From Candidatus Sulfotelmatobacter sp. (lineage in GTDB: Bacteria > Vulcanimicrobiota > Vulcanimicrobiia > Vulcanimicrobiales > Vulcanimicrobiaceae), in the NCBI GenBank assembly GCA_035504415.1, contig DATJRY010000021.1:124001-188000 (forward strand): 64,000 nucleotides of DNA, read 5' to 3'. The translations under genes were made by a program, and so were the position numbers. Below are positions 1 through 64,000 of the stretch, one piece after another (the stretch's first letter is position 1; the number at the start of each line of letters is the position of its first letter). The notes beneath the pieces were generated by a model. It saw only the letters and a program-made list of their open reading frames with translations, searched no databases and had not been told where the DNA came from.

Positions 1-573
1 GGTGACGATCAGCTGGACCGCGCTGATCTCGAGCGTCCAGAAGGCCGTGCAGTTGAGGATGAAGTTGATCCAAAAACCGACCAGGTAGCCCAGCACGAAG
101 CTGAGCGCGAACATCGCCAGGGTCGCCGCCGGCGGGACGTCGATGTGGACGACCAGCAGCGCCAGCACCAGCGACGGGACGATCAGCACCGCGTGGAAGA
201 GCACCTCGCCGGTGCCGTCGGCGAAGAACCCCAACGCAACGTTGATCGGCTTGAGGAAGTCGCTCACGATCGTGCCGTCGTGCAGCCGGTCGTGCAGCGC
301 GCGGGTCTGGTCGATGTCCATCACCAGGCCCATCAGCAGCGCCACCGCCGAGTAGGTGATCACCGCGTGCAGCGGCAGCTCGGCCGGCGTGGCATTGTGC
401 GCGTAGAGCGCCGACCACACCATCTTCAACAGGTACAAGCGCACCAGCACCGAGCCGATGCTGGTGAACACGTCGAAGCGGTACGTCGCCTCGCGCGCCA
501 TCGCCCGCGAGGCCAGCGCCAGGTACGGCGCCCAGCGAAATTTCGGCCGCGTCGTCGCGAGGGTGGCCGTCAC
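1..573 (-). CDS. ABC-2 type transporter permease (partial, runs off the window)
   Basis: Membrane subunit of an ABC-2 exporter, cut by the left edge after 191 codons. The GTG start (571-573) overlaps the TGA of the upstream ATPase gene as GTGA, so the two are translationally coupled. The visible part has hydrophobic segments around residues 33-50, 65-85, 115-140 and 145-165, and contains VLGYLVGFWINF and the polar loop HDGTIVSDFLKPINVALGFF. The layout fits the ABC-2 permeases (DUF990-like) that pair with NatA-like ATPases. The substrate cannot be told from sequence; antibiotic, lipid or polysaccharide export are all possible. Confidence 0.8.
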   Translation of the reverse strand, partial: MTATLATTRPKFRWAPYLALASRAMAREATYRFDVFTSIGSVLVRLYLLKMVWSALYAHNATPAELPLHAVITYSAVALLMGLVMDIDQTRALHDRLHDGTIVSDFLKPINVALGFFADGTGEVLFHAVLIVPSLVLALLVVHIDVPPAATLAMFALSFVLGYLVGFWINFILNCTAFWTLEISAVQLIVT

Positions 574-1577
574 GACGGCGTCCCCGCCGCGCCGTCTTGG
601 TAGCCCTCGAGGTAGATGCGGCGCACGATCCCGTCGATGTCGGGCTCGATCAGCTGCAAGTCGCTGATCTCGCAGCACGCCATCACCTGGCGGATGATCG
701 CCTCGGCCGAGGTGCGGCGGCGCTCGAAGCGCAGCCGCACGACGTTGCCCTCGCGGCTTTCGACCTCCGCGCCCTGCACGTCGAGCGGCTGATCGGGGTT
801 CGCCAGCGTCACGACCAGCGTGCGGTGGGTACCGTACTCCTCGCGCAGCCGCTCGAGGCCGCCGTCGTAGATCACCGCGCCCTCGTCGATCAGGATGACG
901 CGCCGCGCCAGCCGCTCGACGTCGGCCAGGTCGTGGGTGGTCAAGATGACGGTCGTGCCGCGCTCGCGATTGATCTCCGCGATGAACGTGCGGATCGCTT
1001 CCTTCGCCAGCACGTCCAGGCCGATGGTGGGCTCGTCGAGGTAGACGATCGGCGGATCGTGCAGCATCGCGGCGGCGAAGTCGCCGCGCATCCGTTCGCC
1101 CAGCGAGAGCTGGCGCACCGGCGTGCTCAGGAACCGCTCGAGGTCGAGCAGCTCGGCGAACGCCTTCATGTTCGCGCGATAGCGGTCGGCCGGCACATCG
1201 TAGATCGCGCGCAGCAGCTCGAACGATTCGCGCAGCGGCAGGTCCCAGTACAGCTGGCTGCGCTGACCGAAGACGACGCCGATGTTCTGCGCGTTCGCCT
1301 GCCGCTGCTCGAACGGGACGACGCCGGCGACGCGCAGCTGCCCCGACGTCGGCACCAGGATGCCGGTCAGCATCTTGATGGTCGTCGATTTACCGGCACC
1401 GTTCGGACCGAGATAGCCGACCAGCTCGCCCGGCTGCAGCGTGAAGCTCACGCCGTCGACCGCGACGGTCTCTTCGAACTCGCGCGAGAAGAGCGCCTTG
1501 ACGGCGCCCGCCAGACCGGGCTGTCGTACGATCGAGCGATAGACCTTTCGCAGGTCGACGGCTTCGATGATCGCCAT
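570..1577 (-). CDS. ABC transporter ATP-binding protein (ABC-2 exporter type)
   Basis: Nucleotide-binding subunit driving the permease encoded just downstream. The 335-residue product has Walker A GPNGAGKST at about 57-65, a variant signature LSLGE at 157-161, Walker B VYLDEPTIGLD near 175-185 and the switch His in LTTHD. The segment NIGVVFGQRSQLYWDLP is typical of ATPases paired with DUF990-type permeases. The start is placed at ATG 1575-1577 (MAIIEAVDLRK). The frame stays open to 1823, but that extension is antisense to a Lys-rich gene and unlike any ABC protein. The C-terminal ~80 residues follow the usual accessory domain. Substrate unknown. Confidence 0.9.
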   Translation of the reverse strand: MAIIEAVDLRKVYRSIVRQPGLAGAVKALFSREFEETVAVDGVSFTLQPGELVGYLGPNGAGKSTTIKMLTGILVPTSGQLRVAGVVPFEQRQANAQNIGVVFGQRSQLYWDLPLRESFELLRAIYDVPADRYRANMKAFAELLDLERFLSTPVRQLSLGERMRGDFAAAMLHDPPIVYLDEPTIGLDVLAKEAIRTFIAEINRERGTTVILTTHDLADVERLARRVILIDEGAVIYDGGLERLREEYGTHRTLVVTLANPDQPLDVQGAEVESREGNVVRLRFERRRTSAEAIIRQVMACCEISDLQLIEPDIDGIVRRIYLEGYQDGAAGTPS

Positions 1578-1670
1578 GCGTTGCGTGCGGCCTTTCCATG
1601 ACCTACGCGCTGAAGCATTGTGAGGGATGGGCGGGAGGTCCCGGCCCCGGCCGGGGGGAACCCGCCAGCA

Positions 1671-1687
1671 CCGACATGCGTTGTCGG
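1671..1687. promoter_or_regulatory. Short inverted repeat upstream of the Lys-rich mini-gene
   Basis: CCGACA-TGCGT-TGTCGG is a perfect 6-bp inverted repeat with a 5-bp spacer. It lies about 60 bp before the Lys-rich ORF start and about 95 bp before the divergent ABC ATPase start. It could be an operator for either gene. No convincing -10/-35 pair was recognised beside it. Confidence 0.3.
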
Positions 1688-1746
1688 TCTCCCGGCTCGT
1701 CGTCTTCGACGGGGCCGAGGTCGCGTACGAAAGGGGGTGTCCCAGC

Positions 1747-1809
1747 ATGGCTGCCAAGAAGAAGGTCGCGAAGAAGAAGCCCGCCTCGAAGTCGAAGAAG
1801 AAGAAGTAA
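1747..1809 (+). CDS. 20-residue Lys-rich mini-protein
   Basis: Very short basic peptide, MAAKKKVAKKKPASKSKKKK: 12 of 20 residues are Lys and the rest are Ala, Val, Ser, Pro and Met. A purine-rich ribosome site (AAAGGGGGTG) ends 7 bases before the ATG. A strong hairpin terminator follows at 1868-1899, so the short frame looks like a complete transcription unit. The composition is like the AKKK tails of histone H1-like bacterial proteins, so nucleic-acid binding is a reasonable guess. It could also be a low-complexity fortuity, since the antisense strand is open too. Confidence 0.5.
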   Translation: MAAKKKVAKKKPASKSKKKK

Positions 1810-1867
1810 CCTCTTCTCCTCAAACTTCACCGATTATCGATACGAAGACTTTACGTCATTATTCGAG

Positions 1868-1899
1868 AGAAAGCGCGGCCGGCAACGACCGCGCTTTCT
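1868..1899. terminator. Bidirectional hairpin terminator
   Basis: AGAAAGCGCGG (1868-1878) and CCGCGCTTTCT (1889-1899) form a perfect 11-bp stem with a 10-nt loop. The plus-strand 3' side ends CTTTCTTGTTTG. It separates the convergent Lys-rich gene and SRPBCC gene and probably serves both. Confidence 0.75.
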
Positions 1900-1917
1900 T
1901 GTTTGTCTCGCGCGCGG

Positions 1918-2343
1918 TCACGAGCCGGTCGACGCGAGCTCGGTCAGGCGCCGCAGGTTCGACTCCATCCCGCCGGCGATGCGCCGCGCGGCCGGATCCA
2001 CCAGCAACCCCGCCAGCGGGCCGCTGCCGGCGACGGTCTGCGTGACCTCGGTTCCCGCACCGGTCGTTCGCAGGTCCCAGCGCAGGCGCAGCGCCGCGAG
2101 CGGACCGACCGTCACCAGCAGCGCCAGCGTGCGGCCGGGGACGACTTCTTCGACCCGCAGCGCGGTCTGCGGCGCGCCCTTCGGCTTGGTGGTGACGACC
2201 GTTCCCGCCGCCAGCTCGCCCTCGAGCGTCATCCATTCGACGCCCGGGTTCCAGCGCGACCAGCCGCGGCCGTCGAGCAGCACCGCCCACACGCGGTCGG
2301 GTGCGGCGCCGGTCGTGACGGCGGCGGTCGCGCGGACACTCAC
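1918..2343 (-). CDS. SRPBCC (START-like) family protein
   Basis: A 141-residue single-domain protein of the SRPBCC/polyketide-cyclase-like fold, which forms a cavity for small hydrophobic ligands. Features are the N-terminal APDRVWAVLLDGRGWSRWNP (the usual start of this family), the acidic/hydrophobic strand pattern, a LRWDLRTTGAGTEVTQT strand pair, and a C-terminal amphipathic helix from about residue 115. The GTG start at 2341-2343 overlaps the TGA of the S9 peptidase gene (GTGA), so it is cotranscribed and probably coupled. Ligand unknown. Confidence 0.75.
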   Translation of the reverse strand: MSVRATAAVTTGAAPDRVWAVLLDGRGWSRWNPGVEWMTLEGELAAGTVVTTKPKGAPQTALRVEEVVPGRTLALLVTVGPLAALRLRWDLRTTGAGTEVTQTVAGSGPLAGLLVDPAARRIAGGMESNLRRLTELASTGS

Positions 2344-4487
2344 CGCAGCGTGCGCTCCCACCACGCCAGCATCGTCGCGTCGACGTAGCGGGTCTGGTCG
2401 ACGCCGCTGGGGCCATGCCGCATCCCCGGCACCACGCGGTAGTCCACCACCTTGCCGCTCCGCATGAACGCCGCCAGCAGCGTCTGCGAGTTCATCAGGT
2501 GGACGTTGTCGTCGGAAGCGCCCTGGATCACCAGCAGCGCCGATTGCAGCCGGCCGGCCGCCGGCAGCACGGCGGCTCGGTCGTAGACCGCCGCCTGCGC
2601 CTTGGGCATCCCCAAGTACCGCTCGGTATAGGCCGAGTCGTAGAAGCGCCAGTCCGACGGCGGCGCCCCGGCGATCGCGCTGTGGAACACGCCCGGCGCG
2701 TGGGTCACGGTGTAGGCCGTCAAATAGCCGCCGTAGCTCCAGCCGTACAGCCCCAGCCGCGCCGGATCGACGAAGGGCTGGCGGCGCAGCCAAGCGGCAC
2801 CTGCCAGCGGACCCGCGATCGCGATCGTTCCCATCCGGTGCGAGAACAGCGCCGCGTTGGCGCTGCGATCGTTGCGCGAGGCCGGACCGTCGACGGTGAA
2901 GACGATGAAGCCGCGCTCGGCCAGCAGCTGGTCGAACAGCCCCGGCCAGCGGTCGTCGGAGGGGACGCCCCACGAGACCGGCAGCGGTCCGCCGTAGACC
3001 GTGACGATCACCGGGTAGCGCCGGCTCGGATCGAACCCGGGCGGCACGATCATCCAGGCGTCGAGCGGCCCGTGCGCCGAGGGGATCTGGAGCAGCCGCG
3101 GCGCGCCCAGGTCGAAGCGCGCCAACGAGCGGCTCGTGAAGACGACGGCCTTCCCGCCGCCGATCGTGCGACGGTAGACGACCGGCGGCTGCCCGAGCGC
3201 GGACCAGGTGTCGATGAACGTCCGGCCGCGCGGAGGCATGACGACCGCGTGCGCGCCCGGCTCGGGCGTCAGGTCGGCCGGTGCGCCGCGCCCCAGCGGA
3301 AAGCGCAACAGCGCGTGGTCGCGACGCGTCGGCGCGAGCGCGTCGACGTAGACGGCCCCGTGCGCCTCGTCGAGCTGCGCGACGTCGCCGACCGGCGTCG
3401 TCCCGGTCAGCAAGCGCGCCGCGCCGTTGCGCGCGTCGATCAGCCACAGCCCCGCGACGCCGCTGCGCGTCGAGATCCAGAGAAAGCGCCGGCCGTCGCG
3501 CAAGAACTGCGGCGCGGGCGCGACCTCGAGGAAATGCGCGTCGGACTCGCGCAGCAGCGTGCGCGGTACGCCGCCGCCGGCCGGAAACGCGGTCAGACGC
3601 AGATGCTGTTGCGCGCGGTCGAGGATCTCGTCGACGACGGCGTGCCCGTTCGGCGTCCAGGCGAACGAGACCAGGTATTCGTCGCGCGGCGCGCCGTCGT
3701 AGAGCGTGCGCACCGCGCCGCCGCCCGCGGCGACGACGCGCAGCGAGACGTGCGGGTTCTTCTCCCCCGCCAGCGGATAGCGCTGGTGCTCGACGCTGTT
3801 GTCGGGCACGTCGAGGTACTGCTGGATCGGATAGTCGGTGACCGGCGTGTCGTCGAAGCGCAAGAACGCGATGCGCGTGCCGTCGGGCGACCACGCGTAG
3901 GCGTGCGAGACGTCCATCTCCTCGCTGTAGAGCCAGTCGGGATCGCCGTTGAGCACGCTGGCCGAACCGTCGCGCGTCAGGCGCGTCGTGCGGCCGTCGG
4001 CGAGCCGTACGATCTCCAGGTCGCCGTCGTGGACGAAGGCGACGCGGCTGCCGTCGGGCGACCATTGCGGGTCGTCGGCACCATGGGCCAGCACGTGCGG
4101 ATGGCCGCCGGCGGCGTCGGCCACGTCGAGCGCGTCGCCGTCGACGTACGCGATGCGCCGCGCGTCCGGCGACCAGACGATCTGGCCGATCGCGCGCGAG
4201 CGGCTGCCGCGCTGCGAGCTGCGCGCGGCGAACAGCGGGCGATCGCTGCCGTCGCGCAGATCGTGCAGCCAGAGCTGGGGCGGGGCGTGCGGCCGGGTGG
4301 CCGGAACGGTGTAGACGTAGCGCGAGCCGTCGGGCGCCCAGGTGAAGCCGTTCGGCGGCCGGCCGGTGGCCGGGACCAGCCCGGCCACGTCGTCGACGGT
4401 GAGCTGTTCGCCGGCGAAGGCCGGCGGCGCCGACCAGCCCAGGACCGAGGCGACCGCGAGCAGGGCAACGACGAGGCGAACGAGCAA
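2340..4487 (-). CDS. Exported S9 family prolyl oligopeptidase (DPP IV-like)
   Basis: Secreted or periplasmic serine peptidase, predicted to cut N-terminal dipeptides from peptides. The 715-residue product starts at TTG 4485-4487, preceded by GGGAG 7 bases upstream. That start gives a clean signal peptide (LVVALLAVASVLGWSAPPAFA). Residues about 40-440 carry beta-propeller repeats such as WSPDARRIAYVDGD and WSPDGTRIAFLRFDD (DPPIV_N). The hydrolase domain has nucleophile Ser584 in GWSYGGY, then Asp in SDDNVHL and His in MRHGPSG. The spacing is that of S9B enzymes. The SRPBCC gene follows with a 4-base overlap. Confidence 0.88.
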   Translation of the reverse strand: MLVRLVVALLAVASVLGWSAPPAFAGEQLTVDDVAGLVPATGRPPNGFTWAPDGSRYVYTVPATRPHAPPQLWLHDLRDGSDRPLFAARSSQRGSRSRAIGQIVWSPDARRIAYVDGDALDVADAAGGHPHVLAHGADDPQWSPDGSRVAFVHDGDLEIVRLADGRTTRLTRDGSASVLNGDPDWLYSEEMDVSHAYAWSPDGTRIAFLRFDDTPVTDYPIQQYLDVPDNSVEHQRYPLAGEKNPHVSLRVVAAGGGAVRTLYDGAPRDEYLVSFAWTPNGHAVVDEILDRAQQHLRLTAFPAGGGVPRTLLRESDAHFLEVAPAPQFLRDGRRFLWISTRSGVAGLWLIDARNGAARLLTGTTPVGDVAQLDEAHGAVYVDALAPTRRDHALLRFPLGRGAPADLTPEPGAHAVVMPPRGRTFIDTWSALGQPPVVYRRTIGGGKAVVFTSRSLARFDLGAPRLLQIPSAHGPLDAWMIVPPGFDPSRRYPVIVTVYGGPLPVSWGVPSDDRWPGLFDQLLAERGFIVFTVDGPASRNDRSANAALFSHRMGTIAIAGPLAGAAWLRRQPFVDPARLGLYGWSYGGYLTAYTVTHAPGVFHSAIAGAPPSDWRFYDSAYTERYLGMPKAQAAVYDRAAVLPAAGRLQSALLVIQGASDDNVHLMNSQTLLAAFMRSGKVVDYRVVPGMRHGPSGVDQTRYVDATMLAWWERTLR

Positions 4488-4500
4488 CGGACGACTCCCG

Positions 4501-5001
4501 ATGGACGATAGCGAGCAGAACCCGATCGTCGCGATGGCGCAGAAGATCCGCGCACGCCGCGAGTTGGGAGCGGCGATCGATTCGGCGACCGCCGAGACGC
4601 CCCCCGGTGCGGCCGGCGATGCGGCGGCGCGTTTCGCCGCGCTGGGCGAGGTCGTCGCGCTGGGGGCGAAGCGCCTCAACGCGATCCTCGGGCGCAAGAA
4701 CGGCATCACCGTCGTGCGCTTGAACGACCCGCCACGCCTGCGGATCCGCTTTCGCGACCAGCGCATCGCGCTCGACCTCGAACCGCAACAGCAGCTGGTG
4801 CTGGTGAGCGGCGCGGGCTTGGACGGTGAGTACCAATTCGTCGAGAGCGCGACGCCGGCCCTGATGAACCTCTCGCGGCTCTCGACCGAAGCCGGCTACG
4901 GCGAGACGCTGACCGGTTCGGGTTTGCTCAAGACGATCGCCGCGGACGCGGAGCTGCCGCGGCCCGCCCACCTCGACGAGCCGGGGCCGATGCGCTTCTG
5001 A
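4501..5001 (+). CDS. Conserved-looking hypothetical protein, 166 aa
   Basis: Unrecognised soluble protein. The N-terminal ~45 residues are Ala/Glu-rich helix, followed by RFAALGEVVALGAKRLNAIL and a beta-rich part with RIRFRDQRIALDLEP. There is no signal peptide or membrane segment. Codon use is like neighbouring genes, and the third-position GC pattern supports coding. The ATG at 4501 lies only 13 bp from the divergent peptidase start and has no clear ribosome site, so the message may be leaderless or the start may lie elsewhere. Its 3' end overlaps the convergent nth gene by 74 bp. Confidence 0.6.
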   Translation: MDDSEQNPIVAMAQKIRARRELGAAIDSATAETPPGAAGDAAARFAALGEVVALGAKRLNAILGRKNGITVVRLNDPPRLRIRFRDQRIALDLEPQQQLVLVSGAGLDGEYQFVESATPALMNLSRLSTEAGYGETLTGSGLLKTIAADAELPRPAHLDEPGPMRF

Positions 5002-5689
5002 CCCCGCGCGCCGCGACCCGTTCGGCGAGCGCGCGGGCGACCAGCGGGCGCGACGGACACATCGTCACCGGACACGTGCCGCACAGCGGCGTCGGCGCCT
5101 TGCAGACCTGCCGGCCGTGCAAGATCAGCCAGTGGTGCGCGAAGCGCCACTTCTCACGCGGCACGAGCGCCGTCACGTCTTCTTCCACCCCGCGCGGCGT
5201 CGTCGCCAGCGTCAAGCCGAGCCGGTGCGCGACGCGAAACACGTGCGTGTCGACGGCGAACGCCGCTTCCTCGAAGGCGACCGACATCACGACGTTAGCC
5301 GTCTTGCGGCCGACGCCGGGCAGCGCTTCGAGCGACTCGCGATCCGCCGGGACCTGGCCGCCGTGCTCGCCCATCAGACCTTGCGCCGCCGCGATGATGT
5401 TCTTGGCCTTCATCCGGAAGAAGCCGCACGACTTGATGATCTTCTCGACGTCGAGCTGCTTCGCGCGCGCCAGCGCGGCCGCGTCGGGATATTTCGCGAA
5501 CAGCGCCGGCGTGATCAGGTTGACCCGCGCATCGGTGCACTGCGCGCTCAAGATGACCGCGACCAGCAGCTGGAACGGGTTGGTGTACTCGAGCGCGGTG
5601 ACGGCGTGCGGGTAGGTCGCTTCGAGGATCGCCAGCTCCGCGCGCGCGACGGCACGGGTGACCTTGCGCTTGGGGAACGGGATCGCCAC
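4928..5689 (-). CDS. nth: Endonuclease III (oxidised-pyrimidine DNA glycosylase/AP lyase)
   Basis: Base-excision repair enzyme that removes oxidised pyrimidines and cleaves abasic sites. The 253-residue product has the N-terminal helix ending NPFQLLVAVILSAQCTDARV, helix-hairpin-helix LPGVGRKTANVV with the catalytic Lys, and the catalytic Asp in AVDTHVFRV. Iron-sulfur Cys follow in CKAPTPLCGTCPVTMC. The Cys spacing reads C-X6-C-X2-C-X4-C, where the usual spacing is X6-X2-X5. The last ~40 residues (Arg/Ala-rich) extend beyond the E. coli length and overlap the convergent gene. The start is GTG 5687-5689. Confidence 0.92.
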   Translation of the reverse strand: MAIPFPKRKVTRAVARAELAILEATYPHAVTALEYTNPFQLLVAVILSAQCTDARVNLITPALFAKYPDAAALARAKQLDVEKIIKSCGFFRMKAKNIIAAAQGLMGEHGGQVPADRESLEALPGVGRKTANVVMSVAFEEAAFAVDTHVFRVAHRLGLTLATTPRGVEEDVTALVPREKWRFAHHWLILHGRQVCKAPTPLCGTCPVTMCPSRPLVARALAERVAARGVRSASAPARRGGRAAAAPRPRRSS

Positions 5690-5739
5690 GGGGTGGGACG
5701 TTCGCGCCCCGCGAGCGATTCCTAGCTTCCACGACGAGC

Positions 5740-5773
5740 CTGCCCGCGAGCGATAGCGATCGCTCGCGGGCAG
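5740..5773. terminator. Perfect 15-bp hairpin between the DUF4397 lipoprotein gene and nth
   Basis: CTGCCCGCGAGCGAT (5740-5754), loop AGCG, then its exact reverse complement (5759-5773). It lies 14 bases past the lipoprotein stop codon and about 50 bp ahead of nth, both on the minus strand. There is no U-tract, so it may act as a weak terminator, an mRNA 3' stabiliser or a dyad operator for nth. Confidence 0.55.
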
Positions 5774-5787
5774 TTCACCGATGCCGA

Positions 5788-6669
5788 CTACTTGTTGTCG
5801 AACACCGCCAGGACGGTCGTGCCGCCGACGCAGGGCGAGGCGCCGGTCGGAGCGGTCACGCAGTCGATCGCGAACAGCGACACGCCGGTGTAGTTGGTGA
5901 CGCCGATCGGCGGGATCGCACCGGTCGTGTCGGGTTGCGTCGGGGGCTGGGTGCCGCCCACGATCGCGCTGGACGCCTGCACGTTGTACGTCGGCGTGAG
6001 CGGCGAACCGGCCGTCGGCGTCGTGGCGTTGCCCGGTGAGGGTCCGACCGAGTATTCGACCACGCCGGTGCCTTGCGAGCTCACGACGTCACCGACCGGA
6101 ACGACCGGCTCCACGGTCGTCGCGCTGGCGGGATACGACGTCGTCGAGATCAGCGTCGTCGCCGGCACGCCGTTGGCGTCCGCGCCCCACGAGATGTTGC
6201 TCACGCCGGTCGCGTTGAGAGCCGGCGAGGCATGGTGCAGCCGCGCAGCGCCGGTGTTGGTGTACGCTTCGTCGTTGAAGACCAGGCAGGTGTGGTTCGC
6301 GCCGCTGCCCGCGACGACGATCGTGTAGTTCTGGCCGCCGTTGAGCGTCGGAATGCTGCACACCGGGAGATCGGTGGTCCCCGACGACGGGTTGTCGACT
6401 TCGAAGTTGTACGTGCCGACCGAGTAGCCGGCGAACGCCGTGATCGCGCCGTACGCGAAGTTCGACGCCGCCGGCGTCGTAGGCCGCGTACCCGAGCTCG
6501 GCCAGAACAGATAGTTGATCGTCGCCAGGTCGGGCGCGGCGTTCAGGAAGCGCACCTGCGCGTCTTGCGCGGAGACGCCGGTGTTGACGACGCTCGACCC
6601 GTTGCCGCCGCACGCGGCGAGCGCGAGCGTCGAAACAGCGAGGAGCGTAGCGAGACGGAATCGTTGCAT
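5788..6669 (-). CDS. DUF4397 domain lipoprotein
   Basis: Cell-surface lipoprotein of 293 residues. The signal peptide ends in lipobox LALAAC, giving Cys20 as the lipid anchor, followed by a GGNGSS spacer. The start of the mature domain, AQVRFLNAAPDL, is the hallmark of DUF4397, a beta-sandwich family whose role is unknown. The rest is Thr/Ser/Gly-rich with aromatic strands, and the C-terminus has a Cys pair (IDCVTAPTGASPC) that could form a disulfide. It is transcribed alone, between mutY and nth. Confidence 0.8.
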   Translation of the reverse strand: MQRFRLATLLAVSTLALAACGGNGSSVVNTGVSAQDAQVRFLNAAPDLATINYLFWPSSGTRPTTPAASNFAYGAITAFAGYSVGTYNFEVDNPSSGTTDLPVCSIPTLNGGQNYTIVVAGSGANHTCLVFNDEAYTNTGAARLHHASPALNATGVSNISWGADANGVPATTLISTTSYPASATTVEPVVPVGDVVSSQGTGVVEYSVGPSPGNATTPTAGSPLTPTYNVQASSAIVGGTQPPTQPDTTGAIPPIGVTNYTGVSLFAIDCVTAPTGASPCVGGTTVLAVFDNK

Positions 6670-6752
6670 TGCTGGGAGTGCCTCGTTTGCTTGAATGGTG
6701 AAGGCTCGGTACCGCCGACGAGCGGCACGTACACGTGGGACGAGTCGGTCGC

Positions 6753-6779
6753 ATCCTACCTCGCCATCGCGCGAAGCAA
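6753..6779 (-). promoter_or_regulatory. Candidate sigma-70-type promoter for the DUF4397 gene
   Basis: Read on the minus strand, TTGCTT (6774-6779) and TAGGAT (6753-6758) are separated by 15 bp and lie about 85 bp ahead of the lipoprotein start. Each matches four of six consensus bases. The spacer is short, so this is tentative. Confidence 0.3.
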
Positions 6780-6815
6780 ACTTTTCGCCGATGAGAAATC
6801 GCTGAGTGTTGAACC

Positions 6816-7727
6816 TCAGCGCAAGCGAACGGCCGTATCGTCACGCGCGACGATGCCCTCGCGCACCAGTGCGTCGACGACGCTCGGGATCTCCGGCAGC
6901 CGATCGGGCGGTACGACGCCGGCCAAATCGCGCTGCAGCGCGTCGATCGCGAGCGTCTGCCCGCTCGCGACGTCGCGCAAGCGATCGATCACGCGCCCGC
7001 GCAAGAAGCGCGTCGTGCGTTCGAACGGGATCGCTTCTTGCGGCGTGCGCCGAGCGTGCGCTCGCGCCCGTTCCGCCAGCGTCACGGCGTCGACCGGGGC
7101 AGCAGCGCACGCGTCGCGCAACGGACAGACCAGGCACTTGGCGGCGCGCGCCGTGCACAGCGTCGCACCCAGATCCATCAGCGCGGAGTTCCAATCGTGC
7201 GCGGTGCCCGCCGGCACGCCGGCGCGCAAGAGCGCGTCGAGCGTGCGGTCGTCGGCGAGCGGCGGATGCTCGAGCCCGTACGCGACGCGGTGCGCGACGC
7301 GCCGCAGATTGACGTCCACCGCGGCGTCGTCGTGCTCGAACGCGAACACGCGGACCGCGGCGGCGGTGTAGGCCCCGATCCCGGGCAGCGCGCGCAGCGC
7401 GTGCGGGTCATCGGGCAGCACGCCGCCGTGACGCTCGACGACCAGCCGGGCCAGGGCGTGCAGACGCTGCGCGCGGCTGTTGTAGCCCAGCCCGCGCCAC
7501 GCGCGGATGACGTCGGCCGGCTCCGCCGCGGCCAGCGTCGCGAAGTCGGGAAAGCGGGCGATGAACGCCTCGTAGAGCGGGATGACGCGTTCGACTTGCG
7601 TCTGCTGCAGCATCGACTCGCTGATCAGCACCCGGTAGGGATCGCGAGTACGGCGCCAGGGCAAGTGCGTGCGGCCGTGGCGCGCGTACCACGCCAGCAG
7701 CGCGGCCGACGGAAACGGCGTGCTCAG
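6816..7727 (-). CDS. mutY: A/G-specific adenine DNA glycosylase
   Basis: Removes adenine mispaired with 8-oxoguanine. Motifs in order: catalytic Glu in SESMLQQTQVERV, hairpin LPGIGAYTAAAV, catalytic Asp in AVDVNLRRVAHR, and a canonical 4Fe-4S loop CTARAAKCLVCPLRDAC (X6-X2-X5). The product is about 303 residues. The C-terminal ~95 residues do not look like the MutT-like 8-oxoG recognition domain of E. coli MutY; they resemble a short winged-helix segment. No ATG, GTG or TTG fits the start. A CTG at 7725-7727, overlapping the upstream TGA, sits eight residues before SAALLAWYARHG and is the best choice. Confidence 0.88.
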   Translation of the reverse strand: MSTPFPSAALLAWYARHGRTHLPWRRTRDPYRVLISESMLQQTQVERVIPLYEAFIARFPDFATLAAAEPADVIRAWRGLGYNSRAQRLHALARLVVERHGGVLPDDPHALRALPGIGAYTAAAVRVFAFEHDDAAVDVNLRRVAHRVAYGLEHPPLADDRTLDALLRAGVPAGTAHDWNSALMDLGATLCTARAAKCLVCPLRDACAAAPVDAVTLAERARAHARRTPQEAIPFERTTRFLRGRVIDRLRDVASGQTLAIDALQRDLAGVVPPDRLPEIPSVVDALVREGIVARDDTAVRLR

Positions 7728-9193
7728 CGGGCGGCCTCGCCGATGCGGCGGATGCCTTCTTCGATCTGCGGGCGCGAGACCGGCGTGATCGCGAGGCGGA
7801 AGTTGTGGTCGCCGCCCGACTGCGCGTAGAACGCCTCGCCGAACAAGAACGAGACGCCCAAGCGCTCGGCGTTGGCGAGCAGCACGCGCGCGCGGATCTC
7901 GCGCGGCGCGGTCGCCCACAGGTAGTAGCCGCCGCCTTCGCGGCTGACGCGCATCCCCGCCGGCCAGTGGCGCTCGATCGCCGCGTACGCCAGCGCGCGG
8001 CGCGCGACGAGCTCCTCGCGCAGCCCGGCGACGTGCGCCTCGTAGCCCGACTGCAAGTAATCGTGCACGCCGGCTTGGATGTACATCGACGAGGCCATGT
8101 CGTAGGACTGTTTGCGCAGCAAGAGGCGCTCGTAGATCGTGCGCGGCGCGACGATCCAGCCCAGCCGCAGCGAGGGCGCGATCGTCTTCGAGAACGACGA
8201 GAGGTAGATGACCGACTCCGCGTCGCGCGCGCGCAGCGGCGGCAGCGCGGGCTGCGCCAGCTCGCCGTACGGATCGTCTTCGACCAGCGGCACGCCGTAG
8301 CGTTTGGCCAGCGTGACCAGCCGGTCGCGACGGTCGGCGTTCATCGTCACGCCGGTCGGGTTGTGCAGCGCCGGCATCGTGTAGATGAAGCGCGGCCGCC
8401 GCGTGCGCAGGATCGCCTCGACGTGGTCGACGCGCATGCCGTCCTCGTCGACCGGGACGGAGATCGCGCGCAAGCCGGCGATCTGGAAGATCTGCAGCGC
8501 CCCCGGATAGGTCGGCGCCTCGACGACGATCTCGTCGCCCGGCTCGGCCAGCGATTGCGCGACCAGCGTGATCCCTTGCGTCGAGCCGGTCAGCATCAGC
8601 ACGTCGCGCGGGTCGACCGCGCAGCCGCGCTCGCGCATGCGCAGCGCGATCGCCTCGCGCAGCGGGCCGTAGCCCTCCGAGTCGCCGTAGGTCAGCACGA
8701 AGTTGACGTCGCCGCCGACCCGCGCGAACGAGCGCGCGAGATCGGCCAGCGGCGAGGGGTCCGCCGGCGGCACGCCTTGCACGAAGGCGATCAGGTCGCC
8801 GTGCTCGATCGCGGCCAACTCGCCCAGGACGGCCGGAAACTGGCCGACCCGCCAGGGCGGCAGGGTCACCCACCACGGCACCGTCGCGGCCGACCGGTCG
8901 GGCTGACCGGTGCGCAGCGTCGAGGCCACCCGCGAGCCCGAGCCGACGCGCTGCTCGATGAGGCCGTCGGCGGCCAGGTCGCGGTAGGCGTGCACGATGG
9001 TCGAACGGTTGACGTCCAGTCGCTCGGCGAGCGTCCGCTCGGGCGGCAGCCGGGTCCCCTCCGGCAGCGCGCCGGCCAAGATCTGCTCCCGCAAGCGCTC
9101 GTAGATCTGGCGGTAGATCGGGACGATGCTGCCACGATCCAAGTCGAGCGAGAATTCCGACCATCCGGTCCGCATGAGCGGTCCATTCGCCAT
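7724..9193 (-). CDS. MocR/PdxR-type GntR regulator with aminotransferase domain
   Basis: Transcription regulator joining a GntR winged helix to an aspartate-aminotransferase-fold sensor. In the 489-residue product, residues about 18-85 hold the DNA-binding part (PIYRQIYERLREQILAGAL, PPERTLAERLDVNRSTIVHAY). Residues 110-489 hold the PLP domain with Lys336 in SSFSKTIAPSLRLGW. ATG 9191-9193 is chosen because it has GGAG just upstream and leaves the repeat array free; the frame is open to 9247. It is divergent from aceE with the array between, so it probably controls aceEF and itself. Confidence 0.85.
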   Translation of the reverse strand: MANGPLMRTGWSEFSLDLDRGSIVPIYRQIYERLREQILAGALPEGTRLPPERTLAERLDVNRSTIVHAYRDLAADGLIEQRVGSGSRVASTLRTGQPDRSAATVPWWVTLPPWRVGQFPAVLGELAAIEHGDLIAFVQGVPPADPSPLADLARSFARVGGDVNFVLTYGDSEGYGPLREAIALRMRERGCAVDPRDVLMLTGSTQGITLVAQSLAEPGDEIVVEAPTYPGALQIFQIAGLRAISVPVDEDGMRVDHVEAILRTRRPRFIYTMPALHNPTGVTMNADRRDRLVTLAKRYGVPLVEDDPYGELAQPALPPLRARDAESVIYLSSFSKTIAPSLRLGWIVAPRTIYERLLLRKQSYDMASSMYIQAGVHDYLQSGYEAHVAGLREELVARRALAYAAIERHWPAGMRVSREGGGYYLWATAPREIRARVLLANAERLGVSFLFGEAFYAQSGGDHNFRLAITPVSRPQIEEGIRRIGEAAR

Positions 9194-9203
9194 GTGGCTC
9201 CGT

Positions 9204-9281
9204 CCAATCCCGCCAATCAGCGCCAAATCGGCGGAATTGGATGGCAATCGGGCACGATTGGCGGACGGAACGGCAGATTGG
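9204..9281. promoter_or_regulatory. Operator-like array of CCAATC/GATTGG repeats between MocR and aceE
   Basis: Seven copies of one short motif occur in 78 bp. Three are direct: CCAATC at 9204 and 9213 and CCAAATC at 9223. A GCAATC lies at 9244. Three are inverted: AATTGG at 9235 and GATTGG at 9256 and 9276. The inverted copies are 20-21 bp apart and the direct ones 9-10 bp apart, so they lie on one face of the helix. MocR regulators characteristically bind repeated sites like these. The copy at 9276 ends just upstream of a TACAAT element. Confidence 0.7.
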
Positions 9282-9293
9282 CCGCGCTACAAT
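9265..9293 (+). promoter_or_regulatory. Candidate aceEF promoter
   Basis: TACAAT at 9288-9293 matches five of six -10 consensus bases and lies 32 bp before the aceE ATG. The -35 position (about 9265-9270, CGGAAC) is poor. That fits a promoter needing an activator bound to the adjoining repeats. Confidence 0.45.
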
Positions 9294-9325
9294 GGCTCGG
9301 AACGCACGAGCCCCGGAGCCCGTCC

Positions 9326-12036
9326 ATGATCGATTTGCCCGTCCCCCCGACCACCGCGAACGGCGCTGCCGCCGGCACCTCGGCCACCCAGCCGGATCCG
9401 CAAGAGACCCGCGAGTGGCTCGACGCCCTCGACGGCGTGATCGAGGAAGAGGGGAGTGCCCGGGCCAGCGACCTGATCGAGTCCGTCGTCGAGCACGCCG
9501 CGATCCGTGGGGTCCGCACGCCGGCCGCGCAGACGACGCCCTACGTCAACACGATCCCGGTCGAGCAGCAGCCGCACTTCCCGGGTGACCTCTCGGTCGA
9601 GGAACGGCTGCGCCACTACGTGCGCTGGAACGCGATGGCGATGGTGGTGCGCGCCAACAAGGACGGCGGCGACCTGGGCGGTCACGTCGCCTCGTTCTCG
9701 TCGGCGGCGACGCTGGTCGACGTCGGCTTCAACCATTTTTGGCGCGGCCCGCAGTACATGAACGGCGGCGATCTGGTCTACTTCCAGGGGCACTCCTCGC
9801 CGGGCGTCTACGCGCGTGCGTTCCTCGACGGACGCTTGAGCGAAGAGCAGCTGCAGAACTTCCGCCGCGAAGTCGACGGCAAGGGGCTGCCCTCGTATCC
9901 GCATCCGTGGCTGATGCCGGACTTCTGGCAGTTCGCGACCGTCTCGATGGGCTTGGGTCCGCTGCAAGCGGTCTATCAGGCGCGCTACATGCGCTACCTC
10001 GAGCACCGCGGCTTGATCGAGCCCAGCGACCGCAAGGTATGGGCGTTCGTCGGCGACGGCGAGATCGACGAGCCGGAAACGTTGGCCGGTCTCGCGTTGG
10101 CGACGCGCGAGGGACTCGACAACCTGATCTTCGTCGTCAACGCGAACCTGCAGCGCCTCGACGGGCCGGTACGCGGCAACGGCAAGGTCATCCAAGAGCT
10201 CGAGGGTCTATTCCGCGGCGCGGGCTGGAACGTCATCAAGGTCATCTGGGGCTCGCGCTGGGACCCGCTGCTGGCCGCCGATCACGACGGCGCGCTGGTG
10301 CGGCTGATGGGCGAGACGCTCGACGGCGACTATCAGACGTACAAGTCGCGCGACGGCGCATACGTGCGCGAGCACTTCTTCGGCCGCTATCCGGAGACGC
10401 GCGCGCTGGTCGAACGCTACACCGACGACGAGGTCTGGGCGCTCAATCGCGGCGGCCACGATCCGCTCAAGGTCTACGCCGCCTACAAGGCCGCGAGCGA
10501 GCACAAGGGCGCGCCGACGGTCATCATCGCCAAGACGATCAAGGGCTACGGAATGGGATCGGCGGGCGAGGGCATGAACATCGCCCACCAGCAAAAGAAG
10601 CTGATGGTCGAGCAGCTGCGCGCGTTCCGCGACCGCTTCTCGATCCCGATCTCCGACGCCGACCTCGAGAAGGTGCCGTTCATCAAGCCGCCGCCGGACT
10701 CGGCCGAGGCCGAATACCTGCGCGAGCACGTCGCCAAGCTCGGGCACGTCCCGGCGCGCCGGCGCAACGTCGAGCAGCCGCTCGCGGTGCCGGAGCGCGC
10801 CGCGTTCTCGGCCCTCGCGGAGGCCAGCGGCGAGCGCGAGTTCTCGACGACGATGGCGTTCGTGCGCACGCTCTCGACGATCTTGCGCGACAAGACCGTC
10901 GGCCCGCGCGTGGTTCCGATCGTCGCCGACGAGTCGCGCACGTTCGGCATGGAGGGGATGTTCCGCCAGCTCGGCATCTACTCGCGGCTCGGCCAGCTGT
11001 ACCGCCCGCAAGACGCCGATCAGCTGATGTGGTACCGCGAGGACAAAGCCGGACAGATCCTCCAGGAAGGGATCAGCGAAGCCGGCTCGATGTGCTCGTG
11101 GATCGCCGGCGGCACCTCGTACTCGACGCACGGCGTGCAGACGCTGCCGTTCTTCATCTTCTACTCGATGTTCGGGATGCAGCGCATCGGCGACTTCGCC
11201 TGGGCGGCGGGCGACATGCGCACGCGCGGCTTCCTGCTGGGCGGAACGTCGGGCCGCACGACGCTCAACGGCGAAGGGCTGCAGCACGAAGACGGTCACT
11301 CGCACCTGCTGGCGGCGGCGATCCCCAACTGCGTCCCGTACGATCCGACCTATGCGTACGAGGTCGCGACGATCGTCCAGGACGGCCTGCGCCGCATGCT
11401 GGCCGACCAGGAAGACGTCTTCTTCTACGTCACGCTGCTCAACGAGAACTACGCGCATCCGGCGATGCCCGAGGGTGTCGAGGATCAGATCTTGCGCGGC
11501 ATGTACCTGCTACGCGAGGGCAAGGGCAAGAAGAACGCGCCGCGCGTGCAGCTGATGGGCTCGGGCTCGATCCTGCGCGAGGTGCTGGCGGCGGCCGACC
11601 TGCTGCGCGAGGACTTCGGGGTGGTCGCCGACGTGTGGAGCGCGACCAGCTTCACGCTGCTGCACCGCGACGGCGAGTCGACCGCGCGCTGGAACCTCTT
11701 GCACCCCGCGCAGACGCCACGGCGCGCGTTCGTCGCGCAGCAGCTCGACGGTCACGAGGGTCCGATCGTCGCCTCGACCGACTACGTCAAGACGTTCGCC
11801 GAGCAGATCCGGCCGTTCGTCGAGGGCCGGCGCTTCCACGCGCTGGGAACCGACGGCTTCGGTCGCAGCGACACGCGCAAGCAGCTGCGGTCGTTCTTCG
11901 AGGTCGACCGGCGCTGGGTCGCGCTCGCCGCGCTCAGCGCGCTGGCCGACGAGGGGACGATCGAGCGCGCGAAGGTCGCCGAGGCGATCGCGAAGTACGA
12001 CCTCGATCCCAACAAGCCCGAACCGACGACCGTCTG

Positions 12037-12037
<1 letters not shown>
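9326..12037 (+). CDS. aceE: Pyruvate dehydrogenase E1 component, homodimeric type
   Basis: Thiamine-diphosphate enzyme that decarboxylates pyruvate and acetylates the lipoyl groups of E2. The 903 residues are close to the 887 of E. coli AceE. The TPP/Mg2+ motif is GDGEIDEPETLAGL followed by FVVNANLQRLDGPVRGN. Other family blocks are HASFSS-type GHVASFSSAATL, QGHSSPGVYAR and GRTTLNGEGLQHEDGHS near residue 650. ATG 9326 has GGAG 8 bases upstream. The stop overlaps the aceF start (TGATG). Confidence 0.96.
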
Positions 12038-13689
<1,652 letters not shown>

Positions 13690-13730
13690 TCGCGCACGAA
13701 CGTTACGGCAACTCCTCACGATCTAAAAGG

Positions 13731-14093
13731 TCACGCCCTCGGCCGATGAGCGCGGCGGTGATACGCGAGCCAGGCGATGAGCACGGCACAGGTAACGGAT
13801 AGCCACACCGCCGCATTATCGTACGGTACCCATTCAACACGCCTCATGCGGACTGGGACGAACGGGTTAAACCACGCTCCTACAAAGACCGAGATAAGGA
13901 CGAGCAGGACGATGCGCGCGTTCCAAAACAAATACGCTGCCGTAAACCACGCGGCAAGGACGATCAGCCGGCCAAACTGATAAAATGAATATGGATGATA
14001 GCCGTAAGAACCCATATCGTGGAGTCGCCACGCCGCAAGCAACAGCAATAGTATGGCCGTGATTTCGATCGAGCTAGTCGAGAACCGCTTCAT
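13731..14093 (-). CDS. Small four-helix membrane protein, DUF6804-like
   Basis: A 120-residue integral membrane protein with about four hydrophobic segments (residues 9-22, 41-57, 60-78, 93-110). The loop WFNPFVPVRMRRVEWVPYD is like that of DUF6804 proteins, whose role is unknown; this assignment is from memory of the motif. Its ATG overlaps the TGA of the DUF805 gene (ATGA), so the two are cotranscribed. Base composition is much nearer 50% GC than the surroundings, which hints at recent acquisition. Confidence 0.65.
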   Translation of the reverse strand: MKRFSTSSIEITAILLLLLAAWRLHDMGSYGYHPYSFYQFGRLIVLAAWFTAAYLFWNARIVLLVLISVFVGAWFNPFVPVRMRRVEWVPYDNAAVWLSVTCAVLIAWLAYHRRAHRPRA

Positions 14094-14497
14094 GAACTTG
14101 TTACTGGGAGCGACGCCGCCGTCGCGAGCGGTTCCTTGGGGTTCGGCCCGTATTTGTTCATTCCGGACTGGCTATCTTCGCAATAGAATATCAAGAGCAC
14201 GAGGGCCCCGATCAACGGGATAAACGATAGCAGTAGCCACCAGCCGCTCTTGCCCGAGTCGTGCAGCCGTCGTACCTTCACCGCAAGGTAAGGCAAGAGC
14301 AACGGCAATGCCAGGAGATCGAATAGACCTTCACTCGTACTGTCGTCAGCGCCCGCCGCGGCTCCGCACAAACCTATGGCGAAGGCCGCAACCGCTAGAA
14401 ATAGAGATGTGAAAAGCACGAAGTACCAGTACTCCCGCCTCCGTGCTCGGCCGCGAAACACGGCGTATTTTCGAATCGCTGCCCACCACCAGCCCAT
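14090..14497 (-). CDS. DUF805 family membrane protein
   Basis: A 135-residue membrane protein starting at ATG 14495-14497, with AGAGG 8 bases upstream; the open frame to 14551 lacks family residues. The N-terminus WWWAAIRKYAVFRGRARRREYW is the DUF805 signature (phage/inner membrane YhaH-like proteins). Three or four transmembrane segments follow, with the conserved VRRLHDSGKSGWW between the last two, and the tail CEDSQSGMNKYGPNP is also typical. Its role in the family is unclear. The gene shares the low GC of its partner. Confidence 0.85.
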   Translation of the reverse strand: MGWWWAAIRKYAVFRGRARRREYWYFVLFTSLFLAVAAFAIGLCGAAAGADDSTSEGLFDLLALPLLLPYLAVKVRRLHDSGKSGWWLLLSFIPLIGALVLLIFYCEDSQSGMNKYGPNPKEPLATAASLPVTSS

Positions 14498-14785
14498 CAA
14501 GTTATCCTCTGAGTGACGTCGCGCGCCGCTTCTCGTAAAACCGCGTACCATAGCGGATATGCCGTCGACTGCCCGGTGAAAGCACGTAGGCTAGACATGC
14601 GACAAGAAGTGCAGCAGGCAGAACTGCAACCCAGCGAACGCTTCGGCATAATCTGCGTCACCTCCGCGCGATCCCCGGCGGTTGCAGCGACTCTCGTGCC
14701 TGGTCGTCAACGCCGGACCCGTTACGCCCGAAGCTGACTCGCGTTTTAACTTTCCATCGAACGGAAGGCGCTCCGGTTCAGTCAT
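14498..14785. other. Gene-free segment upstream of the DUF805 gene
   Basis: This 288-bp stretch holds no frame with convincing coding character. It has lower GC like the two small membrane genes beside it and must contain their promoter on the minus strand. No clear terminator is seen for the phosphoesterase gene that ends at 14786. Confidence 0.4.
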
Positions 14786-16234
14786 CTAGTCGACGAAGTT
14801 CGGATGCGGGTGGGCTTTCGACCCGCACGCGTCCGACCAGGTCGTGGTCGGAATCGCGGTGACGGTGGCGAACGGTCGCGGCGTCATGGAGAAATCGAAG
14901 TAGCCGCGCAGATCGGGTGAGTAGGCGTCCATGTCGCCGAGCGGCTGCACCTCGTCGAGCTGCTCGACGAACCGCATGATGGAGCCGTAGTCGGCGACGC
15001 CGTGCGCGACGGTGCCGGCCTTCACGTACGGCGAGATCAACAGGAACGGCGTGCGCAAGCCGGGACCGAGATCGTCGTTGGGGCGCGGCGACGGCGGCAC
15101 CGCGTGATCGTAGAAGCCGCCCCAGTCGTCCCAGACGACGAAGATCGCGGTCGTGTTCCAGGCCGGCGAGCCACCGATCGCGTTGACGACGTCTTCGACC
15201 CACGACGGGCCGCCGTTGCCGGTCCCCGGATGGTCGCTGGCGTCGATGCACGGCGGCTTCACCCAGGCGAAGTTCGGCAGCGCGCCGTTCGCGTCGGTGA
15301 GGATCTGCTGCGCCGGGGGCCAGTGGTAGTTCCACCACGTCGCGCTGTTGATGAAGCCGTTGAAGGGCTGTTCGTTCTGGTACGGTTGCGGCGGCGAAGT
15401 GACCGTCGCATAGTGCGTCCAGAGAAAGAGCTGCGCGGGGTTGCGGCGCTGCCGCTCGCGCAAGCGATCGGCGAAGGTCGGCGCCGTGTAGCATTCGCCG
15501 CCGAAACCGCGCATCGTCGGCACCGCCCACGGTGAGGCCGTCGGTCCCAGCGCGGGAACGAGGATCGACGGCGTCGGCCGAGCGGTGAGCGTGCCGTCGG
15601 CGCAGCCGGCCGGATACGTGCCGCTCGAGCCGTAGAACGTCTGGTCCGCGACCTGATCGCCGTCGGTGTCCATCGAGCGGCCGGCGACGATGAGCTGATG
15701 GCCGGGATACGAATCGGCCGAGCTGGGCGCGAAGAACGCGTCGCTGGTCGCGAACTGCCGCGCGATCGCCCAGTACACCGCGCGGTCGTTCACGTCGAGA
15801 TAGTAGAACGGACCGTTGGGCGAGGTGAACTTGTAGCCGGAGCACGGCATCGGCGAGGCGGCGTCGTTCAGCCACGCCTGGTCGGTGAAGCCCTGCGTCG
15901 CGACGCACTCGTAGACGTTGTGCCAGTTGTTCGGCCCAGGCTGCGCGTGCGAGTCGAACGGCACGGCCTGCATCAGCGTCGCGATCGGCGCCGGGACGAG
16001 GGCGTCCGCACCGGGATACGGCGAGGGATGGCCGGCGAGGCCGTCGCCACCGAAGACGTTGTCGAAGGTGCGGTTTTCCATCACGATCACGATCACGTGA
16101 GCGATCTTGCCGCGTGCGAGCAGCGCGTCGTCCGCGCCTTGCGCGGCGGCAAGGCGCACGTGTCGGCTCGGAAACGCGACCGCGGTCAACAGCGCGGCGC
16201 CGAGCAACGCAACGGCGATGCGGCGAAGTCCCAT
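14786..16234 (-). CDS. Exported phosphoesterase (phospholipase C/acid phosphatase family)
   Basis: Secreted phosphate-ester hydrolase of the Pfam Phosphoesterase family. The start ATG 16232-16234 gives a signal peptide (MGLRRIAVALLGAALLTAVA to about residue 32). The mature part begins with the family hallmark VIVIVMENRTFDNVFG, where Glu/Asn ligate metal. Later blocks are SSADSYPGHQLIVAG, FVVWDDWGGFYDHAVPP (metal Asp and His) and LGPGLRTPFLLISPYVK. Length 482 residues. It probably releases phosphate from phospholipids or phosphomonoesters outside the cell. It follows the dehydratase gene by 53 bp on the same strand. Confidence 0.85.
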   Translation of the reverse strand: MGLRRIAVALLGAALLTAVAFPSRHVRLAAAQGADDALLARGKIAHVIVIVMENRTFDNVFGGDGLAGHPSPYPGADALVPAPIATLMQAVPFDSHAQPGPNNWHNVYECVATQGFTDQAWLNDAASPMPCSGYKFTSPNGPFYYLDVNDRAVYWAIARQFATSDAFFAPSSADSYPGHQLIVAGRSMDTDGDQVADQTFYGSSGTYPAGCADGTLTARPTPSILVPALGPTASPWAVPTMRGFGGECYTAPTFADRLRERQRRNPAQLFLWTHYATVTSPPQPYQNEQPFNGFINSATWWNYHWPPAQQILTDANGALPNFAWVKPPCIDASDHPGTGNGGPSWVEDVVNAIGGSPAWNTTAIFVVWDDWGGFYDHAVPPSPRPNDDLGPGLRTPFLLISPYVKAGTVAHGVADYGSIMRFVEQLDEVQPLGDMDAYSPDLRGYFDFSMTPRPFATVTAIPTTTWSDACGSKAHPHPNFVD

Positions 16235-16287
16235 ACCCGTGCCGCCCGGTTGCGCGGCCGAGTCGGGCAAACCCTCCCGCGGCGGCG

Positions 16288-17241
16288 CTAGCGGTCGAAA
16301 TCGACGGCCACCGTGTTGGCGCCGCAGACCAGCACGCCGACGCGTTCGCCGGGCGCGGGCCGATAGCGACCGCCGAGCAGAGCCGCGAACGCGGCCGCGC
16401 CGCCCGGCTCCGCGACGACGCGCGCGACGTCCCACAGCGCGCGCTGCGCGGCGACGATCTCGTCGTCCTCGACCAGCACGACGCGGTCGACGAAGCGTTG
16501 CGCGAGCGGGAACATCAACCCGCCGACCCGGCGCGGCGCCAACGAGTCCGCCGCGATGCCGCCGGCCGGTGCATCGACCGGCGCGCCTGCCGCCAGCGCG
16601 CGCGTGAGCGTCGGCGCCGCGCTCGGCTCGACCCCGATCAGCCGCACCCGCCCGCGGTACCAGCCCGCGATGCCGCCGATCAGGCCGCCGCCGCCGACCG
16701 CGACCAACAGCGTATCGAGCGCCGACGCCTGCTCCGCGAGCTCGCGTCCCGTCGTCGCCGCACCGAGCAGCGTCTCGACGCCGTCGTAGGCGTGCACGGC
16801 CAGCGCGCCGTGGCGCGCGATCCACGTCTCCGCCAGCGCGAGCGCGTCGGCATACCGCTCGCCCTCGACGTGCACGTGCGCGCCGTACCCGCGAATGCGA
16901 TCGACCTTCGCCGGCGAAGAGATCGCGGGAACGAAGATCGTCGCCGGCACGCCCAGACGCTGCGCGGCGAAGGCCACCGCCGCCCCATGGTTGCCGCCGG
17001 ACGCCGCCGCGACGCCGGCCGGCGGCACCTCGCGCAACAGCAGGTTCGCGAACGCGCCGCGCGCCTTGAACGAACCGGAATGCTGCAGCGATTCGAGCTT
17101 GAACGCCAACGGTTCGACACCGCTCAGACCAAAGTCGCTTGCCGCGACCGACACGACGGGTGTACGACGGACGTACGGCTCGATCAGCGCGTGCGTGGCA
17201 GCGATGCGCTCGGACGTCAATGCCTCCTCAGCCGTTGTCAC
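16288..17241 (-). CDS. PLP-dependent serine/threonine dehydratase-like enzyme
   Basis: Fold-type II PLP enzyme, expected to deaminate Thr or Ser or to racemise Ser. The PLP Lys lies in ESLQHSGSFKARGAFANLL. The Asn/Gly contact is ASGGNHGAAVAFAAQ, and the phosphate-binding glycine loop is VAVGGGGLIGGIAGW. The 317-residue length matches catabolic threonine dehydratases without an ACT domain. The start GTG 17239-17241 (VTTAEEALTSERI) is chosen because further upstream the frame runs into the divergent MFS gene. Exact substrate is not decidable here. Confidence 0.85.
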   Translation of the reverse strand: MTTAEEALTSERIAATHALIEPYVRRTPVVSVAASDFGLSGVEPLAFKLESLQHSGSFKARGAFANLLLREVPPAGVAAASGGNHGAAVAFAAQRLGVPATIFVPAISSPAKVDRIRGYGAHVHVEGERYADALALAETWIARHGALAVHAYDGVETLLGAATTGRELAEQASALDTLLVAVGGGGLIGGIAGWYRGRVRLIGVEPSAAPTLTRALAAGAPVDAPAGGIAADSLAPRRVGGLMFPLAQRFVDRVVLVEDDEIVAAQRALWDVARVVAEPGGAAAFAALLGGRYRPAPGERVGVLVCGANTVAVDFDR

Positions 17242-17255
17242 GAGATCAGCATACC

Positions 17256-18395
17256 ATGTCGAATCGACCGTTTCTCGCCGGAGCCCTCGTCCTCGCCGTG
17301 GCGATGGGCGTCGGCCGCTTCGCATACACGCCGCTGCTGGCGATCATGCGCGTCGACGCCGGACTCACGGTCTCGATGGCCGGGGTGCTGGCCTCGATCA
17401 ACTTGGCGGGATATCTGGTCGGCGCGGCACTCGGGATGCTGCCACTGTTGCGCACGCACCGGCGCGCGTACGTCATCGCGGCGCCGATCCTCGTCGCGCT
17501 GTTGACGGCGGCGATGGCGCTCGGACCGGCCGTGTGGCCGACGGCCCGTTTCGTCACCGGCGTGGCCAGCGGCGTCTCGTTCGTGCTCGTCACCAGCCTG
17601 CTTCTCGATTATCTGCACGGCCGCGCCTCGACCTACGGCGCCGCGATCCTCTTCTCCGGCGTGGGGATCGGGATCGCCGGCAGCGGCGCGCTCGTCGCCG
17701 CGTTCGCGCGGCTGGGCGGCTCGTCCGCCGCGTGGCTGGGCACCGGCGTCGTCTCGCTGTTGCTGCTGATCGCGTTCGTGCGTTGGCTGCCCGCCGACAG
17801 CTCGCCGCCGGCACCCGACGCGAGTGCCGGCCGTGGCGGGCTGGGCGCGCCGTTCGTGTGGCTGTCGATCGCCTACGGCATCGAAGGGGCGGCGTACGTG
17901 ATCCCGGCGACGTTCTTGGTCGTGCTGATCCGGCAGACGCCGGCGATCGCCGGTCTCGCCGACGCGGCGTGGATCGTCGTCGGCCTGGTGGCGATCCCGT
18001 CGATGGCGTTCGTCGCGATGGCGACGCGGCGCTTCGGCGCGCCGCGCGCGCTCATCGTCGCGACGGCCGTGCAGGCGCTGACGTTCCTCGGCCCGATCCT
18101 GCTGCCCGGCGCGCTCGGCGTCGCGGTGATCGCGGTCGGTCTGGGCGGAACGTTCATCGTCATCACGGCGCTCTCGACCGCGATCGGCCGTTCGATGGCC
18201 CCGCACCGCAGCAACTTCGTGGTCGGACTGATGACGGTGATCTACGGCGCGGGGCAAGTCGCGGGGCCGCTGCTCGCGACCTGGATCTCGCTCACGACCG
18301 GCAGCTATCGCCCCGCGCTCGTCGACGCCTCCATCGCGCTGGTAGCCGGCACGGTCGCGTTGATCGTCGGCATCGGCCGCACCGCGCCCGCATAG
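17256..18395 (+). CDS. YbfB/YjiJ family MFS transporter
   Basis: Twelve-helix major facilitator of 379 residues. The N-terminal AVAMGVGRFAYTPLLAIMR is the recognisable signature of the YbfB/YjiJ family, whose substrates are mostly unknown. The second half continues with FVWLSIAYGIEGAAYVIPATFL and a last helix ending in RTAPA. The start ATG 17256 is only 14 bp from the divergent dehydratase start, so leaders must be very short or promoters overlap. Its last 91 bp overlap the convergent aminotransferase gene. Confidence 0.85.
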   Translation: MSNRPFLAGALVLAVAMGVGRFAYTPLLAIMRVDAGLTVSMAGVLASINLAGYLVGAALGMLPLLRTHRRAYVIAAPILVALLTAAMALGPAVWPTARFVTGVASGVSFVLVTSLLLDYLHGRASTYGAAILFSGVGIGIAGSGALVAAFARLGGSSAAWLGTGVVSLLLLIAFVRWLPADSSPPAPDASAGRGGLGAPFVWLSIAYGIEGAAYVIPATFLVVLIRQTPAIAGLADAAWIVVGLVAIPSMAFVAMATRRFGAPRALIVATAVQALTFLGPILLPGALGVAVIAVGLGGTFIVITALSTAIGRSMAPHRSNFVVGLMTVIYGAGQVAGPLLATWISLTTGSYRPALVDASIALVAGTVALIVGIGRTAPA

Positions 18396-19309
18396 ACCGG
18401 GACGATCTCGCTCGCGAAGCGCGCGTCGCGACCGCGCACGACGTCCTCGTAGACCGCGCGCAGCGCCCGGCACACCGGCCCGACCGCACCGCTTCCGATC
18501 GGGCGATGATCGACGCTGCGAATGCCGGCGATCCCCATGCCGGTGCCGCACAGCAGCAGCTCGTCGGCCGCGTACAGCTCGGTACGGTCGATCTGCCGTT
18601 CGCGGACCTGCAGGCCCAACCCGTCGGCCAGGATCGTGCGCACCTGCAGGCGGGTGATGCCTTCGAGGTTGTCGTCGGTGGCGGGCGGCAGCGCCGCGAC
18701 GCCGTCGCGCACCATCACCAGATTCGCGGTCGAGCACTCGGACACGTGACCGTCGCCGGCGAGCACGATCGCCTCGTCGAAGCCGTTCAGCCGCGCCTCG
18801 GTCTTGGCGAAGGCCGCGTTGACGTAGCCGCCGGTGATCTTCGCGCGCGGCGGGATCGCGTTGTCGCTCAGCCGGCGCCAGCTGCTCACGCAGGCGTTCA
18901 GTCCGTCGCCGGCGTCGTTGAGGCGCACCCGCGGCACCGCCACGATGAAGAAGTCGTCCGCGAGCCCGTCGAGCCGCACGCCCAGCGCTTCTTCGCTCTT
19001 GTACGCGACCGGCCGCAGGTAGACGTCTTCGCGAAAGCCGTTGCGGCGACAGAGCTCCGTCACGATCGCGTTCAGCTCGGCGACCGGCGGCAGCTCCATC
19101 AGCAGCAACCGCGCGTTGGCGGTGAAGCGGCGAAAGTGCGCGCTGGGCTCGCACACGTACAACTCGCCGTGCTCGGCGTTCCAGAACGCGCGCATCCCCT
19201 CGAAGCAGCCGGTGCCGTAGAGCAGCGCGTGGGTGAGCAGGCCGATGCGCGCCTGCGAATAGGGCTGGAAGCCGCCCCGGTGATAGACGACCAGGTCCTC
19301 ATACTCCAT
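18305..19309 (-). CDS. ilvE: Branched-chain-type class IV aminotransferase
   Basis: Fold-type IV PLP aminotransferase of 334 residues, probably for Leu/Ile/Val. Family blocks are FEGMRAFWNAE (substrate loop), the PLP Lys in PRAKITGGYVNAAFAKTEA, GHVSECSTANLVMV and the phosphate-binding LEGITRLQVRTIL. ATG 19307-19309 (MEYEDLVVYHRGGF) matches the family N-terminus. The last ~30 residues after SEIVPVYAGAV are an extension that overlaps the convergent MFS gene. The gene lies 52 bp after a MocR-type regulator on the same strand. D-amino-acid or 4-amino-4-deoxychorismate chemistry is less likely. Confidence 0.85.
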   Translation of the reverse strand: MEYEDLVVYHRGGFQPYSQARIGLLTHALLYGTGCFEGMRAFWNAEHGELYVCEPSAHFRRFTANARLLLMELPPVAELNAIVTELCRRNGFREDVYLRPVAYKSEEALGVRLDGLADDFFIVAVPRVRLNDAGDGLNACVSSWRRLSDNAIPPRAKITGGYVNAAFAKTEARLNGFDEAIVLAGDGHVSECSTANLVMVRDGVAALPPATDDNLEGITRLQVRTILADGLGLQVRERQIDRTELYAADELLLCGTGMGIAGIRSVDHRPIGSGAVGPVCRALRAVYEDVVRGRDARFASEIVPVYAGAVRPMPTINATVPATSAMEASTSAGR

Positions 19310-19361
19310 GCCGCCATCGTGACGCGCCACCGTGCATGCGGCGAGGGCCACTTCGCAGCCG

Positions 19362-20819
19362 TCAGCCAGCCACTACCGCACCCAGACGGCGGGCCGCGCG
19401 CTCGATCGCGGCCCGCTGCACGGCGCCGAAACCGAGCAGCAGGCCCGAGGTCGGGCGGCCCAGATAGTAGCGGCTCAGCGCGGGCGCACTGACGTCGACG
19501 CCGGCGGCACCGTCCGCGACGGCGACGTCGTCGCGCCCCGGCAGCGGCAGCACGACCGTCAAACCGGCCGACGGCACCCGCGGCGCGATGTCCGTCGCGC
19601 GGCCCAACGCCGCGATCAGTTGGGCGCGCCGTTCGGCGTAGAGCTCGCGCATACGCTCGAGGTGCCGCACGTAGTGACCGTCGTACATGAACTCGGCCAA
19701 GATCGCCTGCTCGAGCGTCGCGGTCTGCCGGTCGGCGACCGTTTTGGCGGCGCTGAACGCGTCGACCAGGCCGTCGGGCGCCACCAGATACGCGAGCCGC
19801 AGCGCCGGAAACAGCGTGATGCTGAAGGTCCCGACCCAGATCACGCGCCGCTGCTGATCGAGCGTGGCCAACCGCGGCGGCGCGTCGTCCTCGAAGCGCA
19901 GCGCGCTGTCGTACTCATCCTCGACGATCCAGGCGTCGGCGTGGTTCGCCCACGCCAGCAGCGCGTCGCGACGCGAGCGCGAGAGCACCGGGCCGAGCGG
20001 CCACTGGCGGCCGCTGGTCACGTAGGCGAGCCGCGCACGCGGGCTGCGAGCGACGCCCTCCTCGACGTCGAGCCCGTCCGCGTCGACCGGAATCGCAACC
20101 AAGTTCGCGCCGGCGCCGCGCAACGTCGTGCGCGTCGCCGGCGAGGCCGGGTCTTCGATCCAGACGTCGTCGCCGGGATCGAGCATCAGCCGGCCGACCA
20201 GATCGATGGCCTGCTGCGCGCCGGAGACGACGATCACCTGATCGCGGCTGCACGCGATCTGCTTCTGCGTGCGCAGCTCGGCGGCGATCGCATCGCGCAG
20301 CGGGCCGTAGCCACCGGCCTCGCCGTAGCCGATCTGCTCGCGCGCCGAGCGCCGCACGACCTTGCCGGCCAGCCGCGCCCACGTTTCGAACGGAAACGCG
20401 TCCAGTGCCGGAATACCGGGCTGGAACGCGATCGGCAGTTTCGCCGTCAGCCGCAGACGGATGTCCTCGCCCGCCAACAGCCGCCCGCGCAACGAGGCGC
20501 GCTCCCAGGCCGTCGGCATCGTCGCGGGCGCCGGCAGTGGCGCGACCGCGGCGACGAACGTCCCCGAGCCGCGCCGCGCCACGCAGTATCCTTCGGCGAC
20601 CAGCTGGGCGAACACGTCGGCGACCGTGTTGCGCGAGACGCCCAGCCGCGCAGCGACGGTGCGCGTCGAGGGCATCCGCGCCCCCGGCGCCAGTGCTCGC
20701 GCCACGATCGAATCGCGCACCCGCAAGAACAGTTGCTGCCGCATCGAGGCCGACGACGTGCGCTCGAGCCGCAGCATCGAGAGCGCGACCAGATCGTCCG
20801 TGGCCCGTCGAGACGCCAT
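19362..20819 (-). CDS. MocR-type regulator lacking the PLP lysine
   Basis: GntR winged helix plus aminotransferase-fold domain, 485 residues. DNA-binding part: LFLRVRDSIVARALAPGARM and STRTVAARLGVSRNTVADVF. The sensor part has IGYGEAGGYGPLRDAIA and WIVEDEYDSALRF. The block that normally reads GTFSKTLFP reads GTFSITLFPALRLAYL: the Schiff-base Lys is Ile334 (codon ATC on the minus strand). Other PLP contacts (Asp/Tyr in EDEYDS, Arg in LRLAYL) remain. It sits in an operon between an MFS carrier (4-bp gap) and the class IV aminotransferase, so it may control them. Confidence 0.85.
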   Translation of the reverse strand: MASRRATDDLVALSMLRLERTSSASMRQQLFLRVRDSIVARALAPGARMPSTRTVAARLGVSRNTVADVFAQLVAEGYCVARRGSGTFVAAVAPLPAPATMPTAWERASLRGRLLAGEDIRLRLTAKLPIAFQPGIPALDAFPFETWARLAGKVVRRSAREQIGYGEAGGYGPLRDAIAAELRTQKQIACSRDQVIVVSGAQQAIDLVGRLMLDPGDDVWIEDPASPATRTTLRGAGANLVAIPVDADGLDVEEGVARSPRARLAYVTSGRQWPLGPVLSRSRRDALLAWANHADAWIVEDEYDSALRFEDDAPPRLATLDQQRRVIWVGTFSITLFPALRLAYLVAPDGLVDAFSAAKTVADRQTATLEQAILAEFMYDGHYVRHLERMRELYAERRAQLIAALGRATDIAPRVPSAGLTVVLPLPGRDDVAVADGAAGVDVSAPALSRYYLGRPTSGLLLGFGAVQRAAIERAARRLGAVVAG

Positions 20820-20823
20820 GCGG

Positions 20824-22026
20824 CTAGGCGTTGGCGCGCGCGACGCGCCGGTCTTCCGCGCGCCGCAGGACGCCGATCCCGAAGGCCAAGGCGACCGCCG
20901 CGGCCGGCAGGATGCCGACCACGTGCGGGTTGACGTCGATCGCCTCGCCGCCGAGAACCGGCGCGACGACCAGCGCCAGGTTGCTGGCAGCGTCGTTGAA
21001 GCCGAGAATCGCGCCGCGCTCGCGCGCGGGCGCCGCGCGGGAAAGCTGCGCGGTGAGCGTGGGTTCGACGCTGGCCGCGCCGATCGCCCACAGCCCGAGC
21101 GCGACGCCGAAGAACTCGAGCTGGCGAATGAACGCCAGCCCGACGTACGCGAGCGCGAGCAGCACGAAGCCGCCCTGCGCGACGGCCGCGTCGCCGAAGC
21201 GGCGCGCCAGCGGCCCGACCAAGACGACCAAGGTGATGCCGCCGACGAAGCCGGCACCGGCCAGCAACCCGCTCGAGAGCTGCGGGCCGACGTGCAGCTC
21301 GCGCTGCAGATACAGCGAGAACACCGCGAAGAACGAGGTCACCGCGAAGATGAACAGCGTGTGGCGCACGACCAGGCTGCGAACGGCCGGGTCCCGGGCG
21401 ACGATCCCGCCCGCCTCGCGCAAGCTCGCGCGCGTGCCCGCGCGCCGCGGCGGCTCGGGTAAGAAGAGCAGCGTGAGCGCGATCGTGATCAGCTCGATGA
21501 GCGCCGCGGCCGCGAACGGGGCGGCGAACCCGAAACGGATCAGCCCACCCCCGAGCACCGGCCCGAGCACGATTCCCAGGCCGAAGACCGCACCGAACAA
21601 GGCGTAGGCGCGATCGCGATCTTCCTGCGCGGTGACGTCGGCGATGTACGACTGCGTTACCCCGATACCGCCGCTGCCGAACCCGGCAATCGCGCGCGCG
21701 ACGAAGATCATCGCGAGCGAGTGAGAGAGCGCCAGCAAGACGTAACCCACCAGCGAGACGATCTGCGCGAGCAGCACGATCCGCTTGCGGCCGAGCTTGT
21801 CGCTGACGCTGCCCCAAACCGGCGCGGCGACGACGCCGGCCACGCCGGACGTGGTCAAGATCGTGCCGACGGTCAGCCCGTTCGCGCCGTAGTGCTGCGC
21901 GAGATACGGCAACAGCGGCACCATGATCATCGTGCCCAGCACGTCGACGACGGTGACGCCGTAAATCGGCACCAGCGCCGCGACGCTGGTGCGCGGACCG
22001 TGCGCAGGCGGGCGCCCGAATCGCAT
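20824..22026 (-). CDS. MFS transporter, DHA1 (TetA-like) family
   Basis: Twelve-helix drug:H+ antiporter-type carrier of 400 residues. Motif A lies between helices 2 and 3 (GSVSDKLGRKRIVLL), and motif C-like glycine/proline spacing is in LFGAVFGLGIVLGPVLGGGL (helix 5). The second half has GPLARRFGDAAVAQGG. It is the first clear gene of a minus-strand run with MocR and the aminotransferase. A substrate cannot be assigned; small amphiphiles or amino acids are possible given the neighbours. Confidence 0.85.
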   Translation of the reverse strand: MRFGRPPAHGPRTSVAALVPIYGVTVVDVLGTMIMVPLLPYLAQHYGANGLTVGTILTTSGVAGVVAAPVWGSVSDKLGRKRIVLLAQIVSLVGYVLLALSHSLAMIFVARAIAGFGSGGIGVTQSYIADVTAQEDRDRAYALFGAVFGLGIVLGPVLGGGLIRFGFAAPFAAAALIELITIALTLLFLPEPPRRAGTRASLREAGGIVARDPAVRSLVVRHTLFIFAVTSFFAVFSLYLQRELHVGPQLSSGLLAGAGFVGGITLVVLVGPLARRFGDAAVAQGGFVLLALAYVGLAFIRQLEFFGVALGLWAIGAASVEPTLTAQLSRAAPARERGAILGFNDAASNLALVVAPVLGGEAIDVNPHVVGILPAAAVALAFGIGVLRRAEDRRVARANA

Positions 22027-22067
22027 GACGAGTGCGATTCTACGCGGCGCCCACCGCCGATGTCAAA

Positions 22068-22418
22068 TCAGCCCGCGGGGATCTCGATGGCTTTGCGCAG
22101 GAAGTCCTGGTAGATCTCGGTGGCGTCGTCGGCATTGGGCGCCTTCTTGGCCTTGGTCATCGCGGCCGACATCTGCTCGTGCATGGTGATCATGCTCTTG
22201 CAGACGAGCTTGGTGCCGTCGGCGGCGGTCGCCGCGGTCTCGTGCATCGACATCATGCCCGTGTGGCTGTCCTTGTCGGTCACCGGTCGGCACAGCAGCG
22301 TCGCCGCGTCGGCCGGCATCGCCATCGCGTCGTGCGACATCATCGCCGATTGGGCGAGCGCGGCCGCGGGCAGCGCAGCCAACGCCGCCAGCGTCAGAAC
22401 GGAAGTACGGAATCGCAT
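22068..22418 (-). CDS. Small exported Met/His-rich protein
   Basis: A 116-residue secreted protein with signal peptide FRTSVLTLAALAALPAAALA cut before QSAMM. The mature part is rich in Met and His (MMSHDAMAMP, HTGMMSMHE, MITMHEQMSAAM) with two Cys in the similar contexts LLCRPV and LVCKSM. Met/His clusters of this kind bind Cu or Ag in periplasmic proteins, so metal binding is a fair inference. GAGG lies 6 bases before the ATG. It ends 41 bp upstream of the MFS gene on the same strand and may be cotranscribed. No family was recognised. Confidence 0.7.
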   Translation of the reverse strand: MRFRTSVLTLAALAALPAAALAQSAMMSHDAMAMPADAATLLCRPVTDKDSHTGMMSMHETAATAADGTKLVCKSMITMHEQMSAAMTKAKKAPNADDATEIYQDFLRKAIEIPAG

Positions 22419-22487
22419 CGTGGTCCTCGCGAAGAGAGTGCGTAGGAGAAGATGCGCCCATGGTAGCCGCCCGCGCCGGTCGGCGCC

Positions 22488-22501
22488 GTAAGCGGGCTTA
22501 C
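22488..22501. promoter_or_regulatory. GTAAGC-GG-GCTTAC palindrome in a divergent intergenic region
   Basis: A 14-bp palindrome midway between the Met/His-rich gene (minus) and the sugar-type MFS gene (plus). It could be an operator for either; no repeated copy was seen in the window. Confidence 0.3.
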
Positions 22502-22566
22502 CGGGCGGGATTTCCGCGGCCTCCCGCTGGGTAGGCTGGCCGGAGAACCCGTCAGCCGGAGGACCG

Positions 22567-24000
22567 TTGGCCGCGCCGATCACGACGAACGTCCCCTTTC
22601 GCCTCGACCGTCTGCCGTGGGCGCGCTGGCATTGGGCCGTGGTCGTCGGCCTGGGGATCACCTGGATCCTCGACGGCCTCGAGGTCACCATCGTCGGCAC
22701 GATCGCGCCGATCCTCACCACCAGCGCCGGCCTCTCGCTGACGAGCACGCAGACCGGCCTCGCCGCGACGGCGTACCTGGTGGGCGCGTGCGGCGGCGCG
22801 CTGGTCTTCGGCGCGCTGACCGATCGACTGGGGCGCAAGCGGCTGTTCCTGGTCACCCTCACTTGGTATCTGGTGGCGACGGCACTCACCGCGCTCTCGT
22901 GGAACTTCGCCAGCTTCGCGTGCTTCCGGCTGTTGGCCGGGGCCGGCATCGGAGGCGAGTACAGCGCGGTCAACTCGGCGATCGACGAGCTGATCCCGGC
23001 GCGCCGCCGCGGCGTCGCCGACATCGCGATCAACGGTTCGTGGTGGATCGGCACGCTGCTGGGCGCGCTGCTCTCGCTGCCGCTGCTCGACGCGCGGCTG
23101 ATCCCCGCCCGGCTGGGGTGGCGGCTCGCGTTCGGCCTGGGCGTGATCCTCGCGCTGAGCGTGCTGTTCGTGCGCCGCGGCCTGCCCGAGAGCCCGCGCT
23201 GGCTGATCGCGCACGGCCGCGCCGCCGAAGCCGAAGCGATCGTGCGCGAGATCGAAGCGCGGGTCGAGCGCGAGACGGGCTGCGCGCTCGCGGTGCCGGA
23301 GCGCACGATCGCGATCGATCCGTCGCGCCGGCACGGCTTGCGCGCCACCGTCCGCACGTTGGTGCGCACCTACCCGCGCCGCACCGCGCTGGTCCTGACG
23401 CTGATGATCACGCAAGCCTTCCTCTACAACGCCGTCTTCTTCGACCAAGGCCTGCAATTGACCACGTTCTTCCACGTCGCGCCGAGCACGGTCGGCCTGT
23501 ACGTCTTTCCGTTCGCGATCGGCAACGTGCTCGGTGCGCTGGTGCTGGGACACTTCTTCGACACGATCGGACGCAAGCGGATGATCGCGGGCTGCTACCT
23601 CGCCAGCGGCGCGGTGATGACGCTGACGATCGTGCTGCTCCTGCGCGGCGCCCTCGACGCGACCTCGCTCACCCTGTGGTGGGCGGTGATGTTCTTCTTC
23701 GCCAGCGCCGGCGCCAGCGCCGCGTACTTGACGGTGAGCGAGATCTTTCCGCTCGAGACGCGCGCCGGCGCGATCGCGGTGGTCTACGCGGTCGGCACGC
23801 TGGTCGGCGGCGCGGTCGCCCCGCCGCTGTTCGGCGCCCTGATCGGAACCGGCCGTCCCGCACTGCTGGCGCTCGCTTGGGCCGTCGGCGCCGCGCTGAT
23901 GTTCGTGGGCGGCGTGGTCGAGCTGCTGCTGGGCGTCGACGCCGAGCGCACCGCGCTCGAAGACGTGGCCGCACCGTTGACCGCGGTGGCGGCCGGCTGA
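22567..24000 (+). CDS. MFS transporter, sugar porter-like
   Basis: Twelve-helix carrier of 477 residues. TTG 22567 follows GGAGG at close range. Motifs: DRLGRKRLFLVTL (helices 2-3), RLLAGAGIGGEYSAVNS (helix 4), GLPESPRWLIAHGRAAEA at the start of the central loop, and FDTIGRKRM (helices 8-9). PESPRWL and the paired GRKR motifs are typical of the sugar porter and related organic-acid or aromatic-acid porters. It lies 40 bp upstream of treS on the same strand, so it may import a sugar linked to trehalose metabolism. Confidence 0.85.
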   Translation: MAAPITTNVPFRLDRLPWARWHWAVVVGLGITWILDGLEVTIVGTIAPILTTSAGLSLTSTQTGLAATAYLVGACGGALVFGALTDRLGRKRLFLVTLTWYLVATALTALSWNFASFACFRLLAGAGIGGEYSAVNSAIDELIPARRRGVADIAINGSWWIGTLLGALLSLPLLDARLIPARLGWRLAFGLGVILALSVLFVRRGLPESPRWLIAHGRAAEAEAIVREIEARVERETGCALAVPERTIAIDPSRRHGLRATVRTLVRTYPRRTALVLTLMITQAFLYNAVFFDQGLQLTTFFHVAPSTVGLYVFPFAIGNVLGALVLGHFFDTIGRKRMIAGCYLASGAVMTLTIVLLLRGALDATSLTLWWAVMFFFASAGASAAYLTVSEIFPLETRAGAIAVVYAVGTLVGGAVAPPLFGALIGTGRPALLALAWAVGAALMFVGGVVELLLGVDAERTALEDVAAPLTAVAAG

Positions 24001-24040
24001 CTGAGCGCGACCGCGCAAAGTTCCACCGGCCGGCGGGTAC

Positions 24041-27000
24041 ATGGCGGAGGTGACCCTCAACGGTGACCGCTTTTGGTACCGCGACGCCATCGTGTACCAA
24101 ACCCACGTCAAGGCGTTCCAAGACGCCAACGGCGACGGGATCGGCGACGTCCGCGGGCTGACCGCGCGGCTGGATTACCTGGCGGAGCTGGGCATCACCG
24201 CCTTGTGGCTGCTGCCGTTCTTCCCCTCACCGCTGCGGGACGACGGCTACGACATCAGCGACTACCTGGGCGTCCATCCCGCGTACGGAACGCTCGAGGA
24301 CGTGAAGCGGCTCGTGAACGAAGCGCACGACCGCGGCATCCGCGTCATCGCCGAGCTGGTCGTCAACCACACCTCCGACCAGCACCCGTGGTTTCAGCGC
24401 GCGCGGCGCGCGCCGGCCGGCTCACCGGAGCGAGACTACTACGTCTGGTCCGACGACGATCGCCGCTATGCCGGGACGCGCATCATCTTCACCGACACCG
24501 AGACCTCGAACTGGGCCTGGGATCCGCTGGCGGGCGCGTACTATTGGCACCGCTTCTTCTCCCACCAGCCCGACCTCAATTTCCAGAACCCCGAGGTCGT
24601 CGGCGCGATCGTCCACGTGATGCGCTATTGGTCGGCGATCGGGATCGACGGTTTCCGGCTCGACGCGGTGCCGTACCTGTGCGAGCGCGAAGGCACCAAC
24701 AACGAGAACCTGCCCGAGACCCACGGCGTGATCAAGGTGCTGCGCGCGGTGCTCGAGGAGGAGTTCCCGGACAGCATCTTCCTGGCCGAGGCGAACCAGT
24801 GGCCTGAAGATCTCTCCTCGTATTTCGGCGAGGGCGACGAGTGCCACATGTGCTTTCACTTCCCGCTCATGCCGCGACTGTTCATGGCCGTCGCCGACGA
24901 GGACCGCTATCCCGTCCACGACATCTTGCGCCAGACGCCGCCGATTCCCGAGGGCTGCCAGTGGGCGGTGTTCCTGCGCAACCACGACGAGCTCACGCTC
25001 GAGATGGTCAGCGAGCGCGAGCGCGACCGTCTCAACGCCGTCTACGCGATCGAGCCGCGCATGCGGCTCAACGTCGGCATCCGGCGGCGCTTGGCGCCGC
25101 TGCTCGAGAACGACCGCCGCCGCATCGAGCTGCTGAACGGCCTGCTGATGTCGATGCCGGGAACGCCCGTCATCTACTACGGTGACGAGATCGGAATGGG
25201 CGACAACCTGTTTCTCAAGGACCGCGACGGGGTGCGCACGCCGATGCAGTGGTCGCCCGACCGCAACGGCGGCTTCTCGACCGCCGAGCCGGTGCGCCTG
25301 TACGCGCCGGCCGTCACCGATCCCACCTACGGCTACGAGGCACTCAACGTCGAGGCACAAGCGCGCAACGCGTCCTCGCTGCTCAACTGGATGCGGCGGC
25401 TGATCGCGGTGCGCAAGGCGACGCAGGTTTTCGGCCGCGGCTCGATCACGCTGCTCTACCCGAACAACCGGCACGTGTTGGCGTACTTGCGCGAGTACCA
25501 GGACGAGACGATCCTGGTCGTCGCGAACCTGGCCCACAGCGCACAAGCCGTGCAGCTCGACCTGGCCACGTTCGCCGGCCGCGCCCCGTTCGAGCTGCTC
25601 GGCTCGACCGCGTTTCCGCCGATCGCGACGACGCCCTACACGATCACGCTCGGACCCTACGGCTTCTTCTGGTTCGCGCTGCTGCCGGATCCGCGCGGCA
25701 CCGGCGCCTCGATCCGCTCGAGCGCGTTGCCCGAACTGCCCACGATCGTCGTGCCGCGCGCCGCGCTGGCGCTCGACCGGTGGGCGCGCGCGGTCGTCGA
25801 CAGCGACGTCGTTCCGCTGGCGCTAGGCGCTTCCGAGCACGGTCGCGTGCGCGACGTCTTCGTCGCGCCCGAAAGCGACGGTCTGGCGTTCGTCGTGCTC
25901 GGCGACGGCCAGCGGCGCGTCTCGCTGCCGCTGCGCTTCGTGTGGGACGCGCCGGTGCGTGAGAACGCGATCGCGCGCGCGCGCAGCGGACCGCGCGAGG
26001 GCTGGATCGTCGACGCCGCGACCGACGCGACGACCGCGCCGCTGGTCGAACGCGCGATGCGTGCCGGCGTCGTGCTGCACGACGAAGGCCGGCTCGAGTT
26101 CGCGCTCGAGGGCGAAGCCCTCCCCGAGGCCGACGCCGAGAGCTCGCAGCGGCTCGGCTCGACGACCGGCGCGCAGCGCTGGATCCTCGACGACGAGCGG
26201 CTGGTCACGCTCTACCGCCAGATGCCCCGGGTGCAGAACAGCGCGGTCGCCTTCATGCGCCACCTCCGCGAGCGCGGCTTCGTGCATGCGCCCCAGCTGC
26301 TGGGCACGGCCAGCGTCGTCGATGCCGACGGCGTGCGTTGGATCGCCGCGACCTCGCAAACGTACGTTCCGCACCCGATCGACGCCGACGCTTCGCTGCG
26401 CGACATCCTGCGAGCCGGGACCGTCGACGAGCGGCTGATTCGCAGCGCGCACATGATCGCCGAAGCGTTGGCCGGGCTGCACCGCGCGCTGGCCGAGCCC
26501 GGCGCCGATCCGAGCTTCGGGACGCACCCGCTGGGGCCGGACGATCTGCGGCGCTGGCGCAACGACGCGCAGGGCGACCTCGACGCGCTGGTGCAGGCCG
26601 GCGTCGAAGGGGTGATCGCGGTGCGCGAACAGATCGCGGCCGCGATCGCGATGCTCCCGGGCCAGATCGACGCGCGCGCCTCACGCGCGCACGGCCGGCT
26701 CGTCCTGCGGCGCGTGCTGCTGGTCGAGGGACAACCGGTCTTCGTCGGCTTCGGCGAACGCGTCGACGACCGCAGCTCACCGCTCAAGGACGTCGCCTCG
26801 CTGGCCCGCTCCTACGACGAAGTGCTGCGCGAAGCGCTGTTCGTGCCCGCGCGGGAAGGCGGGACGAGCGTGATGCGCGAGGCGGCGCGTGACGTCGTCG
26901 CGCGCGCACTGACCGCGTTCCACGAGCGCTACGCGCAAGCGGCGGACGATCTCGCCAGCGTCCCGCACGATCCCGTCCAGCGCGCGCAGCTGATCGCGTT

Positions 27001-27103
27001 CTTCCGCGTACGGGGCGCGTTGCGCGACGTGCGCGAGGCGCTGGCGCGCCGGCCGGCGGCGTTGGCCGGTGCCGTCGAGGCGCTCCGGCTGGAGTGCTCG
27101 TGA
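24041..27103 (+). CDS. treS: Trehalose synthase fused to a degenerate maltokinase domain
   Basis: GH13 enzyme that interconverts maltose and trehalose. Residues 1-550 form the catalytic part: nucleophile Asp208 in GIDGFRLDAVPYL, acid/base Glu250 in FLAEANQWP, Asp316 in LRNHDELTLEM, and SMPGTPVIYYGDEIGMGDN. Residues about 720-1020 align with the maltokinase half of TreS-Pep2 fusions. There the HGDxHLGQ motif reads HGRLVLRR (Asp to Arg886) and IDFEGE reads VGFGER (Asp to Gly903), while SPLKDVASLARSYDEV is kept. Kinase activity is therefore unlikely. The stop overlaps treZ by one base (TGATG). Confidence 0.93.
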   Translation: MAEVTLNGDRFWYRDAIVYQTHVKAFQDANGDGIGDVRGLTARLDYLAELGITALWLLPFFPSPLRDDGYDISDYLGVHPAYGTLEDVKRLVNEAHDRGIRVIAELVVNHTSDQHPWFQRARRAPAGSPERDYYVWSDDDRRYAGTRIIFTDTETSNWAWDPLAGAYYWHRFFSHQPDLNFQNPEVVGAIVHVMRYWSAIGIDGFRLDAVPYLCEREGTNNENLPETHGVIKVLRAVLEEEFPDSIFLAEANQWPEDLSSYFGEGDECHMCFHFPLMPRLFMAVADEDRYPVHDILRQTPPIPEGCQWAVFLRNHDELTLEMVSERERDRLNAVYAIEPRMRLNVGIRRRLAPLLENDRRRIELLNGLLMSMPGTPVIYYGDEIGMGDNLFLKDRDGVRTPMQWSPDRNGGFSTAEPVRLYAPAVTDPTYGYEALNVEAQARNASSLLNWMRRLIAVRKATQVFGRGSITLLYPNNRHVLAYLREYQDETILVVANLAHSAQAVQLDLATFAGRAPFELLGSTAFPPIATTPYTITLGPYGFFWFALLPDPRGTGASIRSSALPELPTIVVPRAALALDRWARAVVDSDVVPLALGASEHGRVRDVFVAPESDGLAFVVLGDGQRRVSLPLRFVWDAPVRENAIARARSGPREGWIVDAATDATTAPLVERAMRAGVVLHDEGRLEFALEGEALPEADAESSQRLGSTTGAQRWILDDERLVTLYRQMPRVQNSAVAFMRHLRERGFVHAPQLLGTASVVDADGVRWIAATSQTYVPHPIDADASLRDILRAGTVDERLIRSAHMIAEALAGLHRALAEPGADPSFGTHPLGPDDLRRWRNDAQGDLDALVQAGVEGVIAVREQIAAAIAMLPGQIDARASRAHGRLVLRRVLLVEGQPVFVGFGERVDDRSSPLKDVASLARSYDEVLREALFVPAREGGTSVMREAARDVVARALTAFHERYAQAADDLASVPHDPVQRAQLIAFFRVRGALRDVREALARRPAALAGAVEALRLECS

Positions 27104-28848
27104 TGCAGCGGTTCGCCCACGCGATGCCGTTCGGCGCGGAGCTGCGCGCGGACGGTGCGGCCTTTCGCCTATGGGCACCGGGCCGGAAGGCCGCGCGCGT
27201 GATCGTCGACGGCGCCGAGCACGCGCTGACGGCGCGCGAGGACGGCTGGTTCGAGCGCGACGTCGCGGGCGTGCGCGCGGGTGCCCGGTACGCGTTCGCC
27301 TTCCCCGACGTCGGGCACCTGATCCCCGATCCGGCGGCGCGCTTCCAGCCCGACGGCGTGCACGCGCCGAGCGTGCTGATCGATCCCCACGCCTATTCGT
27401 GGCGCGAGCCGCGCTGGCGCGGCCGGCCCTGGCACGAGATCGTGCTCTACGAGCTGCACGTCGGGACCTTCACGGCGGCGGGGACCTATCACGCCGCGAG
27501 CGAGCGTCTCGACGAGCTGGTCGAGCTCGGCGTGACGGCAATCGAGCTGATGCCGCTCGCGCAGCCGGCCGGCGCGCGCAACTGGGGCTACGACGGCGTC
27601 TTGCCGTTCGCGCCGCAGGCGGCCTACGGCAGCCCCGACGAGCTCAAGGCGCTGATCGACGCCGCGCACGCGCACGGACTGTGCGTCTTCCTCGACGTCG
27701 TCTACAATCACTTCGGCCCCGAGGGGAACTACCTGCACGTCTACGCGCCGACGTTCTTCACCGAGCGGCACCACACGCCGTGGGGCGCCGCGATCGACGT
27801 CGACGGCGAGAGCGCCGCGACGGTCCGCGAGTTCTTCGTGCAGAACGCACTCTATTGGCTGCGCGAGTACCGCTTCGACGGCTTGCGGCTCGACGCGGTC
27901 CACGAGATCAAGGACGACTCGCCGCGACCGTTCCTCGACGAGCTGGCGGCGCGGGTCCATGCCGGCGTCGAGCCCGACCGGCACGTCCAGCTGGTGCTCG
28001 AGAACGACGCCAACGAAGCGCGCTTCCTCGACCGCTACGACGCGCAGTGGAACGACGACCTTCACCACGCGCTGCACGTCCTGGCGACCGGCGAGCACGA
28101 CGGCTACTACCGCGACTACGCCCGCGCGCCCGCGCGCCACCTCGCGCGCGCGCTGGCCGAAGGCTTCGCGTACCAAGGCGAGTCCTCGGAGCATCGCGCC
28201 GGTGCGCCGCGCGGCGAGCCGAGCGCGCACCTGCCGACGACCGCCTTCGTCGACTTCGTGCAGAACCACGATCAGATCGGGAACCGCGCCTTCGGCGAGC
28301 GGCTCGACGCGCTCGCGCCGATCCCGGCGGTGCGCGCCGCCGGCGCGATCGTGCTGTTGGCACCGGCCGTCCCGCTGCTGTTCATGGGCGAAGAGTGGGC
28401 GGCCTCGACGCCCTTCCTGTTCTTCAGCGATTTCGGTCCCGAGCTCGGCGCGGCGGTTACCGAGGGACGCCGCCGCGAGTTCGCCGCCTGGCCGGCCTTC
28501 GCCGATCCGCAGGTCCGCGAGCGCATCCCCGATCCGCAAGACCCCGCGACGATGCGCGCCTCGGTGCTGCGCTGGGACGAGCGCAGCGAGCTCGTTCACG
28601 CCGCCGCGCTCGCGCACCATCGCGAGCTGCTCGACCTGCGCGCGCGCGCGATCGTGCCCCGCCTCGCGCTGGGCGCGGCGCACGGCGAGCACCACGAGGC
28701 GCTCGACGAGCGGACCGTACGCGTGCGCTGGCGCTTCGCGGACGGCACGCCGTTGGAGCTGACGGCGCGCATCGACGGCGCGCGTTCGGCCGTGCGCTGG
28801 ACGCTCGAGGGCGCCCCGCTCTACGTCTACGGCGACGGGTTGCCGTGA
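27103..28848 (+). CDS. treZ: Malto-oligosyltrehalose trehalohydrolase
   Basis: GH13 enzyme that releases trehalose from the ends made by TreY. The 581 residues comprise an N-terminal carbohydrate-binding module (FRLWAPGRKAARVIVDG), then the barrel with VYNHFGPEGNYL, nucleophile Asp in FDGLRLDAVHEI, Glu in QLVLENDANEARFL and Asp in DFVQNHDQIGNRA. LFMGEEWAASTPFLFFSDF is typical of TreZ. GGAG at 27091 sets the ATG at 27103, overlapping the treS stop. In-frame GTG codons at 27094 and 27100 are alternatives. Confidence 0.93.
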   Translation: MQRFAHAMPFGAELRADGAAFRLWAPGRKAARVIVDGAEHALTAREDGWFERDVAGVRAGARYAFAFPDVGHLIPDPAARFQPDGVHAPSVLIDPHAYSWREPRWRGRPWHEIVLYELHVGTFTAAGTYHAASERLDELVELGVTAIELMPLAQPAGARNWGYDGVLPFAPQAAYGSPDELKALIDAAHAHGLCVFLDVVYNHFGPEGNYLHVYAPTFFTERHHTPWGAAIDVDGESAATVREFFVQNALYWLREYRFDGLRLDAVHEIKDDSPRPFLDELAARVHAGVEPDRHVQLVLENDANEARFLDRYDAQWNDDLHHALHVLATGEHDGYYRDYARAPARHLARALAEGFAYQGESSEHRAGAPRGEPSAHLPTTAFVDFVQNHDQIGNRAFGERLDALAPIPAVRAAGAIVLLAPAVPLLFMGEEWAASTPFLFFSDFGPELGAAVTEGRRREFAAWPAFADPQVRERIPDPQDPATMRASVLRWDERSELVHAAALAHHRELLDLRARAIVPRLALGAAHGEHHEALDERTVRVRWRFADGTPLELTARIDGARSAVRWTLEGAPLYVYGDGLP

Positions 28849-31613
28849 GGCCGCGCGCCACCTACCGGCTGCAGTTCCACGCCGGCTTTCGTTTCGCAGA
28901 CGCCACGGCGCTGGTCCCGTACCTCGCCCGCCTGGGGATCAGTCACGTCTACGCTTCGCCCTACCTGAAGGCGCGCGCGGGCTCGACGCACGGCTACGAC
29001 ATCGTCGACCACGCGCAGCTCAATCCGGAGATCGGGACGCCGGAAGAGTTCGACGCCTTCGTCGTCGCGCTGCGCGCGCACGGCATGGGACACATCCTCG
29101 ACTTCGTCCCCAACCACATGGGCGTCGGCGGCTGCGACAACGGCTGGTGGCTCGACCTGTTGACGTGGGGACCGGACTCGCACTATGCCGACTATTTCGA
29201 CGTCGACTGGGAACCGCTGCGCCGACAGCTGCGCGGCAAGGTCATGCTGCCGTTCTTGGGCAGCCGCTACGGCGACGTGCTCGACGCCGGCGAGCTGCGC
29301 TGGGACTACGCCGAGGGCCGCTTCGCGCTGCGCTACTACGAGCACTGCTTTCCGCTCACGCCGCCGAGTTACGCCCTGGTGCTCGAGGGGGCGCAGCCGA
29401 AGGACCTGGGCGCGTTCGCGCGGCTGTTCGCCGCGCTCGACGACATCCCCGACCACGTCGAGCGGCGCGACGCCGCCGCCTCGCTGCAGCACTTGCTCGA
29501 CCAGACGCAAGGCGCCGCGGCGCGCGTGCTGGCCGAGCGGCTCGACGCGGCTCGCGCGAGCGACGAGGGGAAAGCGCTGATCGAGCGTGTCCTCGAGGTG
29601 CAGCACTGGCGCCCGACCTCCTGGCGCGTCGCCGGCGAGGAGATCAACTACCGCCGCTTCTTCGACATCAACGGTCTCGCCGCGCTGCGCATGGAACACG
29701 CCGCGACCTTCGCCGACGCGCACGCGTTGGTCTTCGCGCTCATCGAGCGCGGCGCGCTCGACGGGTTGCGGATCGACCACGTCGACGGCTTGTTCGACCC
29801 GCTCGGCTACTGCGATCTGCTGCACTCGCGCGCCGAGCTGCTCGGTCAGCCGATGTACCTGGTGGTCGAGAAGATCCTCGCAGCCCACGAGGAGCTGCGC
29901 GCCCGCTGGCATGTCGACGGCACCACCGGCTACAAATTCATGAACGCCGTCACCAGCTTGTTCGTCGACGGTCGCAACGAGGCGGCGTTCACCCGCGTCT
30001 ACGAGCGCTTCACCGGCGATCGCGCGTCGTTCGACGAGGTCGCGCTGGCGGCCAAGCGGCTGATCCTGGTAACGGCGCTGGCCGGCGAGCGCAACGTGCT
30101 CGCGCTGCGCCTCGACCGCATTGCGCAGCGGGATCCCCGGACCCGCGACTTCACCTTGGGCGCGCTCACGCGCGCGCTGTTCAACACGATCGTCGCCTTT
30201 CCGGTCTACCGCACCTACGTGCGCGGCGACGAGGTGACCGACGAGGACCGCAACCACGTCACGTGGGCGATCGGCCGCGCCGCGAGCTTCGACATCTCGC
30301 GCGAACGGGACGTCTACGCGTTCCTGCAGCGCGTGCTGCTGCTGGAGACCGACGACCCCGACATGCGTCTGCGTTACCTCGACTTCGCGATGCGCTTCCA
30401 GCAACTGACCTCGCCGGTCGCCGCCAAGGGCGTCGAGGACACGGCGTTCTATCGGTCACTGCGACTGGTCGCGTTGAACGAGGTCGGCGGCGACCCCGGG
30501 CGCTTCGGCACGCCGCCGGCCGAGTTCCACCGCCAGAACGCCCGCCGCGCCGTCCACCGTCCGCACGCGATGCTCGCCACCGCGACGCACGATGCCAAGC
30601 GCGGCGAAGACGTGCGCGCGCGGCTCGCCGTCCTCTCCGAGATGCCGACGGCGTGGCGCGCCTCGATCGCCCGCTGGTCGCGCCTGAACCGCCGCCATCG
30701 CACGACGACGCCGACGGGTCATCTGCCCGCGGAACGCGCCGAGTACCTGCTCTACCAGACGATCGTCGGTGCGTGGCCGATCGAACTGCTGGACGGCGAC
30801 CTCGATCCGGCTGCGCTGGGGACGTTTGCCGACCGGGTCGCGGCGTACTGCGTCAAAGCGGCGCGCGAAGCCAAGCAAGAGACGAGCTGGGCGAATCCCG
30901 ACGAGGCCTACGAAGCCGCGCTCGACCGCCTGGTGCGCGGCGTGCTGGACCCTGCACGTTCGCCCGCCTTTCTCGACGCCGTGCGCACGTTCGTCGGCGA
31001 CCTCGCGCCCGCATCGCTCTCCAACTCGCTCGCGCAGACGCTGCTCCGGTTGACGTCTCCCGGGATGCCCGACACCTATCAGGGCGCCGAGTCGTGGGAC
31101 CTCTCGCTGGTCGACCCCGACAATCGACGACCGGTCGACTTCGCGACGCGCGAGCGTGCCCTGCGAGCGATGGACGACGCGCTCGCGCGCGGCACGCCGC
31201 GCCGGGACCTCGCCGTCGACCTTTTGCGCTCCTGGCCCGACGGTCGGGTCAAGCTGTACCTCGTGGCGACGGTATTGCGGCACGTCGCGGCCAACCCCGA
31301 CTGGCCCGAGCGCGGCTACACGGCGCTCAACGCGATCGGCGCGGCGGCGGACCACGTCGTCGCCTTTCGGCGCGGCGACGCCGTCGTCGTCGCGACGCGC
31401 TTGCCGTACACCCTCGCCGGCAGCACGATCCCGCTCGCCGAGACCTGGAGCGACACGACGATCGCGCTCGGCGACGACGCGCCGCCGCGCTATCGCGACA
31501 TCCTCACCGGGGACGCGATCGTGACCGAGGAAGAAGCGTCCGAGCGCCGCGTCTCGCTTGCGAAGGCGCTGCGATCGCTGCCGGTCGCCTTGCTGGTTCC
31601 GTCCCCCCGATGA
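28845..31613 (+). CDS. treY: Malto-oligosyltrehalose synthase
   Basis: GH13 enzyme that turns the reducing-end alpha-1,4 bond of a glucan into the alpha,alpha-1,1 bond of trehalose. The 922 residues start at GTG 28845, overlapping the treZ stop (GTGA), with the family opening RATYRLQFHAGFRF. Other blocks are HVYASPYLKARAGSTHGYD, VPNHMGV, nucleophile Asp in LRIDHVDGLFDP, acid Glu in YLVVEKILAAHEELR, TTGYKFMN and SPGMPDTYQGAE. With TreZ it forms the glycogen-to-trehalose route. This is the third and last gene of the trehalose operon. Confidence 0.94.
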   Translation: MRPRATYRLQFHAGFRFADATALVPYLARLGISHVYASPYLKARAGSTHGYDIVDHAQLNPEIGTPEEFDAFVVALRAHGMGHILDFVPNHMGVGGCDNGWWLDLLTWGPDSHYADYFDVDWEPLRRQLRGKVMLPFLGSRYGDVLDAGELRWDYAEGRFALRYYEHCFPLTPPSYALVLEGAQPKDLGAFARLFAALDDIPDHVERRDAAASLQHLLDQTQGAAARVLAERLDAARASDEGKALIERVLEVQHWRPTSWRVAGEEINYRRFFDINGLAALRMEHAATFADAHALVFALIERGALDGLRIDHVDGLFDPLGYCDLLHSRAELLGQPMYLVVEKILAAHEELRARWHVDGTTGYKFMNAVTSLFVDGRNEAAFTRVYERFTGDRASFDEVALAAKRLILVTALAGERNVLALRLDRIAQRDPRTRDFTLGALTRALFNTIVAFPVYRTYVRGDEVTDEDRNHVTWAIGRAASFDISRERDVYAFLQRVLLLETDDPDMRLRYLDFAMRFQQLTSPVAAKGVEDTAFYRSLRLVALNEVGGDPGRFGTPPAEFHRQNARRAVHRPHAMLATATHDAKRGEDVRARLAVLSEMPTAWRASIARWSRLNRRHRTTTPTGHLPAERAEYLLYQTIVGAWPIELLDGDLDPAALGTFADRVAAYCVKAAREAKQETSWANPDEAYEAALDRLVRGVLDPARSPAFLDAVRTFVGDLAPASLSNSLAQTLLRLTSPGMPDTYQGAESWDLSLVDPDNRRPVDFATRERALRAMDDALARGTPRRDLAVDLLRSWPDGRVKLYLVATVLRHVAANPDWPERGYTALNAIGAAADHVVAFRRGDAVVVATRLPYTLAGSTIPLAETWSDTTIALGDDAPPRYRDILTGDAIVTEEEASERRVSLAKALRSLPVALLVPSPR

Positions 31614-31689
31614 GCCGAGGTGACCGAGCCGAACGGCCGACCGGCCGCAAACAGGTGGCCGTCACCAGATCCGGCTAACGCCTCGCGCG

Positions 31690-32364
31690 ATGGAAACGAA
31701 TCGCGCGACCTTCCTCGCAGCGGCGGCCGGAACCGTCGCACTCGCCGCGACCGGCGAGGCGCAGGCAGCGGGGACCTACGACCGGCGGGCGATGGAGGCG
31801 ATCCTCCACCGCCCGGTACGTCATCGCCACATCATCGGCGCGCCGCGGCTGAACGGGATCGCGCCGATGCGCTCGGCGGCGCACATCATGGGCGCGTACG
31901 AGTTCGCCTTCGGCGAGGGGCCCGGCACGGTCAACATCGTCGTCTCGCTGTACGGACCCAGCTCCGTGCTCGCCGTCATGAACGACGCGTTCTGGGCGAA
32001 GTACCACGCCTTCGAGCTCTCGCAGCGGCAATCCGACATGCCGCCGACGATCCTGAACTCGCACAGCAACCCGTATCTGCACGCGCGCACGTCGATGAAC
32101 CCGCACGACGATCCCGAGGACGTCAACGGCTTCTATCACGACTATTCGGTCGAGGCGGTGACGCGACGCGGCGTGCGCTGGTTCGTCTGCAACGAGGCGC
32201 TGCACACCGCCGCGCGTGAGCTCTCCGCGCTGGGCGACGGCGCGCCGGAGGCGGTGCTCGGGGCGTTGCGATCGCATCTGACCCCGGGGACGCTGATCGT
32301 CCCGTCCGGCTCGCAGGCACTGGTCGTCGCCCAGGAGGCCCACTTCACCTACCAGGCCGCCTGA
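31690..32364 (+). CDS. Exported DsrE-like protein (copy 1)
   Basis: A 224-residue protein with an N-terminal export signal (NRATFLAAAAGTVALAATGEAQA). The C-terminal half resembles the DsrE/DsrF sulfur-relay fold. After the strand TVNIVVSLYG come VEAVTRRGVRWFVCNEAL with Cys167, then GTLIVPSGSQALVVAQEAHFTY, where the VPSG...Q pattern is that of DsrE relatives. This fold assignment is an inference. A close paralogue is at 40974-41639, sharing GFYHDYS/TVEAxTRRGVxWF. It precedes the Pro-Thr lipoprotein pair by 132 bp on the same strand. Confidence 0.65.
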   Translation: METNRATFLAAAAGTVALAATGEAQAAGTYDRRAMEAILHRPVRHRHIIGAPRLNGIAPMRSAAHIMGAYEFAFGEGPGTVNIVVSLYGPSSVLAVMNDAFWAKYHAFELSQRQSDMPPTILNSHSNPYLHARTSMNPHDDPEDVNGFYHDYSVEAVTRRGVRWFVCNEALHTAARELSALGDGAPEAVLGALRSHLTPGTLIVPSGSQALVVAQEAHFTYQAA

Positions 32365-32394
32365 CCCGCGCACGTTTCGCACGAACTCTTTATG

Positions 32395-32413
32395 CTCTTT
32401 CCCAGGGGAAGAG
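32395..32413 (+). terminator. Weak hairpin after the DsrE-like gene
   Basis: CTCTTTCC-CA(G)-GGGAAGAG can form an eight-pair stem with one G-U wobble, starting 31 bp past the DsrE-like stop codon. No U-tract follows, so termination is uncertain. Confidence 0.3.
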
Positions 32414-32496
32414 ATCGGACGTCAGGGTAATACCTAGGAGAACCATCGACCGCGCTTTCGCGCGATCGGATTTCCTATTCTCGCGGAGGACCTTCG

Positions 32497-33576
32497 ATGA
32501 CCGTTCCCCAGCGTTCACGCGTAACGCTCGGGGTCGCAGTACTGCTCGGCGCCACCCTGGCCGCCTGCGGTACCACCACGACCCCGCCGCGGAACTTCCC
32601 CGCGCCGACTCCCTCGCCGGCGTCCAACACGACGACCGCGACGGTGAGCACCAGCGCGCCGACCACCTTCGCCACCGTCACGACGAGCGGCATCTCCGAT
32701 AGCGCGACGCTGCCCGCGGCGAGCACGAGCGCGACGGTCACCGAAACGATCGCGACGACGCCGTTCGGCGGGGACGCGGCCTTGAGCGCCAAGCGCGCCG
32801 CCGCCTCTCTCCGGCAGCCCGCCGACGCCGCGCTCAGCGCGACGGCCTACGTGCAATTCACCTCGACGCAAACCGTCACCGTGAACGGCACGACGACGAT
32901 CACGTTCACCCTCCCGTCGATCACCGCCGGTGACTCGTACTATCTGGCGTTCTACCAGAGCGGTGCGTGGGTCGCTCCTGCCGCCGGTCCCGGCACCGTG
33001 AGCGGCAACACCGTCAGCTTCTCCGGCGACAACGGCACGACCACGATTTCGCCGACCGCCCCGCTCGAGCTCGCGCTCTACGCGACCACGACCACCGCGA
33101 CGCCGACCCCGACGCCGACGGTCAGCCCCACGGCCAGCCCCAGTGCCACGCCGACGGCTACTCCGACCGCAACGCCAACGCCAACGCCAACGCCAACGCC
33201 AACGCCTACGCCGACGCCGACCCCGACCCCCACGCCGGTTCCGACGCCGGTCGCCTCACCGAACTCGCTCGTGTTCGACGCCAACAACCCGACGACGCAA
33301 AGCTTCACCGTCACCGAAGCGGGCGATCTCGCGAACTACACCGGCGCCATCAGCTGCAGCACCGCACCCTCCGGCGCGAACTTCGTCGCCGAGCTGACTT
33401 CGACGACCGCGACGCCGGTGCAGACCGGCTCCGGCGCAGCGACGTTCACCGTCCAGGGCGGCAACGTGCTGGGCACCTGCACCGTCACCGTGACCGATGC
33501 GAACAATGCGACGACCACCGTCGCGGTCGCCGTCGACAGCAGCACGCTCACCGTCTCCGGCCACGCGCGCCACTAG
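32497..33576 (+). CDS. Lipoprotein with Pro-Thr linker and C-terminal Ig-like domain
   Basis: A 359-residue lipoprotein. The signal peptide ends at lipobox LAAC (Cys24), followed by TTTTPPRNFPAPTPSP. Residues about 50-195 are a Thr-rich beta domain (ISDSATLPA, AYVQFTSTQTVTVNG). Residues 202-250 are a Pro-Thr repeat linker. Residues 253-359 are an Ig-like domain with two Cys (AISCSTAPSG, LGTCTVTVTDAN) and the tail SGHARH. GCGGAGGA precedes the ATG by 6 bases. It is a clear paralogue of 46803-47903. The next lipoprotein gene starts 10 bp later. Function unknown; a surface or matrix role is likely. Confidence 0.75.
   Translation: MTVPQRSRVTLGVAVLLGATLAACGTTTTPPRNFPAPTPSPASNTTTATVSTSAPTTFATVTTSGISDSATLPAASTSATVTETIATTPFGGDAALSAKRAAASLRQPADAALSATAYVQFTSTQTVTVNGTTTITFTLPSITAGDSYYLAFYQSGAWVAPAAGPGTVSGNTVSFSGDNGTTTISPTAPLELALYATTTTATPTPTPTVSPTASPSATPTATPTATPTPTPTPTPTPTPTPTPTPTPVPTPVASPNSLVFDANNPTTQSFTVTEAGDLANYTGAISCSTAPSGANFVAELTSTTATPVQTGSGAATFTVQGGNVLGTCTVTVTDANNATTTVAVAVDSSTLTVSGHARH
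33100..33249 (+). repeat. Tandem hexamer repeats encoding a Pro-Thr linker
   Basis: Fifty codons alternating Thr/Ser/Ala/Val and Pro, built from six-base units. AACGCC is repeated six times without change at 33171-33206. Unit length is a multiple of three, so slippage would change linker length without a frameshift. Confidence 0.85.
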
Positions 33577-33586
33577 GAACGCCGAC

Positions 33587-35092
33587 ATGCGATTTTCTCT
33601 CCGTAACACGATCGTCACCGGCGCGCTGCTGGCCGGCGCCGCACTCGCCGCCTGCAGCGGCGGCGGCTCCCGTGCGGCCGTTCCCACCGGTGCCGCTACC
33701 AACGCCCCGACCACCAGCAGCAGCAAAGGCAATGGCCTGAGCGGTCCGCTCGCCAAGATCACGATCACAATCCCGCGTCACGCGAGCTTCACCCACAGCA
33801 AACCAGCGGGAACCGCGCGCGCGCCGCAGGGTGTCGCCGCACGGCGTGCGCCGAAGTATGTCAGCCCCGCCACCCAGGGCCTGCAGATCACGGTCAGCGG
33901 CAACGGGACGACGCAGACCGTCTACGCCGACACCTCCGGGTCCAACTGCACCAACCTCACCTCCTCGCAGACCGGCAATACGACGGAGACGTGCACGATC
34001 GAGGTGCCGGTCGTGGCGGCGTCGGAGACGCTTACCGTCGACGACGTCGACGTCAAGCCGAACGACGACGGCAGCAGCGGCAATCCGCCCGGCTACGGCG
34101 ACGGCTTCACCGGCGGCCACGTGTTGGCGGTCGGCACGACGACGGCCACGCTGACCGCGGGCCAAACGACGCAGATCTCGCTGGTGCTCGGCCAAGTCAC
34201 CGGCGGCTTCTTCGACTGCGGAAACCTCGACGCATCGAACTCCTCAAACGCCGGCTACGACGCTACGACGGCGGACGAGACGACCGCAACGCTGCCGTCC
34301 GGGTACAACGGTGACAATAGTACGGCCCTCGGACGCCTCGTCTTCACGGCCGGCCAACCCTCTTGGATTCAACTGGTTCCCGAACTGACGGATTGGGACG
34401 ACCAAAGTCAAGGGTTTGCCTCTCCCTCGCCGGCGCTCGTCGACGTCAACGCATCGCCGGCACCGGTCACGGTGACCACGAGCCTCCAGCACGTCGGCCT
34501 CGCCGCCTCGAACGCGACGGCACCGCTCGACCCCTTCAACGAATCGCAGACCTACGTGCCGCCGCCCACCCCGCCGCCGTTCGCCTCGACGACCTCCAGC
34601 GTGTCGATCGGCGACCAGAGCTACTTCTGGATGTTCGGCTACTTCCCAGTCATCGACGTCGTCTACGACGGCTCGACCGCAGCGGTCGCCGGCACCGTCA
34701 ACGTGAACAACAACCTGACGGCGACCGACCTGTTCGACAACAATCCGTACACGTTCGTCGCGCCGTACACGGTCGCGTTCGTCTCGGCGAGCCCCACCAC
34801 GCTGACGCTCTCGCTGAGCACGAACCCCAGCGCAGAAGTGGTGGGCTCGGACTACCAAGCGGCGCTCGAGGGGATGACCTCGATCTCTCAGCCACCGAAT
34901 CACGACCAGACCGAATGCGAGACCAGCGGCGGGGTGGAGCTGGCCTCGGTCACTGCCGGCACGATGAACACCACTACCTGGCAGCAGCCGTTCACCGTCA
35001 CGGCGATGGCGACGGGCACGTGCACGTTCACCCTCATGGACGTCATCACCGACGTCGTCTCGCCGCCCGTCACGGTGACGATCGGCAGCTGA
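33587..35092 (+). CDS. Large lipoprotein of the RxPKYxS paralogue family (copy A)
   Basis: A 501-residue lipoprotein with lipobox LAAC followed by SGGG. The N-terminal domain carries the family marks: ITITIPR, RRAPKYVSPATQGLQITVSG, VYADTSG, a Cys pair (SNCTNL, ETCTIEVPVVAASETLTV) and GYGDGFTGGHVLAV. The middle is a beta-rich region with aromatic strands (SYFWMFGYFPVIDVVYDG) and a Pro-rich stretch YVPPPTPPPF. It ends with TGTCTFTLMDVIT and PPVTVTIGS. Three paralogues lie at 41644-46789 on the other strand. It forms a two-gene unit with the Pro-Thr lipoprotein and ends in a strong terminator. No known family was recognised. Confidence 0.7.
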   Translation: MRFSLRNTIVTGALLAGAALAACSGGGSRAAVPTGAATNAPTTSSSKGNGLSGPLAKITITIPRHASFTHSKPAGTARAPQGVAARRAPKYVSPATQGLQITVSGNGTTQTVYADTSGSNCTNLTSSQTGNTTETCTIEVPVVAASETLTVDDVDVKPNDDGSSGNPPGYGDGFTGGHVLAVGTTTATLTAGQTTQISLVLGQVTGGFFDCGNLDASNSSNAGYDATTADETTATLPSGYNGDNSTALGRLVFTAGQPSWIQLVPELTDWDDQSQGFASPSPALVDVNASPAPVTVTTSLQHVGLAASNATAPLDPFNESQTYVPPPTPPPFASTTSSVSIGDQSYFWMFGYFPVIDVVYDGSTAAVAGTVNVNNNLTATDLFDNNPYTFVAPYTVAFVSASPTTLTLSLSTNPSAEVVGSDYQAALEGMTSISQPPNHDQTECETSGGVELASVTAGTMNTTTWQQPFTVTAMATGTCTFTLMDVITDVVSPPVTVTIGS

Positions 35093-35154
35093 GCCCCGAG
35101 GGCCCGGCGGGGGGACCATCGGCCGAACCGAGGACGCCCTTCGGGAGAAGCGAA

Positions 35155-35208
35155 GGCCGAACCGAAACGACCCCGAGCGGGAGGGGGTCGTGAGGTTCGG
35201 CCCTTTTT
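35155..35208 (+). terminator. Strong rho-independent terminator
   Basis: GGCCGAACC (35155-35163) pairs with GGTTCGGCC (35194-35202), with an inner stem ACGACCCC/GGGGTCGT, followed by CTTTTTCTT. A second copy of the left arm, GGCCGAACC at 35121-35129, could compete for the same right arm. It ends the lipoprotein operon 32 bp before lpd. Confidence 0.85.
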
Positions 35209-35239
35209 CTTCCCACGCGTAAGGAGTCTCGTCTCAGCC

Positions 35240-36688
35240 ATGGCATCGTTCACCGTCGACGCGCTCGTCATCGGCGCCGGCCCGGGCGGCTACCACGCCG
35301 CGATCCGGCTCGGCCAGCTCGGCAAGAAGGTCGTCTGCTTCGACCGCGACGAGGTCGGCGGGGTCTGCCTGAACTGGGGCTGCATCCCGACCAAGGCCCT
35401 CCTGCACGTCGGCGAGATCACCCGCCAGATCGACCACGCCGCCGAGATCGGCCTGAAGGTCCCCAAGGCCGAGATCGACCGCGCGGGCGTGGCCGCGTTC
35501 AAGGACAAGGTCGTCAAGGCCAACGTCGGCGGCGTCAACCAGCTCTTCAAGGCCAACAACGTCGAGTTCGCCTACGGCGACGCCTCGTTCGTGAGCAAGA
35601 ACGTCGTCTCGCTCAAGAAGAAAGACGGCACGACCGACGAGTACACCGCGCCGGCGATCGTCATCGCCACCGGCTCGGCGCCGGTCGACGTGAAGGCGTG
35701 GCCGCGCGACGGCGAGACGATCATCAACAGCGACGACGCGGTCAAGCTCGAGCGCATTCCCAAGAACCTGCTGGTCGTCGGCGGCGGCGTGATCGGCCTC
35801 GAGTTCGCGACCGTCTACACGCGCCTGGGCGCGAAGGTGCTCGTCGTCGAGGCGATGCCGAACATCCTGACCGGCACGGATCTCGAGATCTCGAAGACGC
35901 TCGGCCGCATCCTCAAGAAGCAGGGCGTCGAGATCGCGCTCAACACCAAGGTCGGCGCCCTCGAGAAGACCGGCAAGCACGCGGTCAAGGCGACGATCAA
36001 CGGCGAGTTCACCAGCGGCAAGGACGAGACGCGCGAGTTCGACATGGTGCTGGTCGCGGTCGGCCGCCGCCCCGTGACCGACACGCTCAACCTTGCCGCC
36101 GCCGGCCTCGCCGTCAACGACAAGGGCTTCCTCGAGGTCGACGCGCAGCGCCGCACGACGGTGGACGGCATCTTCGCGATCGGCGACGTCGCCGGCGCGC
36201 CGCTGCTGGCGCACAAGGCGATGAAGGAAGGCGTCGTCGCCGCGGAAGTGATCGCGGGCGACCGCGCTTCGGCGTTCGATCCGGTCGCGGTGCCGAACTG
36301 CGTCTACACCGATCCCGAGGTCGCGACGGTCGGGCTGTCCGAGGAAGAGGCGAAGGCGGCCGGACACGAGATCGTCGTCGGCAAGATGGCGCTGATCGCG
36401 TCGGGCCGCGCGCGCACGATGAACGAGACCGACGGCATGATCAAGCTGATCGCCGACGCCAAGACCGACCTGCTGCTGGGCATGCACATCATCGCGCCGC
36501 AGGCGGAATCGCTGATCGGCGAAGGCGTCATCGCGCTCGAGATGGGCGCGACCGCCGAAGACGTCGGCCTCTCGATCCACCCCCATCCGACGCTGACCGA
36601 GTCGATCATGGACGCCGCCGAGTTCATCCACGGCAAGGCGATCCACATCGTCAACCCCAAGCCGAAGAAGCAGCCCGCGGCGGTCTAG
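35240..36688 (+). CDS. lpd: Dihydrolipoamide dehydrogenase (E3)
   Basis: FAD enzyme that reoxidises dihydrolipoamide with NAD+, serving pyruvate dehydrogenase and other lipoyl complexes. In the 482 residues: FAD loop VIGAGPGGYHAA, redox disulfide GGVCLNWGCIPTKAL, NAD loop VVGGGVIGLEFATVYTRLG, second FAD contact TVDGIFAIGDVAG, and active-site HPHPTLTE near 450. AAGGAG lies 13 bases before the ATG, a long spacing. It heads the block lpd-lipB-coiled coil-lipA; lipB begins 4 bp after the stop. Confidence 0.96.
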   Translation: MASFTVDALVIGAGPGGYHAAIRLGQLGKKVVCFDRDEVGGVCLNWGCIPTKALLHVGEITRQIDHAAEIGLKVPKAEIDRAGVAAFKDKVVKANVGGVNQLFKANNVEFAYGDASFVSKNVVSLKKKDGTTDEYTAPAIVIATGSAPVDVKAWPRDGETIINSDDAVKLERIPKNLLVVGGGVIGLEFATVYTRLGAKVLVVEAMPNILTGTDLEISKTLGRILKKQGVEIALNTKVGALEKTGKHAVKATINGEFTSGKDETREFDMVLVAVGRRPVTDTLNLAAAGLAVNDKGFLEVDAQRRTTVDGIFAIGDVAGAPLLAHKAMKEGVVAAEVIAGDRASAFDPVAVPNCVYTDPEVATVGLSEEEAKAAGHEIVVGKMALIASGRARTMNETDGMIKLIADAKTDLLLGMHIIAPQAESLIGEGVIALEMGATAEDVGLSIHPHPTLTESIMDAAEFIHGKAIHIVNPKPKKQPAAV

Positions 36689-36692
36689 TTGC

Positions 36693-37400
36693 ATGGCGGC
36701 GCGCGCACGGCTCCTCGATCTCGGCCGCCGGGAATACCGCCCGGTGCTGGAGCTGCAGCGCGCACTGCATGCCGCCGTCAGCGCCGGCCACGAACCGGAC
36801 ACGTGGCTGGTCGTCGAGCACGAGCCGACGGTCACGCTCGGCCGCAACGCCAAGGAGTCGAACCTGCTGCTCGCGCGGCCGCTGCTCGAAGCCCGCGGCG
36901 TGGCGGTCGTCCCGGTCGAACGGGGCGGAGACGTCACCTATCACGGGCCGGGTCAAGTGGTCGTCTACCCGATCCGCCGGCTGGCGCGCTTTCGTGAGGT
37001 CGTGCCGGTCGTCAACGCGATCGAAACCGCCGTCATCTCGACGCTGCGCCGTTTCGGCATCGTCGCGCAGCGGCGCGCCGAGCATCGCGGCGTGTACGTC
37101 GGCGACGAGGCGATCTGCGCGGTCGGGCTCGCGGTGCGCGGCATGACCTCGCTGCACGGCTTGGCCCTCAACGCCGACACCGCGCTCGACTACGACCGCC
37201 TCATCACGCCGTGCGGAACGCCGCAGTTCGGGATCACCTCGATCTCGGCGCAGCTCGGCCGCGAGGTGACGTGGGCGCAAGCGCGCGACGTGCTGATCGA
37301 GGAGCTGGCCGGCGCGTTCGCCGTCGAGTTCGAGCGCGAGACGCTCGCGCCGGGGGCGCCGCTGCCCTTGCCGGCGAATCCCGTGGTCGCGATAGCATGA
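36693..37400 (+). CDS. lipB: Octanoyltransferase LipB lacking the catalytic lysine
   Basis: Transfers octanoyl from acyl carrier protein to lipoyl domains, the first step of lipoate synthesis. The 235 residues show RGGDVTYHGPGQVVVYPI, MTSLHGLALN and the catalytic Cys174 in LITPCGTPQFGITSI. The Lys that forms the dyad (KICSLGLR in E. coli LipB) is Ala140 here: the stretch reads GDEAICAVGLAVRG. The codon is GCG, so this is not a reading ambiguity. The rest is well conserved. Its stop overlaps the next gene (ATGA). Confidence 0.92.
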   Translation: MAARARLLDLGRREYRPVLELQRALHAAVSAGHEPDTWLVVEHEPTVTLGRNAKESNLLLARPLLEARGVAVVPVERGGDVTYHGPGQVVVYPIRRLARFREVVPVVNAIETAVISTLRRFGIVAQRRAEHRGVYVGDEAICAVGLAVRGMTSLHGLALNADTALDYDRLITPCGTPQFGITSISAQLGREVTWAQARDVLIEELAGAFAVEFERETLAPGAPLPLPANPVVAIA

Positions 37401-37660
37401 GCGTGACCGACGAGCAGATCCTGGCGGGCTTTGCGAACCTGCACCAGGTCATCACCACCGGCTTCGACGCCGTGCGCGCCGAGATGGCGGCAATGCGCGC
37501 CGAACTGTGCACGGAGTTTCGTGGCGAGCTCGGCTCGCGGCTCGGCGCGTTCGAGAACCGCATGATGCGGCGCTTCGATCAGATCGACGCGCGGTTCGAC
37601 CGCCTCGAGGCGCGCGTCGACGATCACGAGCGGCGCATCTCCACCCTGGAAACCCCATGA
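37397..37660 (+). CDS. Small coiled-coil protein between lipB and lipA
   Basis: An 87-residue acidic/basic helical protein. Residues about 25-85 show heptad-like spacing (FENRMMRRFDQIDARFDRL, EARVDDHERRISTL), predicted to form a coiled coil. Both ends overlap its neighbours by four bases (ATGA), so it is coupled to lipB and lipA. One Cys lies in AELCTEF. No family was recognised beyond general resemblance to short coiled-coil proteins; a scaffold or partner of the lipoate enzymes is possible from context alone. Confidence 0.7.
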   Translation: MSVTDEQILAGFANLHQVITTGFDAVRAEMAAMRAELCTEFRGELGSRLGAFENRMMRRFDQIDARFDRLEARVDDHERRISTLETP

Positions 37661-38541
37661 CCACCATCGACCTGATCGACCCGCAACCGCCTCGCCGCAA
37701 GCCCGAGTGGCTCAAGGTGAAGCTCCCGCACGGCGAGACCTACGAGCATGTGCTCGACGAGGTCAAGCGGCTCGACCTGCACACCGTCTGCCAGGAAGCG
37801 CGCTGCCCGAACATCGGCGAGTGCTGGGGCGCCGGCACGGCGACGATCATGATCCTGGGTGACACCTGCACGCGCGGCTGCCACTTCTGCAACGTCAAGA
37901 CCGGCTCACCGAAGGGCGAAGTCGATTGGCTCGAGCCCAAGCGCGTCGCCGAAGCGGTCGCCGAGCTGGGCTGGCAGTATTTGGTGCTGACGGCCGTCGA
38001 CCGCGACGATCTGGCCGACGGCGGCGCCGCGATCTTCGCCAGCACCGTGCGCATGATCCACAAGAAGGCGCCGGATGCGAAGGTCGAGTGCCTGACCGGC
38101 GATTTCGCCGGCGACCTCGCGGCGCTCGACGTCGTGCTCGACGCACAGCCCGAAGTGCTGGCGCACAACCTCGAGACGGTCGAGCGGCTGCAGAGCAGCG
38201 TGCGCGACCGGCGCGCCGCCTACCGCCAGTCGTTGGCCGTGCTCGCGCACGCGAAGCGATCCGGCAAGGTCACCTACACCAAGACCTCGCTGATGCTCGG
38301 CCTGGGTGAGACCGAAGACGAGATCGCGCAGGCGATGGACGACGCACGCGCCGTCGGCGTCGACATCTTCACCATGGGTCAGTACCTGCAGCCCACCAAG
38401 CGTCACCTCGACGTGGTCGAGTTCCTCACGCCGGAGAAGTTCGCGCGCCTCAAGGCGCTGGGCGAGAGCAAAGGCTTCGTGCAAGTCGTCTCCTCGCCGC
38501 TCTCGCGCAGCTCGTACCACGCCGAACAAGCCTTCGTCTGA
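37657..38541 (+). CDS. lipA: Lipoyl synthase (radical SAM)
   Basis: Inserts two sulfur atoms into octanoyl-lipoyl domains. The 294 residues have both iron-sulfur motifs: the auxiliary cluster CQEARCPNIGEC and the radical-SAM cluster CTRGCHFC. The C-terminal Ser in PLSRSSYHAEQ completes the auxiliary cluster. LMLGLGETEDEI and MGQYLQPTKRHL are standard LipA blocks. It starts inside the stop of the coiled-coil gene (ATGA). The MFS gene follows 7 bp later. Confidence 0.96.
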   Translation: MTTIDLIDPQPPRRKPEWLKVKLPHGETYEHVLDEVKRLDLHTVCQEARCPNIGECWGAGTATIMILGDTCTRGCHFCNVKTGSPKGEVDWLEPKRVAEAVAELGWQYLVLTAVDRDDLADGGAAIFASTVRMIHKKAPDAKVECLTGDFAGDLAALDVVLDAQPEVLAHNLETVERLQSSVRDRRAAYRQSLAVLAHAKRSGKVTYTKTSLMLGLGETEDEIAQAMDDARAVGVDIFTMGQYLQPTKRHLDVVEFLTPEKFARLKALGESKGFVQVVSSPLSRSSYHAEQAFV

Positions 38542-38548
38542 GCCGGCG

Positions 38549-39943
38549 GTGACCGACGGGCTGCCCCTCCCGCGGCGGCGCGTCGCCTATCTCGCGCTGG
38601 CGATCTCGGTCGCCATGTCGGTGCTCGACGGCTCGATCGCCAACACGGCGCTGCCGACGATCGCGCGCGATCTGCACGCCGACGTCTCCGCTTCGATCTG
38701 GGTCGTCAACGGCTTTCAGCTGGCGGTCACGGCGACGCTGCTGGCGTTCGCCTCGCTCGGTCAGCTGCGCGGCGCGGCACGTATCTATCGTCTCGGCGTG
38801 GTCGTGTTCATGCTCGGCTCACTCGCCTCCGCGCTCTCGCACACGCTGCCGCTGCTGATCGCGGCACGTGCGTTCCAAGGCATCGGCGCGTCGGCGATCA
38901 TGTCGATCTCGCCGGCGATCCTGCGCGAGATCTTCCCGCGCGCGCAGCTGGGCCGCGCGCTCGGTCTCAACGCGCTCGTCGTCGCGACCAGCTCGGCGGC
39001 CGGCCCGACGATCGGCGGCTTCATCCTGGCACTGGCGCCGTGGCCGTGGCTGTTCGCCGTCAACGTCCCGTTCGGCGTGCTCAACATCGCCCTCAACAGC
39101 GCGCTGCCCGGGGACGAGCGCGCGGGCGGCTGGCCCGATCTCGTCAGCGTGGTGACCAGCGCGCTCGCGTTCTCGCTGGCGATCTGGGGACTCGACGGCT
39201 TCGCACGCGCCGAGCCGCTGTGGGAGATCGCGGTCTGGATTGGCGCGGGCGTCGTCGCGGCGGTCGTCTTCGTGCGGCGGCAGTTCACGCTCGAGCGGCC
39301 GATGATCGCGCTGGACCTGTTCCGCATTCCACCGTTCGCGATGGCGGCCGCGACGTCGCTGGCGACGTTCACCGCGCAAGGCTTGGCCTACATCGCCCTG
39401 CCGTTCTTCTTCCAGGAGGCGTTGGGGCGCACGCCACTCGAGTCGGGCTTGCTGCTGACGGCGTGGCCGCTCTCGATCGCCGTCGTCGCGCCGATCGCGG
39501 GACGCCTTGCCGATCGCTATCCGGTCGGCATCCTCGCGACGCTGGGCTTGGCGGTGCTCACGGTGGGGCTCGGCTCGTACGCCGGCATGCCCGCGCATCC
39601 GTCGGCGGCGATGATCGTCGGCCACGGAGTCATCTGCGGTTTGGGCTTCGGTTTCTTCCAGTCGCCGAACAACCGCGAGCTGATCGGCAGCGCGCCGCGC
39701 AGCAAGAGCGCCAGCGCGTCGGGCCTGCTGGCCGCGATCCGCGTCGGCGGTCAGACCGTCGGAACGGCGCTGGTCGCGATCGTCTTCGGCCTGTTCGGCG
39801 CTTCGATCGCGCACGGCACGCCGACCGCGACGATCGTCGGCCGCGCGGCGCCGGTCGCGCTCTGGGTCGCCTGCGGTTGCGCGGGCATCGCGACCCTGGC
39901 CAGCGCGTTGCGCCTCTTCCAGCGGGGTACACACCCGGCATGA
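38549..39943 (+). CDS. MFS transporter, DHA2 (EmrB/QacA-like) family
   Basis: Multi-helix drug-type carrier of 464 residues with about 13-14 hydrophobic segments. The opening LAISVAMSVLDGSIANTALPTI is the DHA2 helix-1 motif, followed by SIWVVNGFQLAVTATLL, then RAFQGIGASAIMSISPAIL (helix 4) and TSSAAGPTIGGFILALAPW (motif C). The start is GTG 38549, 7 bp after lipA, with no strong ribosome site. It overlaps the rhodanese-like gene (ATGA). Substrate unknown. Confidence 0.85.
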   Translation: MTDGLPLPRRRVAYLALAISVAMSVLDGSIANTALPTIARDLHADVSASIWVVNGFQLAVTATLLAFASLGQLRGAARIYRLGVVVFMLGSLASALSHTLPLLIAARAFQGIGASAIMSISPAILREIFPRAQLGRALGLNALVVATSSAAGPTIGGFILALAPWPWLFAVNVPFGVLNIALNSALPGDERAGGWPDLVSVVTSALAFSLAIWGLDGFARAEPLWEIAVWIGAGVVAAVVFVRRQFTLERPMIALDLFRIPPFAMAAATSLATFTAQGLAYIALPFFFQEALGRTPLESGLLLTAWPLSIAVVAPIAGRLADRYPVGILATLGLAVLTVGLGSYAGMPAHPSAAMIVGHGVICGLGFGFFQSPNNRELIGSAPRSKSASASGLLAAIRVGGQTVGTALVAIVFGLFGASIAHGTPTATIVGRAAPVALWVACGCAGIATLASALRLFQRGTHPA

Positions 39944-40326
39944 GCATCACGGAGATCAGCGCCGACGCGCTGCTCGGCATGGCCCCCGCCGACGTGACCA
40001 TCCTCGACGTCGGCCAACACGCCGGCAAAGCGGAGATCCGCGGCGCGGTGCGCTACCGCCCGCATGACCTGCTGCGCCCCGATCACCTCGTGCTCCCGCT
40101 CGCACCCGAGAAGCCGGTCGTCCTGTACGACGCGGACGGGCGCGGCGATCTCACTCGCAAGGTCGCGGACCGTTTGGCCTCGTCCGGCTACGGCGACGTG
40201 CGGATCCTGCTCAACGGCTTCGCGGCCTGGACCCAGATCGACGGACCGACACAAGAGGCGTCGCTCGAGCAGATGGTCCCGCCGGCCGAGCCCGACGAAG
40301 TGCAAGCGCTCGACCGCCGCCTCTGA
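39940..40326 (+). CDS. Rhodanese-like domain protein lacking the active-site Cys
   Basis: A single rhodanese domain of 128 residues: VTILDVGQHAGKAEIRGAVRY at the N-terminal strand, then KPVVLYDADGRGDLTRKVADRL where the persulfide Cys is expected, and a final strand VRILLNGFAAW. The active-site loop has Asp64 in place of Cys, so sulfur transfer is not possible by the usual route; such domains act as binding modules. It is coupled to the MFS gene by a four-base overlap and faces the truncated Pro-Thr gene across 6 bp. Confidence 0.8.
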   Translation: MSITEISADALLGMAPADVTILDVGQHAGKAEIRGAVRYRPHDLLRPDHLVLPLAPEKPVVLYDADGRGDLTRKVADRLASSGYGDVRILLNGFAAWTQIDGPTQEASLEQMVPPAEPDEVQALDRRL

Positions 40327-40332
40327 CGGCGC

Positions 40333-40824
40333 TCAACGGCGCTGTTGCGCCTGGACGCCGATGGACGTGCTGGTGACGCTGACCGGCACGCTGACCGTCG
40401 CGCCAACGGTGTCGCCGACCGTTACCGTGCAGGTACCGCTCTCGAGCCCGGGTGTGACGGTGAAGGTCACCTGCGCCCCGCTGGTCGCCGGCGTCGCGGT
40501 CGTCGGGCTGATCTCGGCGACGAACCGCTCGGCAACCGGCGACTGGTTCGCCGGACTCGGCGTGCAGCTGATCGCCGACGTGAAGCTGCCCGCATAACCG
40601 GCTTCGCTGACCGCCAGCGGCGCCGGCGTCGGCTCCGGCGAGCCGAGGAAGAACGCGATGCTGTTCGGCGTCGCGAGCGGGGTCGGCTGCGCCGCGGCAG
40701 TCGGGGTCGGCGTCGGCATCGGCGTCGGCGTAGGCGTCGGTCCGCTCAGCAGCTTGTAGAGGACCAAGATCGCCGACGTCGCGCCGGCAGTTGCCACACG
40801 ACCCGACCAAAGCGACACAAGCAC
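40333..40824 (-). CDS. Truncated Pro-Thr linker/Ig-like protein
   Basis: A 163-residue relative of the two Pro-Thr lipoproteins. It keeps only the linker (residues about 28-52) and the C-terminal domain with two Cys (AISCTPSPAN, SGTCTVTVGD), ending VQAQQRR. The beta domain and lipobox are missing. The first 27 residues hold only a weak hydrophobic stretch (ATAGATSAILVLYKLL), which might serve as an anchor. It could be a decaying copy or a secreted variant with an unrecognised signal. Confidence 0.55.
   Translation of the reverse strand: MLVSLWSGRVATAGATSAILVLYKLLSGPTPTPTPMPTPTPTAAAQPTPLATPNSIAFFLGSPEPTPAPLAVSEAGYAGSFTSAISCTPSPANQSPVAERFVAEISPTTATPATSGAQVTFTVTPGLESGTCTVTVGDTVGATVSVPVSVTSTSIGVQAQQRR
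40700..40743 (-). repeat. Tandem hexamer repeats (Pro-Thr linker)
   Basis: Six-base GGCGTC/GGGGTC-type units on the plus strand, read as Thr-Pro repeats on the minus strand. It is the shortest of three such tracts in the window. Confidence 0.75.
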
Positions 40825-40973
40825 CGATCCAAAGGGGAACGGGCAAACTGCATCCCCGTAGGTGACACTCGGTTCGCTGTCCCGCCGGACGACTCCAGCC
40901 GGCGGCAGCTATCGAAACTGAGCGGTCTCGCGACCAAGGACGAACACCCGTCGGACCGTCGAATCTGAGCGCG

Positions 40974-41639
40974 ATGACGACCCGATCGACGTTTCTTGCC
41001 GCCGGTGCGACGGTAGCCGCCGGCGCACTGGCCAGCGCCCCAACCGTAGCGGCCGACCAAGGCCACGCGATGTATCAGGTCCTCGCGCGATCGGCGCGAC
41101 ACCGCCAAGTGATCGCTGCACCGAGGCTCAACGGCGGCGCGGCACTGCGGTACGCGGGCAACACGCTCAACGCGTTCCAGTTCGCGCTGGGCCAAGGCGC
41201 CGGTTCGTGCCACGTCGTCGCGGTCTTCTACGGCACCTCGCTCGGCTACGTGCTCGACGACCAGATCTGGGCGCGCTACAAGATCTTCGACCTGCTCGAC
41301 GCCGCCGGTGACCCGCTGCCGACGATGGTGCACTCGCCGGCAAATCCGTTCTACCGCGCGCGCTCGACGATGAGCGCGACGGCGAACCCGAGCGACGAGC
41401 GCGGCTTTTATCACGACTTCACCGTCGAGGCGCTCACCAGGCGCGGCGTCTCGTGGTTCGCGTGCGACAACGCGCTGCATTCACTGAGCGGACAAATCGC
41501 ACAGATGCATGGTGCCGACGCGAGCCGCGTCTACCAGGACCTCGTGACCCATCTGGTCCCGGGCACGACGATCGTTCCGGCCGGCGTCGCCGCGATCGTC
41601 GTGGCCCAGGAGCTGCACTACGCCTTGCTGCCGGCGTAA
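40974..41639 (+). CDS. Exported DsrE-like protein (copy 2)
   Basis: A 221-residue paralogue of the protein at 31690-32364. The export signal TTRSTFLAAGATVAAGALAS resembles that of copy 1 (xRxTFLAA). Shared blocks are IAAPRLNGGAALRYAG, GFYHDFTVEALTRRGVSWF, Cys164 in FACDNALHS and GTTIVPAGVAAIVVAQELHY. The conserved Cys and the GxxIVPxG...Q pattern point to a DsrE/F-like fold, not proven. It converges on the four-gene lipoprotein operon with only 4 bp between stop codons. Confidence 0.65.
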   Translation: MTTRSTFLAAGATVAAGALASAPTVAADQGHAMYQVLARSARHRQVIAAPRLNGGAALRYAGNTLNAFQFALGQGAGSCHVVAVFYGTSLGYVLDDQIWARYKIFDLLDAAGDPLPTMVHSPANPFYRARSTMSATANPSDERGFYHDFTVEALTRRGVSWFACDNALHSLSGQIAQMHGADASRVYQDLVTHLVPGTTIVPAGVAAIVVAQELHYALLPA

Positions 41640-41643
41640 CCGC

Positions 41644-43179
41644 CTAGGGACCGACCGTCACCGTGACGGTCTGGCTCGGCACGTAGACGTAATCACTGCT
41701 CGCCATGCCGAGGTCGTAGAGGTTGAAGGTGCACGTTCCGATCGTGGTGCCCGTGATCGTATACGTCTCGACCCCCGTCGCCGAGTCGAAGGCGCCGGGC
41801 GTGACCAACGCGTCTCGGTTGTTCCCCGACGCGTCGAAGCAGCCGGCATCAGCGCCACCAAAGTTCTGGCCGCCGGACTGGACGCCCAAATTGGTGGTGG
41901 TTCCGTAGTCCGATCCGGTCACGGTAGCCGTGTTCGTGCCGGAGAGACTCAGGCTGACGGCGGTCGGTGAGACGGTGAGCGGAACGATCGTGTACGTCTG
42001 CACCGCGTTGTACGGTCCGACCGTGAACGGCGTCGAGCCGTTCGCGACGAGCGATGCGGTGGCGGTCGACGTGTCGACGTTGGAGCCGCCCACGACGGGC
42101 CCGTTCGAGAACGTGACCGTCGCTGGTGCGGTCAGCTCCCCGTCGGTGTAGAGGCCGACGGTAAAGTACTCCTGATCGAACTCGTAGCTGTCGTCGGGGA
42201 TCGAAGCGACTTGCGCGTAGCCGGACGGCGTGGACCCCGGGCTCGGGAAGGTGGGCAGATCGTTGGCGAAATTCGCGTTCTGGTACGGGAAGAGCAGGAC
42301 GTGCGATGAGGAGGAGACGGCCGTGACCGGCGCGGCGGTGCCGCTGACGTCGTAAAACGGGCGTGCGGTCGTGTCCGCGTCCTGGGTATCGTAGCCCGCT
42401 CCGTCCGCGTCTTCGAACCAGGGGAAGAGCCCGTTCGACACCGGCGTCCCGCCGGTGACGACGACGCGGACCGCGCCGCCGAAGCCTTGGTTCTCATATT
42501 GTCCCCAGTCGGCCGCGAAGTTCGTCGTCGTGTCGGAGTACATCCACACCGTCTCGTCGTTCCAATTGTCGACGACGGGCCCGAACGCGATGTTGACGAC
42601 GGTCTGGCCGCCGACCACCGTCGCCGACGCGCTGGTGGTCGGGGCATACGCCAAGATGGAGGTCCCGCTCGGGAAGCCGTCGCCCTCGTAGGAAGGCAGG
42701 CCGCTGACGGTGCCTTCGTCCGTGGGCGTCTGGTCGACCTCGTAGCCCTGGATCGACTCGGTCGCGGCGAGAGTCGGCAGAAGAATCGTGCAGGTGGAGA
42801 CGGTTCCGCTCGCCGTGCATTCGGTGGCCGAGCTGCCGGCGGAGACGTCGGCGTAGACCGTCTTCATCGTACCGCCGGCGGTGACGGTGAACGCAACGCC
42901 GGCGACGGCCCGGGAGATGTACTTCGGCGTTCGCACGGACGACGCGATGCGCCCGACGAGTGCCTTTGCCTTGGTGGGACGTACCGGCTTCGCACGGTTG
43001 ATCGTGAACGTCACGCGCACGCCGGAGCCGGCCGGTGAGACGGGGCTCGTCGTCGGCGCGGTCGAGGGTGAGGTCGGGACGGCGGCGTGCAGCGCACCGC
43101 CGCCGCCGCCGCTGCAGGCGGCGAGCAGGACAGCTGCCAGCGCCGGAACGCCGACGCGGCTGAGGTCGAAACGTACCAT
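41644..43179 (-). CDS. Large lipoprotein of the RxPKYxS family (copy B)
   Basis: A 511-residue lipoprotein with lipobox LLAAC and SGGGGG. Family marks: VTFTINR, RTPKYISRAVAGVAFTVTAGG, VYADVS, a Cys pair (ECTASG, STCTILLPTLAATESI), EVDQTPTDEG and SYEGDGFPSG. The middle region has FPWFEDADGAGYDTQ and YEFDQEYFTVGLYTDG. Like copy A it ends at a GTCTFNLYD...TVTVTVGP module and lacks the extra C-terminal Ig-like domain. It is the last gene of a four-gene minus-strand operon (14-bp gap upstream). Confidence 0.7.
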   Translation of the reverse strand: MVRFDLSRVGVPALAAVLLAACSGGGGGALHAAVPTSPSTAPTTSPVSPAGSGVRVTFTINRAKPVRPTKAKALVGRIASSVRTPKYISRAVAGVAFTVTAGGTMKTVYADVSAGSSATECTASGTVSTCTILLPTLAATESIQGYEVDQTPTDEGTVSGLPSYEGDGFPSGTSILAYAPTTSASATVVGGQTVVNIAFGPVVDNWNDETVWMYSDTTTNFAADWGQYENQGFGGAVRVVVTGGTPVSNGLFPWFEDADGAGYDTQDADTTARPFYDVSGTAAPVTAVSSSSHVLLFPYQNANFANDLPTFPSPGSTPSGYAQVASIPDDSYEFDQEYFTVGLYTDGELTAPATVTFSNGPVVGGSNVDTSTATASLVANGSTPFTVGPYNAVQTYTIVPLTVSPTAVSLSLSGTNTATVTGSDYGTTTNLGVQSGGQNFGGADAGCFDASGNNRDALVTPGAFDSATGVETYTITGTTIGTCTFNLYDLGMASSDYVYVPSQTVTVTVGP

Positions 43180-43193
43180 GACTCGGTGGTCCT

Positions 43194-44966
43194 CTACTTC
43201 CGGTGCTTAGCGGAGATCGTCGCGTCGAGGGTGGAAACCGTCACGGGGACGACGAGCGTGTTCGCCCCGCCGTCGGAGATCGTGAGCGCGCACGTCCCCG
43301 ACGCGGTCCCCGGCGCGACCGTGAACGTCGACGACGTCTGCGCCGTGATGTCCGCGACGTCGGTGGAGGGTTGGCCGGACGGGTTCGGCTGACACGTCAG
43401 CGCCGCGCTGAAGCTCGCGCTCGGATTGGACGACTCGCTCGCCGCCACGGTGGCAGCCGCCGATCCAAACTCGAGCGCAAGGGCGCTGGGCGCTGCCGCG
43501 ATCGCCGAGGCGGGTTGCGCCGCGATCGTGAGGGTCGTCGCCGGCAACATCAAGTCGGTGTCGGCATCGCCGAGCGAGAACGAGCAGCTCCCTGCCCCGA
43601 CCGGGATGACCGAGAAGGCTTGGACGCCGGTCGTCGCGTCGATCGTTCCGGACGGAACGATCACCGCGTAGCCGCCGTTGCCGTTCGCGTCGAGACACGG
43701 CGAAGCTTCGCCTCCGCTCGTCGAACCGTAGTCGGTGAGGCTCGCGCTAGCCGGCGTGCCCACCGCGAGCGACGTACTCGCGAGCGACTGCGAGAGCACC
43801 GCGAGGACAAACGGCTCGCTGTCCGTGTACGGGTTGCCGCCGTTACTGGCCGGAAAGCCGACGCTGCTCGGGCTCGCAGTAAGATTGTTCGACGCCTGGA
43901 TGGTGTAATAGGGCGTCGAAGCCGGCGGGACGCTGCCGTCGTACGAGATGGCGTAGATGAACGTCGACTCCGGAAAGAAGAAGTACCCCCACGCGTAGTC
44001 GTCGGTGGGCATCGACACCGTCTGCGCCAGGCCTCCCGACGGCGGCGGCACGATCCCGGAGCTGTTCAGGTAGACGTTCTGGTCGTTGGCGAATCCGGCG
44101 TTGCGATAGGGATACACGAGCACGTGCTGCGTCGGCGTGCTCGATCCGACGAATGTTTGGATCGTCGGCGCGACCGCCGCGCCGTTGACGTCGACGAATG
44201 ACAGCGGGACCTTATCGCCGTCGCCGGCGGATCCGTCCTGGTTTAGCCACAGCATGGCGCCGAGCGCGAGGACCGGCGTGCCCGCGACCGCGACGATGCG
44301 CGTCGTCGGATAATCCTGGGCGATCGTCGAAGCCTGCGAATAGAAGTTGAGCGGGGAGAACCCGCCGATCACCGGGGAGAGGCCGACCAGCGTTACGCCC
44401 GTCGTCCCGGACGACGCCGGCGTCACGGACCCGCTGCCGACGGCCAAGATGTTGGCCTTCGTCGCGAAGCCCGTCCCGTATCCGTTCGTCTCGTCGAGGG
44501 GCTCCTGATCGAGCTCGGTGACGGTCACCGTCTCTCCGGTACCGAGGATCGGGATCGGGACCGTGCACGTCTGTTGGTAGTTGTTACTCGCGGTTCCCGG
44601 ACCCGGGCACACGACGTTGTTCGGGACGTTCGCGACGTCGACGTACAGCGTCTGCGAGCTGCCCCCCGCGGTGATCGCGACCTCGACGCCATCGACGTTC
44701 GGGGCGAGATACTTCGGAGCACGCCGACCGGACGCGCTGGTCTTCACCGGCCACGGCGCTCCGAGCGACGAGCTTGGCTTCCTATCGATCGTGAACGTCA
44801 GCTTCGTGGTCTTCGACGACGGCGCGGAGGACGGTGCGCCGGTCGGCGTGACGGCGGGCACGCTCGGGCGGGTCGCACCACCGCCGCCCCCGCCGCCGCA
44901 GGCGGCGAGGAGCAGCGCGGCGGCGATCGAGGCCGTGCCGAACGCGAGGGTGGATCGTTGTAGCAT
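43194..44966 (-). CDS. Large lipoprotein of the RxPKYxS family with C-terminal Ig-like domain (copy C)
   Basis: A 590-residue lipoprotein with lipobox LLAAC and a Gly-run. N-terminal family marks are LTFTIDR, RRAPKYLAPNVDGVEVAITAGG, LYVDVANV, QTCTVPIPILGTGETVTV and ELDQEPLDE. The region up to about 490 ends with GSCSFSLGDADTD, where copies A and B stop. A further ~95 residues form the shared domain (ALTCQPNPSG, SGTCALTISDGG) ending ISAKHRK. AGAGG is 8 bases before the ATG, which follows copy D by 11 bp. Confidence 0.7.
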   Translation of the reverse strand: MLQRSTLAFGTASIAAALLLAACGGGGGGGATRPSVPAVTPTGAPSSAPSSKTTKLTFTIDRKPSSSLGAPWPVKTSASGRRAPKYLAPNVDGVEVAITAGGSSQTLYVDVANVPNNVVCPGPGTASNNYQQTCTVPIPILGTGETVTVTELDQEPLDETNGYGTGFATKANILAVGSGSVTPASSGTTGVTLVGLSPVIGGFSPLNFYSQASTIAQDYPTTRIVAVAGTPVLALGAMLWLNQDGSAGDGDKVPLSFVDVNGAAVAPTIQTFVGSSTPTQHVLVYPYRNAGFANDQNVYLNSSGIVPPPSGGLAQTVSMPTDDYAWGYFFFPESTFIYAISYDGSVPPASTPYYTIQASNNLTASPSSVGFPASNGGNPYTDSEPFVLAVLSQSLASTSLAVGTPASASLTDYGSTSGGEASPCLDANGNGGYAVIVPSGTIDATTGVQAFSVIPVGAGSCSFSLGDADTDLMLPATTLTIAAQPASAIAAAPSALALEFGSAAATVAASESSNPSASFSAALTCQPNPSGQPSTDVADITAQTSSTFTVAPGTASGTCALTISDGGANTLVVPVTVSTLDATISAKHRK

Positions 44967-44977
44967 CTCCTAGTCCT

Positions 44978-46789
44978 CTACTTCGTCGTCCGGTGCTTGG
45001 CGTAGATGCCGACTTCGTTCTCGGTCACCGTCAGCGGCACGCCGAGCTTGTTGCCGGCCCCGTCCGAGACCGTGACCTCGCACGCGCCGGTCGCCGAACC
45101 CGGCGTCACGCTGAACGTGACGCTCGTCGGCGACTGCACCGTATAGGCGCTGACGATCGCGACTGTGCTGCTGCTGGCGGGATTCGCGACACATGCGATC
45201 GCCGGCGGCACCGAGATCGTGCTCGTGTCCTGCACGCTCACCGTCTGCGCTCCGGCGTTGGTGACGAGGTCGAACGCGAGGCTGCTCGGGCTCGCGGTGA
45301 AGCCGGCCGGCGTGTCGTAGCCGGCGATGGTCACCGTGACGGGATTGCTGAGCACGCCGGTGTCGCCGTCCGCGACCTGGAAGGAGCACGTCCCTTGCGC
45401 GACCGGCGTGACGCTGAAGGTGTTCGCCGACGAACCGGCCGTCACGGTTCCTGCGCCGGTGCCGCTGCAGGACTCGCTCGCGCCGCCGCCCGCGAGCGTC
45501 ATCGCGGTGCGCGCTCCCGGCGCGCTGCCCATAACCGTCGCCGTGGCGCCGCTCGCCAGGCTCGCGGTGTTCGCGCTCACGCTCGCCGAGATGGGATCGA
45601 TCGCGTACGTGACCGTCGCGTTGTACGGTCCGACGGCGAACGAGCCGCTGGCGGGGTTGTAGAGCGTGCCGGTCGCCGTCGACGTGCCGACGTTCGAGCC
45701 GTTGACGATCGGCCCGTTCGAAAGGGTGACGGTACTCGGTGACGTCGACTGCCCGTCATAGTTGATGCCGATGATGAAGACGCACTCCGCCCACTCGTAA
45801 CCGTCGTTGGGAATCGTCGCGGTTTGCGCATAGCCGGGCGGCGTGGTCGACGACGGCGTCAGCGAGAGCGCCCCGGCGTCGTTGGCGAAACCGGGGTTCG
45901 CGAACGGCGCGACGGTGACGCCGGACGTCGACGAGACGAGCGTGAGCGGCGCCGCGGCACCGCTCGCATCGACGAACGGCAGCGCGACCGCGTCGGGATC
46001 GTACCAGCCACCGTCGGGGTCGGCGAACTCCGGCGTCACGAATCCCTGCGCCGGCGCACCGCTCGTGACCGCGACGCGGTCCGTCACGCCGGTGCCGACG
46101 TCGTTCCCGTTGCTCTCCACGCTGAAGGATGCGTTCGAGGTCGGGGTGTCGCCGCTGGCGGTGTCGATGCCCGGCCAGCAGTTGTACCAGCCGCCGACGA
46201 CGGCCGAGATGCCGAGCTGCACGTTGGTGACCGTGCCGGGCGTCAGCGTCGCTTGCGTGGATCCGACACCCAAGATGTTGGAGTTGGTCGGGAAGCCGTC
46301 GCCCTCGTAGGCGGGAAGCCCGTTGGTTCCCTCGTCCGTCGGCGCCTCGTCGACCTCCGTCACCGCGATCGTCTCGGAAGCGGCCAGCCACGGAATCGCG
46401 AACGTGCACGTCTCGACGCCGCCGCCGTTCGTGCACGCGGCCGAGCTCTGGGTGATGTCGACGTACTGCGTCTTCGTCGTCCCGCCGGCGGTGACCGCGA
46501 TTTGCAGACCGTCGCTAGCAGTCGAGACATATTTGGGCGACCGCTTCGCCGCGGCGCCGTGACGCGCGGCCGCCGCCGACGTCTTCTTCGGCCTCGTCGA
46601 CGCGGCGCGGTTGATCTTGACCGTCAGGCGCGCCTGCGAGCCGCTCGCCGGCGCGGCGGTCGGCGCCGAGGACGGACTCCCGCCGGTCGCGTGCGGCACG
46701 CTCGCGGTGCCGCCGCCCCCGCCGCACGCGGCCAACAGCAGCGCAGCAGCGGCCGGCGCGCTCAAGCGCGTGAGAATAAAACGCAACAT
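44978..46789 (-). CDS. Large lipoprotein of the RxPKYxS family with C-terminal Ig-like domain (copy D)
   Basis: A 603-residue lipoprotein with lipobox LLAAC. Marks: LTVKINRA, KRSPKYVSTASDGLQIAVTAGG, QYVDITQ, ETCTFAIPWLAASETIAVT, EVDEAPTDEG and AYEGDGFPTNSN; it is closest to copy B in these blocks. The core ends GTCSFQVADGDTG. The shared C-terminal domain follows (AIACVANPAS, TGACEVTVSDGAG), ending IYAKHRTTK. AGGAG sits 9 bases before the ATG, right at the stop of the Pro-Thr lipoprotein gene 13 bp upstream. Confidence 0.7.
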   Translation of the reverse strand: MLRFILTRLSAPAAAALLLAACGGGGGTASVPHATGGSPSSAPTAAPASGSQARLTVKINRAASTRPKKTSAAAARHGAAAKRSPKYVSTASDGLQIAVTAGGTTKTQYVDITQSSAACTNGGGVETCTFAIPWLAASETIAVTEVDEAPTDEGTNGLPAYEGDGFPTNSNILGVGSTQATLTPGTVTNVQLGISAVVGGWYNCWPGIDTASGDTPTSNASFSVESNGNDVGTGVTDRVAVTSGAPAQGFVTPEFADPDGGWYDPDAVALPFVDASGAAAPLTLVSSTSGVTVAPFANPGFANDAGALSLTPSSTTPPGYAQTATIPNDGYEWAECVFIIGINYDGQSTSPSTVTLSNGPIVNGSNVGTSTATGTLYNPASGSFAVGPYNATVTYAIDPISASVSANTASLASGATATVMGSAPGARTAMTLAGGGASESCSGTGAGTVTAGSSANTFSVTPVAQGTCSFQVADGDTGVLSNPVTVTIAGYDTPAGFTASPSSLAFDLVTNAGAQTVSVQDTSTISVPPAIACVANPASSSTVAIVSAYTVQSPTSVTFSVTPGSATGACEVTVSDGAGNKLGVPLTVTENEVGIYAKHRTTK

Positions 46790-46802
46790 CGCTGAGCGCT
46801 CC

Positions 46803-47903
46803 TTACTTCTGCTTGCGGTGCGTGCCGAACACGCCCAGATTTGCGAGTGAGCTCGTCACCGGTACGACGGTCGAGCCGTTGTTGCTGTCGGTGATCGTCA
46901 AGTTGCACGAGCCCGTCTCGTCGCCGGGCGCCACCATGAAGAACGTGACGCCGTTCGTCGGACCCGTCAGGGTCGCGACCGCCGTTCCACTTTGACCCGA
47001 GGGATTTTCGGTGCACGCGATGGCCGCGCTGAACGTGCCGGCGTAGTTCGGCTCGCTGACACTGACCGGGGCCGGCGTCGGGCTCGACGAGAGGTCGAAG
47101 TTGACGGCGGTCGGATCTGCCAGCGGCGTCGGCACCGGGGTCGGGGTCGGGGTCGGGGTCGGCGTCGCGGTGGGCGCGATCGTCGGCGTCGGCGTCGCGC
47201 TCGGCGCGGCCGTCGGCGTCGGCGTTGCGGTCGGCGTCGCCGTCGAGCTCGGGGTGGGCGTTGGCGTCGGACCCGTCGCGGCACCCTCGTCCCACAGCGC
47301 GAGCACCACCGGCTCGCCCGCCGCGATGGCCAGCGTCCCCGGTGCGGCGGCGAACGAGACGGTCGTCCCGCTCACCGTTGCCGGCCCGTCAAAGAAGTCG
47401 TTCCAGCTGCCGTCCGTCGCTTGCGCGTACAGCGCCAGCTCGTAGTCGTCGCCCGCGACCGCGCTGGGGACCGTGAACAAGAATGCCGGCACCCCGCTCA
47501 GCGTCACGCTCTGCGTTGCGGCGAACTCGACGAAGACGATCGGCGCGGACGACGCGCTCGCCGTGCGGCGCGCGGCCGCCGGCCCGCGCGCCACCGAGCT
47601 GAACGTCGCGGTCCCGCTCGGCTGCGTCGGCGTGATCGTCTCGGTCAACGTCGCCGCGACGTTTGCCGTCGGCAGCATCCCGGAGACCGAGACCGTCCCG
47701 TCCGAAAGCGGGGGCAGCGCGACAGTGCTCGTCGTCGACGTCTGCACGGTCTGCACGTTGGACGGGCCTGCCGTCGGCGTCGGCGTCGGTGCGGCGAGAT
47801 CGCGCGGTGGGGTCGTTCCCGATCCGCCACAGCCCGCGACGAGCGCGGCGCACAAAGCAAGAGCAGGGACAACCATAAGGGTTGGCCGGGGCAAGAACGG
47901 CAA
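46803..47903 (-). CDS. Lipoprotein with Pro-Thr linker and C-terminal Ig-like domain (paralogue)
   Basis: A 366-residue lipoprotein, first gene of the four-gene operon. TTG 47901-47903 is supported by GAGGA about 7 bases upstream; ATG at 47874-47876 is an alternative nine codons in. The lipobox is LVAGC, followed by TTPPRDLAAPTPTPT, as in the protein at 32497. A beta domain (APIVFVEFAATQSVTLSG, YELALYAQATDGSW), a long Pro-Thr linker, then the shared domain (AIACTENPSG, GSCNLTITDSN) ending FGTHRKQK. Function unknown. Confidence 0.75.
   Translation of the reverse strand: MPFLPRPTLMVVPALALCAALVAGCGGSGTTPPRDLAAPTPTPTAGPSNVQTVQTSTTSTVALPPLSDGTVSVSGMLPTANVAATLTETITPTQPSGTATFSSVARGPAAARRTASASSAPIVFVEFAATQSVTLSGVPAFLFTVPSAVAGDDYELALYAQATDGSWNDFFDGPATVSGTTVSFAAAPGTLAIAAGEPVVLALWDEGAATGPTPTPTPSSTATPTATPTPTAAPSATPTPTIAPTATPTPTPTPTPVPTPLADPTAVNFDLSSSPTPAPVSVSEPNYAGTFSAAIACTENPSGQSGTAVATLTGPTNGVTFFMVAPGDETGSCNLTITDSNNGSTVVPVTSSLANLGVFGTHRKQK
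47127..47272 (-). repeat. Tandem hexamer repeats (Pro-Thr/Ala linker)
   Basis: About 48 codons of Thr-Pro, Ala-Pro and Ser-Pro repeats on the minus strand (GGGGTC and GGCGTC units on the plus strand). It occupies the linker of the 366-residue lipoprotein and parallels the tract at 33100-33249. Confidence 0.85.
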
Positions 47904-47954
47904 AGCGGTTCCTCGCGGATGGAAGACAGAGCGACGGGCCCATCTCGGTGAGCG

Positions 47955-47978
47955 GCCGATCGCAAATGTGCGATCGGC
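47955..47978. promoter_or_regulatory. 24-bp perfect dyad upstream of the lipoprotein operon
   Basis: GCCGATCGCA-AATG-TGCGATCGGC, a 10-bp perfect stem with 4-nt loop. It is 52 bp before the lipoprotein TTG and 88 bp past the gdhA stop, both on the minus strand. It could be an operator for the lipoprotein operon or a gdhA terminator without U-tract. GTCTTT-AC-AAAGAC at 48049-48062 is a second small dyad nearer gdhA. Confidence 0.45.
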
Positions 47979-48065
47979 GACATACCAAGATAGGCCAGCG
48001 TCACCCGCCTTGTGCCACGACGGCTCCGGCCCCCTGGGGGCTTACCCAGTCTTTACAAAGACAGG

Positions 48066-49343
48066 TTAGGCGTACACGCCGCGCGCTTTGAGCGAGCGCA
48101 CGACGCGATCGATCGCGACCATGTACGCCGCGGTGCGATACGTGATGCCCCGTGTCTGCGCGACCTCGCGCACGACGCCGAAGTTCTCGAGCAGCTGGTC
48201 GCGCAGCCGTTCGTTGACCTGGGCCTCTTTCCAGAAGTAGCCCTGGCGGTCTTGAACCCACTCGAAGTACGACACGGTCACGCCGCCGGCGTTGGCCACG
48301 ATGTCGGGGATGACGGTGATGCCGTTGCGGGCGAAGACGTGGTCGGCTTCGGGCGTCGTCGGCCCGTTGGCACCCTCGACGATCAGCTTCGCCTTGACGC
48401 GCGCGGCGTTGTCGACGGTCAGCACCTTCTCGAGCGCGGCCGGCACGAGCACATCGCACGGCACCTCGAGCATCGCTTGGTTCGACATCCGCTCGCCGCC
48501 GCGATAGCCGTCCAGCGAGTGGTGCTCTTGCGCGTACGCGATCGCGCCGGCGACGTCGACGCCCTTCTCGTTGACGTAGGCGCCCGTCACGTCGCTGATG
48601 CCCACGATCGTGCAGCCGGCGTCGGCGAACATCTGCGCCGCGATCGAGCCGACGTTGCCGAAGCCTTGTACCACGATCTTCGCGCCCTTGGGATCGATCC
48701 CCAAACGCGCCATCTCGTCGAGTGCGACGATGCTCACGCCGCGCCCGGTCGCCTCGACGCGACCGCGCGAGCCGCCGATGTCGAGCGGCTTGCCGGTCAC
48801 CACGCCCGGCACGTTCATGCGGTGGTGCATCGAGAAGGTGTCCATGATCCACGCCATGTGCTGCGGCGTCGTGTTGACGTCGGGCGCCGGAACGTCTTTG
48901 TCGGGACCGATTACTTCGACCAGCTCAGCGGCGTAGCGGCGCGTGATGCGCTCGATCTCGGAGGTCGAGAGCGTGCGCGGGTCACAGGTGACGCCGCCTT
49001 TGCCGCCGCCGAACGGCAGATCGACGACGGCGCACTTCCAGGTCATCCAGAAGGCCAACGCGGTGACCTCGTCGAGCGTCACGCCGGGATGGAAGCGGAT
49101 CCCGCCCTTGGCCGGCCCGCGCGCGAAGTTGTACTGCACGCGGTAACCCGTGTAGACCTCGAGTTGGCCGCTGTCGCGCTGGAACGGTATCGAGAAGATG
49201 ATTTGGCGCGATGGGTGGGTGAGGATCGCGCGCATCCCGGGATCGAGGTTGAGCAGCGCCGCCGCTTCGTTGAAGTACGCGATCGCGTCGCCGAAGACGC
49301 TGACCTCGCGAACGGCGGTAGTACCCGGTACGGCTGTGGACAT
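48066..49343 (-). CDS. gdhA: Glutamate dehydrogenase (Glu/Leu/Phe/Val family)
   Basis: Interconverts glutamate and 2-oxoglutarate plus ammonia. The 425 residues have the catalytic Lys in PFGGGKGGVTCDP, substrate Lys in ARGPAKGGIRFHP, and the nucleotide loop VVQGFGNVGSIAAQMFADAG, whose GxGxxG with downstream residues suggests NAD(P). IVEGANGPTTPEAD and PDIVANAGGVTVSYFEWVQ complete the family. The length is that of hexameric GDHs. AGGAGG lies 11 bases before the ATG. A 239-bp gene-free leader region upstream holds a candidate RNA structure. Confidence 0.93.
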   Translation of the reverse strand: MSTAVPGTTAVREVSVFGDAIAYFNEAAALLNLDPGMRAILTHPSRQIIFSIPFQRDSGQLEVYTGYRVQYNFARGPAKGGIRFHPGVTLDEVTALAFWMTWKCAVVDLPFGGGKGGVTCDPRTLSTSEIERITRRYAAELVEVIGPDKDVPAPDVNTTPQHMAWIMDTFSMHHRMNVPGVVTGKPLDIGGSRGRVEATGRGVSIVALDEMARLGIDPKGAKIVVQGFGNVGSIAAQMFADAGCTIVGISDVTGAYVNEKGVDVAGAIAYAQEHHSLDGYRGGERMSNQAMLEVPCDVLVPAALEKVLTVDNAARVKAKLIVEGANGPTTPEADHVFARNGITVIPDIVANAGGVTVSYFEWVQDRQGYFWKEAQVNERLRDQLLENFGVVREVAQTRGITYRTAAYMVAIDRVVRSLKARGVYA

Positions 49344-49455
49344 GAAGAGAATGGCCTCCTGAGCCGTCCTGCGTCTTTAGGACATTTAGCGAAAATACCT
49401 TGACCGCGACTCGCCATTTGGACCACGACGGCCCGGGTCGGAACCCCACGTCCCA

Positions 49456-49566
49456 GCGAATCAGGCGACGCTCGCTTTGCTCGCCGAAGCGTGCGTCCAC
49501 GTTCATGGCCCGCCTGGGCACCTACTCGCTCTTCGCCGGGTTGCCTTACAGATCGGCCTGATTCGC
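49456..49566 (-). ncRNA. Candidate structured leader element upstream of gdhA
   Basis: Perfect 11-bp inverted repeats, GCGAATCAGGC (49456-49466) and GCCTGATTCGC (49556-49566), enclose 89 nt. These could form a closing stem like that of a riboswitch or small RNA. Smaller internal pairings exist (GGCGA...TCGCC). It lies 113-223 nt ahead of the gdhA start in the gdhA direction. I could not match it to a named RNA class; the inverted repeat may instead be a protein site. Confidence 0.3.
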
Positions 49567-49582
49567 AACTTCCTGATCCGGT

Positions 49583-50677
49583 CTAGACGTTGAAGCGGAA
49601 CTCGACCACGTCGCCCTCTTGCATGACGTAGTCCTTGCCTTCGGACCGCAGCTTTCCGGCGGCGCGGATCGCGTCCATCGCCTTGAGGGTCACGTAATCG
49701 TCGTACGAGACGATCTCGGCGCGGATGAAGCCGCGCTCGATGTCGGTGTGGATCTTGCCGGCCGCTTGCGGCGCTTTGGTTCCCTTGGCGATCGTCCAGG
49801 CCCGGGTCTCCTTCGGGCCGGCGGTCAGGAACGTCATCAGGCCCAGCAGGTCGTACGCCTCGACGATCAGCCGGTCCAGCCCGCCGGCCGTGATCCCGTA
49901 GTCGGCCCGGAACATCGCGACGTCGTCCTCGCTCATCCCGGCGAACTCCGACTCGACCTTGCCGTTGAACGCGATGGCCCGGCTGTTCTCGGTCCGCGCG
50001 TGGGCCATCACCGTCTCGGCCATCGGCCCCAGCGTCGCGATTTGCCCCTCGTCGACGTTGGCGACGTAGAGCATCGGCTTGGCGGTCAGCAAGAACGACT
50101 CGCGGGCCAGGCGCAGCTCCTCGGAGTCGGGCGGGAAGGCGCGGGCCGGCTTGCCGGCCTCCAGTGCGGCGACCAGGCGCTCCAGCGCCTCCAGCTCGGG
50201 AGCCTGCTTGGGGTTCGCGCGGACCTCGCGGGCCAGCTTCTCCCGGCGGCGCTGCAGGGTGCCCAGATCGGCCAGCGCCATCTCGATGGCGATGATCTCG
50301 ATGTCGCGCAGCGGGTCGGGCGCGCCCTCGACGTGGGTGACGTTGTCGTCGGCGAAGCAGCGCACCACCATCGCGACCGCGTCGGTCTCCCGAATGTGCG
50401 AGAGGAAGGCGTTGCCGAGCCCTTGACCGCTGGCAGCCCCCCGGACCAAGCCGGCGATGTCGACGAAACGCATCGTCGCGGGGACGATCTTCTCCGACGC
50501 GTTCAGCGCCGCGAGCGCGTCGAGCCGCCGGTCGGGCACCGGGACCTCGCCGACGTTCGGCTCGATGGTCGCGAACGGGTAGTTCGCTGCCAGCGCTTGC
50601 GCTGAACGCGTAAGCGCGTTGAAGATGGTCGACTTGCCCACGTTGGGAAGCCCGACGATACCGCACGACAATGCCAC
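49583..50677 (-). CDS. ychF: Redox-regulated ATPase/GTPase YchF (Obg family)
   Basis: Translation-associated P-loop NTPase that hydrolyses ATP rather than GTP in studied cases and binds ribosomes. The 364 residues equal the family's usual length. P-loop [18 protein letters not shown], switch [21 protein letters not shown], a coiled-coil insert (about 135-200) and a C-terminal TGS domain with [21 protein letters not shown] and [15 protein letters not shown] are all present. The usual G4 motif NKxD is absent as expected; MLYVANVDE stands there. Start GTG 50675-50677 ([12 protein letters not shown]). Confidence 0.95.
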
Positions 50678-50737
50678 GGAGCGCCTTCGTACGCGGCACC
50701 GAAGGATTCGCCCTTGGACCTCCCGGAGTATGCGGGG

Positions 50738-51214
50738 ATGCGGCAGATGAAGGTCGACAAGCTGGGGATCGATCTCCTCACGCACGACCCCGTCGTCATC
50801 CTGAAGGACCTCGAGGGCAAGCGCTACCTGCCGATCCTGATCGGCCCGTTCGAGGCGACGGCGATCGCCTTGGCGCTGGAAGGCACCTCGGTCCCGCGGC
50901 CGCTCTCGCACGATCTGATGCGCAACTTGCTCGAATCGCTCTCGGCCAAGCTCGAGCAGATCGTCATCCACGACATCAAAGAGTCGACGTTCTACGCCAA
51001 GCTCGTCGTTCGGACCAACGGCGACGTCCAGGAGATCGACGCGCGTCCGTCCGACGGGATCGCGCTGGCGCTGCGCATGCAAGCGCCGATCTTCGTCAGC
51101 GACAAGATCGCACTCGAGGAGACGGTCCCCGACAACAAACCGGCCGAGCCCGAAGAACAGCAAAAATTCAAGAAATTCATCGAAGAGCTCAAGCCCTCGG
51201 ATTTCTTAGAATAG
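50738..51214 (+). CDS. Bifunctional nuclease family protein (DUF151)
   Basis: Bifunctional nuclease (BFN) domain protein of about 158 residues; plant and mycobacterial relatives have nuclease activity or affect oxidative-stress signalling. Blocks: [42 protein letters not shown], and [22 protein letters not shown], all diagnostic. The acidic C-terminal helix runs [21 protein letters not shown] 50738 is chosen for GGAG 9 bases upstream; TTG 50714 and ATG 50747 are alternatives. It is divergent from ychF. Confidence 0.88.
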
Positions 51215-51266
51215 TGGACGTGGGCGGCGCGCTAGTCTAACGGCGCTCCGCCCCTGGCTCCGCGCC

Positions 51267-51374
51267 CCCCACGCTTCGCGTGGGGCCCCCGGACCGCCGC
51301 GCGCGGCGACATCGAGCCAAGGGGACGTTCCCCGAGGCCGCGCGCGAACTCGTCCCGCTCAGGCGGACTTTTTT
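51267..51374 (+). terminator. GC-rich hairpins downstream of the bifunctional nuclease gene
   Basis: CCCCACGC-TTC-GCGTGGGG (51267-51285) is a very stable hairpin without U-tract. A small stem CCGC-TCAG-GCGG followed by ACTTTTTTG (51355-51374) looks more like a terminator end. The 186-bp gap to mtnP holds no coding frame. Confidence 0.4.
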
Positions 51375-51400
51375 GCTTTCGCGTCTTACCTTACGGCGCG

Positions 51401-52210
51401 ATGTACACGACGACTGAACGGGCTGAGATCGGGGTCTATGGGGGCTCCGGGTTCTATTCGCTGATCGAGAATCCGCGTGAGGTTTGGGTCGAGACGCCCT
51501 ACGGGTTGCCCTCGGACAAGATCGCGCTCGGCGAGATCGCCGGCAAGAAGGTGGCGTTTCTGCCGCGCCACGGCAAGGATCACCGCTACCCGCCGCAGTC
51601 GATCAACTACCGCGCCAACGCCTGGGCGATGAAGGCGCTGGGCGTGACCCGCATCATCGGCCCGACCGCCTGCGGCTCGCTGCAGCCGCACGTGAAGCCC
51701 GGCTCGATGGTCGTCGCCGACCAGATCGTCGATCGCACCACCGGCCGCAAAGACACGTTCTACGACGGCCCGATCACGACGCACGTCTCGTTCGCCGATC
51801 CGTACTGCCCGCAGCTTCGGCCGATCGCGATCGACGCGCTGCGCGGCCTGGGGATCGACACGCACGACCACGGCACGATCGTCATCATCCAAGGACCGCG
51901 CTTCTCGACGCGTGCCGAGTCGAAGTGGTTCAGCTCGCTGGGCTGGGAGGTCATCAACATGACCAACTACCCGGAGTCGTATCTCGCGCGCGAGCTCGAG
52001 ATGTGCTACGTCAACATCTCGCTGATCACCGACTACGACGTCGGTCTGGAAGGCGCCGGCGGCATCCAGCCCGTCTCGCACGCCGAAGTGATGAAGGTGT
52101 TCGCCAGCAACAACGAGCGGGTGAAGGCGGGCATCTTCAAGATCATCGAGAGCATGCCGGCCGAGCGCAGCTGCTCGTGCGGCGACGCGTTGGCCGGCGC
52201 GCGCGGGTAA
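51401..52210 (+). CDS. mtnP: S-methyl-5'-thioadenosine phosphorylase
   Basis: Splits methylthioadenosine to adenine and methylthioribose-1-phosphate in methionine salvage. The 269 residues have phosphate loop GVYGGSGFYSL, RHGKDHRYPPQSINYRAN, GPTACGSLQ, TIVIIQGPRFSTRAES and VINMTNYPESYLARELEMCY. The Asp pair in LITDYDVGLEG indicates a 6-aminopurine substrate, against a 6-oxopurine phosphorylase where Asn is usual. No strong ribosome site precedes the ATG. Confidence 0.9.
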   Translation: MYTTTERAEIGVYGGSGFYSLIENPREVWVETPYGLPSDKIALGEIAGKKVAFLPRHGKDHRYPPQSINYRANAWAMKALGVTRIIGPTACGSLQPHVKPGSMVVADQIVDRTTGRKDTFYDGPITTHVSFADPYCPQLRPIAIDALRGLGIDTHDHGTIVIIQGPRFSTRAESKWFSSLGWEVINMTNYPESYLARELEMCYVNISLITDYDVGLEGAGGIQPVSHAEVMKVFASNNERVKAGIFKIIESMPAERSCSCGDALAGARG

Positions 52211-52220
52211 ACGGCGCATC

Positions 52221-52946
52221 ATGAAGCGCGCACCGCTGCCCGGCGTCGACCCGTCGATCTACCTCGCGGCGCTGCCGCTGCTGGTGCGCAACCCCTCGAT
52301 CGTCATCGTGCCGCTGCTGATGGCGGTGATCGGGATCCTGGTCGGCCGCCTGTTCACGCCGGGCGGCGCCGACCTGGGCGGCATCACCGGGGGCATCCTG
52401 CAGCTGTTCGTGTTTCTGCTGATGCTGTTCGGCCTGGGCACGGCGTGCATCATCGCCGACGACGCCTGGCGTCACGGGCGCGCCTCGTTCGAGAACGGCT
52501 GGGTCGAAGCGCGCCGGCGCGCACCGGAGATCCTGATGGCCGCGATCGGCGTGAGCTTCGTGCTCGCGATCGGACAGTACGCGAGCGCGCTGCTCGGCGC
52601 GATCGGGTATCTGCTGTTGGCCGCGGCGGCCTTCTTCCTCATCTTCGCGATCCCGGCGGCCGCCGTCGGCGGCGTCCCCGGCGGCGCGGCGATCCAGGTC
52701 TCGATCGACCGGGTACGCGCGAACCCGCTCTCCGCGGCGCTCGCGACGATCGTCACCATCGGCCTGGTCATCGTGGTCACGCCGATCCTGACCGGGCTCG
52801 TGTTGACGTGGCTGGCGCCGTATCTGACCGGCTTTTCCGTCATCGGCTCGCTGATCGAAGCGGTGTTCCAGGCGATCTTCGTCAGCTACTCGGCGCTGAT
52901 CGTCACCAAGAGCTACACCGACGCCGCCTTCGGCCGCCGTTTCTAG
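52221..52946 (+). CDS. Integral membrane protein of unknown function
   Basis: A 241-residue protein with about six transmembrane segments (residues 26-45, 58-80, 107-125, 128-150, 172-195, 205-230). It resembles loosely the DUF-type membrane proteins related to the glycerophosphodiesterase membrane domain, but no diagnostic motif was found. The short loop DDAWRHGRASFENGWVEARRR between segments 2 and 3 is the most polar and likely cytoplasmic. It starts 10 bp after mtnP and is probably cotranscribed. It ends in a 4-bp convergent overlap with holB (CTAG). Confidence 0.7.
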   Translation: MKRAPLPGVDPSIYLAALPLLVRNPSIVIVPLLMAVIGILVGRLFTPGGADLGGITGGILQLFVFLLMLFGLGTACIIADDAWRHGRASFENGWVEARRRAPEILMAAIGVSFVLAIGQYASALLGAIGYLLLAAAAFFLIFAIPAAAVGGVPGGAAIQVSIDRVRANPLSAALATIVTIGLVIVVTPILTGLVLTWLAPYLTGFSVIGSLIEAVFQAIFVSYSALIVTKSYTDAAFGRRF

Positions 52947-53956
52947 CCGCTTGCGCGATCCGCACGCGCCGGCGCGAGCGCCATTCGGACCAGGTCGGCG
53001 ACCAGCGGCGGGCTGACGTTGGTGCGCGCGATCCGATCGGCGTCGCCCAGCGCGGTCAACAGCCGCACGTACGCGGCCGGCTCGCGAGCCGGGAGCTGCG
53101 CCAAGCGCGCGCGCTGATCGGCGGCGAGCAGCGGGACGCTGCCGCCGAGCTGCAGCGCGACGTAATCGCGCGCCAGCGTCTTGACGGTCTCGAGGCCGGC
53201 TTCGAGCGTCGGGCGCGTCGCCCAACCCGCGGCGTCGGCCGCCTCACCCCGCGCGGCGGCGAAGAACCACTCGACGGCGGCGTCGCGCGTCGCGCCTTCG
53301 CCTTCTTCGAGGAAGGCCAGCGCGCGCGTCGCGCTGCCGTTTGCCACCGCGGCGGCCTGCCGCGCGTCGTCGGGAGCGATGCCGGCGCGCAGCAGCACGT
53401 CAACGACCTCGTCTTGCGCCAGCGAGGGAAACGTCACTTCGACCAAGCGTGACTTGATCGTCGGCAGCACGCGGCCCGGCGCGTAGCTCGTCACGATCAG
53501 CACGACGCCGGCCGGCGGCTCCTCGAAGAACTTCAGCAGCGCGTTGGCGGCCTCACGCGTGAAGTCCGCGTCGCCGAGCACGAACACGCGCATCCCGCCG
53601 GCGTACGAGTGCAGCGAGAGCTGCCGGACCAGATCGCGCGCGGTCGGCTCGTCGCTGTCGTGAAAGCCGCTGCCGTCGCGCTCGCCGATCTTGAGTTGCC
53701 CCTGCGCTGCGTAGAAGTCCGGATGCGTTCCCGCCGCGAAGCGCGTGCAGCCGGTGCAATGACCGCACCAGCCGAGCAGCGTGCGCTTGGGGGTGACGCA
53801 CAGCAGCGACTGCGCCAGCGCGCGCGCGAACGTCTTCTTCCCGACGCCCTGCGGACCGCTGAACAAGTAGCCGTGCGCGAGCGTGGCGGTCGTCAGGTGC
53901 TCGAAGAACGCGCGCGGACCGGCCGCGCCGATGACGTCGAAGGTGCCGTCGATCAT
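52943..53956 (-). CDS. holB: DNA polymerase III delta' subunit
   Basis: Clamp-loader subunit of the replicative polymerase. The 337 residues have an AAA+ domain with Walker [18 protein letters not shown], zinc-binding cysteines in GWCGHCTGC, and Walker B/sensor region [25 protein letters not shown]. Delta' normally lacks true ATPase activity, but this Walker A looks intact, as in many bacteria outside the enterics. [16 protein letters not shown] is the SRC-type region. It is coupled to tmk by a 4-base overlap, a common arrangement. Confidence 0.92.
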
Positions 53957-54609
53957 GGGTGCGCGCTCGCGCGGCGCTGCTCGAGCACGGCGCGGGCGGC
54001 CGCCCGGACGTGGTCCGGCGGCGCCACGCCGTCGAGCACATGGATGCGCGGGAACCGCTTGGCCAGCGCGAGATAGCCCTCGCGCACGCGCTGGTGGAAC
54101 GCGTCGTCCTCGCGCTCGAGACGGTCGGCGCCGCCGCGGGCGGCGACGCGCGCGCGAGAGAGCTCGACCGGGATGTCGAGCAGGAACGTGAGGTCCGGTG
54201 CGATGCGGCGCGTGGCGGCCAAGCAGATCTCCAGCAGCCCTTCCACGTCCAACCCGCGGCCGTACCCTTGATACGCAACGGTGGCGTCGAAGAAGCGGTC
54301 GCACAGCACGGTCGTCTCTGCCTTCAAGGCGGGCGCGATCCGTTCGGTGACGAGCTGCGCGCGCGAGGCGTTGACCAGCATCACCTCCGCCAGCGGATCG
54401 ACCGTGTACCGCGGGTCGACGAACAGCGCGCGCACGGCGTCGCCGAACGGCGTCCCGCCGGGCTCGCGCGTCACGACGACCTCTTCGCCGCGGGCGCGCG
54501 CGTCGGCCGCCAGCGCCGCGATCAGGGTCGATTTCCCGGCCCCTTCGATTCCCTCGAACGTAACGAGCACGTTTGGCCGGTTCGCGTCCGGGGGGAACGG
54601 CGCCCCCAT
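53953..54609 (-). CDS. tmk: Thymidylate kinase
   Basis: Phosphorylates dTMP to dTDP. The 218 residues have P-loop [20 protein letters not shown] motif region [28 protein letters not shown] and the lid region with [23 protein letters not shown]. Type assignment: Arg residues in the lid suggest an E. coli-like type II enzyme. The start ATG 54607-54609 is 21 bp from the divergent chemoreceptor gene; a few upstream residues ([11 protein letters not shown]) are not conserved family sequence. Confidence 0.93.
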
Positions 54610-54630
54610 CGCGGGGAAACGAGCGGTTCC

Positions 54631-56760
54631 ATGGAGCGCTACCGGGCGGTGGCGGCCCGCTTTGCCCGACGCCGCCTGCTCGCCATCGTCATCTCGTTCC
54701 CCGCAGCTCTGATCTTCGTCACCTTCGTCGGCGTGTTCACCGTGCCGGAAGCAGAGGCGTGCTTCGGGCTCGCCGCGCTGCTGACGCTGATCGTGCCGAT
54801 CTACCAGACGATCGCGCTGCGCCGCGCACTGGCTCCCGTCCGCCGCGCGCTGACCGAAGGGGCCGGCGACGCACCTGCGATCGCCTCCCGCCTGCGCGGC
54901 CTGGTCCCGCACTTCGTGATCGCGTGGTTCCTCGCGTTCCTGGTGATCCCACTGATCGCGGTCCCGCTCGGAAACGGTCTGGTCGGCCTGCCCTCGGCGC
55001 AGAACCTGGTCGTCGGCGTGCTGGGGACGCTGCTGTGCTGGGCGATGTACGCCTCGCTGTTGAGCCTGGCGCTCGAAGAAGCGCTCGCGACCTGGGCGAC
55101 CCTGACGGCCGAAGCGTTGCATGCTCAGCTGCCGCCGCCGCGGGTCACCGCCGGCGGGATCGCCGGCCGGATCATCCTGGTCGTCACCGTCACCGCGGTC
55201 TTCGTCACCACCGTCACCGGCGCGATCGCCGTCCGCGGCGAGAGCAACGATCGCACGCTGGCCTTCGCGCTGACGTGCGTCGTCGTGATCGCGTACGCGT
55301 TCTTCGCCGCGCGCTTCCTGGCCGACGCCATCGCCGCGCCGCTCGGCAAATTGGCGCGCGCGCTCGATCGCGTCGCCGACGGCGACTTCGAAGCGCTGTC
55401 CGAGCTGCGCACGCTCCCGCGCACTTCCCACGAAGTCGGGATCGTGCTGCACTCGCTGGCGGGCGCCGAAGCGTCGCTGCGCGAGGTCTCGCACGCGGCC
55501 GTGCGGCTGGCCGACGGCGACCTGGCGACCACGATCACGCCGCGCGGCGAAGGAGATTTCCTCACCGCGGCGCTCGCGCGGTTGCTCGGCGCCGTGCGCG
55601 ACGTGCTGCGCGACGCACGCGGCGCCGCCGGCGCGCTCGACGCCGGCTCCGCCGACGCCGACGCGAACGCCGCCGAGCTGCGCGCGGTCAGCAGCGGCAT
55701 CGCGGACGACCTCCAGGCGACCTCGGCCAGCGTCGAAGAGCTCGAACGCACGACGATCGAGGCCGGCGCCGCCAGCGTCGACGTCGCGCACGCGGTCAGC
55801 ACCGTCCAAACCTCCGCCGACCGTCTCGAAGATCTGGTGCGCGACACCGCCGCCGCCCTGGAGCAACTCGCCAGCTCCGTCGAGCGCAGCGTCGAGATCG
55901 CCGGGACGATCCGCGCGCTCGCGCACACCGCCGAGGACGTCGCCACGCGGGCCGGCAACGCCCTCTCGGACGCGACCGGTTCCGGCGAACGCGCCGCCCT
56001 CGCCCTCGGCTCGACGCTCGAAGGGATCGAAGCCCTCCACGAAGCGTCCGAGCGGATCGGCGCGATCACCGAGACGATCGACGAGATCTCGGATCAGACG
56101 AACCTGCTGGCGCTCAACGCCGCGATCGAGGCGGCGCGCGCCGGCGACCACGGGCGCGGCTTCGCCGTCGTCGCCGACGAGATCCGCGGCCTGGCATCGC
56201 GCGCCGCGCAAGCCAACGCCGAGATCGCCGCCGTCGTGCGCGACGTGCAGCGCCGCACCGGCTCCGCCGTCGCTTCCACGCGCGAAGGCAACGAGGCCGC
56301 GCGCGCGGCACGCGCGGCAACCGGCGCCGCGTCGGACGCGCTCGGTGCGATTCGCCGCGACGTCGGCGAGGTCGCGCGCCGCCTGGACGACGTCGGTCAC
56401 GCCAACGACGAGCAAAAGAGCACGACCGAGGCGCTGATGCGCGCCACGACGGCCGTCCGCGAGCAAGCCGCGCAGAACCGCACCGTCGCGGACAACCTCA
56501 GCGCCCTCGCCGAGCACCTCGCGCGCGCGGCCTCGGAAGGCGCCGACGCCTCCACGCACACCCGTTCCCGCGTGGCCGCGCTGGTGCAGGCCGGCGAGAC
56601 CGTCGCCAGCGAGGCGGCCGCGCTGCTGCAGATGACCGGCACGCTGCGCGACGCCTCCGCCCGGCTCAACGCGGCGATCGCGCGCTTCCACGACGACCTG
56701 GTGCCGACGGCCGAGGTCGGCGCGTTGCGCGCGCCGACGGGCCAGCTCGCCCTGCGCTGA
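54631..56760 (+). CDS. Methyl-accepting chemotaxis protein
   Basis: Chemoreceptor of 709 residues. The N-terminal ~235 residues contain about six hydrophobic segments and no large periplasmic ligand domain, so it probably senses membrane or cytoplasmic signals. HAMP follows (about 230-285, [19 protein letters not shown]). The cytoplasmic coiled coil carries the conserved tip [20 protein letters not shown] with [18 protein letters not shown]. Ala/Arg-rich helices extend to the C-terminus; no CheR-docking pentapeptide is seen. No other chemotaxis genes lie in the window. Confidence 0.9.
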
Positions 56761-56781
56761 AAGAGCGGTACCCGGGCGCCG

Positions 56782-57393
56782 TCACTGCGGAACGAACGTA
56801 CGCGCGCCGGCGTCGTACCGCAGGTGCAGGCGCCCGCCGGCCGCCGGTGAGATCAGCAGCGCGTTCGACGGTACGACGGGCGCGAAAGCGAAGCGCCGCA
56901 CGCCGCGCCCGACCCAGACGTGCAGACGCGGCACCGGCGCGAAGTCGGCCGAAAATCCGGCCGGCAAGAAACTCGCGGTGACCACGTCCGCGGCGACGAC
57001 GCCGTCGAGGGTCGCGGCCTGCAGCAGACCGACCAGCGCCGGCGTACGTGCGTCGTTGCGAACCTCGTAGTGCGCGGTGGGCGTCCCCGGCGCGAGATCC
57101 CCGGGGCCGAATCGCGTGCCGGAAAATGCGTAGCTGCGGCCGGGGAGTGCGCGTCGAACCACCGCATCGAGCGCCGGGCGCCGAGCGTCGCCGTTCGGTA
57201 GACGACCGCCGTACAGACCATAGCCGTCAGCCCATGCGACGCAGGACCGCGAACGGACGGGAAACCGCAGCCAGATCGCGCTGGGGTCGCTGGCCGCGCT
57301 GCAACGGGCAAGGAACACCTGTGCGCCGCTATCCGCCAGCGCGCTCGCACACGCCGGCGCGAACTCCACCACGAGTCGGTAGATTACCGGCAC
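56782..57393 (-). CDS. Hypothetical protein, about 203 aa
   Basis: Unrecognised protein with beta-rich, aromatic-containing sequence (YAFSGTRFGPGDLAPG, RLHVWVGRGVRRFAFAPVV, LHLRYDAGARTFVPQ). It has a slightly hydrophobic N-terminus but no clear signal peptide. GTG 57391-57393 is a guess. The frame is open to ATG 57480, which would overlap the divergent regulator gene by 22 bp. Codon pattern supports coding. Confidence 0.55.
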   Translation of the reverse strand: MPVIYRLVVEFAPACASALADSGAQVFLARCSAASDPSAIWLRFPVRSRSCVAWADGYGLYGGRLPNGDARRPALDAVVRRALPGRSYAFSGTRFGPGDLAPGTPTAHYEVRNDARTPALVGLLQAATLDGVVAADVVTASFLPAGFSADFAPVPRLHVWVGRGVRRFAFAPVVPSNALLISPAAGGRLHLRYDAGARTFVPQ

Positions 57394-57458
57394 GGTCGCG
57401 AGCGGTGAAGTGCCCGCCGGCGTCGTACTCTCGGGGCGAGAGGGAGCACCGTCGGCGT

Positions 57459-60284
57459 GTGGTGACTCGCGAAGCGGCATCCGATCGACTGACCGAGCTG
57501 GTCCGGGTTATGACGGACCGGCGCCCGCGCGTCCTCGTGGTGACGGCGCCCGCCGGCTACGAGAAGAACGTGTTCGTCGCCCGGTGCTCCGCCGCGATCG
57601 GCGCGGGAACGGTCTGCGATCTGGGCGACGGCGCCGCTCCCGACGAGGTCGCCGGCGCGATCCTCGACGCGCTCGTCGCCGCCGACGTCTCGACCGCGTC
57701 GCGCAACGCCGTCGACCGGCTCGTCGCCGGCCGAACGGAGGGGACGACGCGCGAAACCCTGCGCCGGCTGTGGCCCTTCGCCGCGCGCGACGAGCTGGTC
57801 GTGCTCGACGACTGGGCCGGCAATCTCGCCACGCCGTCGGGTGCCGAGCTGTTCGCGGAGCTGGTCGCGACCGCGCACCCGCAGCGCCGGCTGGCCATCG
57901 TCGCGCGGCACACGCTGCCGCCGGCCCTGCACCATGCCCTGGCCGAGCTCGACGTGTTGGCGGTCGGCGAAGCGGAGCTGGCGCTCGCGGAAGCCGACCT
58001 CGCCGCCGAGGCCGCCGCGCTCGGCGTCGGCGAGGAGGCGGCCGCGGTGTCGGCGCTCACGCACGGCTGGCCGCTGGTCTCGCGCGCCTTCCTGCGGCTG
58101 CGTGCCGGCGGCGCGCCGGACGAACTGTACGAAGCGGCGGCGAAGCTCGACCGCGCCACGCTGCTGCCGTTCGTCGTGCATCGCAGCGTCGCCGCGCTCA
58201 CGCCGCTCGCGCGCGATGCCCTGGCCGCCGCGGCGGTGCGGCGTGCCATCAGCCATCCGGACCTCATCCGCGTGCTCGGCGAGGAGTGCGACGACGCGAT
58301 TTGGGCGACGCTTCAGGCGCTGCCGTTCGTCGCGACTTCCGGCGAGCGGATCGTGGTTCATCGCGTGGCGCGCACGGTGCTGCGCGAGCGGTTCGCCGTC
58401 GCCTTCGAGACGGCGTACGAACGCACGCTGCGTTCGCTGGTGGGTGACGGCCGCTACACCGAGGGAGCTCACGTCGCGCTCGACGTCGGCGACGGCACGC
58501 GGGCGGCGGCGATCATCGACGCCGCCCCGCCTTACACCACCGCGCCCGTCCCCTTGCGCGAGTATGTGCGTATCATCGATCGGCTCGACAAGACGCACAT
58601 CACGCGGTTTCCGAACCTGTGGGTGGCGACGATCCCCTACCGCTGTTACGCCGTCGATGCGGCGACGTACGCGCGCGAGTCGGAGACGGTCTACTACTGC
58701 TTGCCGGCCGGTGCGCCAGCCGACCTGCGCGCGGCGACGCTGATGATCCTGGCCTCGGCGTACGTGAACCTCGGCCGTCTGAGCGAAGCCGACGCCCTGA
58801 TCGAAGACGCGCTGCACGGATTCGCGGCCGAGCCGTCCACGGCGCGCGCCTCGCTGCTGAACTTCACCGCGTCCCTGCGCGGCATCGAAGGCCGCTTCGT
58901 CCTGGCCCGCGCGCTCGCCGCGCAGGCCGTCCAAATCTCGCGCGATCGCTTCGGCGAAAACCAGACGCTGCACTACATCGAGGCGCACGAGGCGGCGTAT
59001 CGAGGACGGTTCGACCGGGTCACCGTCATCATCGACGAGCTGCTGCGGAGGCGGCGCGACGAGGAGCTGCCGCTGTACCTCGCCTACGTCGCGATGAATG
59101 GCGCCGTGTTCGCGTGGGTGAACGGCGACGACGCGGCGTTCGACCGCTACGAGACGATCTTCGAGAACACGCTCACGCCCGCGATCGAGGTCGGCATGGC
59201 GCCGCTCGTGGACGCCGCGCGCGGACGCCCGGTGCGCTTGCCGGAGGAGAACGCCTGGCCGCTGATCGCGGCCGGCGCACAGCTGTATCGAATCGGCCAC
59301 GCGGCGAGCGCCGACGATGCGCTCGACGCGGCGCGCCAGGCGGCGCGCGCGGCGGATCGTCGCGGAGAGCCGTACTTCCGACTGCTGGCGTACGTCGCGC
59401 TGTTCGAGTTGGGCGACGAGACGGAGCGCGAACAGGCGCGCGCCGCGATCGGCGCGATCGCATCGGCCGTCGAAAGCCCCGAGCTCCAGGCCGCCGTCGG
59501 CGGCCTGTTCGCCGGCGGCGACCTCGGGATGCTCGATGCCTACGTTCGCCGGCGCGTCCGGCGCGAGCGCGTCAGCCGCGAGCCGCACGTCGCGATCGAG
59601 CTGTTGGCCGGACGCGTCACGCGCGACGGAGCGGACGTGCCGTTCAGCGACAAAGAGTTCGAGCTGCTCACGCTGCTGGCGGCGACGCCGGGACCGGTCA
59701 GCCGCGACCGCATCGGCGAGGCGCTGTGGGACCACCTCGATCCCGAAGAATGGGCGAACAATCTCAAGGTGACGATCTACCGCATCCGTACGCGCTTGGG
59801 GCGCCGCGACGCGATCGTCGCGGACGGCGGCCGGCACCGCCTCGCACCGACGATCGAGATCGACCTGCGGCGCGCCGAGACGCTGGTGCGCGGCCGGTCG
59901 AGCACGCTCGACGACGACGTCCGCCGCGCGTTGCAAACGATCGTCGATACCCATCGCAACGGCATAGCTTCTCGCTATGAGCGGTACGCCTGGTCGCACC
60001 AGCTCGTCGCGCGCATCGCGGAGGTCGTGGGCACGGCGGCGGCCACACTCGCCGCGGACGCGCTGGCACGGGGGGCGACCGCCGAGGCACTGACACACGC
60101 GAGCTACGCCTCCGGGATCGACCCGCTCGACGAACGCGCCTGCGAGGCCACCATCCGTGCCCATCTCGCGGCCGGCGACCGAGATGCCGCCCGCCGCGAG
60201 CTCGCTCGTTACGGAACCTCGCTGCGGCGCGAGTTGGGCAGTGAGCCGCCCGCGCATCTGGTCGAGCTGGTACGACCGGTGTAG
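57459..60284 (+). CDS. Large SARP/AfsR-like regulator with degenerate P-loop and BTAD domain
   Basis: Transcription regulator of about 941 residues. The N-terminal STAND-type ATPase region begins LVVTAPAGYEKNVFVARC: the P-loop GxGK(T/S) is replaced by GYEKN (Glu35, Asn37), while the Walker B-like LVVLDDWAGN is kept. Residues about 380-700 look like TPR-type helical repeats. About 705-800 is an OmpR-type winged helix (PFSDKEFELLTLLAA, RDRIGEALWDHLDPEEWANNLKVTIYRIRTRLG). The end is a BTAD domain (YERYAWSHQLVARIAEV, YASGIDPLDERACEATI, ELARYGTSLRRELGSEPP). GTG at 57459 or 57462 starts it. Confidence 0.82.
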   Translation: MVTREAASDRLTELVRVMTDRRPRVLVVTAPAGYEKNVFVARCSAAIGAGTVCDLGDGAAPDEVAGAILDALVAADVSTASRNAVDRLVAGRTEGTTRETLRRLWPFAARDELVVLDDWAGNLATPSGAELFAELVATAHPQRRLAIVARHTLPPALHHALAELDVLAVGEAELALAEADLAAEAAALGVGEEAAAVSALTHGWPLVSRAFLRLRAGGAPDELYEAAAKLDRATLLPFVVHRSVAALTPLARDALAAAAVRRAISHPDLIRVLGEECDDAIWATLQALPFVATSGERIVVHRVARTVLRERFAVAFETAYERTLRSLVGDGRYTEGAHVALDVGDGTRAAAIIDAAPPYTTAPVPLREYVRIIDRLDKTHITRFPNLWVATIPYRCYAVDAATYARESETVYYCLPAGAPADLRAATLMILASAYVNLGRLSEADALIEDALHGFAAEPSTARASLLNFTASLRGIEGRFVLARALAAQAVQISRDRFGENQTLHYIEAHEAAYRGRFDRVTVIIDELLRRRRDEELPLYLAYVAMNGAVFAWVNGDDAAFDRYETIFENTLTPAIEVGMAPLVDAARGRPVRLPEENAWPLIAAGAQLYRIGHAASADDALDAARQAARAADRRGEPYFRLLAYVALFELGDETEREQARAAIGAIASAVESPELQAAVGGLFAGGDLGMLDAYVRRRVRRERVSREPHVAIELLAGRVTRDGADVPFSDKEFELLTLLAATPGPVSRDRIGEALWDHLDPEEWANNLKVTIYRIRTRLGRRDAIVADGGRHRLAPTIEIDLRRAETLVRGRSSTLDDDVRRALQTIVDTHRNGIASRYERYAWSHQLVARIAEVVGTAAATLAADALARGATAEALTHASYASGIDPLDERACEATIRAHLAAGDRDAARRELARYGTSLRRELGSEPPAHLVELVRPV

Positions 60285-60301
60285 CGCGACGCACAAAGAA
60301 C

Positions 60302-60326
60302 GGGCCACACGTAAAGCGTGCGGCCC
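60302..60326. terminator. Bidirectional terminator hairpin
   Basis: GGGCCACACG (60302-60311) and CGTGCGGCCC (60317-60326) pair over 10 bp with one A-C mismatch on the plus strand, which becomes a G-U pair on the minus strand. It lies between the convergent regulator gene and the Ycf45-like gene. Confidence 0.6.
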
Positions 60327-60356
60327 ATCGGTTACGGCGAGGTTACAGGGGCGAAG

Positions 60357-61940
60357 CTAGAGGTCGGGGCCCTTGAAGATCTTGACCCGCCGATTCGGCT
60401 CGAGCCCGGTCGACCGCGACTGCAGCCGGTATCGCTCGGCCAACTGATGCTGCATCCGCCGCACGTAGGAGGTCTGCGGCGTCAGCTCGACCGCCCGCGA
60501 GTCGAGCAGCACCTGATAGACGGCCTCCTCCGCCTCGCGCATGGCGATCTCTTCGACGTCGATGGACGGCAGGTTGAAGACGTCTTTGAGCGCCGACTGG
60601 ATCTGCGTGGTCGTGTTGGTCTTGATCGAGTAGATCGGAACGTTCTCGGCCGCGATCTGCTTGAGCCGCTCGGACTCTTTGCGTTCGAGCGTCTTGAGCG
60701 TCAGCACGACGTCGGCGTCGTCCCACTTGCGCGCGATGTTGGCGTGCACGCGCAGGTTGTGCACGGCGCGCTCGATCTTGTTGCGCGAGACCCCGTACGG
60801 GAAGATCATCAGCGGCTTGGAGTCCTCGTCGACGCTCTCACCGGCGGCGCCGAAGATCGCGTGATCGTCGTCGCGCGGCTGCTGCGTGAGCGAGCGCACC
60901 TTCTCCGAGGCGATGGCTTCGGGGTTGGCGTGCTGGAGGATGTCGATCGCGCCGCCGAGCGTGCGCTGGCGCACCTCGGGCTGCGGCGTGTAGCCGCGCA
61001 GCAGCGCGTCGACGACCTCGGCGACGTTCTGGTGGATCGCCAGGCGGTCGCGGTCTTGGATCTCGACGATGACGTCGAAGGTCGGCGGCTGCTTGCGCTC
61101 GAGGACGGTCTTGCGCGTACCGCGGCGGCGCGCTTCTTCGTCGGAGAGCGTGACCGCGCTGATCCCGCCGAGCAAATCCGAGAGCGTCGGATTCATCAGC
61201 AGGTTCTCGAGCGTCTGCCCGTGCGCGGTGCCGATCAGCTGCACGCCGCGCTCGGCGATCGTGCGGGCCGCGAAGGCTTCCGCCTCAGTGCCGATCTCGT
61301 CGATGACGATCACCTGCGGCATGTGGTTCTCGACCGCTTCGATCATCACGTTGTGCTGCAGGTGCGGATCCGGAACGGGCATGCGGCGCGAGTGACCGAT
61401 GCCGGAGTGCGGTACGTCGCCGTCGCCGGCGATCTCGTTCGAGGTGTCGACGATCACGACGCGCTTGCGGTCTTCGGCCAGGACGCGCGCGCACTCGCGC
61501 AGCATCGTCGTCTTGCCGACGCCGGGCCGTCCGAGCAGACAGATCGACTTACCGCTGCGCACGACGTCGAGCACGATGTCGATCGTGCCGTACACCGCCC
61601 TGCCGACGCGACACGTCAGTCCGACGATGCGTCCCGTGCGATTGCGAATCGCGCTGATACGGTGCAGGGTCTGCTCGATCCCGGCTCGATTGTCGCCGCC
61701 GAACGGCGAGAGTCGGGACACCACGTGCGCGATATCTTCCGCGGTCACCGGCGTCTCGCCCAGGAACACGAAATCGTCCTCGAAACGTGCTTCCGGCGCG
61801 CGGCCGAGATCGAGCACGACTTCGATGACGCGTTCGAGGTGGGGGAGACGGACGAGCGCTTGGCGGATCCCGAGGGGGAAGATATCGAGGAGCTGCGTCA
61901 GCTCCCGGTTCGGCACGAAGGACTCGGCGTTAACGGCCAA
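60357..61940 (-). CDS. Ycf45-like AAA ATPase with C-terminal R3H domain
   Basis: Nucleic-acid-binding ATPase of 527 residues, like cyanobacterial and plastid Ycf45 and related to SpoIIIAA. Walker A is LLGRPGVGKTTMLRE near 135-148, Walker B QVIVIDEIGTEAEA near 208-220, and IGTAHGQTLENLL follows (sensor region). SGIGHSRRMPVPDPHLQ is typical of the family. A central linker precedes the R3H domain at about 485-525 (RRMQHQLAERYRLQSRS, GLEPNRRVKIF). Start TTG 61938-61940 with GGAG 5 bases upstream. The cellular role of Ycf45 proteins is not settled. Confidence 0.9.
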   Translation of the reverse strand: MAVNAESFVPNRELTQLLDIFPLGIRQALVRLPHLERVIEVVLDLGRAPEARFEDDFVFLGETPVTAEDIAHVVSRLSPFGGDNRAGIEQTLHRISAIRNRTGRIVGLTCRVGRAVYGTIDIVLDVVRSGKSICLLGRPGVGKTTMLRECARVLAEDRKRVVIVDTSNEIAGDGDVPHSGIGHSRRMPVPDPHLQHNVMIEAVENHMPQVIVIDEIGTEAEAFAARTIAERGVQLIGTAHGQTLENLLMNPTLSDLLGGISAVTLSDEEARRRGTRKTVLERKQPPTFDVIVEIQDRDRLAIHQNVAEVVDALLRGYTPQPEVRQRTLGGAIDILQHANPEAIASEKVRSLTQQPRDDDHAIFGAAGESVDEDSKPLMIFPYGVSRNKIERAVHNLRVHANIARKWDDADVVLTLKTLERKESERLKQIAAENVPIYSIKTNTTTQIQSALKDVFNLPSIDVEEIAMREAEEAVYQVLLDSRAVELTPQTSYVRRMQHQLAERYRLQSRSTGLEPNRRVKIFKGPDL

Positions 61941-62145
61941 CGTGTCTCCTCGTCGACGTCTGATTTTCTGGCCGCCGCTCCCGTCGCCGGAAGTCGCGAC
62001 GGGAATGAGCCTTCCGCTCCGGCGGGTCGATTACCTGGAGCATCGTCATTTCGCATACCCGGCTTGAGCCCGAACGTTTCGGCGGTCGCCCCGTGCCCGA
62101 GGAAGCGCGCGGACCGCGCGCGCCGGCCGGCGAACGCGCGCCGGT

Positions 62146-62598
62146 ATGCCGCGCCGTTATTTCGAAGACTACGTCCCCGGCTCGTCCGCCGAGCTGGGCG
62201 CGCTGACCGTCGACCAGGACGAGATCATCGAGTTCGCCCGACGCTACGATCCGCAGCCGTTTCACACCGATCCCGAGGCGGCGAAGGCGACGCCGTACGG
62301 CGGCCTGATCGCCAGCGGCTGGCACACCTCGGCGATGATGATGCGGATGGTCGTCGAGCACTTCGTCGACGGAGAGACCAGTCTGGGCTCGCCCGGACTG
62401 GGCCCGATTCGCTGGCTGCGTCCGGTCCGGCCGGGCGACGTCCTGCGCGTGCGCGCAACCGTGCTCGAGGCGCGCCGTTCGCAGAGCAAACCCGACCGCG
62501 GCACGATCACGATCGAGGTCGACGTCGTCAATCAGAACGACGAGGTCGTGATGAAGGTCGAGAACTGGCTGGCGATCATCCAGACGCGACCGGCGTAG
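62146..62598 (+). CDS. MaoC-like (R)-hydratase
   Basis: Hot-dog-fold acyl-CoA hydratase of 150 residues. The hydratase-2 motif is present as EFARRYDPQPFHTDPEAAK, containing the catalytic Asp and His, followed by YGGLIASGWHT. LRPVRPGDVLRVRATVLEARR is the second family block. It likely hydrates enoyl-CoA in lipid or fatty-acid breakdown; the exact substrate is open. Its 3' end overlaps the convergent nitronate monooxygenase-like gene by 23 bp. Confidence 0.88.
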   Translation: MPRRYFEDYVPGSSAELGALTVDQDEIIEFARRYDPQPFHTDPEAAKATPYGGLIASGWHTSAMMMRMVVEHFVDGETSLGSPGLGPIRWLRPVRPGDVLRVRATVLEARRSQSKPDRGTITIEVDVVNQNDEVVMKVENWLAIIQTRPA

Positions 62599-63550
62599 CC
62601 GTCAGCGCGCGCAGCGCCGCGTCGTACTCGCGGACGAGCCGCGCGACCAGCTCGGCGGCGGTCGGCACGCGGTCGACCACGCCGATCCCTTGACCCGAGC
62701 CCCAGATGTCGCGCCAGGCCTTGGCCTCGCGCGTCGAGCCGAAGTTCATCGCCGACGGATCGCTGAGCGGCAAGTTGTCCGGGTCGAGACCGGCGCGTTC
62801 GATCGACGCGCGCAGATAGTTGCCGTGCACGCCGGTGAACAGGTTGGTGTAGACGATGTCGGCCGCGCTCGAGGCGACGATCGTGTCCTTGTACTCGGCC
62901 GGCGCGTGCGCTTCGGCGGTGGCGATGAAGGCCGAGCCCACGTAGGCCAGGTCGGCGCCCATCGCGCGCGCCGCCAGCACCGAGCGGCCGTTGGCGATCG
63001 CGCCCGAGAGCGCGAGCGGGCCGTCGAACCAGGCCCGGATCTCTTGCACCAGCGCGAACGGTGACCAGGTCCCGGCGTGGCCGCCGGCGCCCGCGGCGAC
63101 GGCGATCAGCCCGTCGGCGCCCTTTTCGATCGCCTTGCGCGCGAAGGTGTCGTTGATGACGTCGTGCAGCACGATGCCGCCGTAGGAGTGGATCGCCTCG
63201 TTGACCTCGGGCCGCGCGCCCAGCGAGGTGATGACGACCGGCACCCGGTGCTCGACGACGACCTGCAGGTCGTGCATCAGCCGGTCGTTCGACTTGTGGA
63301 CGATCAGGTTGACGGCGTGCGGCGCCGACGGGCGCTCCGGATGCGCGGCGTCGTGCGCGGCGCGCGCTTCCTCGATGCGGCTCAACCACTCACTGAAGAG
63401 CGGGGCCGGCCGAGCGTTGAGCGAGGGGAAGGCGCCGACCACGCCCGCCGTGCACTGCGCGATGACCAGGTCGGGCTGCGAGATGATGAACAGCGGTGCC
63501 CCGATGACGGGGACCGCGAGCCGAGCGGGCTCGAGCGCGCCGGAGAGCAT
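62576..63550 (-). CDS. Nitronate monooxygenase-like FMN protein
   Basis: TIM-barrel FMN enzyme of 324 residues (NMO/FabK superfamily). Blocks: VPVIGAPLFIISQPDLVIAQC near the N-terminus, VVGAFPSLNA, ADGLIAVAAGAGGHAGTWSP with the conserved His, PLALSGAIANGRSVLAARAMGADLAYVGSAF binding FMN phosphate. The GGHAG motif and length match class I nitronate monooxygenases, which detoxify propionate-3-nitronate. The superfamily also includes 2-nitropropane and enoyl-reductase activities, so the physiological substrate is unsure. Confidence 0.85.
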   Translation of the reverse strand: MLSGALEPARLAVPVIGAPLFIISQPDLVIAQCTAGVVGAFPSLNARPAPLFSEWLSRIEEARAAHDAAHPERPSAPHAVNLIVHKSNDRLMHDLQVVVEHRVPVVITSLGARPEVNEAIHSYGGIVLHDVINDTFARKAIEKGADGLIAVAAGAGGHAGTWSPFALVQEIRAWFDGPLALSGAIANGRSVLAARAMGADLAYVGSAFIATAEAHAPAEYKDTIVASSAADIVYTNLFTGVHGNYLRASIERAGLDPDNLPLSDPSAMNFGSTREAKAWRDIWGSGQGIGVVDRVPTAAELVARLVREYDAALRALTATPVASG

Positions 63551-63584
63551 GCGCTCTCGTTGCGCGCCTCCGCTCGCCGTCCTG

Positions 63585-63830
63585 CTATCCGGCTTGTCGG
63601 GCCTCGCTGCGTAAGGTTCGCAGCGAATCGGCGTACGCGCCGAACCACAAATCGAGCAGCTCCGCGTCGGAGGCCTGGCGCATCCGCGGATCGCCGGCGG
63701 CCGCGGTACGCAGCACGCCGAGAATACGCCGGTTGCTCAAACGACCGAACTTATACCGAAGGGTGCGCCGAGCCACCTCGCGCGCGTCCTCTCGGAGCAC
63801 CTGATCGAACCCATTGACGGAGAAATCCAT
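63585..63830 (-). CDS. Small hypothetical protein, 81 aa
   Basis: Unrecognised soluble protein with mostly helical character (GFDQVLREDAREVARRTL, NRRILGVLRTAAAGDPRM, DAELLDLWFGAYADSLRTL). ATG 63828-63830 has an excellent ribosome site, GGAAGGAGG, 6 bases upstream. It lies 34 bp upstream of the nitronate monooxygenase-like gene on the same strand. Confidence 0.65.
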   Translation of the reverse strand: MDFSVNGFDQVLREDAREVARRTLRYKFGRLSNRRILGVLRTAAAGDPRMRQASDAELLDLWFGAYADSLRTLRSEARQAG

Positions 63831-64000
63831 CGCGGGCCTCCTTCCGCGACCGTATCGTGTCGCCACCCGCGCGACGATACGTCATTGAATACCCTTTCTT
63901 CCGCAAAGGCAGCCTGGTTCCCGCAGCGGGGCCGTTCAGCTTCGGCCAAACCGGCGGTTGCGGAGCGTCCATACAGCCGAACGAGCGGTCACTTGTACGA

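Follow-up and report, generated by a model that had tools for sequence, protein, structure and literature searches.

An exported DsrE-fold protein and Ig-like lipoproteins form a recurring gene set with a possible role in extracytoplasmic sulfur chemistry

We analyzed a 64,000-nucleotide stretch of DNA from a member of the phylum Eremiobacterota (hereafter the window) that carries two gene modules, one on each side of a lipoate locus. Both encode an exported DsrE-like protein, a smaller lipoprotein with a Pro-Thr spacer (PT) and one or more large, multi-domain lipoproteins (RPKY) (Table 1). The inventory and positions proposed in an initial annotation, with two exported DsrE-like proteins, two PT proteins, four RPKY proteins and one truncated PT gene, were all confirmed, as were the short intergenic gaps of 10–14 bp within the lipoprotein units, measured at 10 bp in the left module and at 13, 11 and 14 bp in the right one. 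The true start of PT_R may be an internal ATG rather than TTG.

Table 1. Genes of the two modules, in window coordinates
Feature	Position	Strand	Description
DsrE_L	31690-32364	+	Left module; exported protein with a predicted DsrE fold and invariant Cys167, remotely related to the thiosulfate dehydrogenase (TSD) family
PT_L	32497-33576	+	Left module; lipoprotein whose N-terminal domain is joined by a Pro-Thr linker to a C-terminal Ig-like domain carrying a basic tail
RPKY_L	33587-35092	+	Left module; large lipoprotein, Ig-like, carrying the RxPKYxS motif; lies 10 bp downstream of PT_L
Truncated PT gene	40333-40824	-	Right module; no lipobox or N-terminal half; Pro-Thr linker and C-terminal Ig-like domain kept
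DsrE_R	40974-41639	+	Right module; second predicted DsrE-fold, TSD-related protein; invariant Cys164
RPKY_R3	41644-43179	-	Right module; Ig-like lipoprotein, convergent with DsrE_R (4 bp gap); AF2 model all-beta
RPKY_R2	43194-44966	-	Right module; Ig-like lipoprotein; extra C-terminal domain in common with PT
RPKY_R1	44978-46789	-	Right module; Ig-like lipoprotein; extra C-terminal domain in common with PT
PT_R	46803-47903	-	Right module; opens the right lipoprotein operon

The similarity claimed between the modules is far beyond chance for the DsrE, RPKY and PT pairs: DsrE_L and DsrE_R are 44% identical in the pairwise search (E = 2e-54), PT_L and PT_R share 42% identity across 351 columns, and RPKY_R1 matches the other three RPKY proteins of the window with E-values of 5e-91, 3e-60 and 7e-47. 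Lipoboxes (LAAC, VAGC), with the cysteine following a hydrophobic stretch, were read in PT_L, PT_R, RPKY_L and RPKY_R1 to RPKY_R3, and none was found by direct reading in the truncated gene; the latter, first listed as a truncated relative, can now be specified as a PT gene minus its N-terminal half and is likely decayed. The RxPKYxS motif is present, although not strictly kept, since RPKY_R2 reads RxPKYxA and other genera show further variants (RAPKFID, SRRMYVS). The view that the three protein types are unrelated does not hold, because the PT proteins, the truncated PT, RPKY_R1 and RPKY_R2 have one C-terminal Ig-like domain in common. Invariant cysteine pairs were found in the PT C-domain (C41/C86) and in the RPKY N-domain (C43/C52). 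The AF2 model of RPKY_R3 reached a pTM of 0.68 but a pLDDT of 64, and its structural matches to titin Ig and S-layer SbsC had low TM-scores. Pfam gave no acceptable match for any of the nine module proteins, and the NCBIfam matches between PT and TonB and between RPKY and fusolisin were rejected, as they look like low-complexity or signal-peptide matches.

Other RPKY/PT-like lipoprotein operons exist in Eremiobacterota, sharing with the modules a lipobox, a Gly/Ser/Thr-rich tether, an Ig-like N-domain and a PT gene beside RPKY. These proteins often include a Vgb-lyase/NHL propeller, whereas in the module RPKY proteins further Ig-like domains replace the propeller, and the latter, linked to DsrE, stand apart as a group with high scores. 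The N-domain profile matched proteins in 43 of 292 genomes, mostly with low scores, and ten times in the genome of the window, where PT-RPKY-like operons without DsrE were found (contigs C17 and C20).

The initial label "DsrE-like" appears correct at the level of the fold, as judged from the AF2 model of DsrE_R (pLDDT 90.6, pTM 0.84), for which Foldseek returned the DsrE-superfamily structures 1l1s, 2pd2, 3pnx and 2fb6 as best PDB matches, with TM-scores of 0.73–0.75 by target length for the two best natural targets. Cys164, invariant in 31/31 relatives, ends the central strand of the model (E160-164/H165 junction), as in the superfamily, with which a C-terminal PGxxxVPxGV...Q motif is also shared. 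The module proteins differ from the superfamily and from DsrE3A in being larger (221–224 aa) and exported, in having no TusA-type partner in view, and in lacking an acceptable match to PF02635, which one of the 31 relatives approached at E = 0.079. A sequence search of the PDB with a single DsrE protein gave no match, and a search with the DsrE alignment gave just weak DsrE matches plus chance viral capsid matches; a plasmid search with DsrE_R was likewise empty.

All 31 members of the DsrE-like family that were tested matched the NF052225 (TSD) profile. DsrE_L and DsrE_R scored 49–53 bits and did not reach the curated cut-off of 300, so their reaction may differ from that of TSD; a protein from the same bacterial family (genome G016) is a full NF052225 member with 387 bits, and shares the core residues W99, R157-G158, C164 and Q212 with the window proteins in the alignment. 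By profile comparison, the kinship of the DsrE-like protein to TSD (AFE_0042) from Acidithiobacillus is remote, far under the family cut-off. In Acidithiobacillus ferrooxidans this enzyme forms tetrathionate, and its gene adjoins those for a solute-binding protein and doxDA (PMC6335251, PMC2754497); no structure or mechanism was known as of a 2019 review (PMC6335251). Like AFE_0042, the module proteins are exported, single-domain and of about 25 kDa, their remote profile match spans residues 29–221, and family genes often lie beside a solute-binding protein gene, as AFE_0042 does beside AFE_0043 (PMC2754497). What sets them apart is the score of about 50 of 300 bits, the Ig-like lipoprotein partners and an export-type N-terminus with a single arginine and no twin arginine in all five members of the module clade, which leaves the export route unsure; any TSD-like activity is putative.

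The statement that no function had been described for this set can accordingly be amended for the DsrE-like protein, which has, besides its remote kinship to TSD, sulfur-gene neighbours across the phylum. Among 95 loci in the phylum, a SoxA/TsdA-type cytochrome c is found as neighbour more often than any other protein, adjacent at 39 loci, of which 14 also have YeiH; a ModA/CysP-like solute-binding protein (SBP) occurs at 13 and TauE/SafE at 7. In the module of genome G015, SsuA-family SBP and permease genes (a sulfonate-type ABC transporter) lie in tandem and lead into the DsrE gene, and at a second locus of genome G028 an SsuA-family SBP gene overlaps it. Identification of the G015 ABC genes as SaoX/SaoP was dropped, the scores being far under cut-off and the Sao system being a selenoprotein one. 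The resemblance to TsdA/SoxA diheme cytochrome c systems concerns the neighbourhood of the wider family, whereas the module has no cytochrome and the TsdA protein is unrelated. Neither window module has a SoxA/TsdA, YeiH or TauE neighbour, and the single SoxA/TsdA-type cytochrome of this genome is located away from them.

The trio holds up as a genuine gene set. Of the 99 genomes of the bacterial family, only 4, representing four genera (the genome of the window and three others), carry strong RPKY homologues (> 150 bits), always beside PT and DsrE-like genes, and the five DsrE-like proteins concerned form one clade (support 100/98). The proposed check, whether the three types recur as neighbours, thus came out positive; relatives scattered singly, the outcome that would have spoken against the set, were not seen for RPKY but do occur in the wider DsrE-like family, which is present in many genomes without these lipoproteins (including a third DsrE-like gene of this genome, at C17:313 kb). 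A scan of genome contigs with the module DsrE alignment matched one record, the G028 genome, already a module carrier. The second G028 locus, a sixth one, lies beside an Ig plus Vgb-lyase protein; it was not counted as support, because RPKY-like genes are very common and about one such neighbour is expected by chance among the 95 DsrE-like loci (rough estimate). Recurrence in three other genera suggests that the proteins probably act together, and since gene order and strand vary among genera and the chromosomal context of the window modules differs from the G028/G039 region, the association is more than frozen synteny. As the five loci come from one clade, the pairing reflects a single event that then persisted.

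We favor, with a probability of roughly 0.4, a reading in which the module works as one extracytoplasmic unit, the DsrE-fold cysteine acting on a sulfur compound and the Ig-like lipoproteins serving as scaffold or capture partners at the surface. It starts from the recurring gene set, the export-type N-termini, the lipoboxes, the predicted DsrE fold with its invariant cysteine and the link between the family and sulfur genes; from these we infer a physical interaction, an outer-membrane location, a substrate and a reaction. Most likely, the chemistry would use the cysteine to handle a sulfur oxyanion or a sulfonate: in the TSD-related protein this residue may bind or transform thiosulfate/tetrathionate or else a sulfonate, in analogy to DsrE3A of Metallosphaera cuprina, for which Cys-S-thiosulfonate was demonstrated (PMC4175335), while PT and RPKY would scaffold or capture at the cell surface. 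A bolder version, in which the TSD-type family consists of DsrE-fold cysteine proteins and one clade gained dedicated Ig-like lipoprotein partners in a sulfur-compound complex anchored at the outer surface, is rather doubtful; if true, it would also supply TSD with a testable cysteine mechanism. Assigning the TSD family, with its single invariant cysteine, to the DsrE superfamily would make a thiosulfonate-type mechanism directly testable, and recurring lipoprotein partners would carry sulfur chemistry to the cell surface in Eremiobacterota; the first member of this phylum brought into culture has genes for a Sox system, yet did not grow on thiosulfate in reported tests (PMC9758169).

A tenable, if less than even, prospect is that the linkage is a passenger effect, with one inherited or horizontally moved block, lipoproteins that are ordinary adhesin- or coat-like proteins, and a DsrE-like protein acting alone. 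The abundance of PT/RPKY-like lipoproteins, the operons on C17 and C20 that lack DsrE, the origin of the five loci in one association, a patchy distribution (4/99) and the lack of modules at the lipoate segment in four congeners would all suit it. A passenger, however, would hardly explain pairing at 5/5 loci within the clade despite divergence to about 40% identity, nor the changes in order, strand and context, and the PT and DsrE trees are concordant where resolved. The invariant cysteine pairs of PT and RPKY, together with the one invariant cysteine retained by the DsrE-like proteins, could also point to a periplasmic thiol carrier for thiol/disulfide quality control of the lipoproteins rather than to energy or sulfur acquisition. 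This is improbable given the SoxA/TsdA-type cytochrome, YeiH, TauE and sulfonate-type SBP genes around the wider family, the lack of any Dsb or lipoprotein-processing gene among its recurrent neighbours, and the lipoprotein operons of the same type that do without DsrE.

An in-place duplication of the trio around the lipoate genes, tied to lipoate-dependent sulfur oxidation, is very improbable. The same three types do flank the locus in opposed orientation, and DsrE3 genes elsewhere adjoin dihydrolipoamide dehydrogenase (PMC4175335). Local co-duplication, as initially proposed, is nevertheless contradicted by DsrE_L, which is 67% identical to its counterpart in G028, of another genus, against 42% to DsrE_R, and by PT_L, which groups with the G028 PT (support 96/94). 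The four congeners whose lipoate locus was examined conserve the lpd-lipB-lipA segment with both modules absent there, and in G015 and G039 these genes are located apart from the modules, so that no link of DsrE to lipoate/Hdr genes was found across genomes and the lipoate genes are mere bystanders. At the DNA level, repeats shared by the two modules are restricted to Pro-Thr codons and short diverged stretches, which argues against a recent duplication, and the G+C content of the modules (68–69%) is near that of the window (69.9%), so base composition does not point to a recent transfer.

Nine genes that the initial annotation had named or implied were translated and positioned, and its coordinates, strands and intergenic gaps agree with the result (table). 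Within the lipoprotein units, genes are separated by 10, 13, 11 and 14 bp, and the convergent pair DsrE_R/RPKY_R3 by 4 bp. The source genome measures 4.17 Mb, the window lying on its contig C21 at 124001-188000. That the same protein types stand left and right is upheld by similarities far outside the range of chance: E is 2e-54 between DsrE_L and DsrE_R, and lies between 7e-47 and 5e-91 for RPKY_R1 compared with the remaining three RPKY proteins.

Module genes and two further genes of the window (PT, Pro-Thr/Ig-like lipoprotein; RPKY, large lipoprotein with RxPKYxS motif)
Feature	Position	Strand	Remark
DsrE_L	31690-32364	+	exported DsrE-like protein
PT_L	32497-33576	+
RPKY_L	33587-35092	+
87-aa gene	37397-37660		overlaps ends of lipB and lipA
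Rhodanese-like gene	39940-40326		adjoins right module
Truncated PT gene	40333-40824		lipobox and N-terminal half lost
DsrE_R	40974-41639	+	exported DsrE-like protein
RPKY_R3	41644-43179	-
RPKY_R2	43194-44966	-
RPKY_R1	44978-46789	-
PT_R	46803-47903	-

The types had also been called unrelated, which fails for the lipoproteins: in alignment, R1 and R2 carry the same C-terminal Ig-like domain, basic tail included, as PT and the truncated gene, and a single-protein search pairs R1 residues 485-600 with the truncated gene (E=4e-6, 41% identity). The RPKY structure model, all-beta and of modest confidence (pLDDT 64, pTM 0.68), resembles, at low TM-scores, tandem Ig proteins including titin and the S-layer protein SbsC. 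Both PT and RPKY have invariant cysteine pairs; from sequence they look like surface-display proteins, and the sequence names no binding partner. Remote relatives, in which the later Ig-like domains often give way to a Vgb-lyase or NHL propeller, are frequent in the phylum. Contigs C17 (L221:5252-12724) and C20 (L230:5625-8601) of the window genome carry operons in which PT-like and RPKY-like lipoproteins occur without DsrE; one of these operons also encodes a peptidase of kumamolisin type as well as lipoproteins with Vgb-lyase/NHL propellers.

The DsrE-like protein is not recognized by Pfam. The NCBIfam model of thiosulfate dehydrogenase (TSD), NF052225, matches each of the 31 family members examined, at best with E=5.5e-33, and gives the two window proteins 50 and 53 bits; because the curated cut-off is 300 bits, the module proteins are, judged by profile score, remote TSD relatives and not members. 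A full TSD (387 bits, above that cut-off) with a clear twin-arginine motif is encoded at L236:1480-2286 (G016:C8:55.8 kb), in an Eremiobacterota genome that belongs to the window's bacterial family; W99, R157-G158, C164 and Q212 are common to it and the module proteins in alignment. The proposed DsrE-like fold is borne out by a confident AlphaFold2 model of DsrE_R (pLDDT 90.6, pTM 0.84), whose best PDB matches are the DsrE-superfamily structures 1l1s, 2pd2, 3pnx and 2fb6; a further match, 8uja, is a designed cage protein with a 108-residue chain, equal in length to 2pd2. The invariant Cys164 lies at the junction of strand E160-164 and the next helix, which we take to be the site of the DsrE active-site cysteine. 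The TSD of Acidithiobacillus ferrooxidans (AFE_0042), of roughly 25 kDa, converts thiosulfate to tetrathionate; the early purified enzyme did not require a cofactor, and a 2019 review describes the structure and mechanism of TSD as open (PMC6335251). Metallosphaera DsrE3A reacts with tetrathionate to give Cys-S-thiosulfonates (PMC4175335).

Across 95 DsrE-like loci, a SoxA/TsdA-type cytochrome c (PF21342 in the representative) occurs within 2.5 kb at 39, usually as the next gene, with a YeiH-family putative sulfate exporter also present at 14 of these 39. ModA/CysP-like binding proteins were found at 13/95 loci and TauE/SafE at 7/95; AFE_0042 likewise adjoins a solute-binding protein, and also doxDA (PMC2754497). 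In G015, a genome of another genus, the gene of an SsuA-family binding protein and that of its permease lead in tandem into the module's DsrE gene; at a second locus of G028, also of another genus, the start of DsrE is overlapped by a gene for an SsuA-family binding protein (all below equivalog/subfamily cut-offs). Neither window module has any of these sulfur-type neighbours, and the only SoxA/TsdA-type cytochrome of the window genome is on another contig. In two genomes (L057:8081-10037 and L062:7311-9288), non-module DsrE-like genes face a gene for a conserved exported protein, after which comes a TlpA-like thioredoxin.

Recurrence of the three types as neighbours holds when followed from RPKY, but not from the DsrE-like family. 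The RPKY N-domain profile exceeds 150 bits in 4 of 292 genomes (4 of the 99 examined in the bacterial family), the next matches falling below 50 bits, and PT and DsrE adjoin RPKY in all four. Relatives of DsrE_R were retrieved by protein search from 79 of 148 genomes; the family is therefore widespread, mostly without PT/RPKY lipoproteins. The window genome carries the trio twice. In G028, PT precedes RPKY and DsrE is divergent from them, while in G039 DsrE, PT and RPKY share a single strand; in G015, RPKY is close to the end of contig C4, and contig C1 starts within a PT gene, which is convergent with DsrE (gap 2 bp); these contig ends presumably join. Surroundings are common to the G028 and G039 modules, with a rapZ block on one side, and differ in the window. 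The common block adjoining the DsrE loci (L053:11732-15000 in G028, L054:7928-11261 in G039) encodes a 540-aa protein, a 130-aa Cys-containing protein, a small protein and a rapZ-like gene; that region therefore repeatedly carries the DsrE-like family.

We consider that the DsrE-like protein, PT and RPKY probably form one functional unit. The best-supported reading, held tentatively (probability about 0.4), is that this unit would handle a sulfur compound at the cell surface or close to it, by means of cysteine chemistry. Its main rival, possible in our judgement if rather doubtful, is that a sulfur gene and a lipoprotein operon are linked as passengers. The phylum has many PT-RPKY-like operons that lack DsrE, and gene order and strand vary between module loci; the five DsrE-like proteins of the modules group in a single clade (support 100/98) of a 95-protein tree. 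A sixth case, the second G028 DsrE, adjoins an Ig plus Vgb-lyase protein and is placed elsewhere in that tree; it could be a chance neighbour.

We disfavour local co-duplication with a tie to the lipoate locus. DsrE_L shares 67% identity with its G028 counterpart and 42% with DsrE_R, and the G028 PT groups with PT_L (support 96/94); the RPKY tree is poorly resolved except for R1 with R3. The segment trehalose genes-lpd-lipB-lipA-gdhA is kept in four congeners (G008, G001, G005, G007), which have nothing or small unrelated genes at the two module sites. Two already diverged modules therefore lie near each other here, so that separate gains at neighbouring sites, or loss in congeners, would account for them; the lipoate genes are bystanders. 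Congeners carry a TauE/SafE gene between lpd and lipB (L214:11767-12537) and a DoxX gene between rhodanese and gdhA (L214:16262-16792), both missing from the window. The rhodanese-like protein of the window is probably not a sulfurtransferase, because Asp (YDADGRG) occupies the expected active-site Cys position. The 87-aa gene also occurs near the lipoate genes in congeners, its position shifting.
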